Positions 1 to 64,000 of a stretch of 64,000 nt of DNA are shown here, piece by piece (within the stretch, counting starts at the first letter, position 1; each line of letters starts with the position of its first letter). Made by a program: the position numbers and the translations under genes. The DNA lies in assembly GCF_000383955.1 (NCBI RefSeq), contig NZ_KB913013.1, positions 3,491,694 to 3,555,693 on the forward strand, given 5' to 3'. A model generated the notes under the pieces. It saw only the letters and a list, made by a program, of their open reading frames with translations. It was not told where the DNA came from and searched no databases. The stretch is from Rudanella lutea DSM 19387. GTDB taxonomy: Bacteria; Bacteroidota; Bacteroidia; Cytophagales; Spirosomataceae.

Positions 1-321
1 ATTGGTGACCGGAAAATTGATCTTCTTCTGACTCGTCCAGGAGCCAAGCTGCACCGTAGTGGCTCCGGTTAGTTGCTTGATGTTCACGGCAATCCAGCCG
101 CCCATTGAGTGACCAATCAACACGTCGTCGGCTGTAATCTCATAATAATCCGTGAGGTACTGTGCCAGTTGCCGGGCGTTGATCGGTCCTTTGGGTTGCC
201 AGCGGGCAAACTCGTCTTTCAGGTCGACCGGCACAAAATAGGCAGGCATGAGCAACGGAGCGAGGGGATCAAAAATACCCGGATCTTCGAGGTAGCCGTG
301 AATCAGAATCAGACGTTTCAT
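1..321 (-). CDS. Alpha/beta hydrolase, N-terminal part (runs off the window edge)
   Basis: The leftward frame opens with ATG at 319-321 and stays open to base 1, giving the first 107 residues. It begins MKRLILIHGYLEDPG, the beta-strand plus HG oxyanion-region start of an alpha/beta hydrolase, and carries the nucleophile elbow GHSMGG at about residues 70-75, with Ser72 the expected catalytic serine. The Asp and His of the triad would lie beyond the edge. The compact start and lack of a signal peptide suggest a small cytoplasmic serine hydrolase (RBBP9/YdeN-like size is possible, not proven). The fold assignment is firm; substrate is unknown. Confidence 0.85.
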   Translation of the reverse strand, partial: MKRLILIHGYLEDPGIFDPLAPLLMPAYFVPVDLKDEFARWQPKGPINARQLAQYLTDYYEITADDVLIGHSMGGWIAVNIKQLTGATTVQLGSWTSQKKINFPVTN

Positions 322-551
322 TTGATAAGGATTTGGGTTGGGCAAGATTGTTGTATGGGGAGAAGGGCGCCCCGGCAGGCTAAACTACGCATTTTGGCGA
401 ATGGGTCAGTAACAGAACCGATGGGTTAGGACCAAACGGAGGCCATTTTGCGTTGTTTAATCCCCAAAAAGAACATCGCTGGCATACGTTTTGCCCCGGT
501 GAGTCTGTTATATTTGTTGTGAACGAACGAGTTAGCTAACGCGAATAAAGC

Positions 552-1127
552 ATGAAAACGCTTCTTACCCTCCTGTTGACCGTATGCATCGGCATAGCCG
601 GTGTTGGCTTTACCACGGCGATCGGGGAACTGAAACCCGGTGATAAAAAAATTAAGTGGATGACCATTCAGGAGGCTTTTGCCGCTACGCAGAAGAAGCC
701 GAAGAAAATATTTGTGGACGTGTACACCGACTGGTGCGGCTGGTGCAAGGTCATGGATCGGAATACGTTTACCAATCCGTACATCGTTGATTTCATGAAC
801 GAGAATTACTACTCCGTAAAACTCGATGCCGAAGGTAAAGAAGATATTACTCTCGGGGGCCGTACGTACAAATCATTGGGTAACGTACACGAGTTGGCCG
901 CGGCCATGTTGCAGGGTAAAATGAGCTACCCAACTACCGTGTACCTGAACGAAAAAATGGAACTTATTCAGCCGGTACCGGGCTATCTGGAACCCCGGAT
1001 GTTTCACCAGATTACGACGTACTTTGCCGGTGATTTTCACACCAAAGAGTCGTTTGACCAGTACAAAGCCGGTACCTATGTGAAAGAGTTTCAGGCTAAA
1101 TTACCTAACCCGTCGGCCGGGCAGTAA
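552..1127 (+). CDS. Secreted thioredoxin-family protein
   Basis: A 191-residue protein with a Sec signal peptide (about residues 1-23, hydrophobic LLTLLLTVCIGIAG core) and a thioredoxin-like domain. The redox motif is WCGWC with Cys62 and Cys65, preceded by the beta-strand IFVDVYTD typical of the thioredoxin_7/DUF255-like group rather than classical thioredoxin (WCGPC). It should act in the periplasm as a thiol oxidoreductase or disulfide reductase. It is followed by a strong terminator at 1173-1204, so it is probably monocistronic. A possible -7 element TATATTTG lies at 509-516 but without a well-spaced -33 box. The partner protein is unknown. Confidence 0.9.
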   Translation: MKTLLTLLLTVCIGIAGVGFTTAIGELKPGDKKIKWMTIQEAFAATQKKPKKIFVDVYTDWCGWCKVMDRNTFTNPYIVDFMNENYYSVKLDAEGKEDITLGGRTYKSLGNVHELAAAMLQGKMSYPTTVYLNEKMELIQPVPGYLEPRMFHQITTYFAGDFHTKESFDQYKAGTYVKEFQAKLPNPSAGQ

Positions 1128-1172
1128 ATAGACAATCGCCTGACGGCTTGCTGGTTAATGCTACTTTATTCG

Positions 1173-1204
1173 ATCCGCTCCAGGTAATGGAGCGGATTTT
1201 TTTT
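1173..1204 (+). terminator. Intrinsic terminator after the thioredoxin-like gene
   Basis: A perfect 10-bp stem ATCCGCTCCA / TGGAGCGGAT with a five-base loop (GGTAA) is followed by a run of eight T. It ends the thioredoxin-like transcript before the PadR promoter. Confidence 0.9.
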
Positions 1205-1211
1205 GCTTGTT

Positions 1212-1242
1212 GTTGGATATATAGTTTTCTTATATATATTTG
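1212..1242 (+). promoter_or_regulatory. Promoter and probable autoregulatory operator of the PadR gene
   Basis: A Bacteroidota-type promoter is readable: GTTG at 1212-1215 (one mismatch to TTTG), a 19-base spacer, and TATATTTG at 1235-1242, which fits TAnnTTTG. Inside the spacer is an inverted repeat ATATATA-7-TATATAT (1217-1237) overlapping the -7 box. PadR-family genes often repress themselves through such sites, so operator function is inferred from position. Confidence 0.5.
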
Positions 1243-1260
1243 ATACAAGAATTTAGCACT

Positions 1261-1614
1261 ATGGAACCATCAGCCAATGAATTTTTGCGGGGAACGCTCA
1301 AAACGATTGTCCTGAAATTGTTGGCCGAGCAGGGGAGAATGTACGGCTACGAGATCACGCAGGCCGTAAAGGAGCGTACCCGGGGGCAAATTACCCTGAC
1401 GTTTGGGGCCCTGTACCCTGTTTTGCACAAACTCGAACAGGAGGGGCTGCTCGTTACGGAGTCGCAGGAAGTAGAGGGGCGGTTGCGCAAGTACTACTCG
1501 CTTACGCCCGGTGGCAGCCAGGTGGCTGTACAAAAAGTATCTGATTTCGAACAATTTATGGAGGCTATGCGCATACTGCTGTTGCCTCCTCCTTCGTTGG
1601 CCCCCGGCATGTAA
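1261..1614 (+). CDS. PadR-family transcriptional regulator
   Basis: A 117-residue winged-helix protein. The central stretch GRMYGYEITQAVKER, then TFGALYPVLHKLEQEGLL and a hydrophilic wing (EGRLRKYYSLTPGG), are the hallmark helix-turn-helix and wing of PadR repressors. The ATG at 1261 is chosen over an in-frame TTG at 1240 because it starts right before the conserved FLRGTLKTIVLKLL helix and because the TTG lies inside the apparent -7 element. It is 21 bases from the membrane-protein gene downstream, a common Bacteroidota pairing in which PadR controls a small membrane partner. The ligand or signal is unknown. Confidence 0.92.
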   Translation: MEPSANEFLRGTLKTIVLKLLAEQGRMYGYEITQAVKERTRGQITLTFGALYPVLHKLEQEGLLVTESQEVEGRLRKYYSLTPGGSQVAVQKVSDFEQFMEAMRILLLPPPSLAPGM

Positions 1615-1635
1615 TCCACTTCAATCCTGTATAGT

Positions 1636-2154
1636 ATGCAAAAGCTCTCGACTGCCCAGATCAAACAATTGCACGACCACCTAATCCGGCAAGGGGCTTC
1701 CGACGCCCTGCTGTACGAACTGCTCGATCACCTCATTTGTGAAGTAGAACACTACATGTGGATTGGGTTGCCCTTCGAGGCTGCTTTTGACAAAGTACTG
1801 CTCGAAGCCAGCCATACAGCCGTGCATTACCTCAACCAAACCTACCAAACCGCTATGGACCTTGATGCCATGCGGGGTGCGACCCTCGACGACATCGTGT
1901 TTGAGTTCCGCAACAAGTACTACGGCGCGTACGACCTCCGGCAGAGCTACCGATTGTCGTTGCTGAATGCCCTGCTGCTCGGTATTGGGGCGTTTCTGAT
2001 GCTTGTGGTTTGGGTGGCTGCGTTTAATCAGCGGTCGTTCTCGTACATGAGTCCGCTGGGCCTCCTGTGGCTGGTGGGCGTGAGTTGCGTGGGGGTGGCC
2101 GTCGGGTCGTGGTTTTTGCATAATCTCCGGCAGCGGTATATGGAGATTTCCTAA
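1636..2154 (+). CDS. PadR-linked small membrane protein (permease-prefix-like)
   Basis: A 172-residue protein. The first 100 residues are soluble and helical (LYELLDHLICEVEHYM and similar), resembling the short helical prefix domain that sits before ABC-type permeases or as DUF1700-like partners of PadR genes. Two hydrophobic segments follow (about 108-130 and 141-162), ending in a basic tail. It starts 21 bases after the PadR stop, so the two are almost certainly co-transcribed. No catalytic motif was recognised. A role as a membrane sensor or effector controlled by PadR is inference from the pairing. Confidence 0.75.
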   Translation: MQKLSTAQIKQLHDHLIRQGASDALLYELLDHLICEVEHYMWIGLPFEAAFDKVLLEASHTAVHYLNQTYQTAMDLDAMRGATLDDIVFEFRNKYYGAYDLRQSYRLSLLNALLLGIGAFLMLVVWVAAFNQRSFSYMSPLGLLWLVGVSCVGVAVGSWFLHNLRQRYMEIS

Positions 2155-2246
2155 GGGTGAGGGGGACCGTTTTGTGCGTATAACGAGTTGCGGCAATCAG
2201 GTGCGGAGCCGACGCCGGGTACGCTGGAATTGAGCTACTAATGCGT

Positions 2247-2254
2247 TAAATTTG
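2247..2254 (+). promoter_or_regulatory. Possible -7 promoter element of the M13 peptidase gene
   Basis: TAAATTTG matches TAnnTTTG and lies 31 bases before the start codon, a sensible leader length. The expected -33 position (2224-2227, CTGG) is a poor match, so support is partial. Confidence 0.3.
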
Positions 2255-2285
2255 TCTCCTTAATAGTCCAATTCCCAATTATCTC

Positions 2286-4349
2286 ATGAACAAACGAATT
2301 GCTTTACTATCAGCGGTGGCCCTCTCGGCCGGCCTGATGGCAGCAACACCCCCCACAAACAAGCCCGCATCGGCTAAAGCCCCCAAGCCCGGAACGGCAA
2401 AGGGTCCTTTTATTGACCGCCAGAACATGGATCTGGCCGTAAAACCCGGCGATGATTTTTACCGCTACGCTAATGGAGAGTGGCTGAAGAAAAACACGAT
2501 CCCGGCGTCGAAAACCCGCTGGGGTAGCTTCGACGAACTGCGCGAAAAAAGCTTGCAGGCCATGAAAACCCTGCTCGAAGACGCCACCAAAAGCACCAAC
2601 CGGGGCCGCCTGTACCAGATGGTGGGTGATTTCTATTCGAGCGGGATGGATAGCGTGTCCATCGACAAAAAAGGCTTTGACCCCATCAAGGCCGACCTCG
2701 CCCGCATTGATGCGGTAAAGAACAAGGCGGATGTGCTGAACGAAATGGCGTATCAGCGGACGCAGGGCAATGGTATGCTGCACGGCTTTTTTGTGGCACA
2801 GGATCGTAAAAACGTGAGCAAGTACCTGCCCCAGCTCTCGCAGGGTGGAACTACGCTGCCCGACCGTGACTATTACCTCAAAAACGACCCGCGCAGTCAG
2901 AAGATCCGCGAAGCTTATCGCGATCACCTGACCAAGATGTTTGGCCTGATTGGCGAAGAACCCAGCCGGGCTTCGCAAAACGCTGATCTGGTTATGCGAC
3001 TCGAAACCGCGCTGGCGCGGGCGCAGATGTCGCGGGTGGAAATGCGCGACCCGTACAAAACCTACAACAAACTGACCGTAACTGACCTCACCAAGCAAAC
3101 GCCCGGTATGCCCTGGGCTAGCCTGATGGAGAAAATGGGCGTACGGAATCAGGATACCGTGCTGGTACAGAACCCGTCGTTTTTACGGTCGGCAGATAGT
3201 CTCCTTACGGCAACGCCTGTAGAAGATATCAAGACCTATATGCGCTGGAATCTGCTGAAAAGCTCGGCCCCATATCTGAGTGAGCCGTTCGTGAAGCAGA
3301 ACTTCGCCTTTAGCCGCGTGCTGACCGGTCAGAAAGAGCAAACCCCACGCTGGCAGCGGATGAGCAGCCTGATCGACGGGACGCTGGGCGACTTGCTGGG
3401 GCAGTTGTACGTACAGCAGTACTTTAAGCCCGAAGCCAAGCAGCGGATGCTCGTGCTGGTTGATAACCTGGAGGCTTCGTACAAAGAGCATATCAACGGA
3501 TTGGAGTGGATGAGCGCTGATACCAAAAAGCGGGCGCTGAACAAGCTGACCTCGTTTAAGCGCAAGATTGGATACCCCGATAAGTGGAAAAACTACGATG
3601 GCGTAACCATCCGGCGCGATGACTTCTACGGCAACGTAAAATCGGCAAGCAAGTGGTCGTACAACTACATGATCAACCGGCTGGGTAAGCCCATCGACAA
3701 AACGGAGTGGGGTATGACACCGCCGACCGTAAATGCCTACTACAATCCCGTAAACAACGAGATCGCGTTCCCGGCGGCTATTCTGCAATTCCCTTTCTTC
3801 GATTTTGAAGCCGACGATGCCATCAATTACGGTGGTATCGGGGCTGTAATCGGGCATGAAATGACCCACGGTTTCGATGATTCGGGCCGGCAGTATGATG
3901 CCGACGGTATGCTACGCGATTGGTGGACGAAAGAAGATGCGGCTAACTTCAAGCAGCGGGCCGATCAGGTGAAGGAGCAGTTTTTTGGCTTCAAAGTTCT
4001 CGACTCGCTCAAGGTAAACGGTCAGCTGACGCTGGGCGAAAACCTGGCCGATCTGGGTGGCCTGGCCATTGCCTACGATGCGTTCAAGAAAACGAAGCAG
4101 GGTAAAAGCAAAGCCTTGATCGACGGTTTCACACCCGATCAGCGTTTCTTCCTGTCGTGGGCGCAAATCTGGCGGGCCAATGTACTGCCCGAGACGCAGG
4201 CGCAGTTAATTCTGACGGATCCGCACTCTCCGGGGCAGTACCGTTGTAACGGACCGGTAGCTAATATCGATGCCTGGTACAAGGCATTCAACGTGCAGCC
4301 GGGCGACAAAATGTACAAGCCGGCCGATCAGCGGATAAAGGTCTGGTAA
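2286..4349 (+). CDS. M13 family (neprilysin/PepO-like) zinc metallopeptidase
   Basis: A full-length 687-residue M13 endopeptidase. It has an N-terminal Sec signal (IALLSAVALSAGLMAA), the long helical N-terminal domain starting PGDDFYRYANGEWL, the substrate-lining motif NAYYNP, the zinc motif HEMTH at residues 524-528, the third-ligand motif GENLADLGG (Glu585), and the usual C-terminal block with CNGPVANIDAWYKAF. It should act in the periplasm or on the cell surface, cutting oligopeptides. A terminator follows at 4376-4403, and the susC promoter lies beyond, so it is transcriptionally separate from the SusCD operon, although it could supply peptides to it. Confidence 0.96.
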   Translation: MNKRIALLSAVALSAGLMAATPPTNKPASAKAPKPGTAKGPFIDRQNMDLAVKPGDDFYRYANGEWLKKNTIPASKTRWGSFDELREKSLQAMKTLLEDATKSTNRGRLYQMVGDFYSSGMDSVSIDKKGFDPIKADLARIDAVKNKADVLNEMAYQRTQGNGMLHGFFVAQDRKNVSKYLPQLSQGGTTLPDRDYYLKNDPRSQKIREAYRDHLTKMFGLIGEEPSRASQNADLVMRLETALARAQMSRVEMRDPYKTYNKLTVTDLTKQTPGMPWASLMEKMGVRNQDTVLVQNPSFLRSADSLLTATPVEDIKTYMRWNLLKSSAPYLSEPFVKQNFAFSRVLTGQKEQTPRWQRMSSLIDGTLGDLLGQLYVQQYFKPEAKQRMLVLVDNLEASYKEHINGLEWMSADTKKRALNKLTSFKRKIGYPDKWKNYDGVTIRRDDFYGNVKSASKWSYNYMINRLGKPIDKTEWGMTPPTVNAYYNPVNNEIAFPAAILQFPFFDFEADDAINYGGIGAVIGHEMTHGFDDSGRQYDADGMLRDWWTKEDAANFKQRADQVKEQFFGFKVLDSLKVNGQLTLGENLADLGGLAIAYDAFKKTKQGKSKALIDGFTPDQRFFLSWAQIWRANVLPETQAQLILTDPHSPGQYRCNGPVANIDAWYKAFNVQPGDKMYKPADQRIKVW

Positions 4350-4375
4350 CTAACTTACCCTAATGAATGTTTTAG

Positions 4376-4403
4376 AAAAAGCGGGCTTTTGTCCGCTTTT
4401 TTT
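4376..4403 (+). terminator. Intrinsic terminator after the M13 peptidase
   Basis: The stem AGCGG / CCGCT with flanking A and T runs is followed by seven T. It separates the peptidase gene from the SusC promoter. Confidence 0.8.
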
Positions 4404-4557
4404 GTGTATTTCCTAAAAATTAAATTTTCAAAAAACGTCCAAAAAAATTGGTTTTCTGCACGGTCTTATATACGTTTTTCTTAGGAAAATTCAATAAAAA
4501 AGCTTTTTTCTGGGCTATTTATGGTGTTTGTTACCGGTAAGTTACAATTGCAAATTG

Positions 4558-4588
4558 TTTGAATTGGCAGAATGTATGCATACATTTG
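4558..4588 (+). promoter_or_regulatory. Bacteroidota-type promoter of the susCD operon, with an overlapping palindrome
   Basis: TTTG at 4558-4561, a spacer of exactly 19 bases, and TACATTTG at 4581-4588 form a textbook TTTG-N19-TAnnTTTG promoter. The 16-bp perfect palindrome AATGTATGCATACATT (4571-4586) overlaps the -7 box, so a dimeric regulator could bind there and block or modulate polymerase. A leader of roughly 35-40 bases reaches the ATG at 4632. Confidence 0.75.
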
Positions 4589-4631
4589 TCGGTAGTACAC
4601 AAATTATTTTTTCGTTTCTTAATCTATCAAC

Positions 4632-7600
4632 ATGCAAAAAATTCTACTGCTTTGTCTGTTGCTTATGGGCGTGCTGAGTGGGCCGTCGTGGGCACAAGAC
4701 CGACGCGTTACCGGTAAGGTAACGTCTGAAGAAGATGGCTCTGCATTGCCCGGGGTAACCGTTAGCATTCCAGGGCTGGCCAACGTGGGTACGCTGACCG
4801 ATGCGAAGGGAGCATTCTCGTTGAATGTACCGGCAGGCACGCGTACGCTGAACTTCTCGTTCGTAGGCTTCCTCAGCAAGCGGCTCGATATTCCGGCTTC
4901 CGGCGTTATCAACGTCGTGCTGGCAACGGATTCGCGTCAGTTGAACGAAGTCGTTGTAACGGCCGGTGGTTTGACCGCTCAGCGCCGCGAGTTGGGTAAC
5001 CAGGCGACAACCATCAAGTCGCAGGAAATCACCCAGGGTAAGTCATCGAACATCGCGGCTGGTTTGTCGGGTAAAGTGCCCGGTCTGGTTATTACGGCGG
5101 TAAGCAGCGGGGTTAACCCGAACTATCGTCTGGTTTTGCGGGGTAACCGCTCATTGACTGGTAACAACCAGGCCCTTATTATCATCGACAACATCATCTC
5201 ACCAAACAGCATTTTAGGCAACCTCAATCCCGAAGATATTGAAGATATTCAGGTACTCAACGGTGCGGGTGCTGCTGCTCTTTACGGTTCTGATGCGTCG
5301 AACGGCGCCTTGATCGTGACCACGAAAAAAGGAAAGGCTGGCGTAACGCAGGTGAAACTGTCGAACACCACTACGTTTGAGCGCGTAAGCTACCTGCCCC
5401 AGCTGCAAACGCAGTTTGGCTCAGGTACTACCCCGGACGATGTGCCTACGTACACGCCGTACGAGAACCAGCAGTATGGCCCGGCTTTCAACGGAAGCAT
5501 GGTTCAGATTGGTAAGCCGCTGCAGGATGGCTCTATTCAGGAAACGACCTACGATCCTAAGTACTCGCGGGAGAAATTCTGGAAGACCGGCGTGCAGAAT
5601 CAAACGGACTTCAGCATTTCGTCGGGCGACGATAAGTCGACCTACTTTGTATCAGGTCAGTACTTTACACAGCAGTCGACCGTGCCTTATGACAAGTATC
5701 AGCGGTACAGCGTGCGGGCCAACAGCACACGTCAGATCCACAAAAACCTGACGGCTATTTTCAACACGAACTTCATTGCCAACCGATACGACATCAGCAG
5801 CGCAACGGGCGCGGCTTACGAGCACCTACTCATGTCGCCTGCACAGGTGGATGTAACGAAGTACGAAAACTGGCGGACCGATCCGTTTGCTAACCCGAAC
5901 GGCTACTTCAACGAGTACTACCCCAACCCGTACTTCACGCTGTCTAATAACCGCAGCCTGACCCGTAACGACTATTTCCAGGGTAACCTCGAACTGCGGT
6001 TCACGCCGATCAAGAATCTGGCTCTGACGTACCGGGTTGGTATCAGCACCCGCAACAACTCATCGAAGGGCTCAACGGGTAAGTTCATCTACTCGGACTA
6101 CACTAAGAGTATTTCGGGTAGCTCGAAGACCGACATTGCCGGTGGCGTTTCGGACTACAGCGGTTTCTCGACGCAGCTGGTGAATGACCTGATTGCGAAC
6201 TACAAGACGAAGCTCAACCAGAATTTCTCACTGGATCTGGTAGGTGGTGCATCATTGCGCGACAACACAAATAAAGATGTATCGGTGAGCGCCAACGGCC
6301 TCGTAATTGACGGTCTGTTCAACGTAGGTAACAGCTTGAACAACCCCGGCGCCGGCGAGGCTAACTACCAGACCCGGCAAGCCGGTGTCTACGGTTCGGC
6401 TCAGTTGGGCTTCCGCGATTACCTGTACATTAACGTAACGGGCCGGAATGACTGGCGTTCGGTACTGGCGAAGGGTAACCAATCGTTCTTCTACCCCTCG
6501 GCTAACTTCTCGTTTATCGTAACCGACGCATTCCCAGCTCTCCAGTCTAACGATTGGCTGCAAAGCCTCAAGATTCGGGGCGGTTACTCACAGGTAGGTC
6601 AGGTAAACATCGGTGGTAACCCCGGCGGTGCTTACTCGCTGAACACCACATTTGGTCAGGCTTATGGCTATCCGTACGCCAGCGGTGCTGGTTTCACGGT
6701 AGGCAACCGCCTGGTATCACCGAACATCAACCCCGAAATCACGACGGGTATCGAAGGTGGTCTCGATTTCGAACTGCGTAAATACCGCGTAACGGGTAGC
6801 ATCACGGCGTACAAGACCAGCACGGTTGATCAGACGATTTCGGTACTGGTTTCTACCGCAAGCGGGTTCAGCAACTTGCTCACCAACGTGGGTGAAGTTG
6901 AAAACCGGGGTCTTGAGTCGACGCTGAGCATTACGCCAATCCGTACCTCAAGCGGTCTGGAAGTAACGTTGGGTGGTAACTACACCCTGAACCGTAACAA
7001 AGTAATTTCGTTGTCAGACCAGTCGGATCAGTTGATTCTGTCGACGGTTGGTACGGCTTCACGCGTTTTGGCGAAAGTAGGCGAGCCGTTCCCGCTGCTC
7101 CAGGTAACCCGCTACAACCGTGACCCACAGGGCCGGATCATTGTTGACCCGATCACGGGCTACCCAGCCAGCGACGGTTCGTTCACCAACGTAGGTATCA
7201 CGACTCCTCCGCACATTGTGGGTCTGAACTCACTGGTGAAATACAAGAGCTTCCGCTTCACGACCCTGTTCGAATACCGCAACGGTCACTACATCTACAA
7301 TGCTGTATCGACGGGTTACGATTTCTCAGGGGCTGGTATCCGTACTACCTGGTTCAACCGCGATCGTTTCGTAATCCCGAACTCATCGATCAAGCAGGCC
7401 GATGGTTCGTACGTTGCCAACACCAATATTGCTGTACGCAGCGGTGGTGCTGACTTCTGGACCGACGGAACCCGCAACACGGGTATTGGTGAGAACTACA
7501 CCAACTCGGCTGGTTTCTGGAAGCTGCGCGAAGTAGCGCTTTCGTACGACGTTCCGGCTACGCTGCTGGCTAAATCACGCTTCGTGAAGGGAGCAACGAT

Positions 7601-7766
7601 TAGCGCTCAGGGCCGTAACCTGTTTATCTGGGTTCCCAAGTCGAACCTTTACACCGATCCAGAGTACAGTGCCAATGGTGCTGACAGCAACGCCGTTGGG
7701 GTAACCAACCTGGGTCAGACTCCGCCAGCCCGTTACATGGGTGGTACGGTATCCTTCACGTTCTAA
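4632..7766 (+). CDS. SusC/RagA-family TonB-linked outer-membrane transporter
   Basis: A 1044-residue protein. Order of parts: signal peptide (about 1-21), a carboxypeptidase-regulatory-like beta-sandwich (RRVTGKVTSEEDGSALPGVT onward, about 23-105), the TonB-contact stretch LNEVVVTAGG, a plug domain (about 125-235) with the SusC signatures VPGL and GSDASNGALIVTTKKG, and a beta-barrel ending in an aromatic residue (VSFTF). It imports a large ligand delivered by the SusD partner 10 bases downstream, powered by TonB. No glycosidase, lyase or sigma/anti-sigma gene is next to it, so the substrate cannot be predicted. Confidence 0.97.
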   Translation: MQKILLLCLLLMGVLSGPSWAQDRRVTGKVTSEEDGSALPGVTVSIPGLANVGTLTDAKGAFSLNVPAGTRTLNFSFVGFLSKRLDIPASGVINVVLATDSRQLNEVVVTAGGLTAQRRELGNQATTIKSQEITQGKSSNIAAGLSGKVPGLVITAVSSGVNPNYRLVLRGNRSLTGNNQALIIIDNIISPNSILGNLNPEDIEDIQVLNGAGAAALYGSDASNGALIVTTKKGKAGVTQVKLSNTTTFERVSYLPQLQTQFGSGTTPDDVPTYTPYENQQYGPAFNGSMVQIGKPLQDGSIQETTYDPKYSREKFWKTGVQNQTDFSISSGDDKSTYFVSGQYFTQQSTVPYDKYQRYSVRANSTRQIHKNLTAIFNTNFIANRYDISSATGAAYEHLLMSPAQVDVTKYENWRTDPFANPNGYFNEYYPNPYFTLSNNRSLTRNDYFQGNLELRFTPIKNLALTYRVGISTRNNSSKGSTGKFIYSDYTKSISGSSKTDIAGGVSDYSGFSTQLVNDLIANYKTKLNQNFSLDLVGGASLRDNTNKDVSVSANGLVIDGLFNVGNSLNNPGAGEANYQTRQAGVYGSAQLGFRDYLYINVTGRNDWRSVLAKGNQSFFYPSANFSFIVTDAFPALQSNDWLQSLKIRGGYSQVGQVNIGGNPGGAYSLNTTFGQAYGYPYASGAGFTVGNRLVSPNINPEITTGIEGGLDFELRKYRVTGSITAYKTSTVDQTISVLVSTASGFSNLLTNVGEVENRGLESTLSITPIRTSSGLEVTLGGNYTLNRNKVISLSDQSDQLILSTVGTASRVLAKVGEPFPLLQVTRYNRDPQGRIIVDPITGYPASDGSFTNVGITTPPHIVGLNSLVKYKSFRFTTLFEYRNGHYIYNAVSTGYDFSGAGIRTTWFNRDRFVIPNSSIKQADGSYVANTNIAVRSGGADFWTDGTRNTGIGENYTNSAGFWKLREVALSYDVPATLLAKSRFVKGATISAQGRNLFIWVPKSNLYTDPEYSANGADSNAVGVTNLGQTPPARYMGGTVSFTF

Positions 7767-7776
7767 TTGACGACCA

Positions 7777-9363
7777 ATGAAAAAAATACATATCTATTTG
7801 TTGTTGACGCTCACCACCTTCTTCGCTACTTCCTGCGAAAAGTATCTGGACGTTAACACCAACCCCAACCAGGCTACCAGCGCTTCGGCACAACTCGTGT
7901 TGCCTCAGGCTATTGTTGGTACAGCTGCTATTACGTCGCAGTTCAACTTCAACTACGGAGCTCACTTCGGTGGCTACATCGCCAATGCCGGTGGTTTCTC
8001 CGGTTTTGGCAACCTGCTGAACTACAACCTTGTACCGGGTGATTATAACTTCCTGTGGACGAATACCTACGATAACCTCCAGGATTACAAGTATGTACTG
8101 GAGCAAACCGACGGTAAAGACGATCAGGCGTATTACAACGCTGCGGCTCGTATCATGACGGCCCTGAGCTACCAGCGTCTGGTCGACGCCTTCAACGACG
8201 TTCCGTACAGCGAGGCTCTGAAAGGCAACGGTAACCTGGCTCCGAAGTATGACTCGGGTTCGGCGGTGTATCAGGATCTGATCAACCAACTCGATCAGGC
8301 CATTGCAACGATCAACAATGCGAAGTTCCCGCTGGGTCTCAACTCGTCGTCGGACCCCCTGTTTGGTGGCGATATGACCCGCTGGAAGCAGTTTGCCAAT
8401 ACCATTAAGCTGCGCATTCTGATTCGGATGTCGGGCGTTGCTGCGTTGTCGTCGTTTGTGACCTCAAAGGCAGCGGCCCTGGATAAGAACCTGGGTTTCC
8501 TGGCAGCTGATGCTATTGTGAACCCCGGTTATGTGAAAGACAAGCCAAACCCATCGTGGAACACGTTTGGTTACTCAACTACGGGTACGCTGGCTAACTC
8601 GTCGCGGATTTCAACCCAGTATGTGTACGGCTTCTACAACGGTCAGAAACTGACCGATCCGGGCCGGGGTAGCGTGATCTTCAAAAACTTTGGGGTGAGC
8701 AACCCGGCTACGCCGATCAACCAGTTGGGCAACGAGTCGAACGCGCCGACGGTTATTACCAACTACTCAACCTGGTACACGGGTACGTTTAGCAGCGCAT
8801 CGAGCATCAGCAACGCTCTGGGCGTACTGAAAGGCCCCTCGCAGGGACAGGTTCTGATGCTGGCCGCTGAGTCGAGCTTTTTGCAGGCTGAAGGCCGGTT
8901 GAAAGGCCTGCTGGCGGGCGATCCGGCGGTACCCTTCAATCAAGGTATCACCGATTCGTACACGTACCTGTATAAGGACGTAACCAACGTGGTGGCATCG
9001 AACAAGAACGTAGCAACCGACGTAGCCAAGTACAAATCAGACAACGCGGCCAGCTACCTTGTAAACTTTAGCCTGGCGACTACCAATGAGCAGAAGCTGG
9101 AGGCTATCATCACCCAGAAGTACATTGCGGTGGCGATGATCAACTCAGAAGAAGGCTGGAACGAATACCGTCGGACGGGTTACCCAAAAACTAACCCGGC
9201 TGGAAACGGATACACCAACATTGCTTCGAACAAGTCGAACTCATCACGGCCCGATAAGCTGCCAACCCGCGTACTGTACCCATCGTCGGAACAGTCGTAC
9301 AACTCGGCTAACTACAAGGCAATCAACGTATTTGGCGATCTGATTTTCTGGGACCCCAATTGA
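7777..9363 (+). CDS. SusD/RagB-family surface lipoprotein (SusD-like_2 type)
   Basis: A 528-residue lipoprotein: MKKIHIYLLLTLTTFFATSC gives a lipobox cleaved before Cys20, followed by EKYLDVNTNPNQ, the usual start of the SusD-like_2 subgroup. The C-terminal block with ITQKYIAVAMINSEEGWNEY and RPDKLPTRVLYPSSEQ is diagnostic of that subgroup. It sits on the cell surface as the lid and binding subunit over the SusC barrel. The gene starts 10 bases after susC and is followed 8 bases later by a DUF1735 lipoprotein, so all three form one operon. Confidence 0.96.
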   Translation: MKKIHIYLLLTLTTFFATSCEKYLDVNTNPNQATSASAQLVLPQAIVGTAAITSQFNFNYGAHFGGYIANAGGFSGFGNLLNYNLVPGDYNFLWTNTYDNLQDYKYVLEQTDGKDDQAYYNAAARIMTALSYQRLVDAFNDVPYSEALKGNGNLAPKYDSGSAVYQDLINQLDQAIATINNAKFPLGLNSSSDPLFGGDMTRWKQFANTIKLRILIRMSGVAALSSFVTSKAAALDKNLGFLAADAIVNPGYVKDKPNPSWNTFGYSTTGTLANSSRISTQYVYGFYNGQKLTDPGRGSVIFKNFGVSNPATPINQLGNESNAPTVITNYSTWYTGTFSSASSISNALGVLKGPSQGQVLMLAAESSFLQAEGRLKGLLAGDPAVPFNQGITDSYTYLYKDVTNVVASNKNVATDVAKYKSDNAASYLVNFSLATTNEQKLEAIITQKYIAVAMINSEEGWNEYRRTGYPKTNPAGNGYTNIASNKSNSSRPDKLPTRVLYPSSEQSYNSANYKAINVFGDLIFWDPN

Positions 9364-9371
9364 TCTGACTC

Positions 9372-10343
9372 ATGAAAAAATATTTCAATATACTTTTAGT
9401 TTTTGCGTTGGGAATGGTCCTGACGTCATGTTTGAAGGACACCATCACGCTGGACCCCGACAAGTCGACCAACGTGATTGAGTTCAAGAATCCGTCGAGT
9501 TTTGTGTCGCCGTACGGTAGCAAGTATGCCCTGTACACCAAGGCGTTTGATTTGGCCCCCGAAAATAGCTACACCGTTACGGTAAGCTATTCGGGCGCGC
9601 AGGTGGCTCCCGAAGATATCGCCGTAACACTCGGTATCGACGAGCCGGCCATTAAGCAGTACAACACCGAACAAAGCACGGCGTATGAACTGATTCCGGC
9701 TTCGTTGTACACCCTTCCTACATCGGCAACGATTCGGAAAGGCGAGCGTACGGCCGATGTCGTGCTGAAGTTCAAAAGCAACAACTTCGATTTCAGCAAG
9801 AACTACGTGCTGCCGCTTCAGATCAAATCGGCCTCAACAGGTACCGTTAGCGGTAACTTCGGCACGATTCTGCTGAGCGTAAACGCCAAGAACAAGTACG
9901 ACGGCGTTTATACCGTGAAAGGAACGATGGTCGACGTAACGAACGCTGCCTTTAAGCACCTGACCGAAGTAGGTCAGCCGCTGGAGTACTCGCTCGAAAC
10001 GATCTCGGCCACCAAGTGCGCCATCGTTGACCGGGAGTATGGCATCGGCGCTCCGGCACACGTGTTCTGGACAGGTACCGGTATCAGCTACTACGGCAGC
10101 TTCGGTGCGGTGGTTGAATTTGACCCGGCTACGGACAAGGTTGTAGCGATCACTAACTTCTACGGTCAGCCCGCGGGTAACACCCGTTCGGGTCGTCTGG
10201 ATCCATCGGGTGCCAACAAATACGACCCAGCGGCAAAAACCATCAGCCTGAACTACTTCATGGTTCAGCCAAGCGTGGTAGCCGCTGCCCCCAACGTTCG
10301 GACTACCTGGAAAGAGACGCTGACGTTCTCGCATCCTCGCTAA
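9372..10343 (+). CDS. DUF1735 (BT_3987-type) surface lipoprotein
   Basis: A 323-residue lipoprotein with lipobox LTSC (Cys20). The middle section (VTVSYSGAQVAPEDIAVTL, then TLPTSATIRKGERTADVVLKF and YVLPLQIKSASTGTVSGNFG) is the immunoglobulin-like DUF1735 domain usually found as a surface glycan- or ligand-binding protein in SusCD operons. The C-terminal 150 residues hold a second beta-rich domain (YDGVYTVKGTMVDVTN onward). As the third gene of the operon it probably adds ligand capture on the surface. The ligand is unknown. Confidence 0.88.
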   Translation: MKKYFNILLVFALGMVLTSCLKDTITLDPDKSTNVIEFKNPSSFVSPYGSKYALYTKAFDLAPENSYTVTVSYSGAQVAPEDIAVTLGIDEPAIKQYNTEQSTAYELIPASLYTLPTSATIRKGERTADVVLKFKSNNFDFSKNYVLPLQIKSASTGTVSGNFGTILLSVNAKNKYDGVYTVKGTMVDVTNAAFKHLTEVGQPLEYSLETISATKCAIVDREYGIGAPAHVFWTGTGISYYGSFGAVVEFDPATDKVVAITNFYGQPAGNTRSGRLDPSGANKYDPAAKTISLNYFMVQPSVVAAAPNVRTTWKETLTFSHPR

Positions 10344-10385
10344 GAGAAGCCTAAACCGAACGGGCCTTTGTTCGTTCGGGTAGCA

Positions 10386-10424
10386 CAAAGCCGTGCCGGA
10401 AAACTCCCGGCACGGCTTTGTTTG
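10386..10424 (+). terminator. Strong terminator of the susCD operon
   Basis: A 14-bp perfect stem (10386-10399 with 10407-10420, CAAAGCCGTGCCGG) with a seven-base loop, followed by a T-rich tail, ends the three-gene operon. Confidence 0.88.
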
Positions 10425-10511
10425 TTTAGCACAGAAGAGGACTTTTGTGTTTTGTTCTGGGAGCATTACTCCACTGTACCGAAAGTGCCCCCACTAATCA
10501 AACAGCTAAAG

Positions 10512-11330
10512 ATGACGAACACCCCGCGAATCAGTATTATCGGCTTAGGGTGGCTGGGTTTGCCATTGGCGCAGGCTCTGTTGCAAAAAGGCTATTCGGT
10601 AAAAGGCAGTACCAGTACCCCCGAAAAAGAGTCTTCGCTACAGCGTAGCGGGTACGATGCCGTGGTTATGGCGCTCGAACCAGCGCCGAAGGGTAACTTG
10701 TCCTACTTGCTGGAAGCCGATGTGCTGGTGGTGAATGTGCCGCCCAAAGCCGGCAAAATGGGTGATGCGTTCCACCCGGAACAGATGCGGCACCTGGCTG
10801 ATGCCGTCGCGGCATCAGCCGTGCGGTGGGTGCTTTATGTCAGTTCAACTTCGGTGTACCCCGAGCTGAATCGGGAGGTAGTCGAAACGGATGTACAAAC
10901 CCCCGACGAATCGGCGGCTCCGGCGCTGTTGCAGGCCGAGCAGATCTGGCAATCGCTCCAGACCGATTCTTTCCAGGTCACCATCCTGCGCTGTGGGGGC
11001 CTCATGGGCTACGAGCGACAGGCGGGTAAATACGTAGCGGGTCGTACGGTCGATAGTGGGGCTGTGCGGGTCAACTACATACACCGCGATGATGCCGTGG
11101 GGTTGCTGGTAGCCGTGCTCGAGCAGGGGCTTACGGGCGTGTACAATGTGGTAGCTCCGCAGCACCCGACCCGCGCCGAGGTATATGCGGCTAGTTGCCA
11201 AAAACACGGCTATGCCTTGCCGCAGCTGGTTGAGCCAGAGTCTCCGTTGCCCTTCAAACTGGTTTCGTCGGCCAAACTGATTGCTCAGACGGGATACTCG
11301 TTTAGTTACCCTGATCCCCGATTATTCTGA
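10512..11330 (+). CDS. NAD(P)-dependent epimerase/dehydratase-like protein (YeeZ-like)
   Basis: A 272-residue Rossmann protein opening ISIIGLGWLGLPLAQALL, a GxGxxG nucleotide-binding loop of the 6-phosphogluconate-dehydrogenase-like style seen in YeeZ-type short-chain proteins. It continues with VLYVSSTSVYPE and a late INYIHRDDAVGLL-type block (VNYIHRDDA), as in extended SDR epimerases. The ATG at 10512 is preferred because the upstream open frame runs through the previous operon's terminator and the glycine motif sits right after this ATG. It probably acts on a nucleotide-sugar or similar substrate in the cytoplasm; the exact reaction is not known. Confidence 0.88.
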   Translation: MTNTPRISIIGLGWLGLPLAQALLQKGYSVKGSTSTPEKESSLQRSGYDAVVMALEPAPKGNLSYLLEADVLVVNVPPKAGKMGDAFHPEQMRHLADAVAASAVRWVLYVSSTSVYPELNREVVETDVQTPDESAAPALLQAEQIWQSLQTDSFQVTILRCGGLMGYERQAGKYVAGRTVDSGAVRVNYIHRDDAVGLLVAVLEQGLTGVYNVVAPQHPTRAEVYAASCQKHGYALPQLVEPESPLPFKLVSSAKLIAQTGYSFSYPDPRLF

Positions 11331-11360
11331 CAATTGGTTTAACGTGAGTTATGGAAAATG

Positions 11361-11450
11361 GCTGACGCAAAGGCCTTCGACAGGCTCAGGCTGACCTCAA
11401 ATTTGTGAGCTGCCCGTCAGCCTGAGCCTGTCGAAGGCCTTTGCGTCAGC
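11361..11450. repeat. Perfect 35-bp inverted repeat between converging genes
   Basis: Arms 11361-11395 and 11416-11450 are exact reverse complements over 35 bp, with a 20-base loop. They contain the module CCTTCGACAGGCTCAGG, known as a dispersed intergenic sequence in many genomes. The element lies between the stop at 11330 and the leftward gene ending at 11582. It has no T-tract, so it is not a simple terminator. Confidence 0.95.
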
Positions 11451-11518
11451 AACTAATTGTAAATCAGGTAGTAGAGGCCTGCGTCATCCATAATTCACGT
11501 TGGTTTAATACAGATACC

Positions 11519-11556
11519 AAAAAAGGGCCGCATCCTGATAGGAGCGGCCCTTTTTA
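11519..11556. terminator. Bidirectional terminator
   Basis: AAAAAGGGCCGC and GCGGCCCTTTTT form a stem with A-run on one side and T-run on the other. It can end the leftward barrel gene and any rightward read-through. Confidence 0.85.
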
Positions 11557-11581
11557 AGCGAAATGCAGATTGAATCGACGC

Positions 11582-12274
11582 TTACCGGCGCAAGGGCAAT
11601 TTCTGATCGCCGGGGTTGTAGTTACGGCCTACGCCGAAGTTGTAACCCAGTCCGATTGTGATCGTTTGGTTGCGCGTAACGCCGGGTGTGGTCATCACAT
11701 CGGTCAGGCCCTGCGTAAAGCGCGTGTCGATGATAAACCGCTCGCGGTTCCGCACCCGGAAGTTGAGTTGCAAGCCCGCCGTAATGCCAATGTCATAAGG
11801 CCGGGTTGAGTTGATATTGTCGAACTTATCGGCCGGAGAACCCTGCGTCGGGTCAAAATTGGCGCCCGTCCGGAAATTAACGGATGGTCCGAGCAGAATG
11901 TTAGGCCGGAAATTACCGCCATCGTTCAGGAAATAGCGGGCCGTGGGCGTGATCTCGATATAGTTGATCCGCTGGCGCGAGTTACCGTTGGTGTAGCGGG
12001 CACCGCGTTGTGAATAGAGGGCGTCGATCGCAAAACCAAAATGGCTGATGTCGCTGTACATGGCTCCTAAACCAGCCGAAAAACCGGGTAGAAATTTGGT
12101 GTCTGAAACCTGATTATTCGGAATTATCACGTCGCCACTAAATTTCGACAGATTCAGGCCCAGCCGTGGCCCGAGGCTCCACCGCTGACGCGTTTGAGCA
12201 TTGGCAGTAGCTAAGGCAATGATTATGAGCGATAACGTGAGTAATGTGCGTTGAAAAAAAGCAATCTTTTGCAT
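11582..12274 (-). CDS. Outer-membrane beta-barrel protein (porin/PorT-like family)
   Basis: A 230-residue protein starting MQKIAFFQRTLLTLSL with a signal peptide cut after ANAQ. The mature part has the alternating beta pattern of small Bacteroidota barrels (LGPRLGLNLSKFSGD, FLPGFSAGLGAMYSDI, ITAGLQLNFRVRNRERF, ITIGLGYNFG). The ATG at 12272-12274 is chosen because the in-frame extension upstream lacks signal-peptide character. It is predicted to sit in the outer membrane; no specific cargo or function can be read. It diverges from the acyl-CoA dehydrogenase gene. Confidence 0.85.
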   Translation of the reverse strand: MQKIAFFQRTLLTLSLIIIALATANAQTRQRWSLGPRLGLNLSKFSGDVIIPNNQVSDTKFLPGFSAGLGAMYSDISHFGFAIDALYSQRGARYTNGNSRQRINYIEITPTARYFLNDGGNFRPNILLGPSVNFRTGANFDPTQGSPADKFDNINSTRPYDIGITAGLQLNFRVRNRERFIIDTRFTQGLTDVMTTPGVTRNQTITIGLGYNFGVGRNYNPGDQKLPLRR

Positions 12275-12343
12275 AGTGAATTTGAATGTGTTACTGCGGG
12301 GTAAACGAGCCCACAAGATGAATGTTTGATTTTGGCCCTTCAC

Positions 12344-12374
12344 TTTCTTGAACGGTCCGGGGGGCGTACTTTTG
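12344..12374 (+). promoter_or_regulatory. Probable promoter of the acyl-CoA dehydrogenase gene
   Basis: TTTC at 12344-12347 (one mismatch to TTTG), a 19-base spacer and TACTTTTG at 12367-12374 fit the Bacteroidota promoter form. The start codon follows 40 bases later. Confidence 0.5.
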
Positions 12375-12414
12375 ACGGTTGTACAACACTACGAAGAAAT
12401 TGCATTAACAGACT

Positions 12415-13614
12415 ATGAAGCGCCCCTCCCTTTATTTTTCCGACGATCACGACCTGTTTCGGCAGAGCGTTCGGCAGTTTATTCAGACCGAAGTAGTACC
12501 CAATACCGAGGCTTGGGAGACCGCCCGGCGTATTCCGCTCTCCATTTTTGAGCGAATGGGTCAACTTGGGTATCTGGGCTTGCCATACCCCGAAGCCTAC
12601 GGGGGCTCCGACGCCGACTTCTGGTACTCGGTTGTTTTTCTGGAAGAATTGGCCCGTTGTGGCATGGGTGGGTTTACAACGGCCGTGAGTGTACACGAGT
12701 ACATGGCCGTGAATCATCTGGCTAAGGCCGGGAGCCCGGCACTGAAAGAAAAATACCTCGTGCCGGCCATTGCGGGTCAGAAAGTAGCCGCCCTTGCCAT
12801 TACTGAGCCCGATGCTGGTTCCGATGTGTCGGCTATCCGGACGGTCGCCCGCCGACAAGTCAATGCCGATACGGGGGCCGAAGAATACGTTATCAGTGGG
12901 GCCAAAACGTTTATCAGCAACGGCACCTACGGCGATTTTGTCACGCTCACGGCCCGCACCAATACCGAGGGGGCGGCCCAAAATGGACTGAGCCTGATTG
13001 TGGTCGATCTGGACAGCCCCGGCATTACCCGCACCAAGCTGAACAAAATGGGCTGGCACTCGTCGGACACGGCCGAAATTCGTTTTGATGAGGTGCGTGT
13101 GCCCGTTACCAACCTCATCGGGCAGGAAAACATGGGCTTTTACTACCTCATGGAGAGCCTGCAACTGGAGCGGCTCGTGGCGGCCATCATGGCGGTGTCG
13201 GGGGCTGATCTGGCCCTTTCGTGGACGTTGCAATACATACAGGAGCGGGAGGCTTTCGGAAAGCCTATCGGGGCATTTCAGGCCATTCGGCACAAAATAG
13301 CCGACGTGGCTACCGAAATCGAGATGGCCCGGCAGTTTGTGTACCACACCTGCTGGCTCTACACACAGGGCGAAGTGGTGGTAAAAGAATGCTCTATGGC
13401 AAAACTCTACACCTCCGAAATGCAGAAACGGGTAGTGGATACCTGCCTTCAGTTTTTTGGCGGCTACGGCTACATGGACGATTACCCCATTAGTCGGGCC
13501 TACCGCGACGCCCGCGTGGGCACCATAGCGGGTGGCTCGTCGGAAATCATGCGTGAGATTATCGCCAAAATTGTGATTGATGCCGTGGGCTACAAACGGG
13601 TGTACAAAACCTGA
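12415..13614 (+). CDS. Acyl-CoA dehydrogenase family protein
   Basis: A 399-residue flavoenzyme with all three domains: N-terminal helical (LFRQSVRQFIQTEVVPN), middle beta with the FAD/substrate motif LAITEPDAGSDVSAI, and C-terminal helical with REAFGKPIGAFQAIRHKIAD and FFGGYGYMDDYPISRAYRD. It would oxidise an acyl-CoA to the 2-enoyl-CoA and pass electrons to ETF. The usual catalytic Glu of the short/medium-chain group (YEGT motif) is replaced (TIAGGSSEIM), but a Glu in LQLERLV (about residue 252) sits where isovaleryl- and long-chain dehydrogenases carry theirs. The alignment is by eye; chain length preference is unknown. Confidence 0.94.
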   Translation: MKRPSLYFSDDHDLFRQSVRQFIQTEVVPNTEAWETARRIPLSIFERMGQLGYLGLPYPEAYGGSDADFWYSVVFLEELARCGMGGFTTAVSVHEYMAVNHLAKAGSPALKEKYLVPAIAGQKVAALAITEPDAGSDVSAIRTVARRQVNADTGAEEYVISGAKTFISNGTYGDFVTLTARTNTEGAAQNGLSLIVVDLDSPGITRTKLNKMGWHSSDTAEIRFDEVRVPVTNLIGQENMGFYYLMESLQLERLVAAIMAVSGADLALSWTLQYIQEREAFGKPIGAFQAIRHKIADVATEIEMARQFVYHTCWLYTQGEVVVKECSMAKLYTSEMQKRVVDTCLQFFGGYGYMDDYPISRAYRDARVGTIAGGSSEIMREIIAKIVIDAVGYKRVYKT

Positions 13615-13616
13615 AA

Positions 13617-13725
13617 GGGTGTAGGGTAAGTTCTTTTTTTCGACAGGATTACAGGATGTACAGGATTTTCTTCCCTAAAAATAATCCTGTACATCCTGTC
13701 GAAAAAACAAACCTGTCCTACACCC
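13617..13725. repeat. Long nested hairpin with ACAGGATT-unit arms
   Basis: Outer arms GGGTGTAGG (13617-13625) and CCTACACCC (13717-13725) enclose inner arms of TCGACAGGAT and GTACAGGATT type (about 13635-13667 with 13683-13707). The left inner arm holds an extra copy of an eight-base ACAGGAT unit. It begins three bases after the acyl-CoA dehydrogenase stop and fills most of the gap to the next gene. Similar ACAGGATT strings are dispersed in many bacterial genomes. Confidence 0.85.
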
Positions 13726-13764
13726 ACCTGAAAGACTTTCTCTCTCCAAAAACCGATTTGATGT

Positions 13765-14664
13765 ATGGAATACGCAAAAAAATGGGGCTTGTTCCGCAAC
13801 CCGGCGGTGCGGCAGGAGCTGGAACAACTCGACCCCGAACACGACTACGAACGGATGGTGCAGTTGCTGGTAGGCTATGAATTCCCGTTCGACATTACGC
13901 GGGCGCTCGAACTGGCCCTGTTTCATACCTACGCCAGCCCGAGTATTTCGGGCTTGCTGGCGCGTACGGGTGAGTTTAAGCGACGCGGGCAGCAGCGTTA
14001 CGACGATACGAGTCTGCTCATCTCGTGGTTCATGCAGGAGGGGCTCGACAGCGAGCTGGGCCGCCGGGCCATCGACCACATGAACCGGATTCATGGGGCG
14101 TATCCCATTGCCAACGACGATTACCTGCTCGTACTCTCTACGTTCGTGTTTTACCCTATCGATTGGCTGGCGAAGTACGGCTGGCGCGCGCTCACCGCCC
14201 GCGAGAAACGGGCTCTGTTTCGGTTCTGGATGGAAGCAGGTCGCCGGATGCATATTCAGAACCTGCCCGACACAATTGAGGGCTTGCGGGCCTTCACGGA
14301 TGCCTACGAGGCCACTCATTTTCGGTACACCGAGTCGAACCGGCGCATTGCCGATGCCACCGTCCGGATCGTCGAAAATTGGTTCCCGGCTCCCCTGCGG
14401 CCGCTTGTGCAACCTACTTTTGCCGCACTCATCAGCGAAAAACTACGGCAGGCCTTTGGCTACGGGAAGCCGCCCCGCCTGTTTGTGGCCCTGCTTGAGG
14501 GGGCTTTCTGGCTTCGGAAACAGCCGCTTCGATACATCACGTTTAAGCCCTACCCAACCCGCATTGACAACACCCACTACCGATCGTACAAAGCTGGCCT
14601 GCCCGAGATCGAAGCCCTGGGGCCTGCCAGCCTGCAACGGGTAATCCGACGCGAGGCTGGGTAG
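13765..14664 (+). CDS. Oxygenase MpaB family protein (DUF2236)
   Basis: A 299-residue helical protein with the block HMNRIHGAYPIANDDYLLV, followed by FYPIDWLAKYG, which are characteristic of the DUF2236/MpaB group, relatives of heme-dependent latex-clearing oxygenases and fungal MpaB. His residues in this block are candidate heme ligands (inference from the family). There is no signal peptide. It follows the acyl-CoA dehydrogenase gene across the nested hairpin, so co-transcription is uncertain. The substrate is unknown. Confidence 0.82.
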   Translation: MEYAKKWGLFRNPAVRQELEQLDPEHDYERMVQLLVGYEFPFDITRALELALFHTYASPSISGLLARTGEFKRRGQQRYDDTSLLISWFMQEGLDSELGRRAIDHMNRIHGAYPIANDDYLLVLSTFVFYPIDWLAKYGWRALTAREKRALFRFWMEAGRRMHIQNLPDTIEGLRAFTDAYEATHFRYTESNRRIADATVRIVENWFPAPLRPLVQPTFAALISEKLRQAFGYGKPPRLFVALLEGAFWLRKQPLRYITFKPYPTRIDNTHYRSYKAGLPEIEALGPASLQRVIRREAG

Positions 14665-14687
14665 AGACTACCGGCGGTCAGGTTTGG

Positions 14688-15167
14688 TTAGATCAGGTGT
14701 TCGGCTTTGAGTTCGCCCAGCACGATGAGGGTGGCGAAAGCCGTCCAGACGATAACCGGTACGGTCAGATACGCGGCCAGTTTCGAGATGGGTAACAGCT
14801 GGTAAATCACCAGCCCGGCAAACAGAATCACGATAATGTTGCCGATGAGCCCAAACCAGAGAGCTGAGATGTGCGTCAGTTTGGCAAAACCGAGTGTGTA
14901 GTAGGCGTAGGTGGCACACAGAAAAGCGAGGGCAAACAGCCACCATTGTGCCTGAGGCTGCGCCGTGGGTAGTAAAGCAGACCGAGCCACGCCGAGGAGC
15001 GCAAACAGGACAAACCAAATAATCGGGATTACGTAACCGGGTGGCTGGTACCACAGCCGGGGCGCAGTGTCGTTACCAAATTCCAGCCCGATAAATGGAG
15101 CCGGAATATTCACGACGGTCAGAATACCGTAAAAAATCAGGATGCTGCTGATAATGGTCCAGGCCAT
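14688..15167 (-). CDS. TspO/MBR-family membrane protein
   Basis: A 159-residue protein with five hydrophobic helices. The proline-containing start of helix two, WYQPPGYVIPIIWFVLFALLG, and the last helix with VPVIVWTAFATLIVLG match the TspO (peripheral benzodiazepine receptor) pattern, though the classical WxPP/PxW residues are partly diverged. ATG at 15165-15167 is preferred to a TTG nine codons upstream. It probably binds tetrapyrroles or sterol-like ligands in the inner membrane and may work in stress or porphyrin control. It converges on the MpaB-family gene with only 23 bases between stops. Confidence 0.8.
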   Translation of the reverse strand: MAWTIISSILIFYGILTVVNIPAPFIGLEFGNDTAPRLWYQPPGYVIPIIWFVLFALLGVARSALLPTAQPQAQWWLFALAFLCATYAYYTLGFAKLTHISALWFGLIGNIIVILFAGLVIYQLLPISKLAAYLTVPVIVWTAFATLIVLGELKAEHLI

Positions 15168-15309
15168 AGTGGAGTATAGGTGAGAGTAGGTCAACAGCTT
15201 TCAGATGCTATCTTATGTGCAGAAAGCCTAATAGCTGATGGTTAACGCGGTGTCAAGCAACGTGCTTTAGGAGATAACAAGCTGACAGGCAAAGAGTTTA
15301 GGTAATGGA

Positions 15310-16092
15310 TCAGGGCTTGTCGGGCTGGGGCCATCCCAGCCCCCACAGAATAAGCTGCCGTTTGTGGGGCCAGTTGGAATACTGCCGCACTAATTGCTCC
15401 GCTTCGGCTCTCTGGGCGGGGCTGGGCCGGAAGTCGCGCCGGGGTTTCTTCCCTCTTTCGGCAATGAGGATCCCGTCTTCGACCTCAACCTGTTGTACTG
15501 AGCCGTCGGCCCGGGTGCGGACACGTACCGAAATTGGCCCCTGAAAACCGGCCGATGCCTGAGCCCGCAGATATGCAGCAAACGTTTCTTTTTCCGACTG
15601 GCTCAGGTTCGTGGCAAAAAAATAGGCAAACCGGTCGGTATGGCGGTTGGCATGCGCTTCCAGGGCGGCTACGGTCTCTACGGTCTTCTGTACGGCCGAG
15701 TCGCCGGGTCCAATTTCAACGGGGAGGCCCCCGACCGCTTCGGTGTGCTGATCGGGTTGACGAAGGGGCTTTTTAGCCGGTTTCGTGTTGAAAATAAAAT
15801 ACAGGGCCACCCCCATCATCAGCAAAATGGAAGCGGCCATGGTTGTCACCCAAAGCGGGAACAGCCGTTTCTCGGTAGCCGATTCGTTGATCCGCTGGTG
15901 CAGAGCCTGCCGTAATTGCGCCGTTTGGCGGGGCAGTGAGGCACCGGTACGCTGCAAGGCTTCGAGCCCTTCGAGTGCATCGGCATAAAAGGGGTCTTCG
16001 AGCAGCAAACGCTCAACGCGGTGCCGGGCCGGGCCGTCGAGTTGGCCAGCCTGATAAGCGCGCAGTTCGTCGATAGTCAATTGATTGTTCAC
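15310..16092 (-). CDS. Membrane-anchored anti-sigma-like protein with TonB-like C-terminus
   Basis: A 260-residue protein. The cytoplasmic N-terminus (LTIDELRAYQAGQLDGPARH, RVERLLLEDPFYADALEGLE) is the short helical module typical of proteins encoded after ECF sigma factors in Bacteroidota; one membrane helix lies at about 78-101; the periplasmic end carries ISVRVRTRADGSVQQVEVED, resembling a TonB C-terminal strand pattern. The start is the GTG at 16092, which overlaps the sigma stop as GTGA, implying translational coupling. It probably holds the sigma factor inactive until a periplasmic cue. No zinc-finger His-Cys motif is present, so the anti-sigma role is inferred from position. Confidence 0.7.
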   Translation of the reverse strand: MNNQLTIDELRAYQAGQLDGPARHRVERLLLEDPFYADALEGLEALQRTGASLPRQTAQLRQALHQRINESATEKRLFPLWVTTMAASILLMMGVALYFIFNTKPAKKPLRQPDQHTEAVGGLPVEIGPGDSAVQKTVETVAALEAHANRHTDRFAYFFATNLSQSEKETFAAYLRAQASAGFQGPISVRVRTRADGSVQQVEVEDGILIAERGKKPRRDFRPSPAQRAEAEQLVRQYSNWPHKRQLILWGLGWPQPDKP

Positions 16093-16697
16093 TGGCTCAT
16101 GCAGTTTTTCAGGTTTCGGCGGCCGTTTTGCAGGAAGCTCTTCACCTGTTTCAGGTCGAAGCCGGTCAGTTCGGCCACTTCGACGTATGATTTTTCTTGT
16201 AAATAAAACAGTTCGATACACTGCCGCTGCTGCGGAGGCAGCGTTTGCAGGCATCCATTCATGCGGTTCAGGTTCTCTTCGAGATAAAACGCATCGTCAT
16301 CATCGTCCGGTTGAACAGGCAGCCGTTGCCCCGCACGCTCGTCATCGTCGGTAGGGAGCAGGCCATCGGCGGGTTCAACCACGGCCGTTTTACGGCTACG
16401 CAGTATCATGAGGCAGTAGTTGCGGGCTACGCTATGCAGCCAGCTTTTAAAATTACTTACCTCATGCCGGCGCAGGTCGTGTATCAGTTGCTCAAACAAC
16501 TGCATTACGGCATCGCGGCTTTCTTCTTCATCGCGCAGGTACTTGAAACAAACCGCGTACACCAGATCCATATGCCGCTCATACAACTCACCTAGCAGTT
16601 CCAGGTCGCCCGATTCGCGGTAGGTCGCAACATACTCGGCATCCGTTTGCGGGCGCGAAGAGGGCGAGCGAAAAGGGAGAAACCGCTTCAGAAACAT
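16089..16697 (-). CDS. ECF-type RNA polymerase sigma factor
   Basis: A 202-residue sigma-70 family protein. Region 2 is seen in MDLVYAVCFKYLRDEEESRD and SNFKSWLHSVARNYCLMILR; region 4 in LQTLPPQQRQCIELFYLQEK and YVEVAELTGFDLKQVKSFLQ with the basic end GRRNLKNC. An acidic linker (about residues 95-125, rich in Asp) joins them. It shares a GTGA overlap with the membrane protein gene downstream, its likely regulator. The target promoters are unknown; no copy of an obvious auto-promoter was recognised upstream. Confidence 0.93.
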   Translation of the reverse strand: MFLKRFLPFRSPSSRPQTDAEYVATYRESGDLELLGELYERHMDLVYAVCFKYLRDEEESRDAVMQLFEQLIHDLRRHEVSNFKSWLHSVARNYCLMILRSRKTAVVEPADGLLPTDDDERAGQRLPVQPDDDDDAFYLEENLNRMNGCLQTLPPQQRQCIELFYLQEKSYVEVAELTGFDLKQVKSFLQNGRRNLKNCMSQ

Positions 16698-16878
16698 CAG
16701 CAGGCAAGTTTATAAAGCAACCGGATGCGGGGTAAATGTACGCATTCAGTCAGTAGATGCATTGGCGTGCCAAATTCCACACGAGCCCGCACGCCAACCG
16801 ATTTGGCGGGGCATTCCATTACCGACAAACTTTCGTCAACTTTGCGGATAGGCCACTTCGTTTCCAATACCCAATCGC

Positions 16879-18033
16879 ATGACCGACCGTAAACCCGCCA
16901 CCGGCCCGCTTGTGGGTCTTCGTGTTCTTGATCTCACCCGGTTGCTACCGGGCCCACTCGGTACCATGTTGATGGCCGATATGGGGGCCGAGGTGATTCG
17001 GATCGAGAACCCCAATAGCCCCGACTACGTTCGGATGTTTCCGCCCCACATCGAGGGCGAATCGGTCAACTACCTGATGTACAACCGCTCCAAGAAGAGT
17101 GTGTTGCTCGATTACCAGACTCCCGAAGGCCGGGCGCAGTTTCTCGATCTGGTCACCACGGCCGATGTCGTGGTCGAGCAGTTTCGGCCCGGCTACCTCG
17201 ACCGGCTGGGGCTGGGTTACGCCACCGCCCGCGCCCGCAACCCCCGGGTCATTTATGTGTCGGTTACCGGGTATGGCCAAACAGGCCCCTACGCGCGCTT
17301 AGCCGGCCACGACCTTAATTATCTCGGTATATCGGGCGTGCTGGGTCTCACTGGCAACCCTGCCGAAGCGCCGACACTGCCCGGTGTTCAACTGGCCGAC
17401 ATTGCGGGGGGCTCGTACGGCTGTGTGATGGGGACTTTGGCGGCTGTGTACGCCCGCGAGCGCACGGGCGAGGGGCAGCACGTCGATGTATCGATGACCG
17501 ACGCCGTCATGCCGTTGCTGTCGGTAGCCTACAGTCTGTTTGCGGGCGGTATGAACCCGCAGCGCGGCCAAATGCCTTTGTCGGGTGGGTTGCCCAATTA
17601 TGGGGTGTACCCCACAAAACCGGAGCCCGATGGCCGGGTCAGGTATGTGGTGCTGGGGGCGCTGGAGCCCAAATTCTGGCTCAAATTCTGTAACCTGCTC
17701 AATAAGCCCGACTGGATGGGCTTCATGCTTCCACAAAGCCCCGACGAGCTGGTGGCTTACAAAAATCAGTTACAAGACCTGTTTCTGGAGCGGACCCAGG
17801 CTGAGTGGGTGCAGTTTGGCACCGAGCATGATCTGCTCATCACGCCGGTACATGATCTCGCCGATCTGGCTACCGACCCACATCTTACGGCCCGTAACAT
17901 GGTTCTGACTGAACACCACCCCGTAGTAGGTTCTGTACCCTCAATTGGGGTACCGATCAAGTTTTCGGCAACGCCTGCTCAACCGGCATGGCCTGCTCCA
18001 AAACTGGGCGAAGATGGTAGTCATGATATTTAA
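16879..18033 (+). CDS. Family III CoA-transferase / alpha-methylacyl-CoA racemase-like (CaiB/BaiF)
   Basis: A 384-residue protein opening with PLVGLRVLDLTRLLPGPLGT, the signature start of the CaiB/BaiF family, followed by LGADVIRIE-type sequence (MGAEVIRIENP). His144-Asp145 lie in GHDLNYLGISGVL, and another Asp in VQLADIAGGSYG matches the second acidic residue used by alpha-methylacyl-CoA racemases. It may therefore racemise branched acyl-CoA or transfer CoA between acids; the motifs lean to the racemase side. It diverges from the sigma-factor operon and stands alone. Confidence 0.88.
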   Translation: MTDRKPATGPLVGLRVLDLTRLLPGPLGTMLMADMGAEVIRIENPNSPDYVRMFPPHIEGESVNYLMYNRSKKSVLLDYQTPEGRAQFLDLVTTADVVVEQFRPGYLDRLGLGYATARARNPRVIYVSVTGYGQTGPYARLAGHDLNYLGISGVLGLTGNPAEAPTLPGVQLADIAGGSYGCVMGTLAAVYARERTGEGQHVDVSMTDAVMPLLSVAYSLFAGGMNPQRGQMPLSGGLPNYGVYPTKPEPDGRVRYVVLGALEPKFWLKFCNLLNKPDWMGFMLPQSPDELVAYKNQLQDLFLERTQAEWVQFGTEHDLLITPVHDLADLATDPHLTARNMVLTEHHPVVGSVPSIGVPIKFSATPAQPAWPAPKLGEDGSHDI

Positions 18034-18271
18034 ATGCGATTAAGTGACAAAGGAGTGTATAGATGAAATAATGTTGATTAAATATGGCATGATTTATGTT
18101 CAACCCCGGCGTTTTTGAGTGGAGCAGAAAGAGAAGGGCCGTACTGTAAAAAAATAAGCCAGAAAAGGCGCAAACAGGCCAATAAAGGCCTTGGCATGAT
18201 ATTCGACTGAATGCAAGTGGATAGAGCTGTTTTTAGGTATAAACAGCAGACGAAAAAATTATCCGCGTTGC

Positions 18272-20410
18272 ATGGTATCAACTTTACGTCAACACACGAC
18301 AGGCTGGTTGTTTACAGCGTTCCTGATTGGGCGGTTGGCCACGAGTGCCTGCGCCCAAACGGCAGATGCCTGTATAGCCCCGGCAGCACCCGTGCTGAAA
18401 AGCGACCGAACGGATATTTGCCGGGGTGAGTCGGCTGTGCTTTCGGCAACGGGCTGCACCGGCACCATCATCTGGAGTACCGGCGAAACAGGCCCGCAAA
18501 TTACGGTTCAGCCTACGCAAAATACGCGTTACACGGCTCTTTGCCGGTCGGCGCAGGGCTGCCTGAGCTGCTTTGCCGACGTGGTCACGATTCGGATCAA
18601 TACACCTCGTCCGCCGGTGGTAACGCCTTCGGCTTCGCCCGTATCAGCGGGCGATCAGGTGACGCTTACCGCGAGCGGCTGCGCCGGCACCGTGAGCTGG
18701 CCCGACGGCACAACCGGGCTTACCACGACCTTCCGGGTCAACGAAACAACCACGTTCAGCGGGGCTATCTGTACCGTGAATAGCTGCCCCAGTGTGGGCT
18801 CTGTACCAGTTCAGTTGCTGGTAGCTACGCCCACCCGGCCAGTCGTGACGGCGGCTAAATCGGCCGTTTGCTTTGGCACAACCACCACCCTTACGGCGAG
18901 CAACTGTCTGGGTGTCGTACGCTGGTCGAACGGGCTGTCGGGCGCAACCATTGCCAGCAATCTGAATGCTACCCAAACGTACCGGGCTGTTTGTCAGGTT
19001 GGAAGTGCGCGTAGCGATAGCTCCGAGGCCGTAACCGTGCAGGTGTTGCCTGCCCAGTTTACGCCAATTGTAAAGCAGCGGACCTTTACGAACCGTTGCC
19101 CGTTTCAAACGATTGACTTAACACAGGCCATTCCGGCCGACCCCTCGGCCAACCCATCCGGGCAATGGCTGTTTCGGTACACCCAGGACCCCAACGGCCC
19201 CGACGTGAAATCGCCGATGGCAGCCGGGCCGGGATCGTACTTCCTGTACCTGAAAACGAACGACGGCTGCTTCAGCGGGGCCGTGCCCATTCAGGCCGAA
19301 CGAACCCCCTGTCAGGATGGTATTGCGCCCTGTATCAGCAATCCGCCCCGGGTAGTGGCCTGGACCGATTCGCTCAATGCCGAGCGCCAATCGGTTGTAT
19401 TGCAGGCTCGGATCGGGGGCGATGTTGAGGAACTGACGTGGAGCACCACCGGTAGCGGCCTGCTGACAGACCCCAAACGGGTGCCGAGTCGGTATTTGTT
19501 TTCCGAAGCCGACCGGCAGCGCGGCTCGGTTGTGTTTGCCCTGACCACGCCCGACCCCGACGGCAGCGGCCCGTGTGTGGGCGCAGTGGCAAGCCTGACC
19601 GTTGCCGTACCGCGCGCCGACAATGCCTTGCGTGAAATCGTAGGCCTGAGCAAAAAAGTATTTGAACCGGTTTGGCTCGAAAATGGCGAGGTGGAACTGA
19701 CGTACCACATGACGGTAAAAAATGGGGGGCAGTACGACCTGAGCAACATTCAGGTAACCGACGATCTGGCCGAAGCCTTTACGGCATCGGGTGCTAAGGT
19801 CAAGGCGGTTGTGGTCAATGAGTTTAATGGGTTTCGGGTCGATCCAACGTACACAGGGATTGCGCCCAACACCAACTTGCTGGCTCGTGGCCAAACCTTG
19901 CCATCAGGCGGAGTACTGGGGGTAAGGCTACGGGTGCGGCTCAATGTGGGTGAGGCCCGCACGCTCACCTTCAGCAATCAGGCACAGGTGCAGGCAGTTG
20001 ATAAAAACGGCGCTTTGTGCCGCGACTTATCGACCAATGGCGATAATCCTGACCCCGATAGCAACGGTAATCCGGCGGATAACGATGAGCCAACGGTGAT
20101 TACGCTTCAGTCGGTATCGCCTGAGGGCACCGTGTTTATTCCCGAAGGTTTTTCGCCCAATGGCGATGGGATCAATGACCAGTTTGTGGTGAGTCGAGTC
20201 CCAACAAATACAACGGTTCAGCTGAAAGTGTACAACCGTTGGGGGAGCCTGGTGTATGCCAGCGACAACTACCGTAACGACTGGAGCGGCACCTCGAATC
20301 AGGGAGGAGTGGGCCCCAAAGGGCAGGGTTTGCCCGAAGGGACGTACTTCTACACCGTTCGGTTGAGCGATGGCCGGGAGTACACCCGCTTCCTCACGCT
20401 CAGTCGGTAA
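18272..20410 (+). CDS. Large secreted protein with Ig-like repeats and gliding-type (type IX, type B) sorting domain
   Basis: A 712-residue protein with a signal peptide ending around TSACAQ. The N-terminal half holds three related modules of about 80 residues (CTGTIIWSTGETG, CAGTVSWPDGTTG, CLGVVRWSNGLSG), each with paired cysteines, resembling Ig-like surface domains. A middle segment has a conserved-repeat (DUF11-like) domain (VKNGGQYDLSNIQVTDDL). The end, FIPEGFSPNGDGINDQFVV then YNRWGSLVYASDNY and YFYTVRLSDGREY, is the CHU_C/gliding motility C-terminal sorting domain for type IX secretion. It is predicted to be an adhesin-like cell-surface protein. A PorE-like gene follows. Confidence 0.9.
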   Translation: MVSTLRQHTTGWLFTAFLIGRLATSACAQTADACIAPAAPVLKSDRTDICRGESAVLSATGCTGTIIWSTGETGPQITVQPTQNTRYTALCRSAQGCLSCFADVVTIRINTPRPPVVTPSASPVSAGDQVTLTASGCAGTVSWPDGTTGLTTTFRVNETTTFSGAICTVNSCPSVGSVPVQLLVATPTRPVVTAAKSAVCFGTTTTLTASNCLGVVRWSNGLSGATIASNLNATQTYRAVCQVGSARSDSSEAVTVQVLPAQFTPIVKQRTFTNRCPFQTIDLTQAIPADPSANPSGQWLFRYTQDPNGPDVKSPMAAGPGSYFLYLKTNDGCFSGAVPIQAERTPCQDGIAPCISNPPRVVAWTDSLNAERQSVVLQARIGGDVEELTWSTTGSGLLTDPKRVPSRYLFSEADRQRGSVVFALTTPDPDGSGPCVGAVASLTVAVPRADNALREIVGLSKKVFEPVWLENGEVELTYHMTVKNGGQYDLSNIQVTDDLAEAFTASGAKVKAVVVNEFNGFRVDPTYTGIAPNTNLLARGQTLPSGGVLGVRLRVRLNVGEARTLTFSNQAQVQAVDKNGALCRDLSTNGDNPDPDSNGNPADNDEPTVITLQSVSPEGTVFIPEGFSPNGDGINDQFVVSRVPTNTTVQLKVYNRWGSLVYASDNYRNDWSGTSNQGGVGPKGQGLPEGTYFYTVRLSDGREYTRFLTLSR

Positions 20411-20521
20411 GTTATTTTTTGGCAAGAAGGAGATAACCCTATCGAAATAGAATACTTTAGGTAGTTCTTTTGCGTATTGAAATCGAGCTTTTGGCTCAAT
20501 AACGTTAACCCAAGCGAACCA

Positions 20522-23080
20522 ATGACTCGCTATAGGACATTTCTGAGCGTGCTGGCAACCTTTTTGTGGGTGGCGGTGGTATGGGCCGAAAGCCCGGCCA
20601 ACGGTCCGCGCACAAAAAAGAACGCCGGGCGTCGTCAGACCGTGACGGCTACTGCCCCCAAAGCAGTGCCCCCCAAAGTGCCTCTTGTAACGCCCGACTC
20701 GCTGTTGCGGCAGGCCGACCGAATGGTCAGCTGGAAGGCGTACGGCCGGGCGATCGACATCTACACGCAGTTGCTGGCCGATACGGAGGGCCCTTTGAAT
20801 GCAGCCCAGCGCACGGCCGCTACGGTTGGCCTTGCTAATGCCTACCGGTTGGTGGGCGATAATACAAAGGCCGAAAAGTACTACCGCGACTGGCTCGCCA
20901 GGGTACCTGCCACCGAACGCCGACCGCAGCCAGTGTTGCAGTTGGCCCAAACTCTGGCTGCCAACGGCAAGTTTAAAGAAGCAGAAGGGTTTTACGAGGA
21001 ATACAACCAGTTGCTCGATGCGCAGAAAGCGCGCCGGGCAGCCGAGGTGACCACCGAGGCCGGGCAACGCTCGCGGAGTAGTCAGCCGGTGCAATACCGG
21101 CTCGAAAGCCTCGAACTGAACACCAAAAACGAAGAGTTCAGCCCGATGTATTACCGCAACGGGCTGGTGTACGTGGCCGGTAGCAAAGGCGGATCGGCTA
21201 TCGAAACGGCCGGGAGTGGGGGCGGTTCGGGCTACCTCGACCTCTTGTATATTCCGAACCGGAACGATATTCTGGCGTCGACTATTATTGGCCCCGATGG
21301 CTCGGAAATTAAGGCCGATAACCCGCGTAACCGTCGTCGGAATCGGGTAGGTGAAGATGCCTATACCCGCCCAACCTCCAATGATTCGAAAACGGTGCCG
21401 AGCTTTTCGGGCGGTATTCGGGCGTCGGAAGGGCTGGGTTACGATGCCCGCCCGGTCAGTGCGGCTCAGCAGTTCAGCAAATCGCTCAATACGCGCTACC
21501 ACGAGGGCCCGGCTACGTTTTATGCCGATGGCTCGCGGATTATTTTTACCCGCAACAACTACAATGACGGCAAAGCCCGCAAAAGTGCCGAGGGCGTAAA
21601 TAAACTGAAGCTCTACACGGCCGAGCAGCAAAACGGGGCATGGGTCAACGTCGAAGAGATGCCCTTTAACAGCGACGAGTATTCGGTGGGCCACCCTACG
21701 CTAACCCGCGACGGCCGCACGCTCTACTTTGCGTCGGATATGCCCGGCGGACAGGGAGGCAGTGATATTTACGTCACCCAGTACGGGAACGGACGCTGGT
21801 CGAAACCCGTCAATCTGGGGGCTACGGTTAACTCAAAAGGAAATGAGCTGTTTCCGTTTGTGGATGAAGCCGGTAATCTTTACTTCGCATCTGACGGCAA
21901 ACGCGGGCTGGGAGGACTCGATATTTTCATGGCTACGATGGCTGGCACGGCTCCCCAAACTGTTGAACACCTCGATGCGCCCATCAACTCGCCACAGGAC
22001 GATTTTGGTCTGATTACCGACGCCAACCGGCAGTCGGGTTACTTTAGCACTAACCGGCGCAATGGTAGCGACGATATTATGCGGTTTGTGCGGCAGAGCT
22101 CGCTCTACGCCTGCCGCGACCTTACCATCCGACTCTATGACGCCGACACCGATCAGCCGCTCGATAGTGTGCAGGTTGATGTGGTGGGCCGTACCGAAGG
22201 GGGCGAAGACCAGCAACTGCTGACCGATAAAAACGGGCTTGTACGGCTTTGTTTGCAGGGCGATAGCGAGTTTCGGTTTGTATCGTCGCGCGATGGATAC
22301 GTGAGCAGTACCGTGGGTTTTTCAACACAAGGCCTCACCGATGACCAGCCCAGCCGGTTGGAAATCGGCCTGAGCAAACCCACTCTCATGATCGACACGG
22401 TGTACACGGCGGCACCGGGCTCGGCCGCTGACATAGCTACCCTGACCCGCTCGCGTATCCGGGGTATAGTGGCTACTGAGCGCGATCAGCGACCTATCGA
22501 AGGCGTGACGGTGACTCTCCGGAATGAATGTGACAAAAGCGTACAGTCGGTGGTGACAGGCCCCGATGGGGTATATGTTTTTGACCTGACCGAAGGCTGC
22601 GATTACACCCTCGTTACCCGTAAGCCAACCTACGGCACCAGCACGAAGAAAATCAAGAAGCTTCCCAAGAAATCGAAGCCAAAACAGGTTGAAGCCGACG
22701 TACGTATGTTCAGCGTGGGCGATGTAGTCACGCTCGACAATATTTACTACGATCTGGACAAATCGAGTATTCGTACCGATGCGGCCCGCGAGCTCGACAA
22801 GCTGGTGTCGACCATGCGCCGGTATCCATCGCTCGTGATCGAGGTTCGGTCGCATACCGACAGCAAGGGCGACGCGGCCTACAACCGGGAGCTGTCGACA
22901 CGCAGGGCGCGGTCGGTGGCCGATTATTTGGTGTCCAAGGGCATCAGTCGCAAACGCATCACGGCGCGCGGCTACGGTGAGTCGATGCTGTTGAACAACT
23001 GCACCGATGGGGTCATCTGTACCGAAGACGAGCATCAGCGCAACCGCCGGACGGAGTTTAAAGTGTTGGCAATCAAATAA
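20522..23080 (+). CDS. PorE-like type IX secretion-associated protein: TPR, PD40 propeller, carboxypeptidase-regulatory domain, OmpA domain
   Basis: An 852-residue protein. Order: signal peptide (to about residue 22), TPR-like helices (about 50-170: TPDSLLRQADRMVSWKAYGR, AQRTAATVGLANAYRLVGDN), a PD40/WD40-like propeller (HPTLTRDGRTLYFASDMPGG, GNELFPFVDEAGNLYFASDG), a carboxypeptidase-regulatory fold (IRGIVATERDQRPIEGVTVT), and an OmpA peptidoglycan-binding domain (LDNIYYDLDKSSIRTDAARE, then VRSHTDSKGDAAYNRELS). This architecture is that of PorE, an OmpA-family component of the type IX apparatus. ATG at 20522 is preferred to a TTG 15 codons upstream because the signal peptide starts there. Confidence 0.88.
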   Translation: MTRYRTFLSVLATFLWVAVVWAESPANGPRTKKNAGRRQTVTATAPKAVPPKVPLVTPDSLLRQADRMVSWKAYGRAIDIYTQLLADTEGPLNAAQRTAATVGLANAYRLVGDNTKAEKYYRDWLARVPATERRPQPVLQLAQTLAANGKFKEAEGFYEEYNQLLDAQKARRAAEVTTEAGQRSRSSQPVQYRLESLELNTKNEEFSPMYYRNGLVYVAGSKGGSAIETAGSGGGSGYLDLLYIPNRNDILASTIIGPDGSEIKADNPRNRRRNRVGEDAYTRPTSNDSKTVPSFSGGIRASEGLGYDARPVSAAQQFSKSLNTRYHEGPATFYADGSRIIFTRNNYNDGKARKSAEGVNKLKLYTAEQQNGAWVNVEEMPFNSDEYSVGHPTLTRDGRTLYFASDMPGGQGGSDIYVTQYGNGRWSKPVNLGATVNSKGNELFPFVDEAGNLYFASDGKRGLGGLDIFMATMAGTAPQTVEHLDAPINSPQDDFGLITDANRQSGYFSTNRRNGSDDIMRFVRQSSLYACRDLTIRLYDADTDQPLDSVQVDVVGRTEGGEDQQLLTDKNGLVRLCLQGDSEFRFVSSRDGYVSSTVGFSTQGLTDDQPSRLEIGLSKPTLMIDTVYTAAPGSAADIATLTRSRIRGIVATERDQRPIEGVTVTLRNECDKSVQSVVTGPDGVYVFDLTEGCDYTLVTRKPTYGTSTKKIKKLPKKSKPKQVEADVRMFSVGDVVTLDNIYYDLDKSSIRTDAARELDKLVSTMRRYPSLVIEVRSHTDSKGDAAYNRELSTRRARSVADYLVSKGISRKRITARGYGESMLLNNCTDGVICTEDEHQRNRRTEFKVLAIK

Positions 23081-23100
23081 GTTTAAGCAATCGGGTAGAA

Positions 23101-23197
23101 GTGAATGTATAATGAACAATGTAAAATGGATAATTAAACTGCTGATCGTCAGCAGGCAATCCAATTATTCATTATGCATTTTACATTGCTCATTCAC
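23101..23197. repeat. Imperfect AT-rich inverted repeat with AATGTAAAATG modules
   Basis: GTGAATG at 23101 pairs with CATTCAC ending at 23197. Both arms hold the module CAATGTAAAATG in opposite orientation, offset by eight bases, and the centre is a small perfect hairpin CTGCTGA-TCG-TCAGCAG (23140-23156). It occupies about a third of the 301-base gap between the PorE-like gene and ispE; the rest of that gap shows nothing recognisable. Confidence 0.75.
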
Positions 23198-23369
23198 TTG
23201 AACGTGTCTGCCCTTCATCGCAATGAGTGGGTTGCGAAAGGTTGACATAACTAAAAACCAAAAACCATAAACGGGCTAAACCGTATTACATAAAGTACTC
23301 GATGATGTTTCGGGCCGGGCGCTCTGAAATGAGTAGTGCCTACAGGTCAGCTGCTAACGTCCGGTGCTT

Positions 23370-23377
23370 TATTTTTG
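23370..23377 (+). promoter_or_regulatory. Possible -7 element directly before ispE
   Basis: TATTTTTG matches TAnnTTTG and ends only four bases before the ATG at 23382. If used, the transcript would be leaderless or nearly so. No TTTG is present at the right -33 spacing, so this is weak. Confidence 0.3.
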
Positions 23378-23381
23378 CATC

Positions 23382-24212
23382 ATGCTCGGTTTTCCCAACT
23401 GTAAAATCAATATCGGTCTTCAGATTACCCAACGCCGACCCGACGGCTACCATAATCTCCAATCCTGTTTTTACCCGGTGGGTTGGTCCGACGTGCTGGA
23501 AATCATTTCCGTATCGGCCAATGATGCCCCGGTACCGGTGCAGTTTACCGCTACCGGGATTCCGATTCCCGGCGATCCCTCGGCGTCCAACAACCTTTGC
23601 GTGCGTGCCTACGAAGCCCTCCGGGCCGATTTTGACCTGCCGCCCGTAAAAATGCACCTGCACAAAATTGTCCCCATCGGGGCGGGGCTCGGCGGGGGCT
23701 CGGCCGATGCCGCCCTCACCCTCAAGCACCTCAATGGTATGTTTGAGCTGGGTCTGAGCCTGGCGCAACTGGAAGAGTACGCGCGCCCGCTCGGAGCCGA
23801 CTGTGCATTTTTTATTCAGAATCGCCCTCTATACTGCGTGGAAAAAGGCGATGTGTTTGAGTCGCTTGCCGTTGACCTGACGGGGTATCATATCGTGCTG
23901 GTGTACCCAAATCTGGCCATTTCGACGGCCGAAGCTTACGCGGGTGTGCGCCCCCATCAGCCCGACGTACCCCTGCGCACCCTGCTCGAAGCTCCGCTGA
24001 GTGAGTGGCGGCACACGGTCCATAACGATTTTGAAGATAGTCTGTTTCCCCGGTACCCTGTTTTGGGTGAGCTGAAAGCCCAGTTGTACGAGTTGGGGGC
24101 GGTGTATGCCGCCATGACGGGCTCGGGCTCTACGGTTTACGGGATTTTTGGGGCCGAGCCGAACGGTATGGCCGTTTTTGAACGTTATACAACCTGGCAG
24201 GGGAAACTCTAA
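23382..24212 (+). CDS. ispE: 4-diphosphocytidyl-2-C-methyl-D-erythritol kinase
   Basis: A 276-residue GHMP kinase. It begins NCKINIGLQITQRRPDGYHN, the typical IspE start, with the ATP loop PIGAGLGGGSADAA at about 98-111 and the closing MTGSGSTVYGIF. It phosphorylates the 2-hydroxyl of CDP-methylerythritol in the non-mevalonate isoprenoid pathway. ATG at 23382 is preferred to a GTG six codons earlier because the conserved strand starts right after it and the GTG overlaps the apparent promoter. The next gene, oxidase subunit III, starts 6 bases downstream and is probably co-transcribed. Confidence 0.95.
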   Translation: MLGFPNCKINIGLQITQRRPDGYHNLQSCFYPVGWSDVLEIISVSANDAPVPVQFTATGIPIPGDPSASNNLCVRAYEALRADFDLPPVKMHLHKIVPIGAGLGGGSADAALTLKHLNGMFELGLSLAQLEEYARPLGADCAFFIQNRPLYCVEKGDVFESLAVDLTGYHIVLVYPNLAISTAEAYAGVRPHQPDVPLRTLLEAPLSEWRHTVHNDFEDSLFPRYPVLGELKAQLYELGAVYAAMTGSGSTVYGIFGAEPNGMAVFERYTTWQGKL

Positions 24213-24218
24213 GCTTGC

Positions 24219-24827
24219 ATGAGTAATGTCTTTACCAAACGGCGGGAGCCGTTCCGTTTCATGGTTTGGCTCGGCATTGGGGGTAGCGTGTTGCTCTTCA
24301 CCATTTTGCTGACCACCTACATTGTCCGAAGCACCGGGCCCGGCTGGGCCGAGGTTCGGTTACCCAATGTGTTTCTGATTAGTACCGTGGTGATTCTGCT
24401 CAGCAGTTTTACCCTGCACAATGCGAATCGGGCGTTTCAGACCGAGCGGTTTGCTCTGTACCGAACCAACATGGGTATGACCCTCGTGTTGGGAACGCTG
24501 TTTATCCTGTTGCAGGGTTGGGGCTGGCGACAAATGGTGGTAGCGGGCGTTGGGCTGGAGGGAAATCCGGCCGGGGGCTTTGTCTATATTTTGTCGGGCC
24601 TGCACCTGCTTCATATTCTGATCGGCCTTATTTTTCTGGTGATTGCGTTGCTCGAAGCCATGCGCCGTCGACAATACGTCGACTCGTTTGTGTACAGCGT
24701 AAACCCACCCAATCAGCTCAAGCTCAAGCTGATCTCATTGTACTGGCATTTTGTGGATATCCTGTGGGTAGCTCTGTTTTTGTTTCTGTTGCTGCATCAC
24801 AGCCTCAACTGGAATCTGATGGCCTGA
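24219..24827 (+). CDS. Heme-copper oxidase subunit III (cytochrome c oxidase subunit 3 family)
   Basis: A 202-residue protein with five predicted membrane helices, fitting the short bacterial form of subunit III. Family features are the SGLHLLHILIGLIFLV helix and the final YWHFVDILWVALFLFLLLHH, in which the histidine and Trp pattern is conserved. Subunit III stabilises the oxidase and its oxygen channel rather than binding metals. No subunit I or II is nearby, so the core complex must be encoded elsewhere. It follows ispE by 6 bases. Confidence 0.93.
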   Translation: MSNVFTKRREPFRFMVWLGIGGSVLLFTILLTTYIVRSTGPGWAEVRLPNVFLISTVVILLSSFTLHNANRAFQTERFALYRTNMGMTLVLGTLFILLQGWGWRQMVVAGVGLEGNPAGGFVYILSGLHLLHILIGLIFLVIALLEAMRRRQYVDSFVYSVNPPNQLKLKLISLYWHFVDILWVALFLFLLLHHSLNWNLMA

Positions 24828-24848
24828 GTAAGCGCCTGTTTCCGAGAG

Positions 24849-24877
24849 AAGCCGAGCCTTAGGGTTCGGCTTTTTTT
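24849..24877 (+). terminator. Terminator after the oxidase subunit III gene
   Basis: AAGCCGAGCC and GGGTTCGGCTT pair (with one G-U) around a three-base loop and are followed by seven T. Confidence 0.85.
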
Positions 24878-24994
24878 GTGCGATACAGCCATATAAAATT
24901 TGCCGTTCATCATTATTGGCCCCGTTGCGTTCTGTTTTTCGCGATATTGCCAGTCAGTACTTCAACCATTAATGCAACTATTTTTATTGACTGC

Positions 24995-26638
24995 ATGAAT
25001 CGAAGAAACTTCATTCAACAGGCGGGGCTGGGCGTAGGAGCACTCATGGGCGCGTCAGTTCCGATTGTCGGAAATGCCGTACCCCTCGAACGCTTGCTCG
25101 AACCCGGAGTCGATGTGGCCATCAAAAAACGTATGGCCGATATTGCCCTCAACGCGGCCCGGAGCCGGGGCGCCACCTACACCGATGTGCGGATCGGGCG
25201 CTACCTCCAGCAGTTTCTGTTTACCCGCGAAAAGCAGGTGCAGACCATCACCAACGCAGAGAGTTATGGCGTGGGTATCCGGGTGATCGCCAACGGCACC
25301 TGGGGCTTCTCGGCTACTTCCGACGTCACCCCCGACGGTATTGCCAAGTGCGCCGAAACCGCCGTAGCCATTGCCAAGGCCAACTCAAAAATTCAGACTG
25401 AGCCCGTGCAGCTGGCCCCGCAAAAAGGCGTAGGCGAGGTGACCTGGAAAACGCCCCTGACCAAAAACGCGTTTGAGATTCCGGTGCAGCAAAAAGTTGA
25501 TCTGCTGATGAAGGTCAACAATGCGGCCCTCGACAACGGCGCGGCTTTTGTGACCTCCAACCTGTTCTTCATCAACGAACAGAAGTACTTTGCCTCGACT
25601 GATGGCTCGTACATCGATCAGGATGTGCACCGGATCTGGCCTACGTTTACCGTAACGGCGGTTGACCGGGCGGCCGGTAAGTTCAAAACCCGCGATGCCC
25701 TCAGCTCACCCATGGGTATGGGCTACGAATACCTCGATGGGTTGGCTTCCGAAAAAATCCCCGGTCCCAACGGGCTGGTTGGCTACCGGAACTCGTACGA
25801 CATGGTCGAAGACGCTACCCTCGCTGCCAAACAGGCGAAGGAGAAGATGACCGCCAAGTCGGTAGAGGCTGGTAAGTACGACCTTGTACTCGACCCCAAC
25901 CACCTCGGCCTGACCATTCACGAGTCGGTGGGGCACCCCCTCGAACTCGACCGCGTACTCGGCTACGAGGCCAACTACGCCGGTACCAGCTTTGCTACCC
26001 TCGACAAGTGGCAGTCGAAAAACTTCAAATACGGTAGCCCGATTGTCAATATCGTGGCCGACAAAACCCAGGTCGGTTCGCTCGGGGCTGTTGGGTACGA
26101 CGACGAAGGCGTACCGGCCAAAGAGTGGAATCTGATCAAAGACGGCATTCTGGTCAATTACCAGGCCATTCGGGATCAGGTGGCCATCATTGGTGAGAAA
26201 GAGTCGCACGGTTGCTGCTACGCCGACAACTGGGATTCGGTGCAGTTTCAGCGGATGCCCAACGTATCGCTCAAGCCCAGCACCGAGAAGCGTTCGGTAC
26301 AGGACATGATCAAGGGTGTCGACAAGGGCATATACATCATTGGCCGGGGTTCGTTCTCAATTGATCAGCAGCGCTACAACTTCCAGTTTGGCGGGCAGCT
26401 GTTTTACGAGATCAAAAATGGTCAGATCGCGGGTATGCTCGACGACGTGGCGTATCAGGCCAACACCCTGGAGTTTTGGAACTCGTGCGCCCAGCTTTGC
26501 GACAAAGACGACTACCGTACGTTTGGGTCGTTTTTCGATGGCAAAGGTCAGCCCTCGCAGGTCAGCGCCGTATCACACGGTAGCCCGACTACGCGCTTCA
26601 ATGGGGTCAATGTGATTAATACCAGACGGAAAATCTAA
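24995..26638 (+). CDS. TldD-family metallopeptidase, copy 1, with twin-arginine-like leader
   Basis: A 547-residue protein. It starts MNRRNFIQQAGLGVGALMGA, a twin-arginine style leader, and the TldD catalytic motif HESVGH (HExxxH, residues 309-314) lies in LTIHESVGHPLELDRVLGYE. The C-terminal region has NSCAQLCD, a candidate third metal-ligand Cys as in E. coli TldD, and SHGSPTTRFNGVN. The ATG at 24995 is chosen because the 39-residue upstream extension does not fit a leader and the RR motif is directly at this start. It pairs with the TldE-like gene 97 bases downstream. Known TldD/TldE acts on unfolded peptides; here it may do so outside the cytoplasm. Confidence 0.92.
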   Translation: MNRRNFIQQAGLGVGALMGASVPIVGNAVPLERLLEPGVDVAIKKRMADIALNAARSRGATYTDVRIGRYLQQFLFTREKQVQTITNAESYGVGIRVIANGTWGFSATSDVTPDGIAKCAETAVAIAKANSKIQTEPVQLAPQKGVGEVTWKTPLTKNAFEIPVQQKVDLLMKVNNAALDNGAAFVTSNLFFINEQKYFASTDGSYIDQDVHRIWPTFTVTAVDRAAGKFKTRDALSSPMGMGYEYLDGLASEKIPGPNGLVGYRNSYDMVEDATLAAKQAKEKMTAKSVEAGKYDLVLDPNHLGLTIHESVGHPLELDRVLGYEANYAGTSFATLDKWQSKNFKYGSPIVNIVADKTQVGSLGAVGYDDEGVPAKEWNLIKDGILVNYQAIRDQVAIIGEKESHGCCYADNWDSVQFQRMPNVSLKPSTEKRSVQDMIKGVDKGIYIIGRGSFSIDQQRYNFQFGGQLFYEIKNGQIAGMLDDVAYQANTLEFWNSCAQLCDKDDYRTFGSFFDGKGQPSQVSAVSHGSPTTRFNGVNVINTRRKI

Positions 26639-26735
26639 CGTGTTTTGGGTTTGCAGAACGCAGACAGACCCGCGCTTCCTGTCGAAGCAAGGCAGCAGCC
26701 CTGTAAACCTGACACCGAAAAACCTGTAATAAAAC

Positions 26736-28067
26736 ATGGCTATTTTAAGTAAAGAAGAAGCCAAGCGGATTGTTGATAAAGTGTTGAGCTTTGCCAAAGC
26801 CGACGAAACAAGCGTCACCATCTCGGGTGGGCGCACGGGCAACATCCGCTACGCCCGCAACTCGGTATCGACGAGTGGCGAAAGCAATAACCTGTCGCTG
26901 GCGGTCACCTCTGTTTTCGGAAAGCGCAGCGGTACGGCAACCATCAACGAACTGGACGATGACTCGCTTGCCCGGACCGTTCGGCGGGCCGAAGAAATTG
27001 CCCGGCTGGCCCCCGAAAACCCGGAGTACGTGCCGATGCTGGGGCCACAAAAGTATCTGAACACGAAGCCCTACGCCGAAACTACTGCCAAGATAGACCC
27101 GGCTTACCGGGCCCAGGCGGCTTTTGATAGCCTGGACCCCTGCCGTAAGAAAAACCTTACTGCGGCCGGTTACCTCGAAGATTCGACCGGGTTTTTTGCG
27201 CTCGCCAACAGCAAAGGCCTGTGGGCTTACAATCAGCAGACATCCGCCGAGTTTTCGATCACCGTCCGCACGGCCGATGGTCTGGGCTCGGGTTATGCCA
27301 CCCGCGACGTTACCGATGTATCGAAGCTGAGCACCCGCGAGGCCACCGAAATTGCCATGCAGAAAGCCATGGCCTCGGTGAGTGCGCGCGCGCTGGAGCC
27401 GGGCAAGTACACCGTGATTATGGAACCGGCCGCCCTCGTGTCGAATACCGATGCCTCGCTGATGGCCGCATTGGTTCGGTCGATGGATGCCCGCTCGGCC
27501 GACGAGGGGCGTTCGTTTTTGAGTAAAAAAGGGGGTGGTACCCGCCTGGGCGAAAAACTCTTCGATGAGCGCGTCACGATTTATTCGGACCCCATGAACC
27601 CCGAAGTGCCTACATCGGCCTTTGCGGGCGATGGCCGTCCGCTGGAGCGGGTCACCTGGATTGAGAAAGGGGTCGTCAAAAACATGTCGTATTCGCGGTA
27701 TTGGGCCGAGAAAAAAGGGGTAGCGGCTATTCCGCCGGGGGGTAATTTTATCATGGAAGGCGGCACCCAATCGCTGGCCGACATGATCAAGAGCACCGAG
27801 AAGGGTATTCTGGTAACGCGCCTGTGGTACATCCGGCCGGTTGACCCGCAAACACTGCTGTACACAGGCCTCACCCGCGATGGAACGTTCTACATCGAAA
27901 ATGGGCAGATCAAGTTCCCGGTGAAAAACTTCCGGTTCAACGAGAGCCCCGTTATCATGCTCAACAATCTCGAAGCCATTGGCCGGCCGGTACGGATTGG
28001 GGGTAACCTGGTTCCACCGCTCAAAATCCGCGACTTCACGTTCTCCAGCTTGTCTGACGCTGTTTAA
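26736..28067 (+). CDS. TldE/PmbA-like protein, copy 1
   Basis: A 443-residue protein of the TldD/PmbA superfamily that lacks the HExxxH motif, as TldE subunits do. Recognisable blocks are GNIRYARNSVSTSGESNNLS, ARLAPENPEYVPMLGPQ, ARSADEGRSFL and LWYIRPVDPQTLLYTGLTRD. It should form the hetero-complex with the TldD-like protein encoded just upstream, the catalytic metal being supplied by that partner. No leader is visible at its N-terminus, unlike TldD copies, which raises the question of where the two meet. It is closely related to the protein at 30028-31365. Confidence 0.9.
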   Translation: MAILSKEEAKRIVDKVLSFAKADETSVTISGGRTGNIRYARNSVSTSGESNNLSLAVTSVFGKRSGTATINELDDDSLARTVRRAEEIARLAPENPEYVPMLGPQKYLNTKPYAETTAKIDPAYRAQAAFDSLDPCRKKNLTAAGYLEDSTGFFALANSKGLWAYNQQTSAEFSITVRTADGLGSGYATRDVTDVSKLSTREATEIAMQKAMASVSARALEPGKYTVIMEPAALVSNTDASLMAALVRSMDARSADEGRSFLSKKGGGTRLGEKLFDERVTIYSDPMNPEVPTSAFAGDGRPLERVTWIEKGVVKNMSYSRYWAEKKGVAAIPPGGNFIMEGGTQSLADMIKSTEKGILVTRLWYIRPVDPQTLLYTGLTRDGTFYIENGQIKFPVKNFRFNESPVIMLNNLEAIGRPVRIGGNLVPPLKIRDFTFSSLSDAV

Positions 28068-28090
28068 TTAATCAGGTGCTAAGCAAAGCT

Positions 28091-28169
28091 GTTACGCAGA
28101 GATGCACAGAGCCGTTTCGCCCACACCCCTCTGCGAATCTCTTAATTACTCCATGAATCTCTGCGTAAC
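28091..28169. repeat. Inverted repeat of the CTCTGCGTAAC family, copy 1
   Basis: GTTACGCAGAGAT (28091-28103) is the exact reverse complement of ATCTCTGCGTAAC (28157-28169). CTCTGCGAATCTC lies inside, and a further diverged copy, GAATCTCTGCATAACAACA, follows at 28180-28198. It sits between the first TldE and the second TldD genes. Confidence 0.85.
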
Positions 28170-28226
28170 AACCTAAACGTGAATCTCTGCATAACAACAT
28201 AATAAGGGCTCCGGCCCGCTTATTTT

Positions 28227-29867
28227 ATGAACCGCCGACACTTTAATCAACTCCTGGGCATGGGCACTGCCGGTCTGGTACTGCCCAGCCTACCCTCGCT
28301 GGGGCGATCCGTAGCCCCGGAAGCCTTGCTGGAGCCGGGGCTCGATGTAGCCCTCAAAAAGCGGCTGGCCGATGCGGCTCTCAACGCGGCTAAGTCGAAA
28401 GGGGCTACCTATGCCGACGTGCGTATTGGGCGCTACCTGAATCAGTTTGTAGTTACCCGCGAAGACAAAGTGCAGAACATCGCCAATACCGAGAGTTACG
28501 GGGTTGGGGTTCGGGTAATTGCCAACGGTTGCTGGGGGTTTGCGGCTGCGGCCGATGCCAAAAGCGAAGCCGATATGGCCCGCGCGGCCGAACAGGCCGT
28601 GGCCATTGCCAAAGCGAACGCCCGGCTGCTGAAAGAACCCGTACAACTGGCTCCGCAGCCCGGCTACGGCGAGGTTTCGTGGAAGGCTCCCATCCAGAAA
28701 AACGCGTTTGAAGTTCCGGTCAAAGAAAAAGTAGACCTGCTGCTGGGTGTCAATGCCGCAGCCATGAAAAACGGGGCCAATTACGTGAATTCGGTGCTGT
28801 TTATGGTGAACGAGCAGAAGTACATTGCCACCACCGACGGGACCTACGCCGATCAGGATATTCACCGAATCTGGCCGATTTTCAACGTTACCTGCATCGA
28901 CGCGAAATCGGGGAAGTTTGAAACCCGTAACGCCCTGAGTGCTCCGGTGGGTATGGGCTATGAGTACCTGCAAACCAACCCGTCTGACAAAGTAACCGGT
29001 ATCACGACCCGCTACAACAAGGGGTACGATATGCTCGAAGACGTGACAGCGGCCGCTCAGCAGGCCCGGCAAAAACTGACCGCCAAGTCGGTAGAAGCGG
29101 GTAAGTACGACCTCATACTCGACCCCAGTCACCTGTGGCTCACCATTCACGAGTCGGTGGGGCACCCTCTCGAACTCGACCGCGTGCTCGGCTACGAAGC
29201 CAACTTTGCGGGTACCAGTTTTGCCACGCTCGACAAGTGGCAGTCGAAAAACTTCCAGTACGGCAGCAAGATTGTCAACTTCGTGGCCGATAAGCAGCAG
29301 GTTGGCTCGCTTGGGGCTGTTGGGTACGACGATGAAGGCGTGAAAACCAAAAAGTGGGACCTCGTGCGCGATGGCGTACTGGTCAACTACCAGGCCATTC
29401 GGGATCAGGCGGCCATCATCGGCGAGAAAGAATCGCACGGTTGCTGCTATGCCGATTCGTGGGGTACGGTGCAGTTTCAGCGGATGCCCAACGTATCGCT
29501 CGAAGCGGGCAAAACACCGCTCTCGGTGCAGGATATGATCAAGGATGTGAAAAAAGGTATTTACATCATTGGCGACGGCTCGTTCTCTATCGATCAGCAA
29601 CGCTACAACTTCCAGTTTGGCGGGCAACTGTACTACGAAATCAAAGACGGACAGATTGCCGGTATGCTCAAAGACGTGGCCTACCAGTCGAACACGCAGG
29701 AGTTCTGGAACTCGTGTGCCGCCATTTGCGACGAGCGCGATTACCGGCTCGGCGGTAGCTTCTTCGACGGTAAGGGGCAACCGAGTCAGAGCAGCGCGGT
29801 GTCGCATGGGTCGGCCACTACGCGGTTCAACGGGGTTAATGTGATCAATACGGCACGGAAGATTTAA
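28227..29867 (+). CDS. TldD-family metallopeptidase, copy 2, with twin-arginine-like leader
   Basis: A 546-residue close paralogue of the protein at 24995-26638. It starts MNRRHFNQLLGMGTAGLVLP (RR leader), has HESVGH at residues 308-313 inside LTIHESVGHPLELDRVLGYE, the Cys region NSCAAICDERDY and the same C-terminus SHGSATTRFNGVNVINTARK. The two differ mainly in the leader and around residues 110-170, so this is a real duplication with both copies keeping the active-site motifs. It would act with the TldE-like partner 160 bases downstream. Substrate unknown. Confidence 0.92.
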   Translation: MNRRHFNQLLGMGTAGLVLPSLPSLGRSVAPEALLEPGLDVALKKRLADAALNAAKSKGATYADVRIGRYLNQFVVTREDKVQNIANTESYGVGVRVIANGCWGFAAAADAKSEADMARAAEQAVAIAKANARLLKEPVQLAPQPGYGEVSWKAPIQKNAFEVPVKEKVDLLLGVNAAAMKNGANYVNSVLFMVNEQKYIATTDGTYADQDIHRIWPIFNVTCIDAKSGKFETRNALSAPVGMGYEYLQTNPSDKVTGITTRYNKGYDMLEDVTAAAQQARQKLTAKSVEAGKYDLILDPSHLWLTIHESVGHPLELDRVLGYEANFAGTSFATLDKWQSKNFQYGSKIVNFVADKQQVGSLGAVGYDDEGVKTKKWDLVRDGVLVNYQAIRDQAAIIGEKESHGCCYADSWGTVQFQRMPNVSLEAGKTPLSVQDMIKDVKKGIYIIGDGSFSIDQQRYNFQFGGQLYYEIKDGQIAGMLKDVAYQSNTQEFWNSCAAICDERDYRLGGSFFDGKGQPSQSSAVSHGSATTRFNGVNVINTARKI

Positions 29868-29892
29868 CGAAGCTGAAGTCCCTAAGGAGTTA

Positions 29893-29993
29893 TTACGCAG
29901 AGAAAAATGAAGATTCACAGAGAAAAGCGTATAGAACTTCAGAGAAAAGATCTCTGCGAATCTCTCTTTCCTCCTCTGCGAATCTCTGCGTAA
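29893..29993. repeat. Inverted repeat of the CTCTGCGTAAC family, copy 2
   Basis: TTACGCAGAGA (29893-29903) pairs with TCTCTGCGTAA (29983-29993). Internal strings ATTCACAGAGAAAAG and CTCTGCGAATCTCT repeat the same units. It lies between the second TldD and TldE genes and shares the CTCTGCGAATCTCTGCGTAA core with the element at 28091. Confidence 0.85.
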
Positions 29994-30027
29994 CAACTGT
30001 GAAGAAAGGCTTCAGCCTGACGCAATT

Positions 30028-31365
30028 ATGGCAATCATTCTAACCGAAGCAGAAGCCAAAACGCTTCTCCAAAAAGTCCTCAGCTACTCGAAAGCTGACG
30101 AGTGTGAGGCAAACCTGTCGGGTGATATTCGGGGCAACATTCGGTATGCCCGCAATGCCGTATCGACCAGCGGCTCCCGGGCCAATCAGAATCTGGTGGT
30201 GCAGTCGGCGTTTGGCAAAAAAGTGGGTACCGCAACCATCGACGAGTTTGATGATGCCTCGCTCGAAAAAGTAGTTCGTCGGGCGGAGGAACTGGCTCGG
30301 CTGGCCCCCGAAAACCCCGAGTGGGTCGGAATTTTAGGGCCGCAGACCTACCTCAAAAGTAACGGCTACTTTGAATCGACGGCTAAGCTCACCGCCGAAG
30401 ACCGGGCCGAAGCCGTAGCCAAAAGCCTGGAGCTAACCCGTACGCAGAACCTGACTGCGGCTGGTTTTCTGGAAGATTTCAAAGGCTACCAGGCCATGAT
30501 GAATTCGAAGGGCCTGTTTGCGTATTACCCCAGCACCAACATCAACTTTTCGCTCACCGTACGGACGGACGATGGCAAAGGATCGGGCTATGTAGCCAAG
30601 GGGTACTCCGACGTTAGCAAGCTCGATACAGCCGCGGCTACCCGCATTGCGGCTCAGAAAGCGGCTGCTTCGGCCAACGCACAGGCTCTTGAACCGGGCA
30701 AGTACACCGTGATTCTGGAGCCAACGGCTGGCGCTGTGCTCATGGAACAACTGTTTTTCTCAATGGACGCCCGCTCGGCCGACGAAGGACGGAGTTTTCT
30801 GAGCAAGCCCGGTGGTAAAACCAAGTTGGGCGAGAAAATTGTAGACCCCCGCGTCACGATTTACTCTGACCCCACCCACCCCGAACTGCCAGCCTCACCG
30901 TGGGCGGGCGACGGACAGCCGCAGACCCGCATCAACTGGATTGAGAAAGGTATTGTGAAAAACATGGCCTACTCGCGCTACTGGGCTCAGAAGCAGGGCA
31001 AAAAGCCGGTGCCCTTTCCGAACAATGTGATGATGGCGGGCGGAACGGCCTCGCTCGAAGACATGATCAAAAGCACACAGCGCGGTATTCTGGTTACCAA
31101 ACTGTGGTACATCCGGGAAGTTGACCCGCAGACGCTGCTGTATACGGGCCTCACCCGCGACGGAACGTTCTACATCGAAAACGGCAAAATCAAACATGCC
31201 GTGAAAAACTTCCGGTTCAACGAGAGCCCCGTTATCATGCTCAATAACCTCGAAACCCTCGGTCGGCCCGAGCGGGTCGTAAGTACTGAGTCGGACGGAA
31301 ACTATCTTATTCCGCCCATGAAAATTCGGGAGTTCACGTTTTCAAGTTTGTCCGACGCCGTATAA
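30028..31365 (+). CDS. TldE/PmbA-like protein, copy 2
   Basis: A 445-residue paralogue of the 26736-28067 protein, sharing GNIRYARNAVSTSGS, RRAEELARLAPENPEW, ARSADEGRSFLSK and LWYIREVDPQTLLYTGLTRD, and again without HExxxH. It completes the D-E-D-E arrangement, in which each TldD is followed by its TldE. An extra stretch before the C-terminus (ERVVSTESDGNYLIPP) distinguishes it from copy 1. A terminator follows at 31388-31424, marking the end of the cluster. Confidence 0.9.
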   Translation: MAIILTEAEAKTLLQKVLSYSKADECEANLSGDIRGNIRYARNAVSTSGSRANQNLVVQSAFGKKVGTATIDEFDDASLEKVVRRAEELARLAPENPEWVGILGPQTYLKSNGYFESTAKLTAEDRAEAVAKSLELTRTQNLTAAGFLEDFKGYQAMMNSKGLFAYYPSTNINFSLTVRTDDGKGSGYVAKGYSDVSKLDTAAATRIAAQKAAASANAQALEPGKYTVILEPTAGAVLMEQLFFSMDARSADEGRSFLSKPGGKTKLGEKIVDPRVTIYSDPTHPELPASPWAGDGQPQTRINWIEKGIVKNMAYSRYWAQKQGKKPVPFPNNVMMAGGTASLEDMIKSTQRGILVTKLWYIREVDPQTLLYTGLTRDGTFYIENGKIKHAVKNFRFNESPVIMLNNLETLGRPERVVSTESDGNYLIPPMKIREFTFSSLSDAV

Positions 31366-31387
31366 TTCCCGGCCCGGCAACCTGCTC

Positions 31388-31424
31388 AAACCCGGACTGT
31401 ACTTTGCTACGGTCCGGGTTTTTT
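31388..31424 (+). terminator. Terminator ending the TldD/TldE cluster
   Basis: AAACCCGGAC (31388-31397) and GTCCGGGTTT (31412-31421) form a 10-bp stem followed by a T run. Confidence 0.88.
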
Positions 31425-31593
31425 GTTGGGGGCCCCAGCAAGCCTGTTGGCCCAACAAATGGGTTGTAACCGATACGTTTAATCAATTGATAGGCCTTAT
31501 TTGCATGTCACGGGTAGTACACTTGATTTTATATGCATCTATTTCTTAGATTACTGCTCTAACGTATTCTTAACCTAAATCCTTTAATCATTC

Positions 31594-32550
31594 ATGGAAT
31601 CGTACGCCTTGCGCAACCGCCTGCGTTTTGTAGGCACCGGTGCCGATTTGTTCGGTATTTATCTCCTCAACATGCTGCTGAGTATTGTCACGCTGGGACT
31701 GTATTACCCCTGGGCCAAAGCAGCCGTGCTCCGATACACCTACGCCAACACGCACTTAGACAACAGTCCGTTTCAGTTTCACGGCACGGGTAAAGAGATT
31801 TTTGTGGGCTTTCTGAAAGCAGTAGCTGTTATTGTGGGGGTTTACGCGGCCGCCATTGCCCTTACGTTTGCTTCTTCGCTGGGCCTGAAGATTATAGGTT
31901 TTGTGGCTATCTACGCTTTTGCGCTGGCGCTGGTGCCTATTGCGGTTCATGGGGCGCTGCGTTACCGGATGTCGCGCAGTTTGTGGCGGGGCATTCACTT
32001 TGGCTACCGGGGCGACCGCAACGAACTGATCAAAATGTACGTTCTGCAAGGGCTGCTGACGGTGGTTACGTTTGGTATTTATAGCTTCTGGATGACGCAA
32101 AACATCAACCGCTACACCATTGGGCATATCCGGTTTGGCTCGGCCCGGATGCACTACACCGGCGACGGGAGCGATTATTTCTGGCTCTGCCTGAAAGGAT
32201 ATGTTCTGACGATTCTGACGCTCGGCATTTACGGGTTCTGGTGGGGCCGCGACTTGTTTGCTTATTTCGTCGACAACCTCGCCATTGAAAACGAGGGCGA
32301 AATGTACCAGTTTCAGTCGTCGCTTACGGTAGGCTCGTATGCCGGGTTGGTCATTGGGAATATTCTCTTGATTGTGTTGACATTGGGGCTCGGGGCGGCC
32401 TGGGCTACGGCACGTACGTTGCAAACCTTGCTCGACAATACCCTCCTCGACGAGCGGCTGGATACCAGTTCGCTGGTGCAGACTGAACTCGAATACCGCG
32501 ATGCAACCGGCGAAGACCTGGCCGACATGATGGACATTGGCTTAATTTAA
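31594..32550 (+). CDS. DUF898 (YjgN family) membrane protein
   Basis: A 318-residue multi-pass protein. It shows the family pattern twice: FQFHGTGKEIFVGFLKA after YPWAKAAVLRYTY, and MHYTGDGSDYFWLCLKGY after FWMTQNINRYTIGHIRFG, so it appears to consist of two related units, each a short soluble F-x-G-x-G segment plus membrane helices. About six to eight helices are predicted. Function is unknown for the family. The next gene, an M48 peptidase, starts 8 bases later, a recurring partnership, so the two probably work together in envelope quality control (inference). Confidence 0.88.
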   Translation: MESYALRNRLRFVGTGADLFGIYLLNMLLSIVTLGLYYPWAKAAVLRYTYANTHLDNSPFQFHGTGKEIFVGFLKAVAVIVGVYAAAIALTFASSLGLKIIGFVAIYAFALALVPIAVHGALRYRMSRSLWRGIHFGYRGDRNELIKMYVLQGLLTVVTFGIYSFWMTQNINRYTIGHIRFGSARMHYTGDGSDYFWLCLKGYVLTILTLGIYGFWWGRDLFAYFVDNLAIENEGEMYQFQSSLTVGSYAGLVIGNILLIVLTLGLGAAWATARTLQTLLDNTLLDERLDTSSLVQTELEYRDATGEDLADMMDIGLI

Positions 32551-32557
32551 AACGATA

Positions 32558-33655
32558 GTGAACGCTACTTTTTTCGACGGAAAAGTCTCCCGGCCGCATC
32601 CGGCTCAGTACACCCTCTCGGCTTACACCGTTGAGATCCGCTACACCGATACCGATGGGCAGGAGCAGGAGGTAGTGTGGCCCTTGCAGGAGGCCCGGCT
32701 GGCGACCTGGAACCCGTCGGGAAAGACGCGGCTGCAGTTTGGGCCGTTTCCGCATCAGTATCTGGATGTGGAAACGGCCGATTACGAGGCCCGGTTTATT
32801 CCCGCCCGTCAACTGCTCAAGCCGGCACGGCCGGGTCTGTACGAGTTTGTGCTCAGTAAGGGATTCCGGGGTGTGGTGCTGGTTGGCGTAGTAACGGTAG
32901 CTCTCCTGTGGGTTCTGTACGCCTACGGGATTCCGGCCCTGTCGTTGCAGGTGGCCCGTCAGGTACCTGCCGAACAGGAGGTTGCCCTCGGCGATATGCT
33001 CTACCGGCAGCTCGAAAACTCAGGTCAATTGCCAGTCGATAAAGCGAAAACGGCCCATGTTGAACGGTTCTGGCGCGAAATGGGCGTGAAAACCCGTTTG
33101 CCGATCCGGATCGCCGTTGTCGAGAGTAAAGATGTAAACGCCTTTGCCGTGCCCGGTGGTCATGTAGTGGTGTTTACGGGAATATTGAAAAAGTTTAACC
33201 GGCCTGAGCAACTGGCGGCCTTGCTCGCCCACGAGGCCGCCCACGTCGAAAAGCGGCACTCGCTGCAACAGCTGATCCGCAGTATAGCGGCTTACAGCAT
33301 TATATCGGTCATGTTTGGGGATGTGAGTGGTATAACGGCAGTGCTCGTCGATAATGCCGACAATCTGGTTTCGCTGTCGTACTCGCGTCAGCACGAAGCA
33401 GAGGCCGACGCTTTTGCGGTAGAGCAACTGGCGCGGCAGGGCATCGACCCGATGGGCGCCGTATGGCTCATGGAAGCCCTGCCTACCGAGGGCGAGGTGA
33501 TTCCGACATTGCTCCGCTCGCACCCGCACAATGCCGAGCGGGTAGCGGCTACGCGGGCATTGGCCAAAAAGGCGCGCACCCGCGGAAATAGTAGCCCTGA
33601 GTTAAAACGCCTGTGGAATGAGATCAAAGCGGCCGGGTTTAGTCTCAAATCATAA
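32558..33655 (+). CDS. M48-family zinc metallopeptidase with N-terminal extension
   Basis: A 365-residue protein with a beta-rich N-terminal domain (about 1-95), one membrane helix (about 107-128, VVLVGVVTVALLWVLYAYGI) and an M48 peptidase domain. The zinc motif HEAAH is at residues 225-229 in ALLAHEAAHVEKRHS; the third ligand Glu lies in SRQHEAEADAFA. The start is a GTG at 32558, 8 bases after the DUF898 stop, suggesting an operon. M48 proteins of this type (LoiP/YcaL/BepA relatives) degrade misfolded outer-membrane or membrane proteins. Orientation suggests the active site is periplasmic. Confidence 0.92.
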   Translation: MNATFFDGKVSRPHPAQYTLSAYTVEIRYTDTDGQEQEVVWPLQEARLATWNPSGKTRLQFGPFPHQYLDVETADYEARFIPARQLLKPARPGLYEFVLSKGFRGVVLVGVVTVALLWVLYAYGIPALSLQVARQVPAEQEVALGDMLYRQLENSGQLPVDKAKTAHVERFWREMGVKTRLPIRIAVVESKDVNAFAVPGGHVVVFTGILKKFNRPEQLAALLAHEAAHVEKRHSLQQLIRSIAAYSIISVMFGDVSGITAVLVDNADNLVSLSYSRQHEAEADAFAVEQLARQGIDPMGAVWLMEALPTEGEVIPTLLRSHPHNAERVAATRALAKKARTRGNSSPELKRLWNEIKAAGFSLKS

Positions 33656-33752
33656 CCTGAGCCGTCTCAAATTAGTATTGAGTCGAACAGAAGGGGGCTA
33701 ATCGGCCACCTTTGAGCCATCAATCAAAAACGCCAGCAGTGGCACTTGATGT

Positions 33753-36221
33753 ATGGCTCGCTTTCTGTTTACCCTCGCTTTTCTTGTCTCTACTGAATTT
33801 GCCGACGCCCAAACGTTGAGTGGGGCCGTGCGCGATGTGGCCAACCGGCCAGCTCCGTACGCGGTGGTCAAACTGCTTCGCTTAGCCGATTCGACACTTG
33901 TCCGGGGAAGCGTTGCCAATCAGGACGGGCGCTACACATTTACCAACGTACCGCCCGGAAATTATCGCGTGCAGGCTTCGCTCGTGGGCCTGAAAAGTGC
34001 TGTAAGTGCGGTGGTGCAGGTTGCTGGTGACCAACCGGTGCGGGTGAGCCCGATTCAACTGGGCGAAGCCGTACAGACCCTGGCCGGGGTAGAGGTGCGC
34101 GCCCGGCAGCTACCCGTTGACCAGCAGGTTGACAAAACGGTGCTGAATGTCGCGGCTGATGCGGCAGCGCAGGGTAAAACAGCGTACGAATTGCTGCAAC
34201 AGGCTCCCGGCGTGGTCATTGACCCAAATGATAATATCCGAATGGCCGGTAAACAAGGGGCCGTGGTGTTGCTCGATGGCCGACCAACCAACCTTTCGGC
34301 TGCCGACTTGGCTAATTTGCTCCGGGCTACGTCGGCCGCTACCATCGACAAAGTCGAGCTGATGACGAACCCTTCGGCCCGTTACGATGCGCAGGGTGGT
34401 GCCGGTATTATCAATATCCGCTTCCGGCGCAACAAAAGCCTGGGAATCAACGGGAGCGCGTCGGGCGGGTATGGGCAGAGCAATCATCACCGTGCCAACG
34501 CGGCCCTCGACCTGAATTACCGCGCCAAACGTATCAATCTGTTCGGTAACGCTTCGGGTAGTGATAATTACCAGATCACGCATGTCCGCATTGACCGAAT
34601 GGCGGGGGGCTTCCTGTTTCGGCAGCGCGGATACGACTCGGATGGTACGCGCGGGCTGGTGTACAAAACAGGCATAGATTATTCCCTAAGTTCCCGCCAG
34701 ACACTGGGCCTGCTCGTATCGGGTAACACGATAGGTAATCGGTTCGGAACGTACACCACCACAGAGATAGCCAACCGGTTAACCAACCGGGTAGATACGA
34801 GCGTGGTGAACAGAGTGGATAACCCGGCACAAAACAACCGAATGCAGGCCGCCCTGAATTACCGGTACACCGACACAACCGGCCTGGAACTGAATCTGGA
34901 TGCTGACCTGACCCGTTTCGCCAATACCTCGCCTAATTCACTCATGAGCAACTTTATAGCTGGTCCCGTTGATGGCCCGGTTTTGTTTGCCCGACGCAAT
35001 CGCTTCGATGCCAACACCGATATTACGATTGTAGCGTTGAAGGCCGATCTGGTGAAGGAATGGAAGCCAAATCGGCCGGCTGGTGCTTCGGTAAAACTGG
35101 AAACCGGCCTAAAACACACCGATGTAGCCACCGACAACGAGCTGCTGGCATTTACCGGAGCCGCTGCTATTGAACAACCCGACCTCACCCGCACCAACCG
35201 TTTTACATACCGGGAGGTTGTGCGCGCGGGGTACGTATCGCTTAGTCGGTCGGCGGGGAAATGGTCGGTGCAGGGGGGGCTCCGGGCCGAACACACCACC
35301 GCAACAGGCCGCTCAACCGATCTGCTGAACCGTCGTATTGATCGTCCTGACACCACGTATCTGAATCTCTTCCCAACCGCTTTTGTGCAGTATGGGGCAA
35401 CGCAGAATAGCCAGATTTCGATGAAGTACGGCCGACGTATCGGGCGGCCTACCTATCAGGATCTGAACCCGTTTGTCTACCCAGTCGACCCGTACACGAG
35501 TGGGCGCGGCAACCCCTACCTGCGACCCAATTACACGCACAATATGGAGCTAAGTTACACCTACAAATGGGCAACAACGGTCAAGTTTGCGTACAGCCGC
35601 ACCACTGATTTCTCGACGGATGTTATTCAGCAACAGGGCGTTGTTGCGTATCAGACGGTAGCCAATGTAGGCCAAGTCGACGCGCTGAACGTGTCGGTGA
35701 GCAGCCCTTACCAATTCACGAAGTGGTGGAGTATGTACGGATATGCCGGGGCCACCTGGAACCGGTTTGTTGGTCAACTGTCGCCTGATGTTTCGTTTCG
35801 CGAACGGGCATTTGCCTTCGAGGGCTACATGCAGCAGTCGTTCACACTCTCAAAAATGTGGTCGGCGCAGGTTTCGGGGTTCTGGAATGCCCCCACCCGG
35901 CAGGCTATTTACCGCATTGGGGGCCTGGGGGCGCTCAACCTGAGTCTGCAAAAGAACGTGCTGGGTAACCGGGGTAAGCTAACCTTCAGCCTCGACGATG
36001 TGCTGAACACTATGCGCTGGCGGTGGTCTGGCACCCAACAGTCGGGTGAGGGGCAGGCTGGGGCAACGTACGCTCCGCAGTTTAGTATCGACCGCAAGTG
36101 GGAAAGCCGCCGGGTCAATATCCGCTTCAGTTACCGATTCGGTAGCCGCGAGATCAAAGCCGCCCGCGAGCGCGAAATGGGTCAGGATGCGGGCCGGATT
36201 AAAGTCAAAGGAAATTTGTAA
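33753..36221 (+). CDS. TonB-dependent-receptor-like outer-membrane barrel protein with carboxypeptidase-regulatory N-terminus
   Basis: An 822-residue protein: signal peptide to about residue 19 (ADAQ), a carboxypeptidase-regulatory-like fold (TLSGAVRDVANRPAPYAVVK, then VPPGNYRVQASLVGLKSAV), a plug-like region (KTAYELLQQAPGVVIDPNDN, PSARYDAQGGAGIINIRFRR) and a barrel of the outer-membrane beta-barrel_3 group. The short plug ending in GGAGIINI is typical of this group, which lacks a full TonB box. The start at 33753 gives the best signal peptide. The ligand is unknown. The two-repeat secreted protein at 36234 begins 12 bases later, so the pair is likely co-expressed. Confidence 0.9.
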   Translation: MARFLFTLAFLVSTEFADAQTLSGAVRDVANRPAPYAVVKLLRLADSTLVRGSVANQDGRYTFTNVPPGNYRVQASLVGLKSAVSAVVQVAGDQPVRVSPIQLGEAVQTLAGVEVRARQLPVDQQVDKTVLNVAADAAAQGKTAYELLQQAPGVVIDPNDNIRMAGKQGAVVLLDGRPTNLSAADLANLLRATSAATIDKVELMTNPSARYDAQGGAGIINIRFRRNKSLGINGSASGGYGQSNHHRANAALDLNYRAKRINLFGNASGSDNYQITHVRIDRMAGGFLFRQRGYDSDGTRGLVYKTGIDYSLSSRQTLGLLVSGNTIGNRFGTYTTTEIANRLTNRVDTSVVNRVDNPAQNNRMQAALNYRYTDTTGLELNLDADLTRFANTSPNSLMSNFIAGPVDGPVLFARRNRFDANTDITIVALKADLVKEWKPNRPAGASVKLETGLKHTDVATDNELLAFTGAAAIEQPDLTRTNRFTYREVVRAGYVSLSRSAGKWSVQGGLRAEHTTATGRSTDLLNRRIDRPDTTYLNLFPTAFVQYGATQNSQISMKYGRRIGRPTYQDLNPFVYPVDPYTSGRGNPYLRPNYTHNMELSYTYKWATTVKFAYSRTTDFSTDVIQQQGVVAYQTVANVGQVDALNVSVSSPYQFTKWWSMYGYAGATWNRFVGQLSPDVSFRERAFAFEGYMQQSFTLSKMWSAQVSGFWNAPTRQAIYRIGGLGALNLSLQKNVLGNRGKLTFSLDDVLNTMRWRWSGTQQSGEGQAGATYAPQFSIDRKWESRRVNIRFSYRFGSREIKAAREREMGQDAGRIKVKGNL

Positions 36222-36233
36222 TAAACATCGGCT

Positions 36234-36860
36234 ATGAAAATTTACCTCCTTGTTTTTCTGCTGATATGTACCGAGGCAAAACCGCAGTCGGGTACTATCA
36301 ATACCCCCGCCCGTATCACCTTCATGCTCAGGAATACGCTGGGCTACCATCGCATGTTTCTGGTCGAGGGGCCGGGGATCAAATACGGTTTTACCATGAG
36401 CCGGCGCGAAACCATTCCCTGCAATTGGCCGGTTGGCTCCAAACTGTACTTCACGCAGGATGGAGAAACGTCTACCGGCCTCATTCTGACCGTAACCGCC
36501 AACGATGAGGGCAAAACCCTCGTAACGGACACGGGGGCCGTCGAAGATAGGCGGATGAAGAACGTAGGGGCATCGTCCAGTAGTACCGGCATTACATTCA
36601 GCATTCGAAACCCAGGTGTACTACCCCGCAAAGTGGCCGTTATTAGCTACGAACCCGGTGCTGCCGGCAACAGTACGAGTATTGCCATACTGCCTCCTCT
36701 GGTGGGCTGTAAGTCGTTCACGTTTCCTGTTGGTACAAAAATTTACCTTGCCGATGATGCGCAGGTGAACACCGTTATGAGTGGTAAACGGATCGATGCC
36801 GATAAGCCATTTCTAGTCATCAAGGCTACCGATTCTGGAAAGTCATTTCCAGTAAAATAA
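36234..36860 (+). CDS. Secreted protein of unknown function with an internal two-fold repeat
   Basis: A 208-residue protein that I do not recognise. A short hydrophobic N-terminus (MKIYLLVFLLICTEAKPQ) looks like a signal peptide. The mature chain is two related units of about 75 residues: ITFMLRNTLGYHRMFLV, then CNWPVGSKLYFTQDGETST and TANDEGKTLV; and ITFSIRNPGVLPRKVAV, then KSFTFPVGTKIYLADDAQVN and KATDSGKSFPV. Each unit has one conserved Cys before or near the PVG-K-Y motif. It follows the outer-membrane barrel gene by 12 bases, so a surface or periplasmic partner role is plausible but unproven. Confidence 0.75.
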   Translation: MKIYLLVFLLICTEAKPQSGTINTPARITFMLRNTLGYHRMFLVEGPGIKYGFTMSRRETIPCNWPVGSKLYFTQDGETSTGLILTVTANDEGKTLVTDTGAVEDRRMKNVGASSSSTGITFSIRNPGVLPRKVAVISYEPGAAGNSTSIAILPPLVGCKSFTFPVGTKIYLADDAQVNTVMSGKRIDADKPFLVIKATDSGKSFPVK

Positions 36861-36899
36861 CGTGCCGTCGTATATTGTAACCGTTCACTTTGATCACGG

Positions 36900-38093
36900 A
36901 TGTCGTTTTACTTTTCTGCCTACTCCAGCCCATTGCTGTTTGGTTTTTTGCAAGCCTGGATCTATGCCGTTTTACTTTGGATTCGGGGTCGGCGAGAGGA
37001 GCGCTTGTCCGACGTGCTGCTGGGCTGGGTACTGGTAGGCATGGCGTTTAACATTTGGGAGTACATGCTGGGTTTTGGGGGTATCGAAATTCTCTGGCGT
37101 GAGCTGGAGTTTTTCCCCCGAACGCTGGGCTACCTGTTTCCGGTGCTGTGCTGTTTTTATCTCAAAACGCAGTTTAACGCCGATTTTCGGTTTTCCCGGC
37201 GCGACATTTGGCATGCCGTACCCTTTCTGATTCAACTGACGTATCACCTCGTTGTGTTTGCTCAGGGAGCAGCGTTCGTACGATACTGGGAAGCCCAGGT
37301 TCATGACCCGTACCATATCGGCGAAGTGGAGTTCTGGCTGGGTATAATCATTGATCTATACTACTTATACCTGGCGATACAACTTTACCGCCAATATCGG
37401 GAGTGGATTAAGAACCAGTTTTCCGAAACCGACTCCATCAGTTTTCGTTGGTTCCGCAACTTTCTGATTGCGCTCACACTGGCTACGTTTTTGGGTTATT
37501 TGATGGATGGCTTAAGTGTGGCTTTGAATCTGAATTTCTGGCAGAACTGGTGGGATGAACTCGCCAAAGTGGTGCTAATTTACTACGTTAGCATTAACGG
37601 CTATGCGCAAATACAACCGGGTCGGCGGCTCACGTTCCAAACGCCTGACATTGCCCCTACACTAGTGACGCTTTCATCAGACTACGCTCCCACGCTCACT
37701 GCCGAATCTGGTACGGAGCGTCAGCCCGAGCCGAGCGTAGTACCCTTGCTTCCCGATGACCTGCTTCCGCTGCGCAATAGGTTACTCGATTTCATGAACG
37801 CTGAAAAACCTTATCTCGAACCTGACCTTTCCCTAACCGACCTGGCCCGGCGTATGCACACCAATCCGGTCGTGCTGTCGCAGGTGATCAACACGGGGGT
37901 GGGCAAGAACTTTAATGATTTTGTGAATGAGTACCGCGTTGAGGAGTTCAAGCGGCAGCTGCTCAATCCGGCCAACACGCATTTGAGTTTTCTGGGGTTG
38001 GCGCTCGACTGCGGATTCAATTCGAAGGCCACGTTCAACCGGGCGTTTCGGAAGTTTACGGGCACCTCACCAAAGGAGTTTGCCCAGCAATAA
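36900..38093 (+). CDS. Membrane-bound AraC-family transcriptional regulator
   Basis: A 397-residue protein. The N-terminal 230 residues contain about seven hydrophobic helices (FGFLQAWIYAVLLWI, VLLGWVLVGMAFNIWEYML and others) and no obvious soluble sensor. A linker follows, then an AraC/HTH_18 DNA-binding domain: DLSLTDLARRMHTNPVVLSQ and LGLALDCGFNSKATFNRAF ending FTGTSPKEFAQQ. This is the common Bacteroidota type in which a membrane sensor is fused to AraC. The controlled genes and signal are unknown; neighbours on both sides are plausible targets. Confidence 0.92.
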   Translation: MSFYFSAYSSPLLFGFLQAWIYAVLLWIRGRREERLSDVLLGWVLVGMAFNIWEYMLGFGGIEILWRELEFFPRTLGYLFPVLCCFYLKTQFNADFRFSRRDIWHAVPFLIQLTYHLVVFAQGAAFVRYWEAQVHDPYHIGEVEFWLGIIIDLYYLYLAIQLYRQYREWIKNQFSETDSISFRWFRNFLIALTLATFLGYLMDGLSVALNLNFWQNWWDELAKVVLIYYVSINGYAQIQPGRRLTFQTPDIAPTLVTLSSDYAPTLTAESGTERQPEPSVVPLLPDDLLPLRNRLLDFMNAEKPYLEPDLSLTDLARRMHTNPVVLSQVINTGVGKNFNDFVNEYRVEEFKRQLLNPANTHLSFLGLALDCGFNSKATFNRAFRKFTGTSPKEFAQQ

Positions 38094-38126
38094 AAAAGCT
38101 CACCCGAGAGTATCAGGCGAGCTTTG
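38094..38126 (-). terminator. Probable terminator for the leftward small-gene pair
   Basis: AAAGCTCACC and GGCGAGCTTT pair (one mismatch) around an 11-base loop; read leftward, the stem is followed by a run of T (AAAAAA on the plus strand). It suits transcripts coming from the 38207-38733 genes. Confidence 0.55.
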
Positions 38127-38206
38127 CGACGCAGTTGTATAGTAAACGGCGGGAGGTATCGGAATGTTTCATAGTTGAAAAATAGTGGTATTATTTTTCA
38201 AAATAG

Positions 38207-38416
38207 TTAAGTAAGCTCCTCACAGCTGATTTTTAGCTGTTCAAGCTCCCGAATTACGACCTGCGAGGGGAGGTCATTGCTCTCAACCCGCAGGACTCGG
38301 TCGCAGTCTTCCCAATCCACCGACCAGCGCAGAAGTCCGCCGAGCGGGTTCAGTGTATGCGTAAGCAAAGGCAGATGTTGTTGCGTCAAATCGGTTTTAA
38401 AAACTAACACGTCCAT
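38207..38416 (-). CDS. Small HMA-like protein lacking the metal-binding CxxC
   Basis: A 69-residue protein. Its pattern, a beta-strand MDVLVFKTDL, a helix, then LRWSVDWEDCDRVLRVESND, a helix and a last strand ending SCEELT, matches the beta-alpha-beta-beta-alpha-beta fold of heavy-metal-associated/copper-chaperone proteins but without CxxC, so metal transfer is unlikely by the usual route. Small proteins of this kind are frequent in Bacteroidota and have no assigned role to my knowledge. It lies 5 bases downstream of a DUF3817 gene and is probably co-transcribed with it. Confidence 0.75.
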   Translation of the reverse strand: MDVLVFKTDLTQQHLPLLTHTLNPLGGLLRWSVDWEDCDRVLRVESNDLPSQVVIRELEQLKISCEELT

Positions 38417-38421
38417 ACACG

Positions 38422-38733
38422 TTAGAGGGTTTGGTTTGGATGGCGAAACAGCCGGGCGTCTGCCCAGAACGTACCCAGCGGAATAATCGAAGCCAATAGG
38501 GCCAGGCCGGTTTTGCGCCAGCTCCAGCGATATTCAATGCCGCACTGAATCACGAGTAATACGTACAGAACAAAAAGCAGCCCGTGTGCCATACCGATAA
38601 TGCGGTTGGGCATGGGCATAGCGTAGGCGTATTTGAGGGGCATACCTACACCGATCAGCAACAGAAACGAAACACCTTCGAGGAAGGCCAGAATACGGAG
38701 ACGCCCCAGTTGGGATTTCAACAGGTCGAACAT
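38422..38733 (-). CDS. DUF3817 domain membrane protein
   Basis: A 103-residue protein with three predicted membrane helices, starting after GRLRILAFLEGVSFLLLIGV and continuing with KYAYAMPMPNRIIGMAHGLL and the C-terminal ASIIPLGTFWADARL. The F-x-E-G-x-S motif followed by MAHGLLF is the DUF3817 signature. It is encoded just before the HMA-like small gene in a two-gene leftward unit. Family function is not known. Confidence 0.88.
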   Translation of the reverse strand: MFDLLKSQLGRLRILAFLEGVSFLLLIGVGMPLKYAYAMPMPNRIIGMAHGLLFVLYVLLVIQCGIEYRWSWRKTGLALLASIIPLGTFWADARLFRHPNQTL

Positions 38734-38934
38734 AGCGGTAGACAGGATGTAGCAAGCTGCCGTGGGTTTGGCGGGCCCGCGAAAGAAAGATTGACAAGAA
38801 AACCGTGACGGGCAGAAAATAAATCGCCCCAGACCCCACTTTGTGATGAGCGGTTCTGAATCGAACTGTGAGGTGGCAGTCGGCAGATTAGGCCGGGCAA
38901 AAAGACTGGAGAGTGAATAAAACGGAGAAACCTG

Positions 38935-39831
38935 TCAGGCGAGCAGGGTGTTAAGCTCCTGCCACGAAATGAGCGCAATAGCCAGCACGGCCAAAGCCAG
39001 CCCAACCTTATTGAGACCCGATAATTGCTCGCGGAAGAAAAGGGCCGCTGTGCCGGCTGCCAGCAGAATCACGCCGATGTTGTACACCGGGTACACAAAA
39101 GCCCCGTTGCCACTGTAGGCCGACAGAGCCAGAATCAAGGTGTAAAAGCTCAGGTAATTGGGTACCCCCAGCGTAACGGCGGCCACGAAGCTACGGGCTT
39201 CGATGCGTTCCTGCCCGCGCACCAACCGAACAACGAGCAAAACGGCCCCGGCAGCAATAGCGCCCAGCACCATCGTGAGGGTTACGGCTACGGTTTGGTC
39301 GGCCGCTGTGATGTACCGCACATTCATGTAATTGATGGTGGTGTTGGTAAACCCGTACATCAGAAACACGGCCACCGGTAGCCAGAGGTTACTGCCGGTG
39401 CTCGTACCTGAGTCCGGTTTTTTGTACGTACTCAAACCAACAGCTACCAGGGCGAGCCCCAGCCCCAGGTAATTAAGCGCATCGAACACTTTGCCGCCCC
39501 CGAGTACCAGCAGACTAAACGTGACCGGAATCACCAGCGACAAATTGTTGGCCAGCGAAGTAGCCGTAATGCCGCTGCGCTGGGTACTGGCCCCCGACAA
39601 CAGGAACGTGACAATAAACCCCACGCCCAGGCCCAGTGCCAGCCAAGTCCAGGTGGCCGAAAAGTCGACCGAGAAAGATTGCCCCGCGGGCATCAGCAGC
39701 AGCCCGGTCAGGAAACAAACGGGGTAGTTGAATACAATGGCCTGGGTGGTATTGACCCCAAACCGCGGAAAGAGCCGGAAGTTTAGCAGCAGCAGCACCG
39801 AAAGAACAATGCTGGCAACGAGGTAGATCAT
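38935..39831 (-). CDS. DMT-superfamily (EamA-like) transporter
   Basis: A 298-residue protein with about ten membrane helices in the two-fold five-plus-five arrangement of the drug/metabolite superfamily. The first half ends in LALVAVGLSTYKK; the second half has AAGTAALFFREQLSGLNKVG, a conserved late position in EamA proteins. It is likely an inner-membrane exporter of a small metabolite; substrate is not predictable. It has its own upstream region and no close operon partner. Confidence 0.88.
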   Translation of the reverse strand: MIYLVASIVLSVLLLLNFRLFPRFGVNTTQAIVFNYPVCFLTGLLLMPAGQSFSVDFSATWTWLALGLGVGFIVTFLLSGASTQRSGITATSLANNLSLVIPVTFSLLVLGGGKVFDALNYLGLGLALVAVGLSTYKKPDSGTSTGSNLWLPVAVFLMYGFTNTTINYMNVRYITAADQTVAVTLTMVLGAIAAGAVLLVVRLVRGQERIEARSFVAAVTLGVPNYLSFYTLILALSAYSGNGAFVYPVYNIGVILLAAGTAALFFREQLSGLNKVGLALAVLAIALISWQELNTLLA

Positions 39832-40085
39832 ACCCGCAAAGGTAAGGGCGCTTTGCGAAAGAAAAAGGTGCCTGTTTGCCGCTTACGGGCTTACAGATAG
39901 GGCTTTAGCGGGTCTCGATAGGGGCGCGTTGCGCTAAATAATGGGCTGACATTCAAGGCGCTGTTTAAGGTTTTTGACAAAATTTTAGGGTTTAGTCAAT
40001 CCGTGTGTCCAATAGGCGCGTAGGTATGACAGTAATCGGTTGCAACCACGATACGTTTCACAAAAAACCTCATTTCGCAACACAC

Positions 40086-40640
40086 ATGAAAGCGATCATA
40101 AAATCAGTTTTTGCCGCATTGACTCTTCTGGCCGTATCAACTTCTGTTCAGGCACAGGCTCCCAAAACAGTAGGTGGCGCCCCGATGTACCCGACGAAGA
40201 ACATCATTGAGAACGCCGTTAATTCAAAAGATCACACCACACTGGTAGCCGCTGTAAAAGCTGCTGGTCTGGTTGAGACATTGCAAGGGGCTGGTCCGTT
40301 CACCGTATTCGCACCGACCGACAAGGCATTTGGTAAACTGCCCGCTGGCACCGTTGAGACGTTGGTGAAGCCTGAGAACAAAGGCACCCTGACCGGTATT
40401 CTGACGTACCACGTGGTAGCTGGCAAGGTTGACAGCAAGGCGTTGGCCAAACAAATTAAAGACGGCAACGGCTCGGCTACGCTGAAGACCGTAGCTGGTG
40501 GCACCCTGACGGCCAAAATGAAAGGCAAGGGTATTGAAATTGTTGACGAGAAAGGTGGTTCAGCTATGGTCGACATCGCCGATGTGTATCAGTCAAACGG
40601 CGTGATTCACACGATCGATACCGTGCTGATGCCTAAATAA
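40086..40640 (+). CDS. Secreted fasciclin (FAS1) domain protein
   Basis: A 184-residue protein with a signal peptide ([20 protein letters not shown], cut after VQAQ) and one FAS1 domain. The H1 box [20 protein letters not shown] and H2-type end [14 protein letters not shown] are typical, as is [13 protein letters not shown]1 proteins mediate adhesion or protein contacts outside the cell. ATG at 40086 is preferred because the signal peptide begins there; a longer frame starting 27 codons upstream adds non-leader sequence. A terminator follows. Confidence 0.93.
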
Positions 40641-40699
40641 GAAACCACAGGTGTTTGATGGTAGGCTTGTTAGAATAGATAATCAAATCCACAGGAGAA

Positions 40700-40729
40700 A
40701 AGCCCGGCTCGCTTGAGCTGGGTTTTTTT
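40700..40729 (+). terminator. Terminator after the fasciclin gene
   Basis: AAGCCCGGCTC and GAGCTGGGTTT form an 11-bp stem (two G-U pairs) around GCTT, followed by T residues. Confidence 0.85.
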
Positions 40730-40755
40730 GTGCGGGTTAGGCGTACTTTTGTTTT

Positions 40756-41460
40756 ATGGATGTAACAAACAAAGTTGTACTTATTTCGGGGGCCTCCCGT
40801 GGTATCGGACGCGCTACGGCTCTGTTGCTGGCCCAGAAAGGGGCATGGGTAGTGGCTACCGCCCGCAACGCCCAGGACCTGAAATCGCTCGAATTAGAGC
40901 ACCCCGGCATTGTGGCCGTTCCCGGCGACGTAGCCAACGAGGCCGACATGGCAACGGTAGTCCAAACGGCCCTTGATCGCTTTGGGAAAATCGACGTAGT
41001 CATTAACAACGCAGGCTACGGCGTCTTCAAAAATGTGGACGAGCTGACCGTAACCGAGTGGGACGAACTGATGGCCACAAACGTGAAAGGCACGTTTGTT
41101 CTTACCAAAGCTGCTTTGCCCACGCTGAAAGCACAGGGCTCGGGTCATGTGGTGGTGGTAGCCTCCGATGTAGCCAAGCGCACCTTTGCGGGCGGCTCGC
41201 TGTACACGGCGAGTAAGTACGCGCAGGAGGCCTTTATGGGGGCCCTCCGGAAAGAGGTGCGGTCGTTTGGTATCAAAGTGACGGGGGTGTACTCGGGCCT
41301 GGTCGACTCGCATTTTCATGCCAAAGGGCACGGGCACGAAACCTCGAAAAACTGGCTTAAGAACGAAGACATGGCCGAGTCAATGCTGTTTCTCATCAGC
41401 CGCCCGGCCCACGTTGTGGTCGATGAGTTTATGATTCACCCGCTGTCGCAGGAGTATTAG
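40756..41460 (+). CDS. Short-chain dehydrogenase/reductase
   Basis: A 234-residue classical SDR: the cofactor loop GASRGIG (residues 12-18), NNAGYG, and the catalytic YTASK with Tyr150 and Lys154, plus the Ser in VVVASDVAK. The Asp in the first beta-alpha-beta unit is not clear, so NADP or NAD preference is uncertain. It is likely a soluble ketone/aldehyde reductase. A possible -7 element, TACTTTTG at 40744-40751, ends four bases before the start codon, which would give a leaderless transcript, but no -33 box has the right spacing. Confidence 0.93.
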   Translation: MDVTNKVVLISGASRGIGRATALLLAQKGAWVVATARNAQDLKSLELEHPGIVAVPGDVANEADMATVVQTALDRFGKIDVVINNAGYGVFKNVDELTVTEWDELMATNVKGTFVLTKAALPTLKAQGSGHVVVVASDVAKRTFAGGSLYTASKYAQEAFMGALRKEVRSFGIKVTGVYSGLVDSHFHAKGHGHETSKNWLKNEDMAESMLFLISRPAHVVVDEFMIHPLSQEY

Positions 41461-41521
41461 CGAATTAACCGGACTAGTCTATTTTGAAAAAGTGGACGAG
41501 TGGTATGGTCCGGAATCCGTA

Positions 41522-41575
41522 TAGCTTTGGGGTATGTTAGACTCAGGACGTAGCCCGTTCCGGGTCAAACATACC
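41522..41575 (+). promoter_or_regulatory. Possible -7 box and downstream inverted repeat before the flavin-binding gene
   Basis: TAGCTTTG (41522-41529) fits TAnnTTTG; no clear -33 box. Directly after it, GGTATGTT (41531-41538) and AACATACC (41568-41575) are 8-bp inverted arms that could be an operator or leader hairpin for the gene starting at 41592. Confidence 0.35.
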
Positions 41576-41591
41576 GCTTAACTGTACGCGC

Positions 41592-42242
41592 ATGAATCCA
41601 ACGAACCGAACCAAACTCTCGCGGCTGCCGAAGCGTGGCCATCACGATGCGGCCACTATTTACCCTATTCTCGATGCGGGGCTGGTGTGCCATGTGAGTT
41701 ACCAGCTCGACGGGCAACCGTTTCTGATTCCAACCGCTTACGGCCGTATCGACAACACGGTGTACATTCACGGGTCGGTGGGGAGCCACTTTTTTCGCCA
41801 GCTGGCGCAAGGAGTGCCGGTTTGTGTGGCGGTCACGCACGTCGATGGGTTGGTGCTGGCCCGGTCGGCGTTCAGTCACTCGGTCAATTACCGGTCGGTG
41901 GTGCTGTTTGGGCAAACCCGGCTGGTTGATGACCCGACCGAAGCCTGGGCGGCCCTGGAGCGCATTACTGAGCATCTGATGCCCGGCCGTTGGGCCGATA
42001 CCCGCCCACCCAGCGCAAGCGAGATGAAAAAGACGATGGTGCTGGCCATTGAAATCGAAGAGGCCTCGGCAAAGGTCCGGACTGGCAACGTCAACGATGA
42101 CCCCGAAGACCTGGACTTACCACACTGGGCGGGCGTTGTACCCGTCAGCCTACAGTACGGTGCCCCGATTCAGGACCCGCTTCAGGATGCCAGTGTGACT
42201 GTGCCGGGTTATTTGACGAATTATAAAAGAGTGAAAGAGTGA
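41592..42242 (+). CDS. Pyridoxamine 5'-phosphate oxidase-family flavin-binding protein (NimA-like)
   Basis: A 216-residue split-barrel protein. The start RLPKRGHHDAATIYPILDAG and then FLIPTAYGRIDNTVYIHGS match the PNPOx-like flavin-nucleotide-binding group that includes nitroimidazole-resistance proteins NimA. Later blocks (SVNYRSVVLFGQ, MKKTMVLAIEIEEAS) fit as well. It probably binds FMN and acts as a small reductase or storage protein. Notable: the last four residues (RVKE) and the stop codon are encoded inside the GTGAAAGA repeat arm at 42227, so the natural end of this protein may have been altered by that element. Confidence 0.85.
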   Translation: MNPTNRTKLSRLPKRGHHDAATIYPILDAGLVCHVSYQLDGQPFLIPTAYGRIDNTVYIHGSVGSHFFRQLAQGVPVCVAVTHVDGLVLARSAFSHSVNYRSVVLFGQTRLVDDPTEAWAALERITEHLMPGRWADTRPPSASEMKKTMVLAIEIEEASAKVRTGNVNDDPEDLDLPHWAGVVPVSLQYGAPIQDPLQDASVTVPGYLTNYKRVKE

Positions 42243-42353
42243 AAGAGTGAAAGAGCGAAAGGGGTGAAAGAGCGAAAAACGGCATTCCGACTGGCGACGC
42301 ACCGGTTTTACTTGTGCGTCCGCCACTCTTTCGCTCTTTCACTCTTTCACCCT
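42227..42353. repeat. Convergent-gene hairpin with GTGAAAGA-unit arms
   Basis: The left arm (42227-42277) is a run of GTGAAAGA/GCGAAAGA-type octamers; the right arm (42324-42353) is its reverse complement (CTCTTTCGCTCTTTCACTC and so on). The left arm overlaps the 3' end of the flavin-binding gene and the right arm touches the stop of the leftward aldo/keto reductase. The same family recurs at 46648. Confidence 0.9.
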
Positions 42354-43323
42354 ATTGACTCCACTCCGTGGGCGTACGGTCCCAGCGGTGGCCCTTCAGT
42401 TCGGCCAGTAGTTGTGGGTCAAGTGGGCCGGCGTCGCTGGTGGCGCAATTGGCTTCCACGTTGCGGAGTTGCCGCATACCCGGAATCGTAGTGGCCACGT
42501 CGGGGTTGCTCAGAATAAACCGCAGGGCCATTTCGGGCATGGTCATGCCAGCCGGAATGAGCGGTTTGAGCGCATCGGCATGGTCGACGCTGGCGTTCAG
42601 GTTTTCGGGGACGAAGTAGGTCGAGCGCCAGTCTTCGGCTGGGAACGTGGTTTCTTTCGTAAACGTACCCGTCAGTGTGCCTTCGTCGAATGGTACGCGG
42701 GCAATCACCCCCACGCCCAACTCGCGGCAGAGCGGGAAGAGGTTGTCTTCGGGAGCCTGGTCAAAAATGTTGTAGATCACCTGCACGCCATCAATCAGGC
42801 CCGTGCGGAGCGTGCTGAGCACATTGTCGGGCTCCCAGCGGTTTACCGAAATGCCCCAGGCCCGTACCTTACCGGCCTGGGTGAGTTTCTGAATGGCCTC
42901 TTTCCACTCGTCGCGGTTGGCCCAGGCGTCTTCCCAAACGTGAAACTGTTGCAGGTCGATGGTATCCACACCCAGGTTTTTAAGGCTCTTTTCGGTGTAC
43001 TCCACAATGTAGTCGGCCGGGAATACATCGTCAATGGAGAAGTGCGATTTTGAAGGCCACTTGCGATTTTTGGGCGGAATCTTAGTCGCGGCAAACAGGG
43101 TTTTGTCGGAATACCGCTTCATGAGGTCGCCCAGAATGGTTTCGCTCAGGCCTTCGCCGTAGCCCCAGGCGGTATCGAAAAAGTTGCAGCCCAGTTCAAC
43201 GGAACGGTCGAGGGCGCGGTCGACGGTTTCGCGCTCGGAGCCTGTCCAGCCCGCGAGGCCCCACATGCCGTAGCCAATGTCGGATACTTGCCAGCCTGTG
43301 CGGCCGAAGGTTCTGTATTGCAT
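42352..43323 (-). CDS. Aldo/keto reductase
   Basis: A 323-residue TIM-barrel oxidoreductase. It starts MQYRTFGRTGWQVSDIGYG (typical AKR opening), has the Asp-Tyr pair in FFDTAWGYGEGLSE, Lys in LFAATKIPP and His in LQQFHVWED, giving the four AKR catalytic residues. It should reduce aldehydes or ketones with NADPH in the cytoplasm. The ATG at 43321-43323 is chosen over one nine codons earlier because of the conserved opening. It converges on the flavin-binding gene across the GTGAAAGA hairpin. Confidence 0.93.
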   Translation of the reverse strand: MQYRTFGRTGWQVSDIGYGMWGLAGWTGSERETVDRALDRSVELGCNFFDTAWGYGEGLSETILGDLMKRYSDKTLFAATKIPPKNRKWPSKSHFSIDDVFPADYIVEYTEKSLKNLGVDTIDLQQFHVWEDAWANRDEWKEAIQKLTQAGKVRAWGISVNRWEPDNVLSTLRTGLIDGVQVIYNIFDQAPEDNLFPLCRELGVGVIARVPFDEGTLTGTFTKETTFPAEDWRSTYFVPENLNASVDHADALKPLIPAGMTMPEMALRFILSNPDVATTIPGMRQLRNVEANCATSDAGPLDPQLLAELKGHRWDRTPTEWSQ

Positions 43324-43500
43324 AAGGATAATCGGTAAAACGAAGCACAAAGATGCACGGGCAAACCCATTTGCCCTCTACGTCTCTATAATCAGGTAGA
43401 CCGGTCGGGCCTACTGCCTGTAGAGCCGCTTTTTGGAAAAGCCTGTGCACAAACCGAAACCAATCCGCCTTTTTTCGGCAACTTTGACAAAAAGATCACT

Positions 43501-43806
43501 ATGCTTATTCGTATCGTTCGGATGACCTTTCAGGAAGACCAGCTGGAAGCGTTTGGGCAAATTTTTGATAGATCGAAACACCAGATTCGTGCCTTTCCGG
43601 GCTGCCAGCACCTCGAACTGTTGCGTGACCTCGATAACCCGGCCGTTCGGATCACGTACAGTTACTGGGCCTCGGCCGAAGCCCTCGATGCTTACCGACA
43701 GAGCGACCTTTTCCGGACTACCTGGGCGGCCACCAAAAAACTATTTGCCGATAAGCCCCTGGCGTTTTCGTCGGAGCGGATCGAACAGGTAACTGACGGC
43801 CAGTAG
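43501..43806 (+). CDS. Antibiotic biosynthesis monooxygenase (ABM)-domain protein
   Basis: A 101-residue ferredoxin-like ABM protein: IRIVRMTFQEDQLEAF, FPGCQHLELLRDLDNPAVR and SYWASAEALDAYRQSDLFR match the family. Members are small quinol or heme-related monooxygenases, usually dimers. The substrate cannot be named. It stands alone between the leftward reductase and the glycosyltransferase. Confidence 0.88.
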   Translation: MLIRIVRMTFQEDQLEAFGQIFDRSKHQIRAFPGCQHLELLRDLDNPAVRITYSYWASAEALDAYRQSDLFRTTWAATKKLFADKPLAFSSERIEQVTDGQ

Positions 43807-43879
43807 GTAATAAATAAAACTATTATATCTACAGGGTTTGTTTTTAGGGAGATGCGGAGTAACCGCAGTCACTCATGGT

Positions 43880-44578
43880 ATGCACACACCCTGTTCCATA
43901 GCTTGCCTGATTCCGTTTTACAACGAGGGCGACCGTCTGTTGGCGGTACTCGACGTGGTAACGCGCGTGCCGGGGCTGGCGCAGATTGTGTGTGTAGACG
44001 ATGGCTCCAACGACCCCGAACTGGCTCAAACAATCCGGCAGCGTTGGCCACGCATCCGGTTGCTTCAACTGCCTGATAACAAAGGTAAAACAGCCGCCAT
44101 TCGGCACGGGCTGAGCGAGATTCGGGCCGATTATGTGTTGCTGATGGATGCCGATCTTCAACAAATGAACCGGGCCGAACTAAGCCGGATTGTGCGGCAG
44201 GTGCGGCAAGGTTGCCCCGCTGATATGCTTATTCTCCGGCGGCTCCGGGCGGATTGGTTCGTGCGTATGAGCCGGGCCGATGTGCTGCTTTCGGGCGAAC
44301 GAATCATCCGACGGGCCGATCTGGAAGCCGTACTGAGCGGGCCTGTGGAGCGCTTTCAGCTCGAAGTTGCCATCAACGAATACATGCAGCAGCACCAGAA
44401 GCGGGTTTGCTGGGTGCCCTGGTCAGCCAAAAACACCTACAAGACCCAGAAGCGCGGCCCCGTGGAGGGGTTCGTGGCCGATGCGGCCATGTATGCCAGC
44501 ATTGTGGGGCATCTGGGAGTCGCTTCGGTCGTGCGGCAGTACCGATCTTTTGCCCGCAAGCCCCTTCGGTTGAACTAA
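43880..44578 (+). CDS. Family 2-type glycosyltransferase
   Basis: A 232-residue protein of GT-A fold: IPFYNEGDRLLAVLD, CVDDGSNDPE and the metal-site motif LLMDADLQQM, as in GT2 polyprenol-phosphate-type or small synthases. The domain ends soon after the acceptor region with no membrane helices. The ATG at 43880 is preferred over a TTG 14 codons earlier because the glycosyltransferase strand starts right after it. It likely transfers a sugar to a lipid or protein acceptor; donor unknown. Confidence 0.85.
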   Translation: MHTPCSIACLIPFYNEGDRLLAVLDVVTRVPGLAQIVCVDDGSNDPELAQTIRQRWPRIRLLQLPDNKGKTAAIRHGLSEIRADYVLLMDADLQQMNRAELSRIVRQVRQGCPADMLILRRLRADWFVRMSRADVLLSGERIIRRADLEAVLSGPVERFQLEVAINEYMQQHQKRVCWVPWSAKNTYKTQKRGPVEGFVADAAMYASIVGHLGVASVVRQYRSFARKPLRLN

Positions 44579-44632
44579 TTTGACCCGTTTCGGCCTTTTT
44601 TGAGCAAGGAAGTATCAACGGCCCCGCTGTTG

Positions 44633-44665
44633 TTTTCCGATACCCCAACGGAATGCCTACCTTTG
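44633..44665 (+). promoter_or_regulatory. Probable promoter of the serine-biosynthesis genes
   Basis: TTTT at 44633-44636 (one mismatch to TTTG), a 21-base spacer, and TACCTTTG at 44658-44665 fit the Bacteroidota promoter. An 80-base leader leads to the ATG at 44745. Confidence 0.45.
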
Positions 44666-44744
44666 TGGTACGTCAACAAGCTAAAGAACACTTCGCAACC
44701 AGCCAGGCGTTGCGACCAACCTGTGACAACAGAACCTTGTTCTC

Positions 44745-46649
44745 ATGCTAACAAAACCGCTTGAACAAACGTACTTCATTATCGACTTCGATAGTACGTT
44801 TACCAAAGTAGAGGCCCTCGACGTGCTGGGCGAAATTTCATTGATCGGCCGGCCCGACCGCGACGATGTGCTGGATCAGATTCGGACCATTACCGACCGG
44901 GGGATGGCGGGCGAGCTGTCGCTGGCTCAGTCGCTTGAGCAGAGGCTCCGCTTACTCAACGCCCACCGCGATCATCTGCCCGCGCTGATCGAGACACTCA
45001 TGACCAAAGTGTCGGACTCGTTTCAGCGTAATCGCTCGTTCCTGAGCGAACATGCCGATCAGATTTACATTGTTTCGAGTGGTTTCAAAGAGTTTATCGT
45101 GCCGATTGTGACGGCGCTGGGTGTCAAAGAAGACCACGTATTTGCCAATACGTTTGAGTACGACGAAAAAGGCAATATTGTGGGTTGCGACTGCGAAAAC
45201 CCGCTGGCTACCGACGGGGGCAAGGTGAAACTCATGCGTAGCCTGCAACTCGATGGCGATGTGTACGTGATTGGCGACGGCTACACGGATTACGAAATCC
45301 GGGAGTCGGGTCTGGCCAATCGGTTCTATGCCTTTACCGAAAACGTGCTCCGGCCCAGTGTGGTTGAGAAAGCCGATTATGTTTCACCTTCACTCGACGA
45401 TTTTTTGTTCGATAATAAATTGAGCCGCAGCCACTCGTACCCCAAAAGCCGGATCAAGGTGCTGCTGCTGGAAAACGTACACCCGGTAGCCGTGCACCTG
45501 TTTGAGCAGGAGGGCTTCAGCGTGGAGATCCGGAAAGGTGCCCTCGACGAAGACGAGCTGATCGAAGCCATTCGGGGCGTTCATATTCTGGGCATCCGCT
45601 CGAAAACCAACGTGAGTCGGCGCGTACTCGAACATGCCGACCGGCTCATTACAATCGGGGCATTTTGTATTGGCACCAACCAAATCGACCTGACGGCCTG
45701 TTCGGAGCGGGGCATTGCTGTGTTCAACGCCCCCTACAGCAACACCCGGTCGGTGGTTGAGCTGGCCATTGGCGAGATCATCATGCTGATTCGCAACGTG
45801 GTGACCAAGAGCAACAAAATGCACGAGGGTATCTGGGACAAGTCGGCCAACAACAGCTTTGAGGTTCGGGGGAAAAAACTCGGTCTGATTGGCTACGGCA
45901 ACATCGGCACCCAACTGTCGGTAGTAGCTGAGGCCCTCGGCATGGAAGTTTATTTCTACGATGTAGTGGATAAACTGGCCCTGGGCAACGCCCGCAAGTG
46001 CCGCACGCTGGAGGATTTGCTGGCCGTGTCGGACATTGTGAGCCTGCATACCGATGGCCGCAAAGACAATAAAAACCTGATAGGAGCCCGCGAATTTGGG
46101 CTTATGAAAGAGGGCGTCATCTTCCTGAACCTGTCGCGCGGGCATATTGTCGATATTCCGGCGCTGGTCGAAGCCATCAAGTCGGGCAAAGTAGCAGGGG
46201 CCGGTATCGACGTGTTCCCGTATGAGCCAAAGACCAACAGCGAGGAGTTTATCAACGAGCTGCGGGGGCTGCCCAACGTGATTCTGACCCCGCACATTGG
46301 CGGTAGCACCGAGGAGGCTCAGGAAAACATCGGCACGTTTGTACCGGGCAAATTGCTGGAGTACATCAACAATGGTAGCACCTACGGGAGCGTCAACTTT
46401 CCCGAACTCCAGCTGCCCCTCCTGAAAGAGTCGCACCGGCTGCTGCACATTCACCGCAATGTACCGGGGATTTTGTCGCAACTGAACCAGATTTTTGCCA
46501 AGCACCACATTAACATCAAAGGGCAGTACCTCAAAACCGACGAACACATTGGTTATGTAATCACCGACATTGCCAAGGAGTACGACGAAGATGTGGTTGC
46601 TGAACTGCGGAATGTGGAAAACACGATTAAGTTTAGGCTACTTTACTAA
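44745..46649 (+). CDS. serA: Fusion: HAD phosphoserine phosphatase-like domain + D-3-phosphoglycerate dehydrogenase
   Basis: A 634-residue two-enzyme protein. Residues about 8-225 are a HAD-IB phosphatase of SerB type: nucleophile motif DFDST (Asp14, Asp16), VSSGF, and the metal-site GDGYTD near residue 180. From about 234 comes a full phosphoglycerate dehydrogenase (KVLLLENVHP, NAD loop GLIGYGNIGTQL, FLNLSRGHIVD, catalytic TPHIGGSTEEAQ) ending with an ACT domain (LLHIHRNVPGILSQLNQIFA) that may give serine feedback. It would catalyse the first and last steps of phosphoserine-pathway serine synthesis; the aminotransferase gene follows. The symbol covers the main part only. Confidence 0.92.
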   Translation: MLTKPLEQTYFIIDFDSTFTKVEALDVLGEISLIGRPDRDDVLDQIRTITDRGMAGELSLAQSLEQRLRLLNAHRDHLPALIETLMTKVSDSFQRNRSFLSEHADQIYIVSSGFKEFIVPIVTALGVKEDHVFANTFEYDEKGNIVGCDCENPLATDGGKVKLMRSLQLDGDVYVIGDGYTDYEIRESGLANRFYAFTENVLRPSVVEKADYVSPSLDDFLFDNKLSRSHSYPKSRIKVLLLENVHPVAVHLFEQEGFSVEIRKGALDEDELIEAIRGVHILGIRSKTNVSRRVLEHADRLITIGAFCIGTNQIDLTACSERGIAVFNAPYSNTRSVVELAIGEIIMLIRNVVTKSNKMHEGIWDKSANNSFEVRGKKLGLIGYGNIGTQLSVVAEALGMEVYFYDVVDKLALGNARKCRTLEDLLAVSDIVSLHTDGRKDNKNLIGAREFGLMKEGVIFLNLSRGHIVDIPALVEAIKSGKVAGAGIDVFPYEPKTNSEEFINELRGLPNVILTPHIGGSTEEAQENIGTFVPGKLLEYINNGSTYGSVNFPELQLPLLKESHRLLHIHRNVPGILSQLNQIFAKHHINIKGQYLKTDEHIGYVITDIAKEYDEDVVAELRNVENTIKFRLLY

Positions 46650-46723
46650 AGAGTGAAAGAGCGAAAGAGTGAAAGAGCGCGGGAGCTACTTCACTCTTTC
46701 GCTCTTTCACTCTTTCGCTTTTT
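46648..46723. repeat. GTGAAAGA-unit hairpin filling the gap between serA fusion and serC
   Basis: Left arm about 46648-46677 (GAGTGAAAGAGCGAAAGAG type) and right arm 46691-46723 (TCACTCTTTCGCTCTTTC type). The right arm ends directly before the ATG of the aminotransferase at 46724. It shares the unit with the element at 42227. Confidence 0.9.
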
Positions 46724-47800
46724 ATGAAATACACCTACTTCACTCCCGGCCCGGCCGAACTTTACCCCACGTTTGCTGCCCATTTGCAAACGGCAATGGA
46801 TGAGCAGTTGGGCTCCATTTCGCACCGGAGCGCCCGGTTCCGGGATATTTACCGGCATACCGATGAGCAGCTACGGGCGTTGATGAATATTCCGGCTACG
46901 CACGGGATCTTCTTCACGGGCTCGGCCTCGGAGGTGTGGGAGCGGCTGTTGCTCAACTGCGTAGAGCACGAGAGTTTTCATTTGGTTAATGGGTCGTTCT
47001 CGCGGAAGTTTTATGACTACGCGCAGTCGCTGCACAAGTTTGCCCACTTGCAGGAAAAACCCCTGGGTGAAGGATTCGATGCGGCCGAGGTAGACATACC
47101 CGAATACGCTGAGCTGGTTTGCCTGACGCACAACGAAACATCGGCGGGTGTGCAGATGCGCCCCGCCGACATGCACAAGCTGAAGCGGAAGTACGCTCAA
47201 AAGCTGTTCTGCGTGGATATGGTGTCGTCGGCACCGTACCCGGATCTGGATTTTGGTCTGATCGATTCGGCGTATTTCTCGGTGCAGAAAGCCTTTGGGA
47301 TGCCCGCCGGTTTGGGGGTCTGGATTGCGAGTCAGGCCTGCCTCGAAAAGGCTGAGCGGCTTCAGCGGTACGATTCGCTCACGATTGGGGCCCATCACAA
47401 TTTGCCGACGCTCTGGAAAAATTACCAGACCTTTGAAACCCCGGCTACCCCCAATGTTCTGGGCATTTATCTGCTGGGCAAAATTGCCGAAGACCTCAAC
47501 CGGATCGGGATTGAAACGGTGCGTAAGGAGACCGAAGAGAAAGCCCGGATACTGTACCGGTTTGCCGAAAGCAGCGACCGCTACACGCCCTTTGTGCAGC
47601 AGGAGCGCCATCGCTCGCAAACGGTTGTGGTGCTAAACACCGACGGACCGGCCAAAGGGGTAATGGAAGCCGCCAGGCAGCAGGGGATGATCATTGGCAG
47701 TGGGTACGGTAAGCTGAAAGAAACCCAGATCCGTATTGCCAACTTTCCGGCGGTGTCCGCAGAGCAGGTGAGCGAGTTAATTAAAGTCATGCAGAAATAG
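46724..47800 (+). CDS. serC: Class V aminotransferase, likely phosphoserine aminotransferase
   Basis: A 358-residue PLP enzyme opening KYTYFTPGPAELYPTF, with FTGSASEVWERLL, LTHNETSAGVQ, CVDMVSSAPYPDLDF and the PLP-lysine motif SVQKAFGMPAGLG (Lys in VQK). These fit the serine-pathway aminotransferase group, and the gene directly follows the phosphatase-dehydrogenase fusion, so it most likely makes phosphoserine from 3-phosphohydroxypyruvate. Related alanine-glyoxylate-type enzymes share this fold, so specificity is judged from context. The start codon abuts the repeat hairpin, leaving the ribosome site inside its right arm. Confidence 0.85.
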   Translation: MKYTYFTPGPAELYPTFAAHLQTAMDEQLGSISHRSARFRDIYRHTDEQLRALMNIPATHGIFFTGSASEVWERLLLNCVEHESFHLVNGSFSRKFYDYAQSLHKFAHLQEKPLGEGFDAAEVDIPEYAELVCLTHNETSAGVQMRPADMHKLKRKYAQKLFCVDMVSSAPYPDLDFGLIDSAYFSVQKAFGMPAGLGVWIASQACLEKAERLQRYDSLTIGAHHNLPTLWKNYQTFETPATPNVLGIYLLGKIAEDLNRIGIETVRKETEEKARILYRFAESSDRYTPFVQQERHRSQTVVVLNTDGPAKGVMEAARQQGMIIGSGYGKLKETQIRIANFPAVSAEQVSELIKVMQK

Positions 47801-47814
47801 CATAATAGACAGGC

Positions 47815-47848
47815 AAAAGCCCCTGAGCAGCGCTCAGGGGCTTTTTTT
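47815..47848 (+). terminator. Strong terminator after the serine-biosynthesis genes
   Basis: AAAGCCCCTGAGC and GCTCAGGGGCTTT form a perfect 13-bp stem with a 3-base loop, followed by seven T. Confidence 0.92.
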
Positions 47849-47939
47849 GTTGACTCTTTCGTAGATGGCGTGCAAGCCCCAAAAAACCTTTTCCCGTCGG
47901 CCAAGTTTAATCAGTAGCATTTTTACATACTCAACGACG

Positions 47940-48716
47940 ATGAAAACGATTCTTACAACGATGGGCTTGTTGCTGGCTTTGGCTGCGGCAACCTTTGCCC
48001 AGTCCGAAACCAATCAGACCCGGGAAAACCGGCCACTGATTAAGGAGGAAACAAAACAGGAGGTGCGCGAGAAAGCGCAGGAAGTAAAAGAAGACATCCG
48101 CGAAGGAGCCCGCGAGCTGGAACAAAACACACGTGATACTCGCCAGGAAATAAAGCAGGAGGCCCAGCAGGCTGGTCAGGAGATCAAAGAAGAAGTACGC
48201 GAGCAGGTGGAGAACACGCGTTACCGGAACGACCGCTATGGCTTGCCCTGGTTCGAAAAAGGCAGTGTGATGCTGGGTGGCTCGGTAGGGCTGGGCCTAG
48301 GTAAGGGCAGTGGCTCGTACATGGTGCTCAACCCGCGTTTAGGCTACTTTTTTCAGCCTGGTTTTATGGGCGGCATTCGCCTGAGCTACGACCGTCGGTT
48401 GTCGACCAGCTTCCGGTCGCAGGAGGTGGGCGTGTTTGCCCGGTACTACCCCATACGCACCCGCATCAGCGGTTTTGTAGGGGCGGGGTATAACTTTGGG
48501 CGCGAGCGGGCCAGTAATATTGGCGATAATGAAAAGGCACGTTTCAACAGCATCACGCTCGAAGTGGGTACCATGTTCTACGTTCGGCGGAATTTGGGCG
48601 TTGAAGCCTCGCTCGAAACCAACTACTACGACCGTAGCAACCCGCTTGCCGGTCGGAACCGCGGTGGCCGGGCCAAAGTAGGTATCAACTATTACTTTGC
48701 CCGTCGGGTGCAATAA
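47940..48716 (+). CDS. Secreted protein with charged amphipathic coiled-coil and outer-membrane barrel
   Basis: A 258-residue protein: signal peptide (KTILTTMGLLLALAAATFAQ), then about 65 residues of strongly charged helix with repeating KE/RE/QE patterns (EETKQEVREKAQEVKEDIRE, EIKQEAQQAGQEIKEEVREQ), then a barrel (MLGGSVGLGLGKGSGSYMVL, AGYNFGRERAS, NYYFARRVQ). The helix resembles 11-residue apolipoprotein/YtxH-type repeats, which may lie on a membrane or form a coiled coil. ATG at 47940 is preferred because the signal peptide starts there. The role is not known. Confidence 0.82.
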   Translation: MKTILTTMGLLLALAAATFAQSETNQTRENRPLIKEETKQEVREKAQEVKEDIREGARELEQNTRDTRQEIKQEAQQAGQEIKEEVREQVENTRYRNDRYGLPWFEKGSVMLGGSVGLGLGKGSGSYMVLNPRLGYFFQPGFMGGIRLSYDRRLSTSFRSQEVGVFARYYPIRTRISGFVGAGYNFGRERASNIGDNEKARFNSITLEVGTMFYVRRNLGVEASLETNYYDRSNPLAGRNRGGRAKVGINYYFARRVQ

Positions 48717-48731
48717 TCTTGGCTCTTACCA

Positions 48732-48762
48732 AACCTGTAAGGTCTTTGAGACCTTGCAGGTT
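48732..48762. repeat. Short inverted repeat between converging genes
   Basis: AACCTGTAAGGTCT (48732-48745) and AGACCTTGCAGGTT (48749-48762) pair with one mismatch around a 3-base loop. The element sits between the rightward stop at 48716 and the leftward stop at 48769. The same core (CCTGTAAGGTCT/AGACCTTGCAGG) is a known dispersed sequence type in Bacteroidota. Confidence 0.8.
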
Positions 48763-48768
48763 ACCTCG

Positions 48769-49980
48769 TTAAACATTGGCTACCGGCTCGGCCTGACGCT
48801 TTCGGCGGACCGATGCCGGTTTTACCGGGGCATCGACCACCTGACAGGCTTTGCGTCGGCGGCCCCACCACACCAGAAATCCACTGACGGGTAGCGAAGC
48901 CGAAAACAAACTGGCCAGAAACGCCAGAATTTTGCCCGGTAATCCCAGCCATCCACCCGTATGCAGGTCGTAGGCGGCTCCGCGCGCTTTGTCGCCCGCC
49001 GAGAAGTCGCTGTACCGTTTGCCGGTTACCAACTGCCCCGAATATTGATCGTAGTATTGAATCGTGTATTTCCGGTAAAACGAGCCCTCATCGTAGCGAA
49101 ACTGTACCCGGTAAGCGCCCACCGAATCGGCTGGGAAAATGACGTACAACTCAGTTGCGCCGGTTTCAAGGGCATTGGTACGGGCTACCATCGCGTCAAT
49201 TTGGGTTGAGCGCCCGGTTGTCTGGGTCTGCCGAGCGGCCGGCAAGGTCGAAACGGCTTTGGTACGGTCGCGCGGGGGGGAGCCAGTGAGTTTATACAGA
49301 CCGTTTTCCCACCATTCAAACGACCAGATCAGGCCCGTACAGGCAATGACCACCAGAATCCAGAGGGCGTAAAAACCGCCGACGCTATGCCAGTCGTAAT
49401 TGACCCGACGCCACCGCGCCGACCAGCGGATGGTAAATTTCTGTTTCAGGGCGGCTTTGCTCATGGCTGCCTTGTACCGGGGCCACCACAACACCAGTCC
49501 CGAAATGAGCAGAAATAAATAGACAATAACCGACCAGCCGATAATGTGGCTCCCGGTCTTGCCCAGCATCAGGGTGGTGTGAATCTCCCGGACAACCGCA
49601 AAAAAGTCTGTTTTCAGGTTCCGAACGCCTAATACCTGACCCTGATACGGGTCGATGGAGACCAGCCGCTTGTCTTTTAGGATCACCTGATAGGTGTCGG
49701 TCAGGGCGGGATCGGGGGAGGCTAATCGGCGGTAAATTCGTTGAATAGCCGTTTTCCGGAAGGTGGCCGATACCCGGTCGGCAATGGTGCCCGGTGCAAG
49801 TAACTGGCCCTTTTGCGCTTGTACGGTCAGTTGGTCGTGATAGATAAGCCGTTGCAGCTCTTGCTCAAACACAAACAAACAGCCCGTCAGGCTCACGATC
49901 AGCACAACAAGCCCCGTAGCCATCCCCAGCCACAAGTGCAGTTTACCTAATGCAGATTTGATAAAGCCCTTTCCCTTCAC
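48769..49980 (-). CDS. PepSY-associated membrane protein (iron-uptake related)
   Basis: A 403-residue protein with about four membrane helices: LHLWLGMATGLVVLIVSLTG near residues 13-35, HIIGWSVIVYLFLLISGLVL, GGFYALWILVVIACTGLIWS and a C-terminal pair. PepSY-like regions lie between (FFAVVREIHTTLMLGKTG). Such proteins accompany siderophore receptors, and this gene diverges from one at 50120. They may reduce or release iron from the siderophore in the periplasm, or help assemble the receptor complex; both are inference. No catalytic motif is evident. Confidence 0.88.
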   Translation of the reverse strand: MKGKGFIKSALGKLHLWLGMATGLVVLIVSLTGCLFVFEQELQRLIYHDQLTVQAQKGQLLAPGTIADRVSATFRKTAIQRIYRRLASPDPALTDTYQVILKDKRLVSIDPYQGQVLGVRNLKTDFFAVVREIHTTLMLGKTGSHIIGWSVIVYLFLLISGLVLWWPRYKAAMSKAALKQKFTIRWSARWRRVNYDWHSVGGFYALWILVVIACTGLIWSFEWWENGLYKLTGSPPRDRTKAVSTLPAARQTQTTGRSTQIDAMVARTNALETGATELYVIFPADSVGAYRVQFRYDEGSFYRKYTIQYYDQYSGQLVTGKRYSDFSAGDKARGAAYDLHTGGWLGLPGKILAFLASLFSASLPVSGFLVWWGRRRKACQVVDAPVKPASVRRKRQAEPVANV

Positions 49981-50055
49981 GATCTGGCGTTTGTCTGGTT
50001 GCGTACCTCAAAGTTCCTGGTTCTTTAGATTTAATCCAAATAATTTAGGGTTTAT

Positions 50056-50086
50056 TTTGAACGATTCTAAACTGAGCCTACCTTTG
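50056..50086 (+). promoter_or_regulatory. Bacteroidota-type promoter of the siderophore receptor
   Basis: TTTG at 50056-50059, a spacer of exactly 19 bases and TACCTTTG at 50079-50086 match TTTG-N19-TAnnTTTG perfectly. Start codon 34 bases downstream. No convincing Fur box was found in this divergent region. Confidence 0.8.
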
Positions 50087-50119
50087 CCCCAGAATTGTAT
50101 GCCTGAATGGCTTTAACGA

Positions 50120-52477
50120 ATGAAAAACTGTCTTTTAGTAATTGGGCTTAGCCTGTGTTTTTCCATACTTAGTTTGGCCCAGTCGGCTTTAAAAACGGTG
50201 ACGGGTGTGCTGCTCGATGGGCAGGGCAAGCCGATTCCGTCGGCTACGGTCAGTTTGCCGGGTACACGTTACGGTACCCAAACCGACGAGCAGGGACGTT
50301 TTACGCTTACGGTTCCGGCGGGTCAGTACACGCTGACGGCCACAATGGTTGGCTACGAATCGGTCCGTCAGTCGCTTACCGTGAACGATACCGACACCAC
50401 AACGCTCAACTTGACCATGCAGGAGCGCGAGTCGGCTCTTGATGAGGTGGTGGTAACGGCGAGCCGTCGGGCCGAAACCATCAACGAGGTGCCCTCGGCT
50501 GTGACCATTGTGGGTAAGCGTCAAATTGCCGAACAAACCGCCATCAATGCCGACGTAACCAACCTGTTGCAGTACACGGTACCGGCCTTGGCTGTAGCTA
50601 CCGGTCGTACCAGCAACACCGGGCAAACGCTACGCGGTCGGCAGGTGCTGGTGCTGGTTGATGGGGTGCCGCAGTCGACTCCGCTCCGCAATGGTGGCCG
50701 CGACCTGCGCATCATCGATCCCTCGGCCCTCGAACGCATTGAAGTCATCAAAGGGGCTACCTCAATTTACGGCAACGGTGCCGATGGGGGCATTATCAAT
50801 TATATCACAAAACGCCCCGAAACGGGTAAGCCGTTTTCGAGCCAAACCTGGGCGGGCCTGACAAGCGGCCTGAGTCATGCCTCGGGTACGCAAGGGTTCC
50901 GACTAAGTCAGCAGTTTACCGGCAAAACCGGCCGGACCGATTACGTGCTGAACGGTACTTACGAGCGGTCGGGCTTACTCAAAGATGCCAACGGGGCTGT
51001 TATCTCGCCGTTTTACAATACGGGCCAGATGAACAATTACAACCTGCTCGCTAAAGTAGGGCATACCCTTACCGACCGGCAGCGGGTTGAGCTGATGTAC
51101 AACTACTACGCCAGTCAGTCGAAACTGGGGTACGTAGAAAAGCTCGGAACCTACGGTAAAACGCCTACCATCGGCGTGCCCACCACCAACGAGATGCCCG
51201 GTACTCCGCAGGGAACGCCCTACAACCACAACCTCACGCTACGGTACACCTACGACCGACTACTGGGCGGTACTGGGCTCGAAGTGGTGCTGTATGGCCA
51301 ACGTTTCCGCACGGTCTATGGCTATGAGGCTCAGTTTTTTGAGAACGGTGGTCAGTCCAACGTCGTTTCGAACAAGCAGGGTGTCCGGTTAAACCTGAAC
51401 ACGCCCTTCCGGCTGGGTAAGGCGCTGGATGGCGAGCTCCTGTATGGTCTTGACCTGCTGGGTGACAACACGGCCCAGAAACTGGAGGATGGCCGCTTCT
51501 GGACCCCCGACATGGCTATGCAAAATCTGGCCCCCTACGCGCAACTTAAACTCGACATCCTGAACAACCTGATTTTGAAAGCGGGTGCCCGTTTCGAGAA
51601 TATTCGTGTGCGGGTGTCGGACTTTACAACCCTTAAAACCTACAATGCCAGTACGCAGAAATACGATGGCGGTGTGGCCGTGCAGGGGGGCAACCTCCGC
51701 TACGAGGCTTTTGTGGGTAATGTGGGTCTCCGCTATGCCGGACTCCGGTTCTTCCAGCCTTTTGTGAGCTATTCGCAAGCCTTTTCGATTAATGAACTGG
51801 GCCGGATTCTGCGTACCTCGCAACGGAGCATCGTGTCGCAGCTACCTACCGAACCGATCATCGTGAACAACTACGAAGCCGGCGTTGCGGGCGATGTAGG
51901 CCGCTTGTTTCACTACGATCTGGCCTTGTTCCGCAGCCGGTCGGCACTGGGGGCATCGTTCCGGCAAAGTGCCTCGGGTGTGTTCGAGATTGTGCGCTCG
52001 CCCGAGAACGTGTGGGGCTACGAGCTGGCTGCTGAGCTGCGACCAACGCGGTTTCTGGCTATTGGGGGTGGGTACGCCTACGTAGAAGGGAAAACCGATG
52101 CGAATAACGATGGTACCTACGAAGCTTACCTCGGCAGCGACCGGATTATGGCCCCTAAAACAACGGCGTATGTACGCCTGACTCCGAGCCAACGGTGGAG
52201 CCTGACGGTCAATGCACTGCGGTCGGGTGAGCGCAACCGGTTTGCCCCTAACGCGCGCGGCCTGTACACCTACGGGCAGGGACCGGTAACGCCCTACACG
52301 CTCGTAAACCTGAATGGCTCATTCAATCTGACAACCAAAACGACCCTGACGCTGGGTATCGAAAACCTGCTCAACGCGGATTATTACCCGGCTATTTCGC
52401 AGTGGGCCGCCCGCGATGCCGACTACATCAAAGCCCCCGGTGCCCGCGGAATGCTGACGGTTTCGCACCGGTTTTAA
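50120..52477 (+). CDS. TonB-dependent siderophore receptor
   Basis: A 785-residue outer-membrane receptor: signal peptide (to about residue 21), a carboxypeptidase-regulatory-like domain (KTVTGVLLDGQGKPIPSATV), TonB-box-like DEVVVTASRR, plug motifs TNLLQYTVPALAVATGRTSN, VLVLVDGVPQSTP, and IKGATSIYGNGADGGIINYI, and a barrel ending LNLNGSFNLTTKTTLTLGI-type strands and HRF. The plug pattern fits FhuE/FepA-like siderophore receptors. It diverges from the PepSY gene, and together they should import ferric siderophores. The ligand is unknown. Confidence 0.93.
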   Translation: MKNCLLVIGLSLCFSILSLAQSALKTVTGVLLDGQGKPIPSATVSLPGTRYGTQTDEQGRFTLTVPAGQYTLTATMVGYESVRQSLTVNDTDTTTLNLTMQERESALDEVVVTASRRAETINEVPSAVTIVGKRQIAEQTAINADVTNLLQYTVPALAVATGRTSNTGQTLRGRQVLVLVDGVPQSTPLRNGGRDLRIIDPSALERIEVIKGATSIYGNGADGGIINYITKRPETGKPFSSQTWAGLTSGLSHASGTQGFRLSQQFTGKTGRTDYVLNGTYERSGLLKDANGAVISPFYNTGQMNNYNLLAKVGHTLTDRQRVELMYNYYASQSKLGYVEKLGTYGKTPTIGVPTTNEMPGTPQGTPYNHNLTLRYTYDRLLGGTGLEVVLYGQRFRTVYGYEAQFFENGGQSNVVSNKQGVRLNLNTPFRLGKALDGELLYGLDLLGDNTAQKLEDGRFWTPDMAMQNLAPYAQLKLDILNNLILKAGARFENIRVRVSDFTTLKTYNASTQKYDGGVAVQGGNLRYEAFVGNVGLRYAGLRFFQPFVSYSQAFSINELGRILRTSQRSIVSQLPTEPIIVNNYEAGVAGDVGRLFHYDLALFRSRSALGASFRQSASGVFEIVRSPENVWGYELAAELRPTRFLAIGGGYAYVEGKTDANNDGTYEAYLGSDRIMAPKTTAYVRLTPSQRWSLTVNALRSGERNRFAPNARGLYTYGQGPVTPYTLVNLNGSFNLTTKTTLTLGIENLLNADYYPAISQWAARDADYIKAPGARGMLTVSHRF

Positions 52478-52522
52478 CCTTATTGCTCTCTGATTCACTC
52501 AATCGTTAAACAACCTGATACC

Positions 52523-52556
52523 AAAAAGCCCGCTCAACTTGAAGCGGGCTTTTTTT
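52523..52556. terminator. Bidirectional terminator between receptor and protease genes
   Basis: AAAAAGCCCGCT and AGCGGGCTTTTTT form a 12-bp stem with an A run on one side and T run on the other. It serves converging transcripts. Confidence 0.9.
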
Positions 52557-52594
52557 ATGAATAAAACGGAGCTGTTTCGGGTATTCGATACGCG

Positions 52595-53623
52595 CTACTC
52601 CTTATGCTTAAACACCTTCACCATGTACACGTTCTGCTGTACCCGCTTGATCTGCTGGGTACGCGGCAGGCGGCTCAGAGCGCTCCGGCGGCTCAGCTTG
52701 AGGGGTTGCCCTTTGAGTGAATCGTTGGGAATGGCGCTGATGGCACGGTACAGAAAGTCGGTTTTGATCGCAAACGAAGCCCCTTCGCTCGAAACCTGCT
52801 TACCGCTGATAATCCCGATTACGTTGCCACTGCCATCGAGCAGCGGACCACCCGAGTTGCCAGGATTCACGCTGATGGCTACCTGATACGCCGATGAATC
52901 GTTGCGGTAGCCGGTGCCACTGCTTACATACCCTTCGCCGTACACAATCTCGTCGCGGGGGAAACCGAGGGTAAACACCCGCTCGCCCAGATCCGACGGG
53001 CGTGGGTCAAATCCGTAGGGGACTACCTGACCGGGCCGGAACGTGCTGTCGTCGCGAACACTCAGAATTGCCAGATCGTAGCCTTTATCGGCGTACACAA
53101 CCCGGGCCTTGTACACATCGCCCGATTGACTCTGCACATAAACGGAATCAGCGCCCTGCACAATATGGTTATTGGTGACCAGATAGCCGTCCGAGTTAAG
53201 CAGAAAGCTGGTGCCGGCAATCTGACCGGGGTTGACCGTAATAAGCGATTTCCGGCGGACGCTAAGCCCGTCCAGAATCCGGTTCTGCGATTGCTTAATG
53301 GCCTGCACATCCCGACGTAGCATGCTGTACTGCTCCTGCTGTTGGGTGGTGTTGCGGTAATAGCGAACCAAAAACAGGGTCGAGAAGGTAGTTACGATGG
53401 CTACAGCCGCGGCTACCGCAAAGGTAGAGCGGTAGGTCTGCCAAAGCTCGCGCACGCGGCCAATCCGCTTTACGGGCGGCTCGGCGTCGGTAGCCAGCAT
53501 CTGAGCTCGTTGGCGCATCGCATCCATATCGACGCTCGCCTGAGCCCTTGCCAAACGTTCCCTAAAAACCAACCGGCGACCATACTGCTCAAGGGCGTCG
53601 GTAATTTGCTTTTCCTCGTTCAT
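52595..53623 (-). CDS. Membrane-anchored trypsin-like (S1C-type) serine protease in anti-sigma position
   Basis: A 342-residue protein. Residues 1-66 are cytoplasmic and helical (EEKQITDALEQYGRRLVFRE), one membrane helix follows (about 67-87), then a short coiled segment and a chymotrypsin-fold protease domain. Catalytic residues are His153 in TNNHIVQG, Asp183 in YDLAILSV and Ser257 in NPGNSGGPL, so the triad looks intact; no PDZ domain is present. The start MNEEKQ is preferred over an upstream ATG in frame 18 codons earlier. It lies 60 bases after a sigma-factor gene, where an anti-sigma factor is usual. Confidence 0.9.
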   Translation of the reverse strand: MNEEKQITDALEQYGRRLVFRERLARAQASVDMDAMRQRAQMLATDAEPPVKRIGRVRELWQTYRSTFAVAAAVAIVTTFSTLFLVRYYRNTTQQQEQYSMLRRDVQAIKQSQNRILDGLSVRRKSLITVNPGQIAGTSFLLNSDGYLVTNNHIVQGADSVYVQSQSGDVYKARVVYADKGYDLAILSVRDDSTFRPGQVVPYGFDPRPSDLGERVFTLGFPRDEIVYGEGYVSSGTGYRNDSSAYQVAISVNPGNSGGPLLDGSGNVIGIISGKQVSSEGASFAIKTDFLYRAISAIPNDSLKGQPLKLSRRSALSRLPRTQQIKRVQQNVYMVKVFKHKE

Positions 53624-53683
53624 TTTCTTGGGTGGTTTAGCCTTCAGCAGCGCGGTCAGGCGAAATACTGAATACAAAAACCG

Positions 53684-54268
53684 TTACTCCTGGTAGTCAG
53701 AAAAAAACAATCGCTTCAATCGCATCAGGCACTTGTACTTCTGCGTCTTCGCGTTGTCGGTATTGGTGTAACCAAACTTTTCCGTGATGTCCTGCATAGA
53801 CAACTGACGGATATAAAAATCTTCAAGTAACGTGCGGCAGGGCTCGCCCAGTTTTGCCAGTGAGGCTGCCATTACATCAAACTGCTCATTCCGGCGCTCG
53901 TGCTCGGTCAGGTCTTCGTCTACCGACAGAAGCTCGTCTGACTCGTTTAGCTCGTCGGCCGCGAGGCCTCCGAAACGCCCCCGTCGGGACAGCTGCTTGA
54001 GCCAAAGGCGTCGGCACACCGAATACAGGTACGTTTTGAGTTGGGCGCTTAGTGCAAACGTCTCGTCCTGAGCACGCTCGTACAAAACAACCAACGCTTC
54101 CTGAAAAATGTCCTTCGCGTCGTCTTCACTTCCGCTGTTGCTCAAAATCAAATGCAGTACCATTGGGAAATACCGCTGATACAACTGATTCAGAGCCGCG
54201 TCCGATCCGCTTGCCAGGCCATCCAGCAGGGCTTCGTCAGTCCAGTGCAAACGAATCGTCTCCCTCAT
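53684..54268 (-). CDS. ECF-type RNA polymerase sigma factor linked to the protease
   Basis: A 194-residue sigma-70 family protein. Region 2: LNQLYQRYFPMVLHLILSNS, DDAKDIFQEALVVLYERAQD, then the DNA-contact stretch LKTYLYSVCRRLWLKQL; region 4: LEDFYIRQLSMQDITEKFGY and NAKTQKYKCLMRLKRLFFSD. The linker is acidic (NESDELLSVDEDLTEHERR). It is followed by the membrane protease gene. The pairing suggests that the protease, or its cytoplasmic part, controls this sigma factor. Confidence 0.93.
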   Translation of the reverse strand: MRETIRLHWTDEALLDGLASGSDAALNQLYQRYFPMVLHLILSNSGSEDDAKDIFQEALVVLYERAQDETFALSAQLKTYLYSVCRRLWLKQLSRRGRFGGLAADELNESDELLSVDEDLTEHERRNEQFDVMAASLAKLGEPCRTLLEDFYIRQLSMQDITEKFGYTNTDNAKTQKYKCLMRLKRLFFSDYQE

Positions 54269-54413
54269 TAATCGCGCTCATTAGTTAATACAGTTTGACC
54301 AAAATAGTAACCCAAAAAAAAGTTTTAAAATTTTTCAAAAAACGTGGGTTACCTATTTCTCGGTCGGGTATTAAGGTTGGTATTAATCGTTAACGTTAAA
54401 CTACCCCAATATC

Positions 54414-54620
54414 ATGAAAGCTCTGGTAAAATCTTCATTCTTCTTCCTGGCAATGATCGCTCTGGCTACTTCTTGCCAGAAGAAAGCTGAAAGCACTGAA
54501 ACGACTACGACTGCTGACTCTACGTCAATGACGATGGATTCATCAGCTACTGTAGCAACTGACAGCACGATGGCTACGGATTCTTCAGCCGCTGCTATGC
54601 CTGCTGATTCAGCTAAGTAA
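54414..54620 (+). CDS. Small Ser/Thr-rich lipoprotein
   Basis: A 68-residue protein. The start MKALVKSSFFFLAMIALATSC gives a lipobox with Cys21. The rest (EST-rich, with repeated DSS/ATD/DST units) is nearly all Ser, Thr, Ala, Asp and Met, so it is disordered, and may be a surface or periplasmic tail. A clean terminator follows, and a short hairpin (GCAAACACGGTTTGC) lies just after the stop. Bacteroidota carry many such small lipoproteins of unknown role. Confidence 0.8.
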   Translation: MKALVKSSFFFLAMIALATSCQKKAESTETTTTADSTSMTMDSSATVATDSTMATDSSAAAMPADSAK

Positions 54621-54644
54621 TTTGCAAACACGGTTTGCAACCCC

Positions 54645-54684
54645 AAAAACGGCGGCTCACAACTGAGTCGCCGTTTTGCTTTTT
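54645..54684 (+). terminator. Terminator after the small lipoprotein gene
   Basis: AAAACGGCG and CGCCGTTTT pair, extended by CTCA/TGAG across one mismatch, and are followed by T-rich sequence. Confidence 0.8.
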
Positions 54685-54797
54685 AGCAGAAATGAGTAAC
54701 ATAGCGTATCTGCTTCCTGTTCCTTTCTCCGTTCCTCCTTTCGTATAACAATCTACGTTTCTGGTAGGTTATTAGCCTAAACAAATACTCAATCGGT

Positions 54798-55031
54798 ATG
54801 GCTAACAACAAAACAACCCAGCAACCCGGCTCGGAGCCCAATCATCAGCATGGCTACGACACGACCGGACGACGCCCGAACATGGAACAGGTGATGGGCA
54901 ATGAACACAAATCGAAGCAGGAACCCGAAGACGACCACCACGAGGCTAAATCGAAAGAGCAATTGGCCGATGAGCGGGGTGGGCACGGGCATTCGGGCCA
55001 TAGCGGCTCGCGCAACGGTAGTCGGAAATAA
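54798..55031 (+). CDS. Small hydrophilic His-rich protein
   Basis: A 77-residue protein of very polar composition: two His-containing zones (NHQHGYD; GGHGHSGHSGSRN), with a charged middle (EDDHHEAKSKEQLADERG). No hydrophobic core, signal or known domain is visible; it looks disordered. The His clusters might bind metal. An ATG preceded by a purine-rich region and a codon pattern like its neighbours argue that it is real, but the protein is unrecognised. Confidence 0.55.
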   Translation: MANNKTTQQPGSEPNHQHGYDTTGRRPNMEQVMGNEHKSKQEPEDDHHEAKSKEQLADERGGHGHSGHSGSRNGSRK

Positions 55032-55047
55032 GAGTAAGGGGTAGAAA

Positions 55048-55114
55048 GGAGAAGGGAGGAAAGGAGAAGGTCTACGCAAATGCGGCATAACCTTTCTCCT
55101 TTCCTCCCTTCTCC
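55048..55114. repeat. GGAGAAAGG-type purine/pyrimidine hairpin between converging genes
   Basis: Left arm 55048-55070 (GGAGAAGGGAGGAAAGGAG..) and right arm 55091-55114 are reverse complements with one mismatch. It lies between the rightward stop at 55031 and the leftward thiolase stop at 55129. The same sequence family recurs at 58812. Confidence 0.9.
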
Positions 55115-55128
55115 GTTTTCCTTCTTTT

Positions 55129-56337
55129 TTAATTCACCCGCTCGAAAATGGTAGCAATGCCCATGCCTCCACCGATGCACAAGGTCGATAGGCCGATTTG
55201 CTTGTCGGAGCGCTCCAGTTCGTCGATGAGGGTGGCGGAGATAATGGCCCCCGTTGCCCCCAGCGGATGCCCCAGCGCAATAGAACCCCCGTTGACATTG
55301 AGTTGGCTGTGGTCTACACCCAACTCGTCCATAAACAGCATCGGAACAGCGGCAAAAGCCTCGTTGACCTCGAACAGATCGATGTCGCTGATAGCCATGC
55401 CGGCTTTTCTGAGCACTTTCTGTGTGGCCGGAATAGGGCCGGTGAGCATGATTGTCGGTTCAGAACCGACAATAGCAAACGCTTTGATGCGGGCGCGGGG
55501 CTTCAAACCCGCTTTCTCGCCGAATTCTTTGCTTCCGATCAGCACACCCGCCGACCCGTCGACAATCTGCGACGAGTTGCCGGCATGGTGCACGTGGTTA
55601 ATTTTGTTGTACTCCGCGTATTTGAGCAGAGCGAGTGCATCGAGGCCCATTTGCCCCATCATCTCAAACGCTGGTTTGAGCTTGCCTAAGCTCTCGGCCG
55701 TTGTGCCGGGGCGGACGCCCTCGTCGCGGTCGAGCACTACCTGTCCAATCTCATCACGGAGGGGTACCAGGGTTCGGGCAAACCGATTGTCGGCCTGTGC
55801 GGCCTCAGCCCGGCGGTACGATTCGGCCGCGAAAGCATCGGCAGCGGCCCGGGTATAGCCGTATTTGGTAGCAATCAGATCGGCCGAGATTCCCTGCGGA
55901 ACAATATTGTGCCGGGCTACAATCTGTGGATTCATGAACAAGGCGCCCCCGTCGGTTCCCATCGGTACCCGCGACATAGACTCTACCCCGCCGGCGACAA
56001 TGGCATCGACCTGCCCCGACATCACGTAGGCTGCGGCCATGTTGATAGCCTCCAGTCCTGATGAGCAAAACCGGTTGAGTTGCACCCCGGCTACCGATTC
56101 GGCGTAGCCTGCTTCGAGTACAGCCGTGCGGGCAATATCGGCACCCTGCTCGCCTACGGGTGTTACGCAGCCCATAATCACATCGTCGATCAGGCTGGTG
56201 TCCAACCCGTTGCGGTCGCGCAGGTTGACCAGTACACTGGTTAATAACTGAATAGGCTGAATATCGTGGAGCGACCCATCGCTCTTGCCCCGTCCGCGAG
56301 GGGTGCGCACAGCGTCGTAGATGAAAGCGTCTGCCAT
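55129..56337 (-). CDS. Acetyl-CoA C-acyltransferase (thiolase)
   Basis: A 402-residue thiolase. The nucleophile is Cys91 in [16 protein letters not shown], the His motif is [12 protein letters not shown], and the second Cys is in [11 protein letters not shown] near the C-terminus, so all three catalytic motifs are present. It would run the reversible thiolytic cleavage or condensation of 3-ketoacyl-CoA, in beta-oxidation or acetoacetyl-CoA metabolism. It stands alone with no fatty-acid-oxidation neighbours. Start at 56337 gives [16 protein letters not shown], the usual N-terminus. Confidence 0.95.
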
Positions 56338-56400
56338 TATCGACTAGTTTAAAGTTTGTTTTGAGATGAAAGTTAGACAAGTGCCGTAAAACGTCTCCGT

Positions 56401-56667
56401 TCAGGCAGGGGTATCGTGAAAGGAAATAATGGATTGTCGAATTGCTTCCATTTTATCGGCTGGAAACTCTTTACCATATAAACGTTCGGCCAGACCTGCG
56501 ATCAATTGACCTTGCGTCCATTCAGGGTGCTTATAGCGAAGTTGGTCCAATACAAGCTGGCGTCCATCCTCGATCATCGATAAGCATACCTCAATGCGTT
56601 GGCCTGGCTTCATGGCATTGAAAATGGCTAGCTGCTTTTCGTAGATATAATAAGGGGTATCGTTCAT
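56401..56667 (-). CDS. Small partner protein of a nucleotidyltransferase
   Basis: An 88-residue protein of mostly helical character: KPGQRIEVCLSMIEDGRQLV, LRYKHPEWTQGQLIAGLAER, YGKEFPADKMEAIRQS. Its ATG overlaps the nucleotidyltransferase stop as ATGA, so the two are translationally coupled. Small proteins of this kind next to nucleotidyltransferase genes recur widely, in a toxin-antitoxin-like layout, but I do not know a confirmed function. Base composition is AT-richer than neighbours, as for its partner. Confidence 0.75.
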   Translation of the reverse strand: MNDTPYYIYEKQLAIFNAMKPGQRIEVCLSMIEDGRQLVLDQLRYKHPEWTQGQLIAGLAERLYGKEFPADKMEAIRQSIISFHDTPA

Positions 56668-57188
56668 AGAAGTCCGAATGTGTTTAAATGGAGTTGTTGC
56701 AGCCAGTGTCTTACATACTCGATGTCTATGTTGTTATCAGCGATCAAATGTTCGATGTCTATAATTTGCTGTCCACTTTGGTAGTCTTGTATCCAAATCA
56801 ACTTCGACAGAATTAGATCCTCTACAGTAACTACCCAAGCCTCGACTCCATAAACCATATCTCGTCGTCGGCGGGCAAATTCTGTATGACGAAATAAATC
56901 TTGTTTACGGATAACAAAATCGACTTTGTAACCACTCGCTTCGTCAATAACGTTAAAAAAGCCTTTTCTACGAACTTCTTCCTCAACAGACGGTCGGTGG
57001 AAGTAAAAGCCTTTGCTAAAAATCCTCGAAAGAGTATCTACGTCTTTTTCTTCTAGTACAATAATTAAGTCAATATCTCTTGTAAAACGAGGTATCGTGT
57101 AAAGACTCATGGCTATACTTCCAGAAAGCATATACGGGATCTGGTGGTTTTCCAGTTGAGTGCATACATACTGCAAGAGTTCTTTCAT
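56664..57188 (-). CDS. Nucleotidyltransferase-family protein (toxin-antitoxin or AbiEii-like)
   Basis: A 174-residue protein with the nucleotidyltransferase pattern: G-S at residues 23-24 in LSGSIAMSLYTIPRFTRDID, where the two Asp (38, 40) of RDID form the metal site. Later residues (VEDLILSKLIWIQDYQSGQQ) match the C-terminal helices of related proteins. It overlaps the 88-residue gene by four bases. The pair has much lower GC than its surroundings (sampled 60-base stretches 32-42 percent against about 73 percent in the adjacent epimerase), a sign of recent transfer. Confidence 0.82.
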   Translation of the reverse strand: MKELLQYVCTQLENHQIPYMLSGSIAMSLYTIPRFTRDIDLIIVLEEKDVDTLSRIFSKGFYFHRPSVEEEVRRKGFFNVIDEASGYKVDFVIRKQDLFRHTEFARRRRDMVYGVEAWVVTVEDLILSKLIWIQDYQSGQQIIDIEHLIADNNIDIEYVRHWLQQLHLNTFGLL

Positions 57189-57212
57189 AGAAGCAAGTTA
57201 CAAGGCAATCGT

Positions 57213-58136
57213 TTACTTCAACAAGTCCTCAAGGGCGTCGCGTAGCTTGGGGAATTTATACGCAAACGTGGTTTCGTGGGCAATCCGCTTGTTGAGGACC
57301 AGACTGCTGCCGAGCACGGTTACGGCCAGTTCGCCAAAAGCGAGCTTGATGGCAAAGGCCGGTACTTTGGGCAGAATGAGCGGCCGCTTGAGCACACTGG
57401 CGATTTCGCGGGTAAGGGCCTCGTTGGTAACTGGGTCGGGGGCTACGCCATTGTAAGCGCCTTTCCACGACTCTGTTTCGACGGCCTGGATAAACAACTG
57501 ACAGATATCGTCGACGTGAATCCACGAAATATACTGCTGACCCGACCCGATGGCGGCCCCGGCCCCCAGCCGAATGGGTTGTACCAGTTTGGGCAAGGCC
57601 CCGCCCGCCATGGTGAGCACCACGCCCGTGCGGATGCGTACCGTGCGAATGGGCTGCCCCTCGGTTGTTTTGATGGTGTCAATTTCCTCAACCGATCGCT
57701 CCCAGGCACGGGTCACCTGCGCCAGAAAATCGCTGCCCGCCGGGCTGGTTTCGGTCATGGGCCGGTCGCCGGTATCGCCCCCGTAGTACCCGATGGCCGA
57801 TGAGGACACGAAAACCCGCACCCGGTTGGGCGTGTTGCGCAGCGCCTGGGCCAGCAACGCGGTCGATTGCGTGCGGCTTTCCAGAATTTCGCGCTTGCGG
57901 GCGTCGCTCCAGCGTTCGTCGGCAATACCGGCCCCAGCCAGGTGAATAATGGCATCGGCGTCGGCAACGGCCCGCGCATCGATCTGGCTTTTTCGGACAT
58001 CCCAATGGTACACCTGCACATTGGGAACCGACTGCTCAGAGCGGCTTAGCCAGGCAACCGTGTGGCCTTTCTGTTGTAAGAGTTGGGTGAGTCGGCGGCC
58101 AATGCTTCCGGTGCCGCCCGTGATCAGAATAGTCAT
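57213..58136 (-). CDS. TIGR01777-family NAD(P)-dependent oxidoreductase/epimerase
   Basis: A 307-residue protein starting MTILITGGTGSIGRRLTQL (GGxGxxG nucleotide loop), with IIHLAGAGIADERWSDARKR, VSSSAIGYYGGDTGDRPM and a C-terminal extension RPLILPKVPAFAIKLAFGEL typical of the YfcH/TIGR01777 family (DUF1731 end). ATG at 58134-58136 is preferred since it starts right at the Rossmann strand. Function is unproven for the family; a sugar-nucleotide or cell-division-related epimerase has been suggested. It is co-oriented with the nucleotidyltransferase pair but differs sharply from it in base composition. Confidence 0.93.
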   Translation of the reverse strand: MTILITGGTGSIGRRLTQLLQQKGHTVAWLSRSEQSVPNVQVYHWDVRKSQIDARAVADADAIIHLAGAGIADERWSDARKREILESRTQSTALLAQALRNTPNRVRVFVSSSAIGYYGGDTGDRPMTETSPAGSDFLAQVTRAWERSVEEIDTIKTTEGQPIRTVRIRTGVVLTMAGGALPKLVQPIRLGAGAAIGSGQQYISWIHVDDICQLFIQAVETESWKGAYNGVAPDPVTNEALTREIASVLKRPLILPKVPAFAIKLAFGELAVTVLGSSLVLNKRIAHETTFAYKFPKLRDALEDLLK

Positions 58137-58260
58137 AATGCAGAGAACAACCAATACCACCTCACATAAATGGTTTGGTCAGTTATGAAGTAACGGTTAA
58201 TACCAATTATCTGTTTCTTTGCAGCGAAGAACTGTTCGTTGTTACCTGTTCACTGTGCCT

Positions 58261-58812
58261 ATGCCCGCTATCGATCCCGATCTCAAACGTGCCATTGTCC
58301 GGCTCCCCGAAAACGAAAAAGATAAACTGCTGCTACGGCTCATTACCAAAGATGCGCTGCTGCTCGAACGGCTTCAGTTTGAGTTGATTGAGCATGGGCA
58401 GACGGTCGACGAGCGCCGGATGGTGATTCGAGAGTTTATCGACCGCACGGTACGGCTCAAGCAGGATTCGGCGGGGTGGATTATGATGGACATGCGTACC
58501 ATCAGCGGCTACATAACCCGGCATGGCAAGGTAACCAAAGACAAGTATGGGGAGGTAGAATTGGGAATGTATATGCTCAATTCGTTTTTCGAAGAGCGCC
58601 CCGATCAGCTACGTACCTACAATAGCCGCACAGACAAATGTGCGTTGTACATTGCCAAACGGACCGATCAAATCCTGAAAAAGCTGCTCAAACTCGACCC
58701 CGATTATTTTGTGGAATTTGCCGACGACATGAATTCGCTCCTCCACCGTGTACATACTTACTGCCCGGCCCACTACGCCCGGCAACTTGGGTTACCAAAG
58801 GAATTTGAATAG
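58261..58812 (+). CDS. Conserved hypothetical helical protein
   Basis: A 183-residue protein I do not recognise. It is helical and charged: DPDLKRAIVRLPENEKDKLL, then RLQFELIEHGQTVDERRMVI, and later KRTDQILKKLLKLDPDYFVE with a C-terminus HARQLG-like segment (YARQLGLPKEFE). No signal, membrane helix or catalytic motif is visible, so it is likely a cytoplasmic protein. ATG at 58261 is preferred, though a GTG two codons earlier is possible. Similar-sized proteins appear conserved among Cytophagales, by my impression only. It converges on rimK across a GGAGAAAGG hairpin. Confidence 0.7.
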   Translation: MPAIDPDLKRAIVRLPENEKDKLLLRLITKDALLLERLQFELIEHGQTVDERRMVIREFIDRTVRLKQDSAGWIMMDMRTISGYITRHGKVTKDKYGEVELGMYMLNSFFEERPDQLRTYNSRTDKCALYIAKRTDQILKKLLKLDPDYFVEFADDMNSLLHRVHTYCPAHYARQLGLPKEFE

Positions 58813-58895
58813 GAGAGAAGGGAGGAAGGAGGAAAGGAGAAAGGTTAGCCACGCTTGCGTTCCTTTCTCCTTTCCTCCTTCCTCCCTCCTCCCTC
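58812..58895. repeat. GGAGAAAGG-type hairpin, second copy
   Basis: Left arm 58812-58844 and right arm 58862-58895 are near-perfect reverse complements made of GGAGGAAGG/GGAAAGGAGAAAGG units. Its first base is the last base of the stop codon of the 183-residue protein, and it ends five bases before the rimK stop. Same family as 55048. Confidence 0.92.
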
Positions 58896-58899
58896 TTTT

Positions 58900-59802
58900 C
58901 TACACTCCCACAATATCGCTTTCGTCGGCGCGTATTTTTTCTTCAACAAAATTGATGATATCGTCGGCAACGTCGCGACGGGTGGCTTTCTCGATGCCTT
59001 CGAGTCCGGGCGATGAGTTGACTTCCATCACCAGCGGCCCCCGGTTAGAAATCAGCATGTCGACTCCGGCTACGCGCAGGCCCAGGGCTTTGGTGGCGGT
59101 CAGGGCGGTCCATTCGATTTCGGGCGTGAGCGGAATGGCCTCGGCCCGGCCACCCCGGTGCAGGTTGGAACGAAACTCGCCCTCTGGTCCCTGTCGCTTC
59201 ATGACGCCTACCACCTGATTGCCCACCACAAAAGCCCGTACATCGGTTCCTTTCGACTCAGCGATGTACTCCTGAACGAGTACGTTCTGTTTCAGTCCTG
59301 TAAAGGCTTCGATGGTCGATTTGGCCGCTTTGGCCGTTTCGGCCAGTACCACCCCGATGCCCTGCGTGCCTTCCAGCAACTTGATCACAACGGGTGGACC
59401 GCCCACCAACTCAATGAGCTGCTTTACATCTTTGGGGTGGTTGGCCATAACGGTCTTGGGAAGGCCCACCCCGGCTTTCGACAGGATTTGCAGGCTTCGG
59501 AGCTTGTTGCGGGCCCGGCTGATTGCCTGCGATTTGGCAGTGGTAAAAACCTTCATAAGCTCAAACTGCCGGACAATAATGCAGCCGTAGTCGGTTACGG
59601 AGGCCCCAATGCGGGGAATAATGGCGTCGATGGAATCAATTACGCTGTTCTGATACAGCACCGCCGGCCGGTCATTTTCGATCACAACCTGGCACTTCAT
59701 ATGGTCTATAACGACGGCCTCGTGACCGCGTTTCCCGGCGGCTTTGACTAAACGTTGCGTTGAGTAAAGCTTTGGATTGGCCGACAGGATGGCAATACGC
59801 AT
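58900..59802 (-). CDS. rimK: RimK-family ATP-grasp ligase (ribosomal S6 glutamate-ligase type)
   Basis: A 300-residue protein. It starts [20 protein letters not shown] as in RimK, has the ATP-grasp sequence [53 protein letters not shown] and the metal-binding end [18 protein letters not shown]. RimK adds glutamate residues to ribosomal protein S6 C-terminus in E. coli; related ATP-grasp enzymes act on other acceptors. It lies 9 bases after the RimB-like gene, which fits the rimB-rimK pair known from Pseudomonas. Confidence 0.93.
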
Positions 59803-59811
59803 GAGAGTAGG

Positions 59812-60276
59812 TCAGTGAGTGCGGGTACTGACTTTGGCTTGTTGGGAAAGGTTTTTCTGGGATACATCCACCACGAACCGGTTGCGAAGAAGTTTGCGCC
59901 CCAGCAACACCGGATAACGCATACGCTCCCGGTCGGCCAGGGTAAACTCGGCCCTGATTCGGCGCCCGAATAAGACAATTCGGGTCTTGATTACGTACCG
60001 CCTTTCGGCGACACCAAAGGAGTTACGGATGGTTCGTTGTGTAAATGTATCACTGTAATAACGCTCGGACAAGTGGCCGTTATGCCCAATGACACAAAAA
60101 CTTAGCAACGTGCCCTCGGCCGACTCAATCAGTCGGACATCTTTACAGTGCAGGGCTGAGGTGTACGCGCCCGTGTCAATTTTGGCCTCTACATCCAATA
60201 GACCGAGGTCCGGAAAATCGGTCACGTCGGTCATGCCGATTACCTGTTTGGGCTTGGACAGCCGGGCCGCTTTCAT
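59812..60276 (-). CDS. rimB: RimB-like retropepsin-fold protease (PF05618 group)
   Basis: A 154-residue protein with AKIDTGAYTSALHC (catalytic-type Asp34 in DTGAYTS, an aspartic-protease-like motif) and the late RYPVLLGRKLLRNRFVVDVS, as in the group once named ATP-dependent zinc protease and now known to include RimB, which trims the glutamate tail made by RimK. It directly precedes rimK and overlaps the holB start by four bases (ATGA), so translation is coupled. No signal peptide, so cytoplasmic. Symbol is by context and motif. Confidence 0.85.
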   Translation of the reverse strand: MKAARLSKPKQVIGMTDVTDFPDLGLLDVEAKIDTGAYTSALHCKDVRLIESAEGTLLSFCVIGHNGHLSERYYSDTFTQRTIRNSFGVAERRYVIKTRIVLFGRRIRAEFTLADRERMRYPVLLGRKLLRNRFVVDVSQKNLSQQAKVSTRTH

Positions 60277-61409
60277 CGGATCAGGCGGCTAAACGTCAGC
60301 GACAGATCCAGCAAAACCATTTTGGCGCGGGCATTTCGTTCGATGTGGTACGCGGCCTCGTTAATGTCGGTGATGATCCGCTCAATGTGTACGGGCTGCA
60401 ACACCTTCGCAAAGTTTTTCACAAACGTGAGTTCGTCCTCGGGCAAGCGGAGCAGCGATTCGGCTCCCTGCTGCCACAAAAACAGGTCGCGGCACAACCG
60501 CAGGCTGTATTCCATAAGCCCCTTTTGTTTCTCCTTGCTGAACCCGTCGAACTGATCGGCCTGCTTTACCAGCGCGGTCAAATCCTGCCGGTAGCAGGCC
60601 CGCATCCAGTCGGCAAACCAGCTGTGCCGGTCGGGGCTGCTTTCGGGTTCGGTGCGGAGCAGTTGCAGGGCCGCGGCCATATCGCCATTGGCCAGAAAAG
60701 CCGCCTGTCGGGCCCGGATTTCGTCGAGATTCTGCGCCTGCCGCAGGTACAGAGCCACCTCGTCATCGGTAAAGGCCCGCACGGCCACCCGCTGCGTCCG
60801 CGACAGAATAGTGATCAGCAGTTTGTCGGGCTGATTGGTCACCAGCAGAAACAAGGTGCGCTCAGGGGGTTCCTCAAGCACTTTGAGCAGGGCGTTGGCC
60901 GAGGCCACGTTCATCAGCTCGGGTAGCCAGATCAGCATGATCTTGTACCGGCCTTCGTAGGCTTTGAGCGCCAGTTTCTGAATAATGCTGCGGGCTTCTT
61001 CGGCCGAAATATTGCCCTGTTTGTTATCGGCCCCGGTTTGTTCGAGCCACTCGGGCAGGGTACGATAGGGCGACTGAAGCACCATCTGCCGCCAATCGGT
61101 CAGAAAAGCCTCGCTGGTTTTAGCCTTGCTGCCCATGTTGGCCACCGGAAACACCAGATGCAGGTCGGGGTGTACCAGTTTATTCATTTTGATGCACGAC
61201 GCGCACCGGCCGCAGGCATCGGCCTCGGGCGTACCGGTGCCTTGCGGGTCTTCGCAGTTGACGTACGTAGCCAACGCCAGCGCAAGGGCGAGGTTGGCAC
61301 TCCCGGTAGGCCCGTCGAACAGTTGGGCGTGGGCGAGGTGATTCTGCTGCACCGCCCGAACTAAGTGTTGCTTGAGGTCGTCGTGACCAATAATATCGCG
61401 GAAGAGCAT
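60273..61409 (-). CDS. holB: DNA polymerase III delta-prime subunit (HolB)
   Basis: A 378-residue AAA-fold clamp-loader subunit. It opens FRDIIGHDDLKQHLVRAV and keeps the zinc cysteines (Cys52, Cys66, Cys69, Cys72), the block LMNVASANALLKVLEEPPER and FLLVTNQPDKLLITILSRTQ. The P-loop (GPTGSANL) lacks the GK-T/S residues, and the SRC motif reads SRT, so it should not hydrolyse ATP; delta-prime subunits in other bacteria are also ATPase-inactive. It is the first gene of holB-rimB-rimK. Confidence 0.9.
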   Translation of the reverse strand: MLFRDIIGHDDLKQHLVRAVQQNHLAHAQLFDGPTGSANLALALALATYVNCEDPQGTGTPEADACGRCASCIKMNKLVHPDLHLVFPVANMGSKAKTSEAFLTDWRQMVLQSPYRTLPEWLEQTGADNKQGNISAEEARSIIQKLALKAYEGRYKIMLIWLPELMNVASANALLKVLEEPPERTLFLLVTNQPDKLLITILSRTQRVAVRAFTDDEVALYLRQAQNLDEIRARQAAFLANGDMAAALQLLRTEPESSPDRHSWFADWMRACYRQDLTALVKQADQFDGFSKEKQKGLMEYSLRLCRDLFLWQQGAESLLRLPEDELTFVKNFAKVLQPVHIERIITDINEAAYHIERNARAKMVLLDLSLTFSRLIR

Positions 61410-61459
61410 GGGTTACGGGGAGAATATCGAACGGCCAAAAAACGTCGGTAGGGCCGGGG

Positions 61460-62671
61460 TTACTGCGCTTCGGGGGATTGGTACCGGCGGGTTTCCTGCT
61501 CGAAAATAGTGCGCAAAATAGCCTCTTCCACCGCATCGAATTCCCGGCCACGCCGAACGAAGGCTTCGCGGGCCACCTGCAAAGCTTTCTCGAATCGGTA
61601 GGTGGCAAAGCCCGTATCGGCCCCGCCCCACGAAAACGACGGGATGTATTTGGGCTGAAACCCACCACCGTACACGTTTACATTGACGCCCACCACCGTG
61701 CCCGTGTTGAACATGGTGCTGATGCCCGCCCGCGTGAAATCGCCCATAAACAGCCCGGCAAACATCTGCCCCGAATCCTCGAGCTGATCGGTGGCGTAGC
61801 TATGCAGCTTGACGTTGGTGTAGTCGTTTTTGAGGTTCGAATTGTTGGTGTTGGCCCCAAGGTTGCACCATTCGCCAATCACCGAATTGCCCAGATACCC
61901 GTCGTGCTGCTTGGCACCATAGCCAATCAGAATGGAATTGCCTACCTCGCCCCCCACTTTGCTGAAAGGGCCAATGGTGGTGTTCATCCGCATACGACTA
62001 CCCCACTGCACGGTGGAGTCTTCGCCCAGGGCAAATGGTCCAATAACTACGGAGCCCTCGCTTACCACAGCGTTTTTGCCGAGATAGATGGGACCATTTT
62101 CGGCGTTCAGAACCGACGCCCGCACCTGAGCGCCGGGTTCCAGAAAAATATTTTCGGGCGCGTAGCAGTGCGTAAATGGGTCAGTGATGGGTTGTGAGGT
62201 GCGCCCCTCGGTGATTTTGGCCAAATCGACCCGGATTTGTGCCCCGTTCTCGGCCAGCATATGCCAGATTCGGCTGATAAGCGTGATTGGCTCGGCAAAC
62301 GGGCGGGCCACCCATGCGTCGGTTTGGGGCGGCTGGCGCAGGGGCTCGCGGCTCCGAACGGCCAACAGTTGCCCGTCGGGCGCTACCAGCGATTCGCCCA
62401 CCGCCAGCGTCTGCACGGCCTCGACCAAAGCGGCCGTGGGGCACAAGCTACCGTTGATGTACAGGTGCTCAGGTGCGTTGGTCTGATGCGGAAACTTAGT
62501 TTGCAAATACGGCTGGGTCAGATACGAAGGCTTCGTTTGAAGCCAGGTAGCCCATTTTTCGGCAATGGTCAGAATACCTACCCGAAGTTCGGCCACGGGG
62601 CGCGTAAACGTAAACGGCAACAGATGCACCCGGATGGCAGGATCATCGAATAGAATCAGATTCGTTGTCAT
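61460..62671 (-). CDS. GlmU-family protein (Bacteroidota-type UDP-GlcNAc pathway enzyme)
   Basis: A 403-residue protein. The N-terminal third starts MTTNLILFDDPAIRVHLLPF and has FTRPVAELRVGILTIAEKW, a hallmark of the alternative GlmU family (uridyltransferase-like, but without the LxxGxGTRM loop of E. coli GlmU). The C-terminal half is a left-handed beta-helix of hexapeptides (VVSEGSVVIGPFALGED, IGEWCNLGANTNNSN). It is thought to make UDP-GlcNAc for envelope synthesis. ATG at 62669-62671 is chosen over one nine codons earlier to match this family's start. Confidence 0.88.
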   Translation of the reverse strand: MTTNLILFDDPAIRVHLLPFTFTRPVAELRVGILTIAEKWATWLQTKPSYLTQPYLQTKFPHQTNAPEHLYINGSLCPTAALVEAVQTLAVGESLVAPDGQLLAVRSREPLRQPPQTDAWVARPFAEPITLISRIWHMLAENGAQIRVDLAKITEGRTSQPITDPFTHCYAPENIFLEPGAQVRASVLNAENGPIYLGKNAVVSEGSVVIGPFALGEDSTVQWGSRMRMNTTIGPFSKVGGEVGNSILIGYGAKQHDGYLGNSVIGEWCNLGANTNNSNLKNDYTNVKLHSYATDQLEDSGQMFAGLFMGDFTRAGISTMFNTGTVVGVNVNVYGGGFQPKYIPSFSWGGADTGFATYRFEKALQVAREAFVRRGREFDAVEEAILRTIFEQETRRYQSPEAQ

Positions 62672-62800
62672 ACTGCAAATATCCGGCTTCCGGCGCAAAG
62701 CAGAAACCCGCTCGGAAAAATTGCCCGTCGACTTCGTTTACCTAACATTGTTGCCCATCGGCCGGGTATTCAACCGCATATCTCTGTAGTTTTACGGGCT

Positions 62801-63820
62801 ATGAAACTCTTTTTTCACCGGTTCGACCTGCGCCTGAAACATACGTTTACGATTGCCCACGACTCACGCGATGTGCAACAGACGCTGGTGGTCGAACTCC
62901 GCGATGCCAACGGCCGGCGCGGCTTCGGCGAAGCTACGGCCAACAAATATTACGGGATCACGATTGACCGTATGGTGGCTGATCTGGAAGCGATTCGGGA
63001 TCTGATTGAGCGCGAAGCCGATACCCATTCGGCCGAGAGCCTCTGGACACTTGTACACCCCTACCTGCGCGATAATCCGTTTGCGCAGTGTGCCCTCGAC
63101 GAAGCGATGCACGATCTGGTGGCCAAACGGGCGGGCGTGCCGCTTTACCAATACTGGCATCTCGACCCGGCTCGTAACCCCATCACCAATTATACGATCG
63201 GCATCGATACGGTAGAGAAAATGGTGGCCAAAATGCAGGAGTTGCCGTGGCCTCTGTACAAAATTAAGCTGGGTACGCCCGACGATATGGCCATTGTGCG
63301 CGAACTGCGGCAACATACCGAGGCCCGGTTTCGGGTCGATGCCAACTGCGGCTGGACGGCCGAGCAAACGATTCGGTTCGCCCCGGAGTTGAAAACCCTC
63401 AACGTTGAATTTATCGAGCAGCCCCTCCCGGCCGACGACTACGCCGGACAGGCACGGGTGTTTGCCGAAAGTGCCTTGCCGATAGTGGCCGACGAAAGCT
63501 GCATTGTGGAAAACGATGTGGATAAGTGTATAAACCGGTTTCACGGTGTGAATATCAAGCTGACCAAGTGCGGAGGCCTAACCCCCGCCCGACGCATGAT
63601 CGACCGGGCCAAAGGAGCGGGCATGTCGGTCATGGTGGGCTGTATGACGGAAAGCAGCGTTGGGATTTCGGCCATTGCGCAGCTGTTGCCCCTGCTCGAT
63701 TATGTCGATATGGACGGCACGTTGCTCATTACCAATAATCCGGCGTCGGGCGTCACGCTTGATTACGGTCGGGTGATTTACGCCCCCGAAAACGGAACCG
63801 GCGCTATGCTAACCCCCTAA
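62801..63820 (+). CDS. L-Ala-D/L-Glu (dipeptide) epimerase, enolase superfamily
   Basis: A 339-residue enolase-superfamily protein with a complete set of active-site residues: Lys154-x-Lys156 in PLYKIKLGTP, metal ligands Asp180 (VDANCGW), Glu206 (FIEQPLP) and Asp231 (VADESC), and the opposite Lys in NIKLTKCGG (Lys256). These match dipeptide epimerases, which recycle cell-wall peptides. Length and N-terminal capping domain are normal. It diverges from the GlmU-like gene and is followed by a PLP-dependent synthase gene that may act in the same cell-wall peptide route. Confidence 0.93.
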   Translation: MKLFFHRFDLRLKHTFTIAHDSRDVQQTLVVELRDANGRRGFGEATANKYYGITIDRMVADLEAIRDLIEREADTHSAESLWTLVHPYLRDNPFAQCALDEAMHDLVAKRAGVPLYQYWHLDPARNPITNYTIGIDTVEKMVAKMQELPWPLYKIKLGTPDDMAIVRELRQHTEARFRVDANCGWTAEQTIRFAPELKTLNVEFIEQPLPADDYAGQARVFAESALPIVADESCIVENDVDKCINRFHGVNIKLTKCGGLTPARRMIDRAKGAGMSVMVGCMTESSVGISAIAQLLPLLDYVDMDGTLLITNNPASGVTLDYGRVIYAPENGTGAMLTP

Positions 63821-63861
63821 TTTATCTATTCTTTCTCCCGAAACGCCCAAACGCTGCCCTG

Positions 63862-64000
63862 TTGAGCTCAGATACCCACCTAACTATTGATCAACTGCCC
63901 GGTCGGTTTGTAAACTACGCCGGTCGGCAATGCCTGTTTTTTTCGGGCACCTCGTACCTCGGTATGAGCCAGAATCCGGCGTTTCAGGCACGGGTTGTTC
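63862..64000 (+). CDS. PLP-dependent aminotransferase class I/II, start only (AONS-like)
   Basis: The rightward frame after 63820 carries LTIDQLPGRFVNYAGR, then CLFFSGTSYLGMSQNP, which resembles the start of alpha-oxoamine synthases (the F-SGTSYLG strand that precedes the PLP domain). The gene runs off the right edge after about 46 residues. The TTG at 63862 is the likely start in the absence of a nearby ATG; no clear ribosome site is seen. Product unknown; it may work with the dipeptide epimerase, as such genes are often adjacent. Confidence 0.6.
   Translation, partial: MSSDTHLTIDQLPGRFVNYAGRQCLFFSGTSYLGMSQNPAFQARVV

What the first reader, a model, noticed from the sequence alone, without database searches (positions are those of the whole stretch)
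11361..58895. A dispersed family of intergenic hairpins, several with arms built from 7-8 nt tandem units
At least eleven inverted repeats lie between genes, distinct from ordinary GC-stem/T-tract terminators: 11361, 13617, 23101, 28091, 29893, 42227, 46648, 48732, 55048, 58812, plus a diverged partial copy at 28180. Three sequence families occur twice within 64 kb (GTGAAAGA at 42227 and 46648; CTCTGCGAAT at 28091 and 29893; GGAGAAAGG at 55048 and 58812). Five lie exactly between converging genes. The purine-rich arms are internally repetitive, so copies must have spread or expanded and then paired. I know CCTTCGACAGGCTCAGG- and ACAGGATT-type repeats as dispersed intergenic sequence, but not as one system with a shared architecture. 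They may be terminators, RNA stabilisers or REP-like mobile elements.
Basis: partly seen in the sequence, partly recalled or inferred. Interest (0 to 1): 0.72.

Follow-up and report, generated by a model that had tools for sequence, protein, structure and literature searches.

The report
Dispersed hairpin elements carrying small genes
Most of the hairpins scattered between genes in this bacterium look like stripped-down copies of a mobile DNA element whose complete form carries one small gene in the hairpin loop, the layout of a long-puzzling insert known from ribosomal RNA genes.

Summary
In detail: the named inverted repeats lie between genes and recur genome-wide. The genome is Rudanella-like (Spirosomaceae). 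In 644 kb, 95 of 450 gaps hold a hairpin (0 of 221 shuffled gaps); 59 carry word labels, mostly with 7-8-nt periodic arms.

Main result: the same words bracket two small genes, PF05635 (23S rRNA intervening-sequence/S23 protein) and PF13366 (GxxExxY). Strong inverted arms flank 17 of 20 such genes in the genus against 3 of 312 ordinary genes. Held-out Spirosomaceae and cyanobacterial plasmid loci agree. Window hairpin 28091 is a GxxExxY element that lost 367 nt and keeps both gene ends. Between two species, sites often keep a hairpin but change family; one element is inverted; two cargo pairs show 25 synonymous and 0 non-synonymous differences.

Best reading: mobile, intervening-sequence-like elements between cistrons, mostly cargo-less; not RAYT/REPs, not terminators as a class. 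Transfer mechanism, RNase III processing and cargo function are inferred. The set is mixed: 13617 is an ISKra4-type MITE; 11361 and 48732 are unassigned. My searches of an open-access library found no paper making this link.

The parts
11342..11469 (.). Hairpin with CCTTCGACAGGCTCAGG core arms, nested in weaker outer arms, between convergent genes. Class unassigned (no cargo-bearing copy seen in the genus).
   Evidence: G001 has a different nested hairpin at the same site
13609..13733 (.). ISKra4-type MITE: terminal inverted repeats GGGTGTAGG..., ACAGGATT hairpin nested inside, 8-bp target duplication ACCTGAAA that includes the stop codon of the upstream gene; empty in G001 (36-nt gap).
23099..23199 (.). 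AATGAATAATG-type word hairpin (TAATG-type words bracket S23 genes L141-L143 in this genus). In G001 the same hairpin is split by a REP-like insert.
28090..28196 (.). ACGCAGAG/CTCTGCG word hairpin: remnant of a GxxExxY element. Against G001, 367 nt are missing at about 28111; the first codons and the C-terminal coding tail of the gene remain. The piece near 28180 is one extra direct copy of a right-arm unit.
29888..29998 (.). Second ACGCAGAG/CTCTGCG word hairpin (GxxExxY word class). G001 has AGTTTAC words (below my hairpin threshold) and G002 CACGGAG words at this site.
42225..42356 (.). GTGAAAGA word hairpin filling the gap between convergent genes. G001 has an AATGAATAATG hairpin here.
46648..46715 (.). 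GTGAAAGA word hairpin filling the gap between a SerA-like gene and a class-V aminotransferase gene, 8 nt before the next start codon. Relatives have GTGAAAGA, GGAGGAAAGG, GATTGAGTGA, GTGAATGA and other hairpins here.
48731..48764 (.). Short perfect hairpin AACCTGTAAGGTC/GACCTTGCAGGTT between convergent genes; unassigned.
   Evidence: same-type sequence in G001
55036..55126 (.). GGAGAAAGG polypurine word hairpin; same type at the same site in G001. No cargo-bearing copy seen in the genus.
58813..58895 (.). Second GGAGAAAGG polypurine word hairpin, fills the gap between convergent genes.

Best explanation
Most of the hairpins are cargo-less copies of a mobile, intervening-sequence (IVS)-like element. 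The full element is: 5' arm of 7-9-nt tandem words, one small gene (S23/IVS four-helix-bundle protein or GxxExxY PD-(D/E)XK protein), then the same words inverted. It sits between cistrons, typically within a few nucleotides of the upstream stop codon. Shown here by comparison: the arm-cargo association, one solo copy made by internal deletion, presence/absence and family replacement between species, one element in opposite orientation at the same site, shared loops in some families, and purifying selection on two cargo pairs. Inferred: the elements move; the long RNA stem lets them ride in an operon transcript harmlessly, probably because RNase III cuts it out as it does for 23S rRNA IVSs; the cargo protein recognises the word arms and mobilises or maintains full and solo copies in trans.
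For: Flanking arms at SW score 16 or more: 17 of 20 cargo genes in the genus (S23 11/12 in three genomes; GxxExxY 6/8 in four) against 3 of 312 ordinary genes and 0 of 77 of 80-220 aa (Fisher 9e-23). The S23 expectation was noted in the same batch as the gene search and before any flank was read. Held-out Spirosomaceae loci at 13 or more: S23 21/28 (shuffles 0/84), GxxExxY 16/25 (1/75). Phylum: 17/30 and 20/30 at 14 or more, shuffles 1/90 and 0/90. Cyanobacterial plasmids: 9 of 9 fetched S23 loci exceed all of 20 shuffles each, at least one pair (Trichormus, Scytonema) near-identical. Word class follows cargo: 28/30 v 2/29 (pattern chosen after seeing data), 13/16 v 1/21 held out, p=2e-6. Solo from full: window 28068 gap v G001. 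Same-family loops match 16/118, cross-family 0/1157. Orthologous sites: word hairpin in both 16, here only 8, G001 only 9, neither 141. Opposite orientation L125/L126 and replacement L136/L138. 16:0 and 9:0 synonymous:non-synonymous over 112 and 100 codons. Coxiella 23S IVS has the same layout with heptamer repeats and is RNase III excised (PMC4990558 passages).
Against: No transposition event or enzyme activity was seen. By eye no target duplication was evident in the 11 alignments except at two MITE sites. Arms fell below threshold at 3/20 genus loci (16), 7/28 and 9/25 held-out loci (13) and 13/30 and 10/30 phylum loci (14). In the phylum set, flanks of different loci also match (25/234 and 24/231 at 14 or more) because words are shared, and the two flanks match in the same orientation at 2/30 and 8/30 loci. 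Of the 16 loop matches 13 come from one family (AATGAATAATG); GTGAAAGA copies share no loop, so movement as a unit is shown for few families. L125/L126 could be an assembly error in a draft genome. Of five fetched GxxExxY plasmid loci, Treponema (11 v shuffle maximum 12) and Fusobacteria (direct repeats) do not fit and Gemmatirosa is ambiguous. GGAGAAAGG, GATGAG, GACATTAG, CCTTCGACAGG and ACCTGTAAGGTC families have no cargo copy among the 20 genus loci. GxxExxY protein distance does not predict arm similarity (66/500). RNase III cleavage is untested here. Family labels are my own regular expressions.
Confidence: 0.7

Rival explanations
1. Bidirectional or unidirectional transcription terminators, or 3'-end RNA stabilisers, kept by selection at fixed sites while their sequence drifts.
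For: Same-strand word hairpins start a median of 4 nt after the upstream stop. Sites keep a hairpin while the label changes (8 v 8 / 9 v 141, p=1.7e-5; conservative recount 5, p=0.002). Divergent gaps are avoided (3 of 69, p=0.02). PMC8355165 (listing only) proposes hairpin clusters as terminators.
Against: 22 of 43 same-strand word hairpins end 25 nt or less before the next start, against 0 of 7 short-loop hairpins (p=0.014). Convergent enrichment is not significant (13/69 v 46/381, p=0.13), whereas short-loop hairpins are strongly convergent (p=6e-11). Only 9 of 59 have an A/T run of 5 at the base, but short-loop ones have only 5 of 25, so this last test is weak. It does not explain cargo genes in the loops.
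Confidence: 0.13
2. REP/REPIN elements mobilised by a RAYT (Y1 transposase).
For: Four PF01797 matches in the genome; small, palindromic, extragenic, hundreds of copies by extrapolation.
Against: Three RAYT-like loci have inverted flanks with different sequences (CCCCGTAGGGG, CAACCCCGTTGGGGTTG, GCTTCGCTGGGCC types), the fourth none. Arms here are long periodic words with varied loops. A repeat resembling one RAYT flank is itself inserted into the 23101-site hairpin in G001.
Confidence: 0.05
3. MITEs of ordinary DDE insertion sequences.
For: 13617 is one: ISKra4-like ends, exact 8-bp duplication, similar copies (of five more read, two with an exact 8-bp duplication, two with a near one, one with none), a 1245- and a 1266-bp IS with the same ends in G003, and an ISKra4-type transposase in the former (170.6 bits, below the 205 cut-off).
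Against: By eye the other sites compared show no such duplication, and their words bracket S23/GxxExxY genes. I did not search for transposases bracketed by the words.
Confidence: 0.07
4. Locally arising tandem repeats: replication slippage and fold-back repair create and homogenise periodic palindromes at each site, with no mobile element.
For: 7- and 8-nt periodicity (26 and 8 of 37 significantly periodic arms). Related words at one site (GTGAAAGA, GTGAATGA, GTGATTGA). Unit number differs between orthologous elements. GTGAAAGA copies share no loop.
Against: The GTGAAAGA word recurs genome-wide, loops are shared within four families and never between families, and words follow the cargo gene across genomes.
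Confidence: 0.08

Closest known systems
23S rRNA intervening sequences (IVS) with S23 protein ORF (Leptospira, Coxiella and others)
   Same: Stem of complementary ends, S23 ORF in the loop, tandem heptamers of variable number near the 5' end, sporadic distribution (Coxiella, PMC4990558 passages). A Rudanella-genus S23 matches the solved S23 2GSC.
   Different: Here the elements lie between protein genes, several S23 copies per genome with an extrapolated 600 word hairpins, a second cargo type (GxxExxY), and two cargo pairs under purifying selection; the Coxiella ORF is reported as decaying.
Cyanobacterial short tandemly repeated repetitive (STRR) heptanucleotides
   Same: Intergenic heptamer arrays (recalled); on nine Nostoc, Calothrix, Trichormus, Scytonema, Aulosira and Picosynechococcus plasmid loci heptamer-like arrays are the arms of S23 genes.
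   Different: STRR sequences and properties are recalled, not read; chromosomal STRRs were not tested.
TAACTGA direct repeats of Beggiatoaceae, cyanobacteria and some Bacteroidetes (PMC4679880 passages)
   Same: Intergenic heptamers, patchy cross-phylum distribution.
   Different: Reported as direct repeats near start codons with one indirect case; no cargo link in the passages read.
REP/REPIN-RAYT and GTAG/CGTC REPs (PMC3116915, PMC3733652; listing only)
   Same: Small dispersed extragenic palindromes.
   Different: The RAYT-like genes here have other flanking repeats; longer periodic arms; different protein partners.
Avd accessory protein of diversity-generating retroelements
   Same: Reported to resemble PF05635 in sequence and structure (PMC10053308 passages).
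   Different: Whether reverse transcriptases accompany these elements was not tested.

Membership tests
23S rRNA IVS element | Terminal complementary stem | tested here: met
   Most loci, not all:
23S rRNA IVS element | S23/IVP (PF05635) ORF in the loop of full-length copies | tested here: met
   12 of 12 S23 loci in the genus have arms of 13 or more; GxxExxY replaces S23 in the other class
23S rRNA IVS element | Located inside 23S (or 16S) rRNA | tested here: not met
   All window hairpins lie between protein genes; I therefore call them IVS-like, not IVSs
23S rRNA IVS element | Excised by RNase III | not testable with these tools
   Only stem length and predicted energy are known
REP/REPIN (RAYT-linked) | RAYT gene flanked by the same repeat | tested here: not met
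MITE of a DDE insertion sequence | Terminal inverted repeats shared with an autonomous IS, target duplication | tested here: met
   For 13617 only
MITE of a DDE insertion sequence | Same for the other hairpins | tested here: inconclusive
   No duplication seen by eye in the 11 alignments apart from the two ACAGGATT MITE sites (13615, 100181); terminal repeats were not searched genome-wide
Intrinsic terminator | Short GC stem and T-run, at ends of transcription units | tested here: not met
   As a class, by position; the T-run test is weak
Rfam RNA family | Match to a curated covariance model | tested here: not met
   0 matches in the window at gathering scores
Cyanobacterial STRR | Listed STRR heptamer sequences | not tested
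   STRR sequences recalled only; no source text read

The most novel reading that the evidence does not exclude
A cross-phylum superfamily of intercistronic 'word-arm' hairpin elements, with rRNA IVSs as its rRNA-resident branch and cyanobacterial heptamer arrays as another. The heptamer words are multiple binding sites for the element's own S23 or GxxExxY protein, which mobilises full and cargo-less copies in trans, so that hundreds of bacterial intergenic hairpins are the non-autonomous members.
Probability: 0.5. Interest if true: 0.88.

Novelty: new variant of a known kind. Interest (0 to 1): 0.77.

Why it matters
The functionality and origin of 23S rRNA intervening sequences were still called unclear 25 years after their discovery (PMC4990558 passages), and GxxExxY proteins are named only for a motif. 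If intact S23 and GxxExxY genes are the full-length form of elements present in hundreds of cargo-less copies, their mobility, binding specificity and effect on operon mRNA become testable in non-pathogenic bacteria. Annotation would also gain an explanation for many intergenic palindromes, and for S23 or GxxExxY genes found inside unrelated gene pairs (S23 between nrdB and nrdA and between cas10 and cmr3; GxxExxY between fabD and fabG).

Tried and rejected
RAYT as mobiliser: rejected. Rfam: no match in the window. Terminators as a class: rejected, with weak points noted in the rivals. One homogeneous family: rejected (13617 is a MITE; 11361 and 48732 unassigned). A search for 23S rRNA in the genus gave only partial rRNA matches, so the direct rRNA comparison was not possible. 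GxxExxY arm-protein covariation: not significant. The automatic family table has errors that I checked by eye: 23081 is one family split by an insert; 242549 and 119647 carry hairpins missed by the threshold in one species; two 'different' pairs are related words. The conservative recount (5 different-label sites, p=0.002) is. A GxxExxY relative in the PDB by sequence: none at E 0.01. Gene calls are from my own codon-usage script, not an annotation. Loci are best-scoring matches, not random ones (one search also holds the genus loci); three truncated loci were skipped (L251, L271, L272). Paper searches; no listed paper appeared to link S23 or GxxExxY to word-arm hairpins, but I read passages of only five papers (PMC4990558, PMC4679880, PMC8934634, PMC10053308, PMC10910872), and subscription papers are missing.
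Full report
WHAT IS THERE. The window lies at 3,491,694-3,555,693 of the main contig of a 6.55-Mb genome. A class-V aminotransferase of the window is 97% identical to Rudanella paleaurantiibacter, whose contig NZ_WELI01000002.1 has the same length as contig C23 of the unnamed relative G001; I treat G001 as that species. In a 400-kb sample of 20 spaced stretches, 59 ungapped hairpins of score 15 or more were found, none classed as inside a gene (two at stretch ends not classed), and none in two shuffles of the same DNA.

ANATOMY. Over 644 kb (19 of the 20 stretches plus window and the next 200 kb; one stretch left out because it overlaps), 95 of 450 gaps hold a gapped inverted repeat of 15 or more, against 0 of 221 shuffled gaps. 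By my labels 59 are word hairpins (three of them of types without tandem words), which extrapolates to roughly 600 per genome. The commonest types are AATGAATAATG 10, AGTTTTC 8, AACAGTGAACAACG 7, GGAGAAAGG 7 and GTGAAAGA 7. Of 57 word arms of 20 nt or more, 37 exceed the 95% point of shuffled arms for periodicity; the period is 7 in 26, 8 in 8, 9 in 2, 6 in 1. Word hairpins number 43 in 312 co-directional, 13 in 69 convergent and 3 in 69 divergent gaps. In co-directional gaps they start a median of 4 nt after the upstream stop (32 of 43 within 15 nt), and 22 of 43 end within 25 nt of the next start codon.

CARGO. Comparing orthologous gaps, G001 and G002 each showed a GxxExxY gene lying between the arms. 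All eight PF13366 matches of the four genomes of the genus have inverted words around them, with scores 63, 45.5, 31, 28.5, 17.5, 16.5, 13 and 12.5; the two lowest are near what some ordinary genes give. I noted the expectation that PF05635, the S23/IVS protein, would carry the other word families; the gene search ran in the same batch and the flanks were read afterwards. All 12 S23 matches, in three of the four genomes, have such arms, with scores 13 to 41.5, and the words are mostly those of solo hairpins: GTGAAAGA, AACAGTGAACAACG, AGTTTTC, GGAGTGA, GCAGTAG, TAATG. In 312 ordinary genes with similar geometry only 3 reach 16, and 0 of 77 small ones, against 17 of 20 cargo genes; 16 ordinary genes reach 12.5.

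GENERALITY. PF05635 occurs in 157 of 198 and PF13366 in 101 of 198 sampled Bacteroidota genomes. Among 30 best-scoring loci each, 17 and 20 have arms of 14 or more. Shuffles give 1 of 90 and 0 of 90. Two stricter controls are higher: mixing flanks between loci gives 25 of 234 and 24 of 231, because words are shared between loci, and comparing the two flanks in the same orientation gives 2 of 30 and 8 of 30. In held-out Spirosomaceae loci, 21 of 28 S23 and 16 of 25 GxxExxY genes have arms of 13 or more (shuffles 0 of 84, 1 of 75; three truncated loci skipped). Words of the form CRCNRAK or ACAGGAT mark GxxExxY arms (28 of 30 against 2 of 29 S23 arms, pattern chosen after seeing data; held out 13 of 16 against 1 of 21). 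S23 arm similarity tracks protein similarity (0 of 500 permutations reach it); GxxExxY does not (66 of 500). On plasmids, the 9 cyanobacterial S23 loci that I fetched (of 21 records with a match) all have inverted arms above all 20 shuffles, including copies between nrdB and nrdA and between cas10 and cmr3; at least the Trichormus and Scytonema loci are near-identical and not independent. Of five GxxExxY plasmid loci fetched (of 8 records), Sphingomonas (between fabD and fabG) and Bernardetia fit, Gemmatirosa is ambiguous (its inverted words look like parts of two neighbouring hairpins), Treponema and Fusobacteria do not fit.

SOLO COPIES DERIVE FROM FULL ONES. Aligning the window gap 28068-28226 with G001 shows the same arms. 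G001 has a 136-aa GxxExxY frame between them, of which the window keeps the first codons and the C-terminal coding tail, with 367 nt missing. At a second site G000 has a shortened GxxExxY frame (101 aa) between arms and G001 a more decayed remnant with arms and gene fragments.

MOBILITY AND TURNOVER. Over 264 kb, 174 orthologous gaps were scored: word hairpin in both species 16, only here 8, only in G001 9, neither 141 (p=6e-11). Of the 16, eight carry different labels. Taking away one mislabel and two related-word pairs leaves five, still more than expected (p=0.002). In the gap of window 46648 across 52 Spirosomaceae loci, 3 loci lack the upstream gene, 10 have a 452-558-nt gap filled by a small ORF, 19 have a hairpin inside the gap and 20 have none called (three of these look like hairpins below threshold; gap lengths 0 and 9 nt in two). 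The hairpins include GTGAAAGA, GGAGGAAAGG, GATTGAGTGA, GTGAATGA, GCCGCAATATTGCGGC and GTTAAACG types. Loops match within families in 16 of 118 pairs and between families in 0 of 1157. Thirteen of the 16 are AATGAATAATG pairs and one each AACAGTGAACAACG, GGAGTGAGGAG and GACATTAG, so movement as a unit is supported for a few families only. One GxxExxY element stands in opposite orientation between the same flanks in the two species with 96% identical protein (an assembly error in the draft is not excluded); one site holds two S23 genes only 51% identical in the two species. Two orthologous cargo pairs show 16 and 9 synonymous and no non-synonymous differences over 112 and 100 codons, so the cargo appears to be under purifying selection.

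EXCEPTIONS. 13617 is a MITE: ends close to GGGTGTAGGACAAGTT (26+21 hits in this genome at 2 mismatches, 8+3 for the reversed control), 8-bp duplication ACCTGAAA containing the upstream stop codon, empty site in G001, and in G003 a 1245- and a 1266-bp IS with the same ends, the former with an ISKra4-like transposase below the model's cut-off. All five further copies read contain a nested ACAGGAT hairpin; two have an exact 8-bp duplication, two a near one, one none. 11361 and 48732 have no cargo-bearing relative among the 20 genus loci. GGAGAAAGG hairpins (55048, 58812) fit the architecture, but no cargo copy was seen in the genus.

MECHANISM. The layout, a stem with heptamer words and an S23 ORF in the loop, is that of the 23S rRNA IVS. 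[quoted passage not shown]). A Rudanella-genus S23 is related to the solved S23 protein 2GSC, and PF05635 is reported to resemble the retroelement protein Avd (PMC10053308 passages). The GxxExxY proteins here keep GxxE, D and ExK residues expected of a PD-(D/E)XK nuclease (motif recalled; sequences). I therefore propose selfish elements that tolerate life inside transcripts by folding, and probably by RNase III cutting, with the cargo acting on the words in trans. The first half (element identity, turnover, cargo link) is supported by computation; the second half is inference.

VERDICT. Papers searched; no listed paper appeared to link these genes with these hairpins, within an open-access library and mostly seen as listings.

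Noticed in passing
G000:C1 4583292, 4132599, 5438816, 3481896 (L031-L034): Four Y1-transposase (RAYT-like) matches; three are flanked by their own REP-like inverted repeats (CCCCGTAGGGG, CAACCCCGTTGGGG, GCTTCGCTGGGCC types), a separate repeat system in this genome.
   Followed up: partly
G002:C88:142560-142871 (L139): An S23 frame runs through the GCAGTAG arm (read as TAYCLLP repeats) into further coding sequence, giving one ORF of about 490 aa: an apparent fusion made by translating the hairpin arm.
   Followed up: no
L285, L293, L295: Cargo genes sit between fabD-fabG, nrdB-nrdA and cas10-cmr3. The listing of the 23S rRNA IVS protein among CRISPR-associated domains (PMC10910872 figure legend) could reflect chance insertion.
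   Followed up: no
A-coordinate 213930-214600 (window plus L209-L218), against the S23 locus L141 of G001: Where G001 has an S23 element, this genome has other DNA including a MazF/PemK-like frame (resemblance recalled, not searched).
   Followed up: no
window 11342-11469, L042 16520-16622, G001 at the 42243 gap: GCTGACGC/GCGTCAGC appears at or near the tip of hairpins of several word families, as if a small palindrome nests in loops.
   Followed up: no
window 26736-31365: Three tandem TldD/PmbA-type genes separated by two CTCTGCG hairpins; G003 has further matches to the middle gene in the same contig.
   Followed up: no
L288: The Fusobacteria GxxExxY gene is bracketed by direct, not inverted, copies of an ATTTAATCCGTGTACCTAT repeat.
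   Followed up: no
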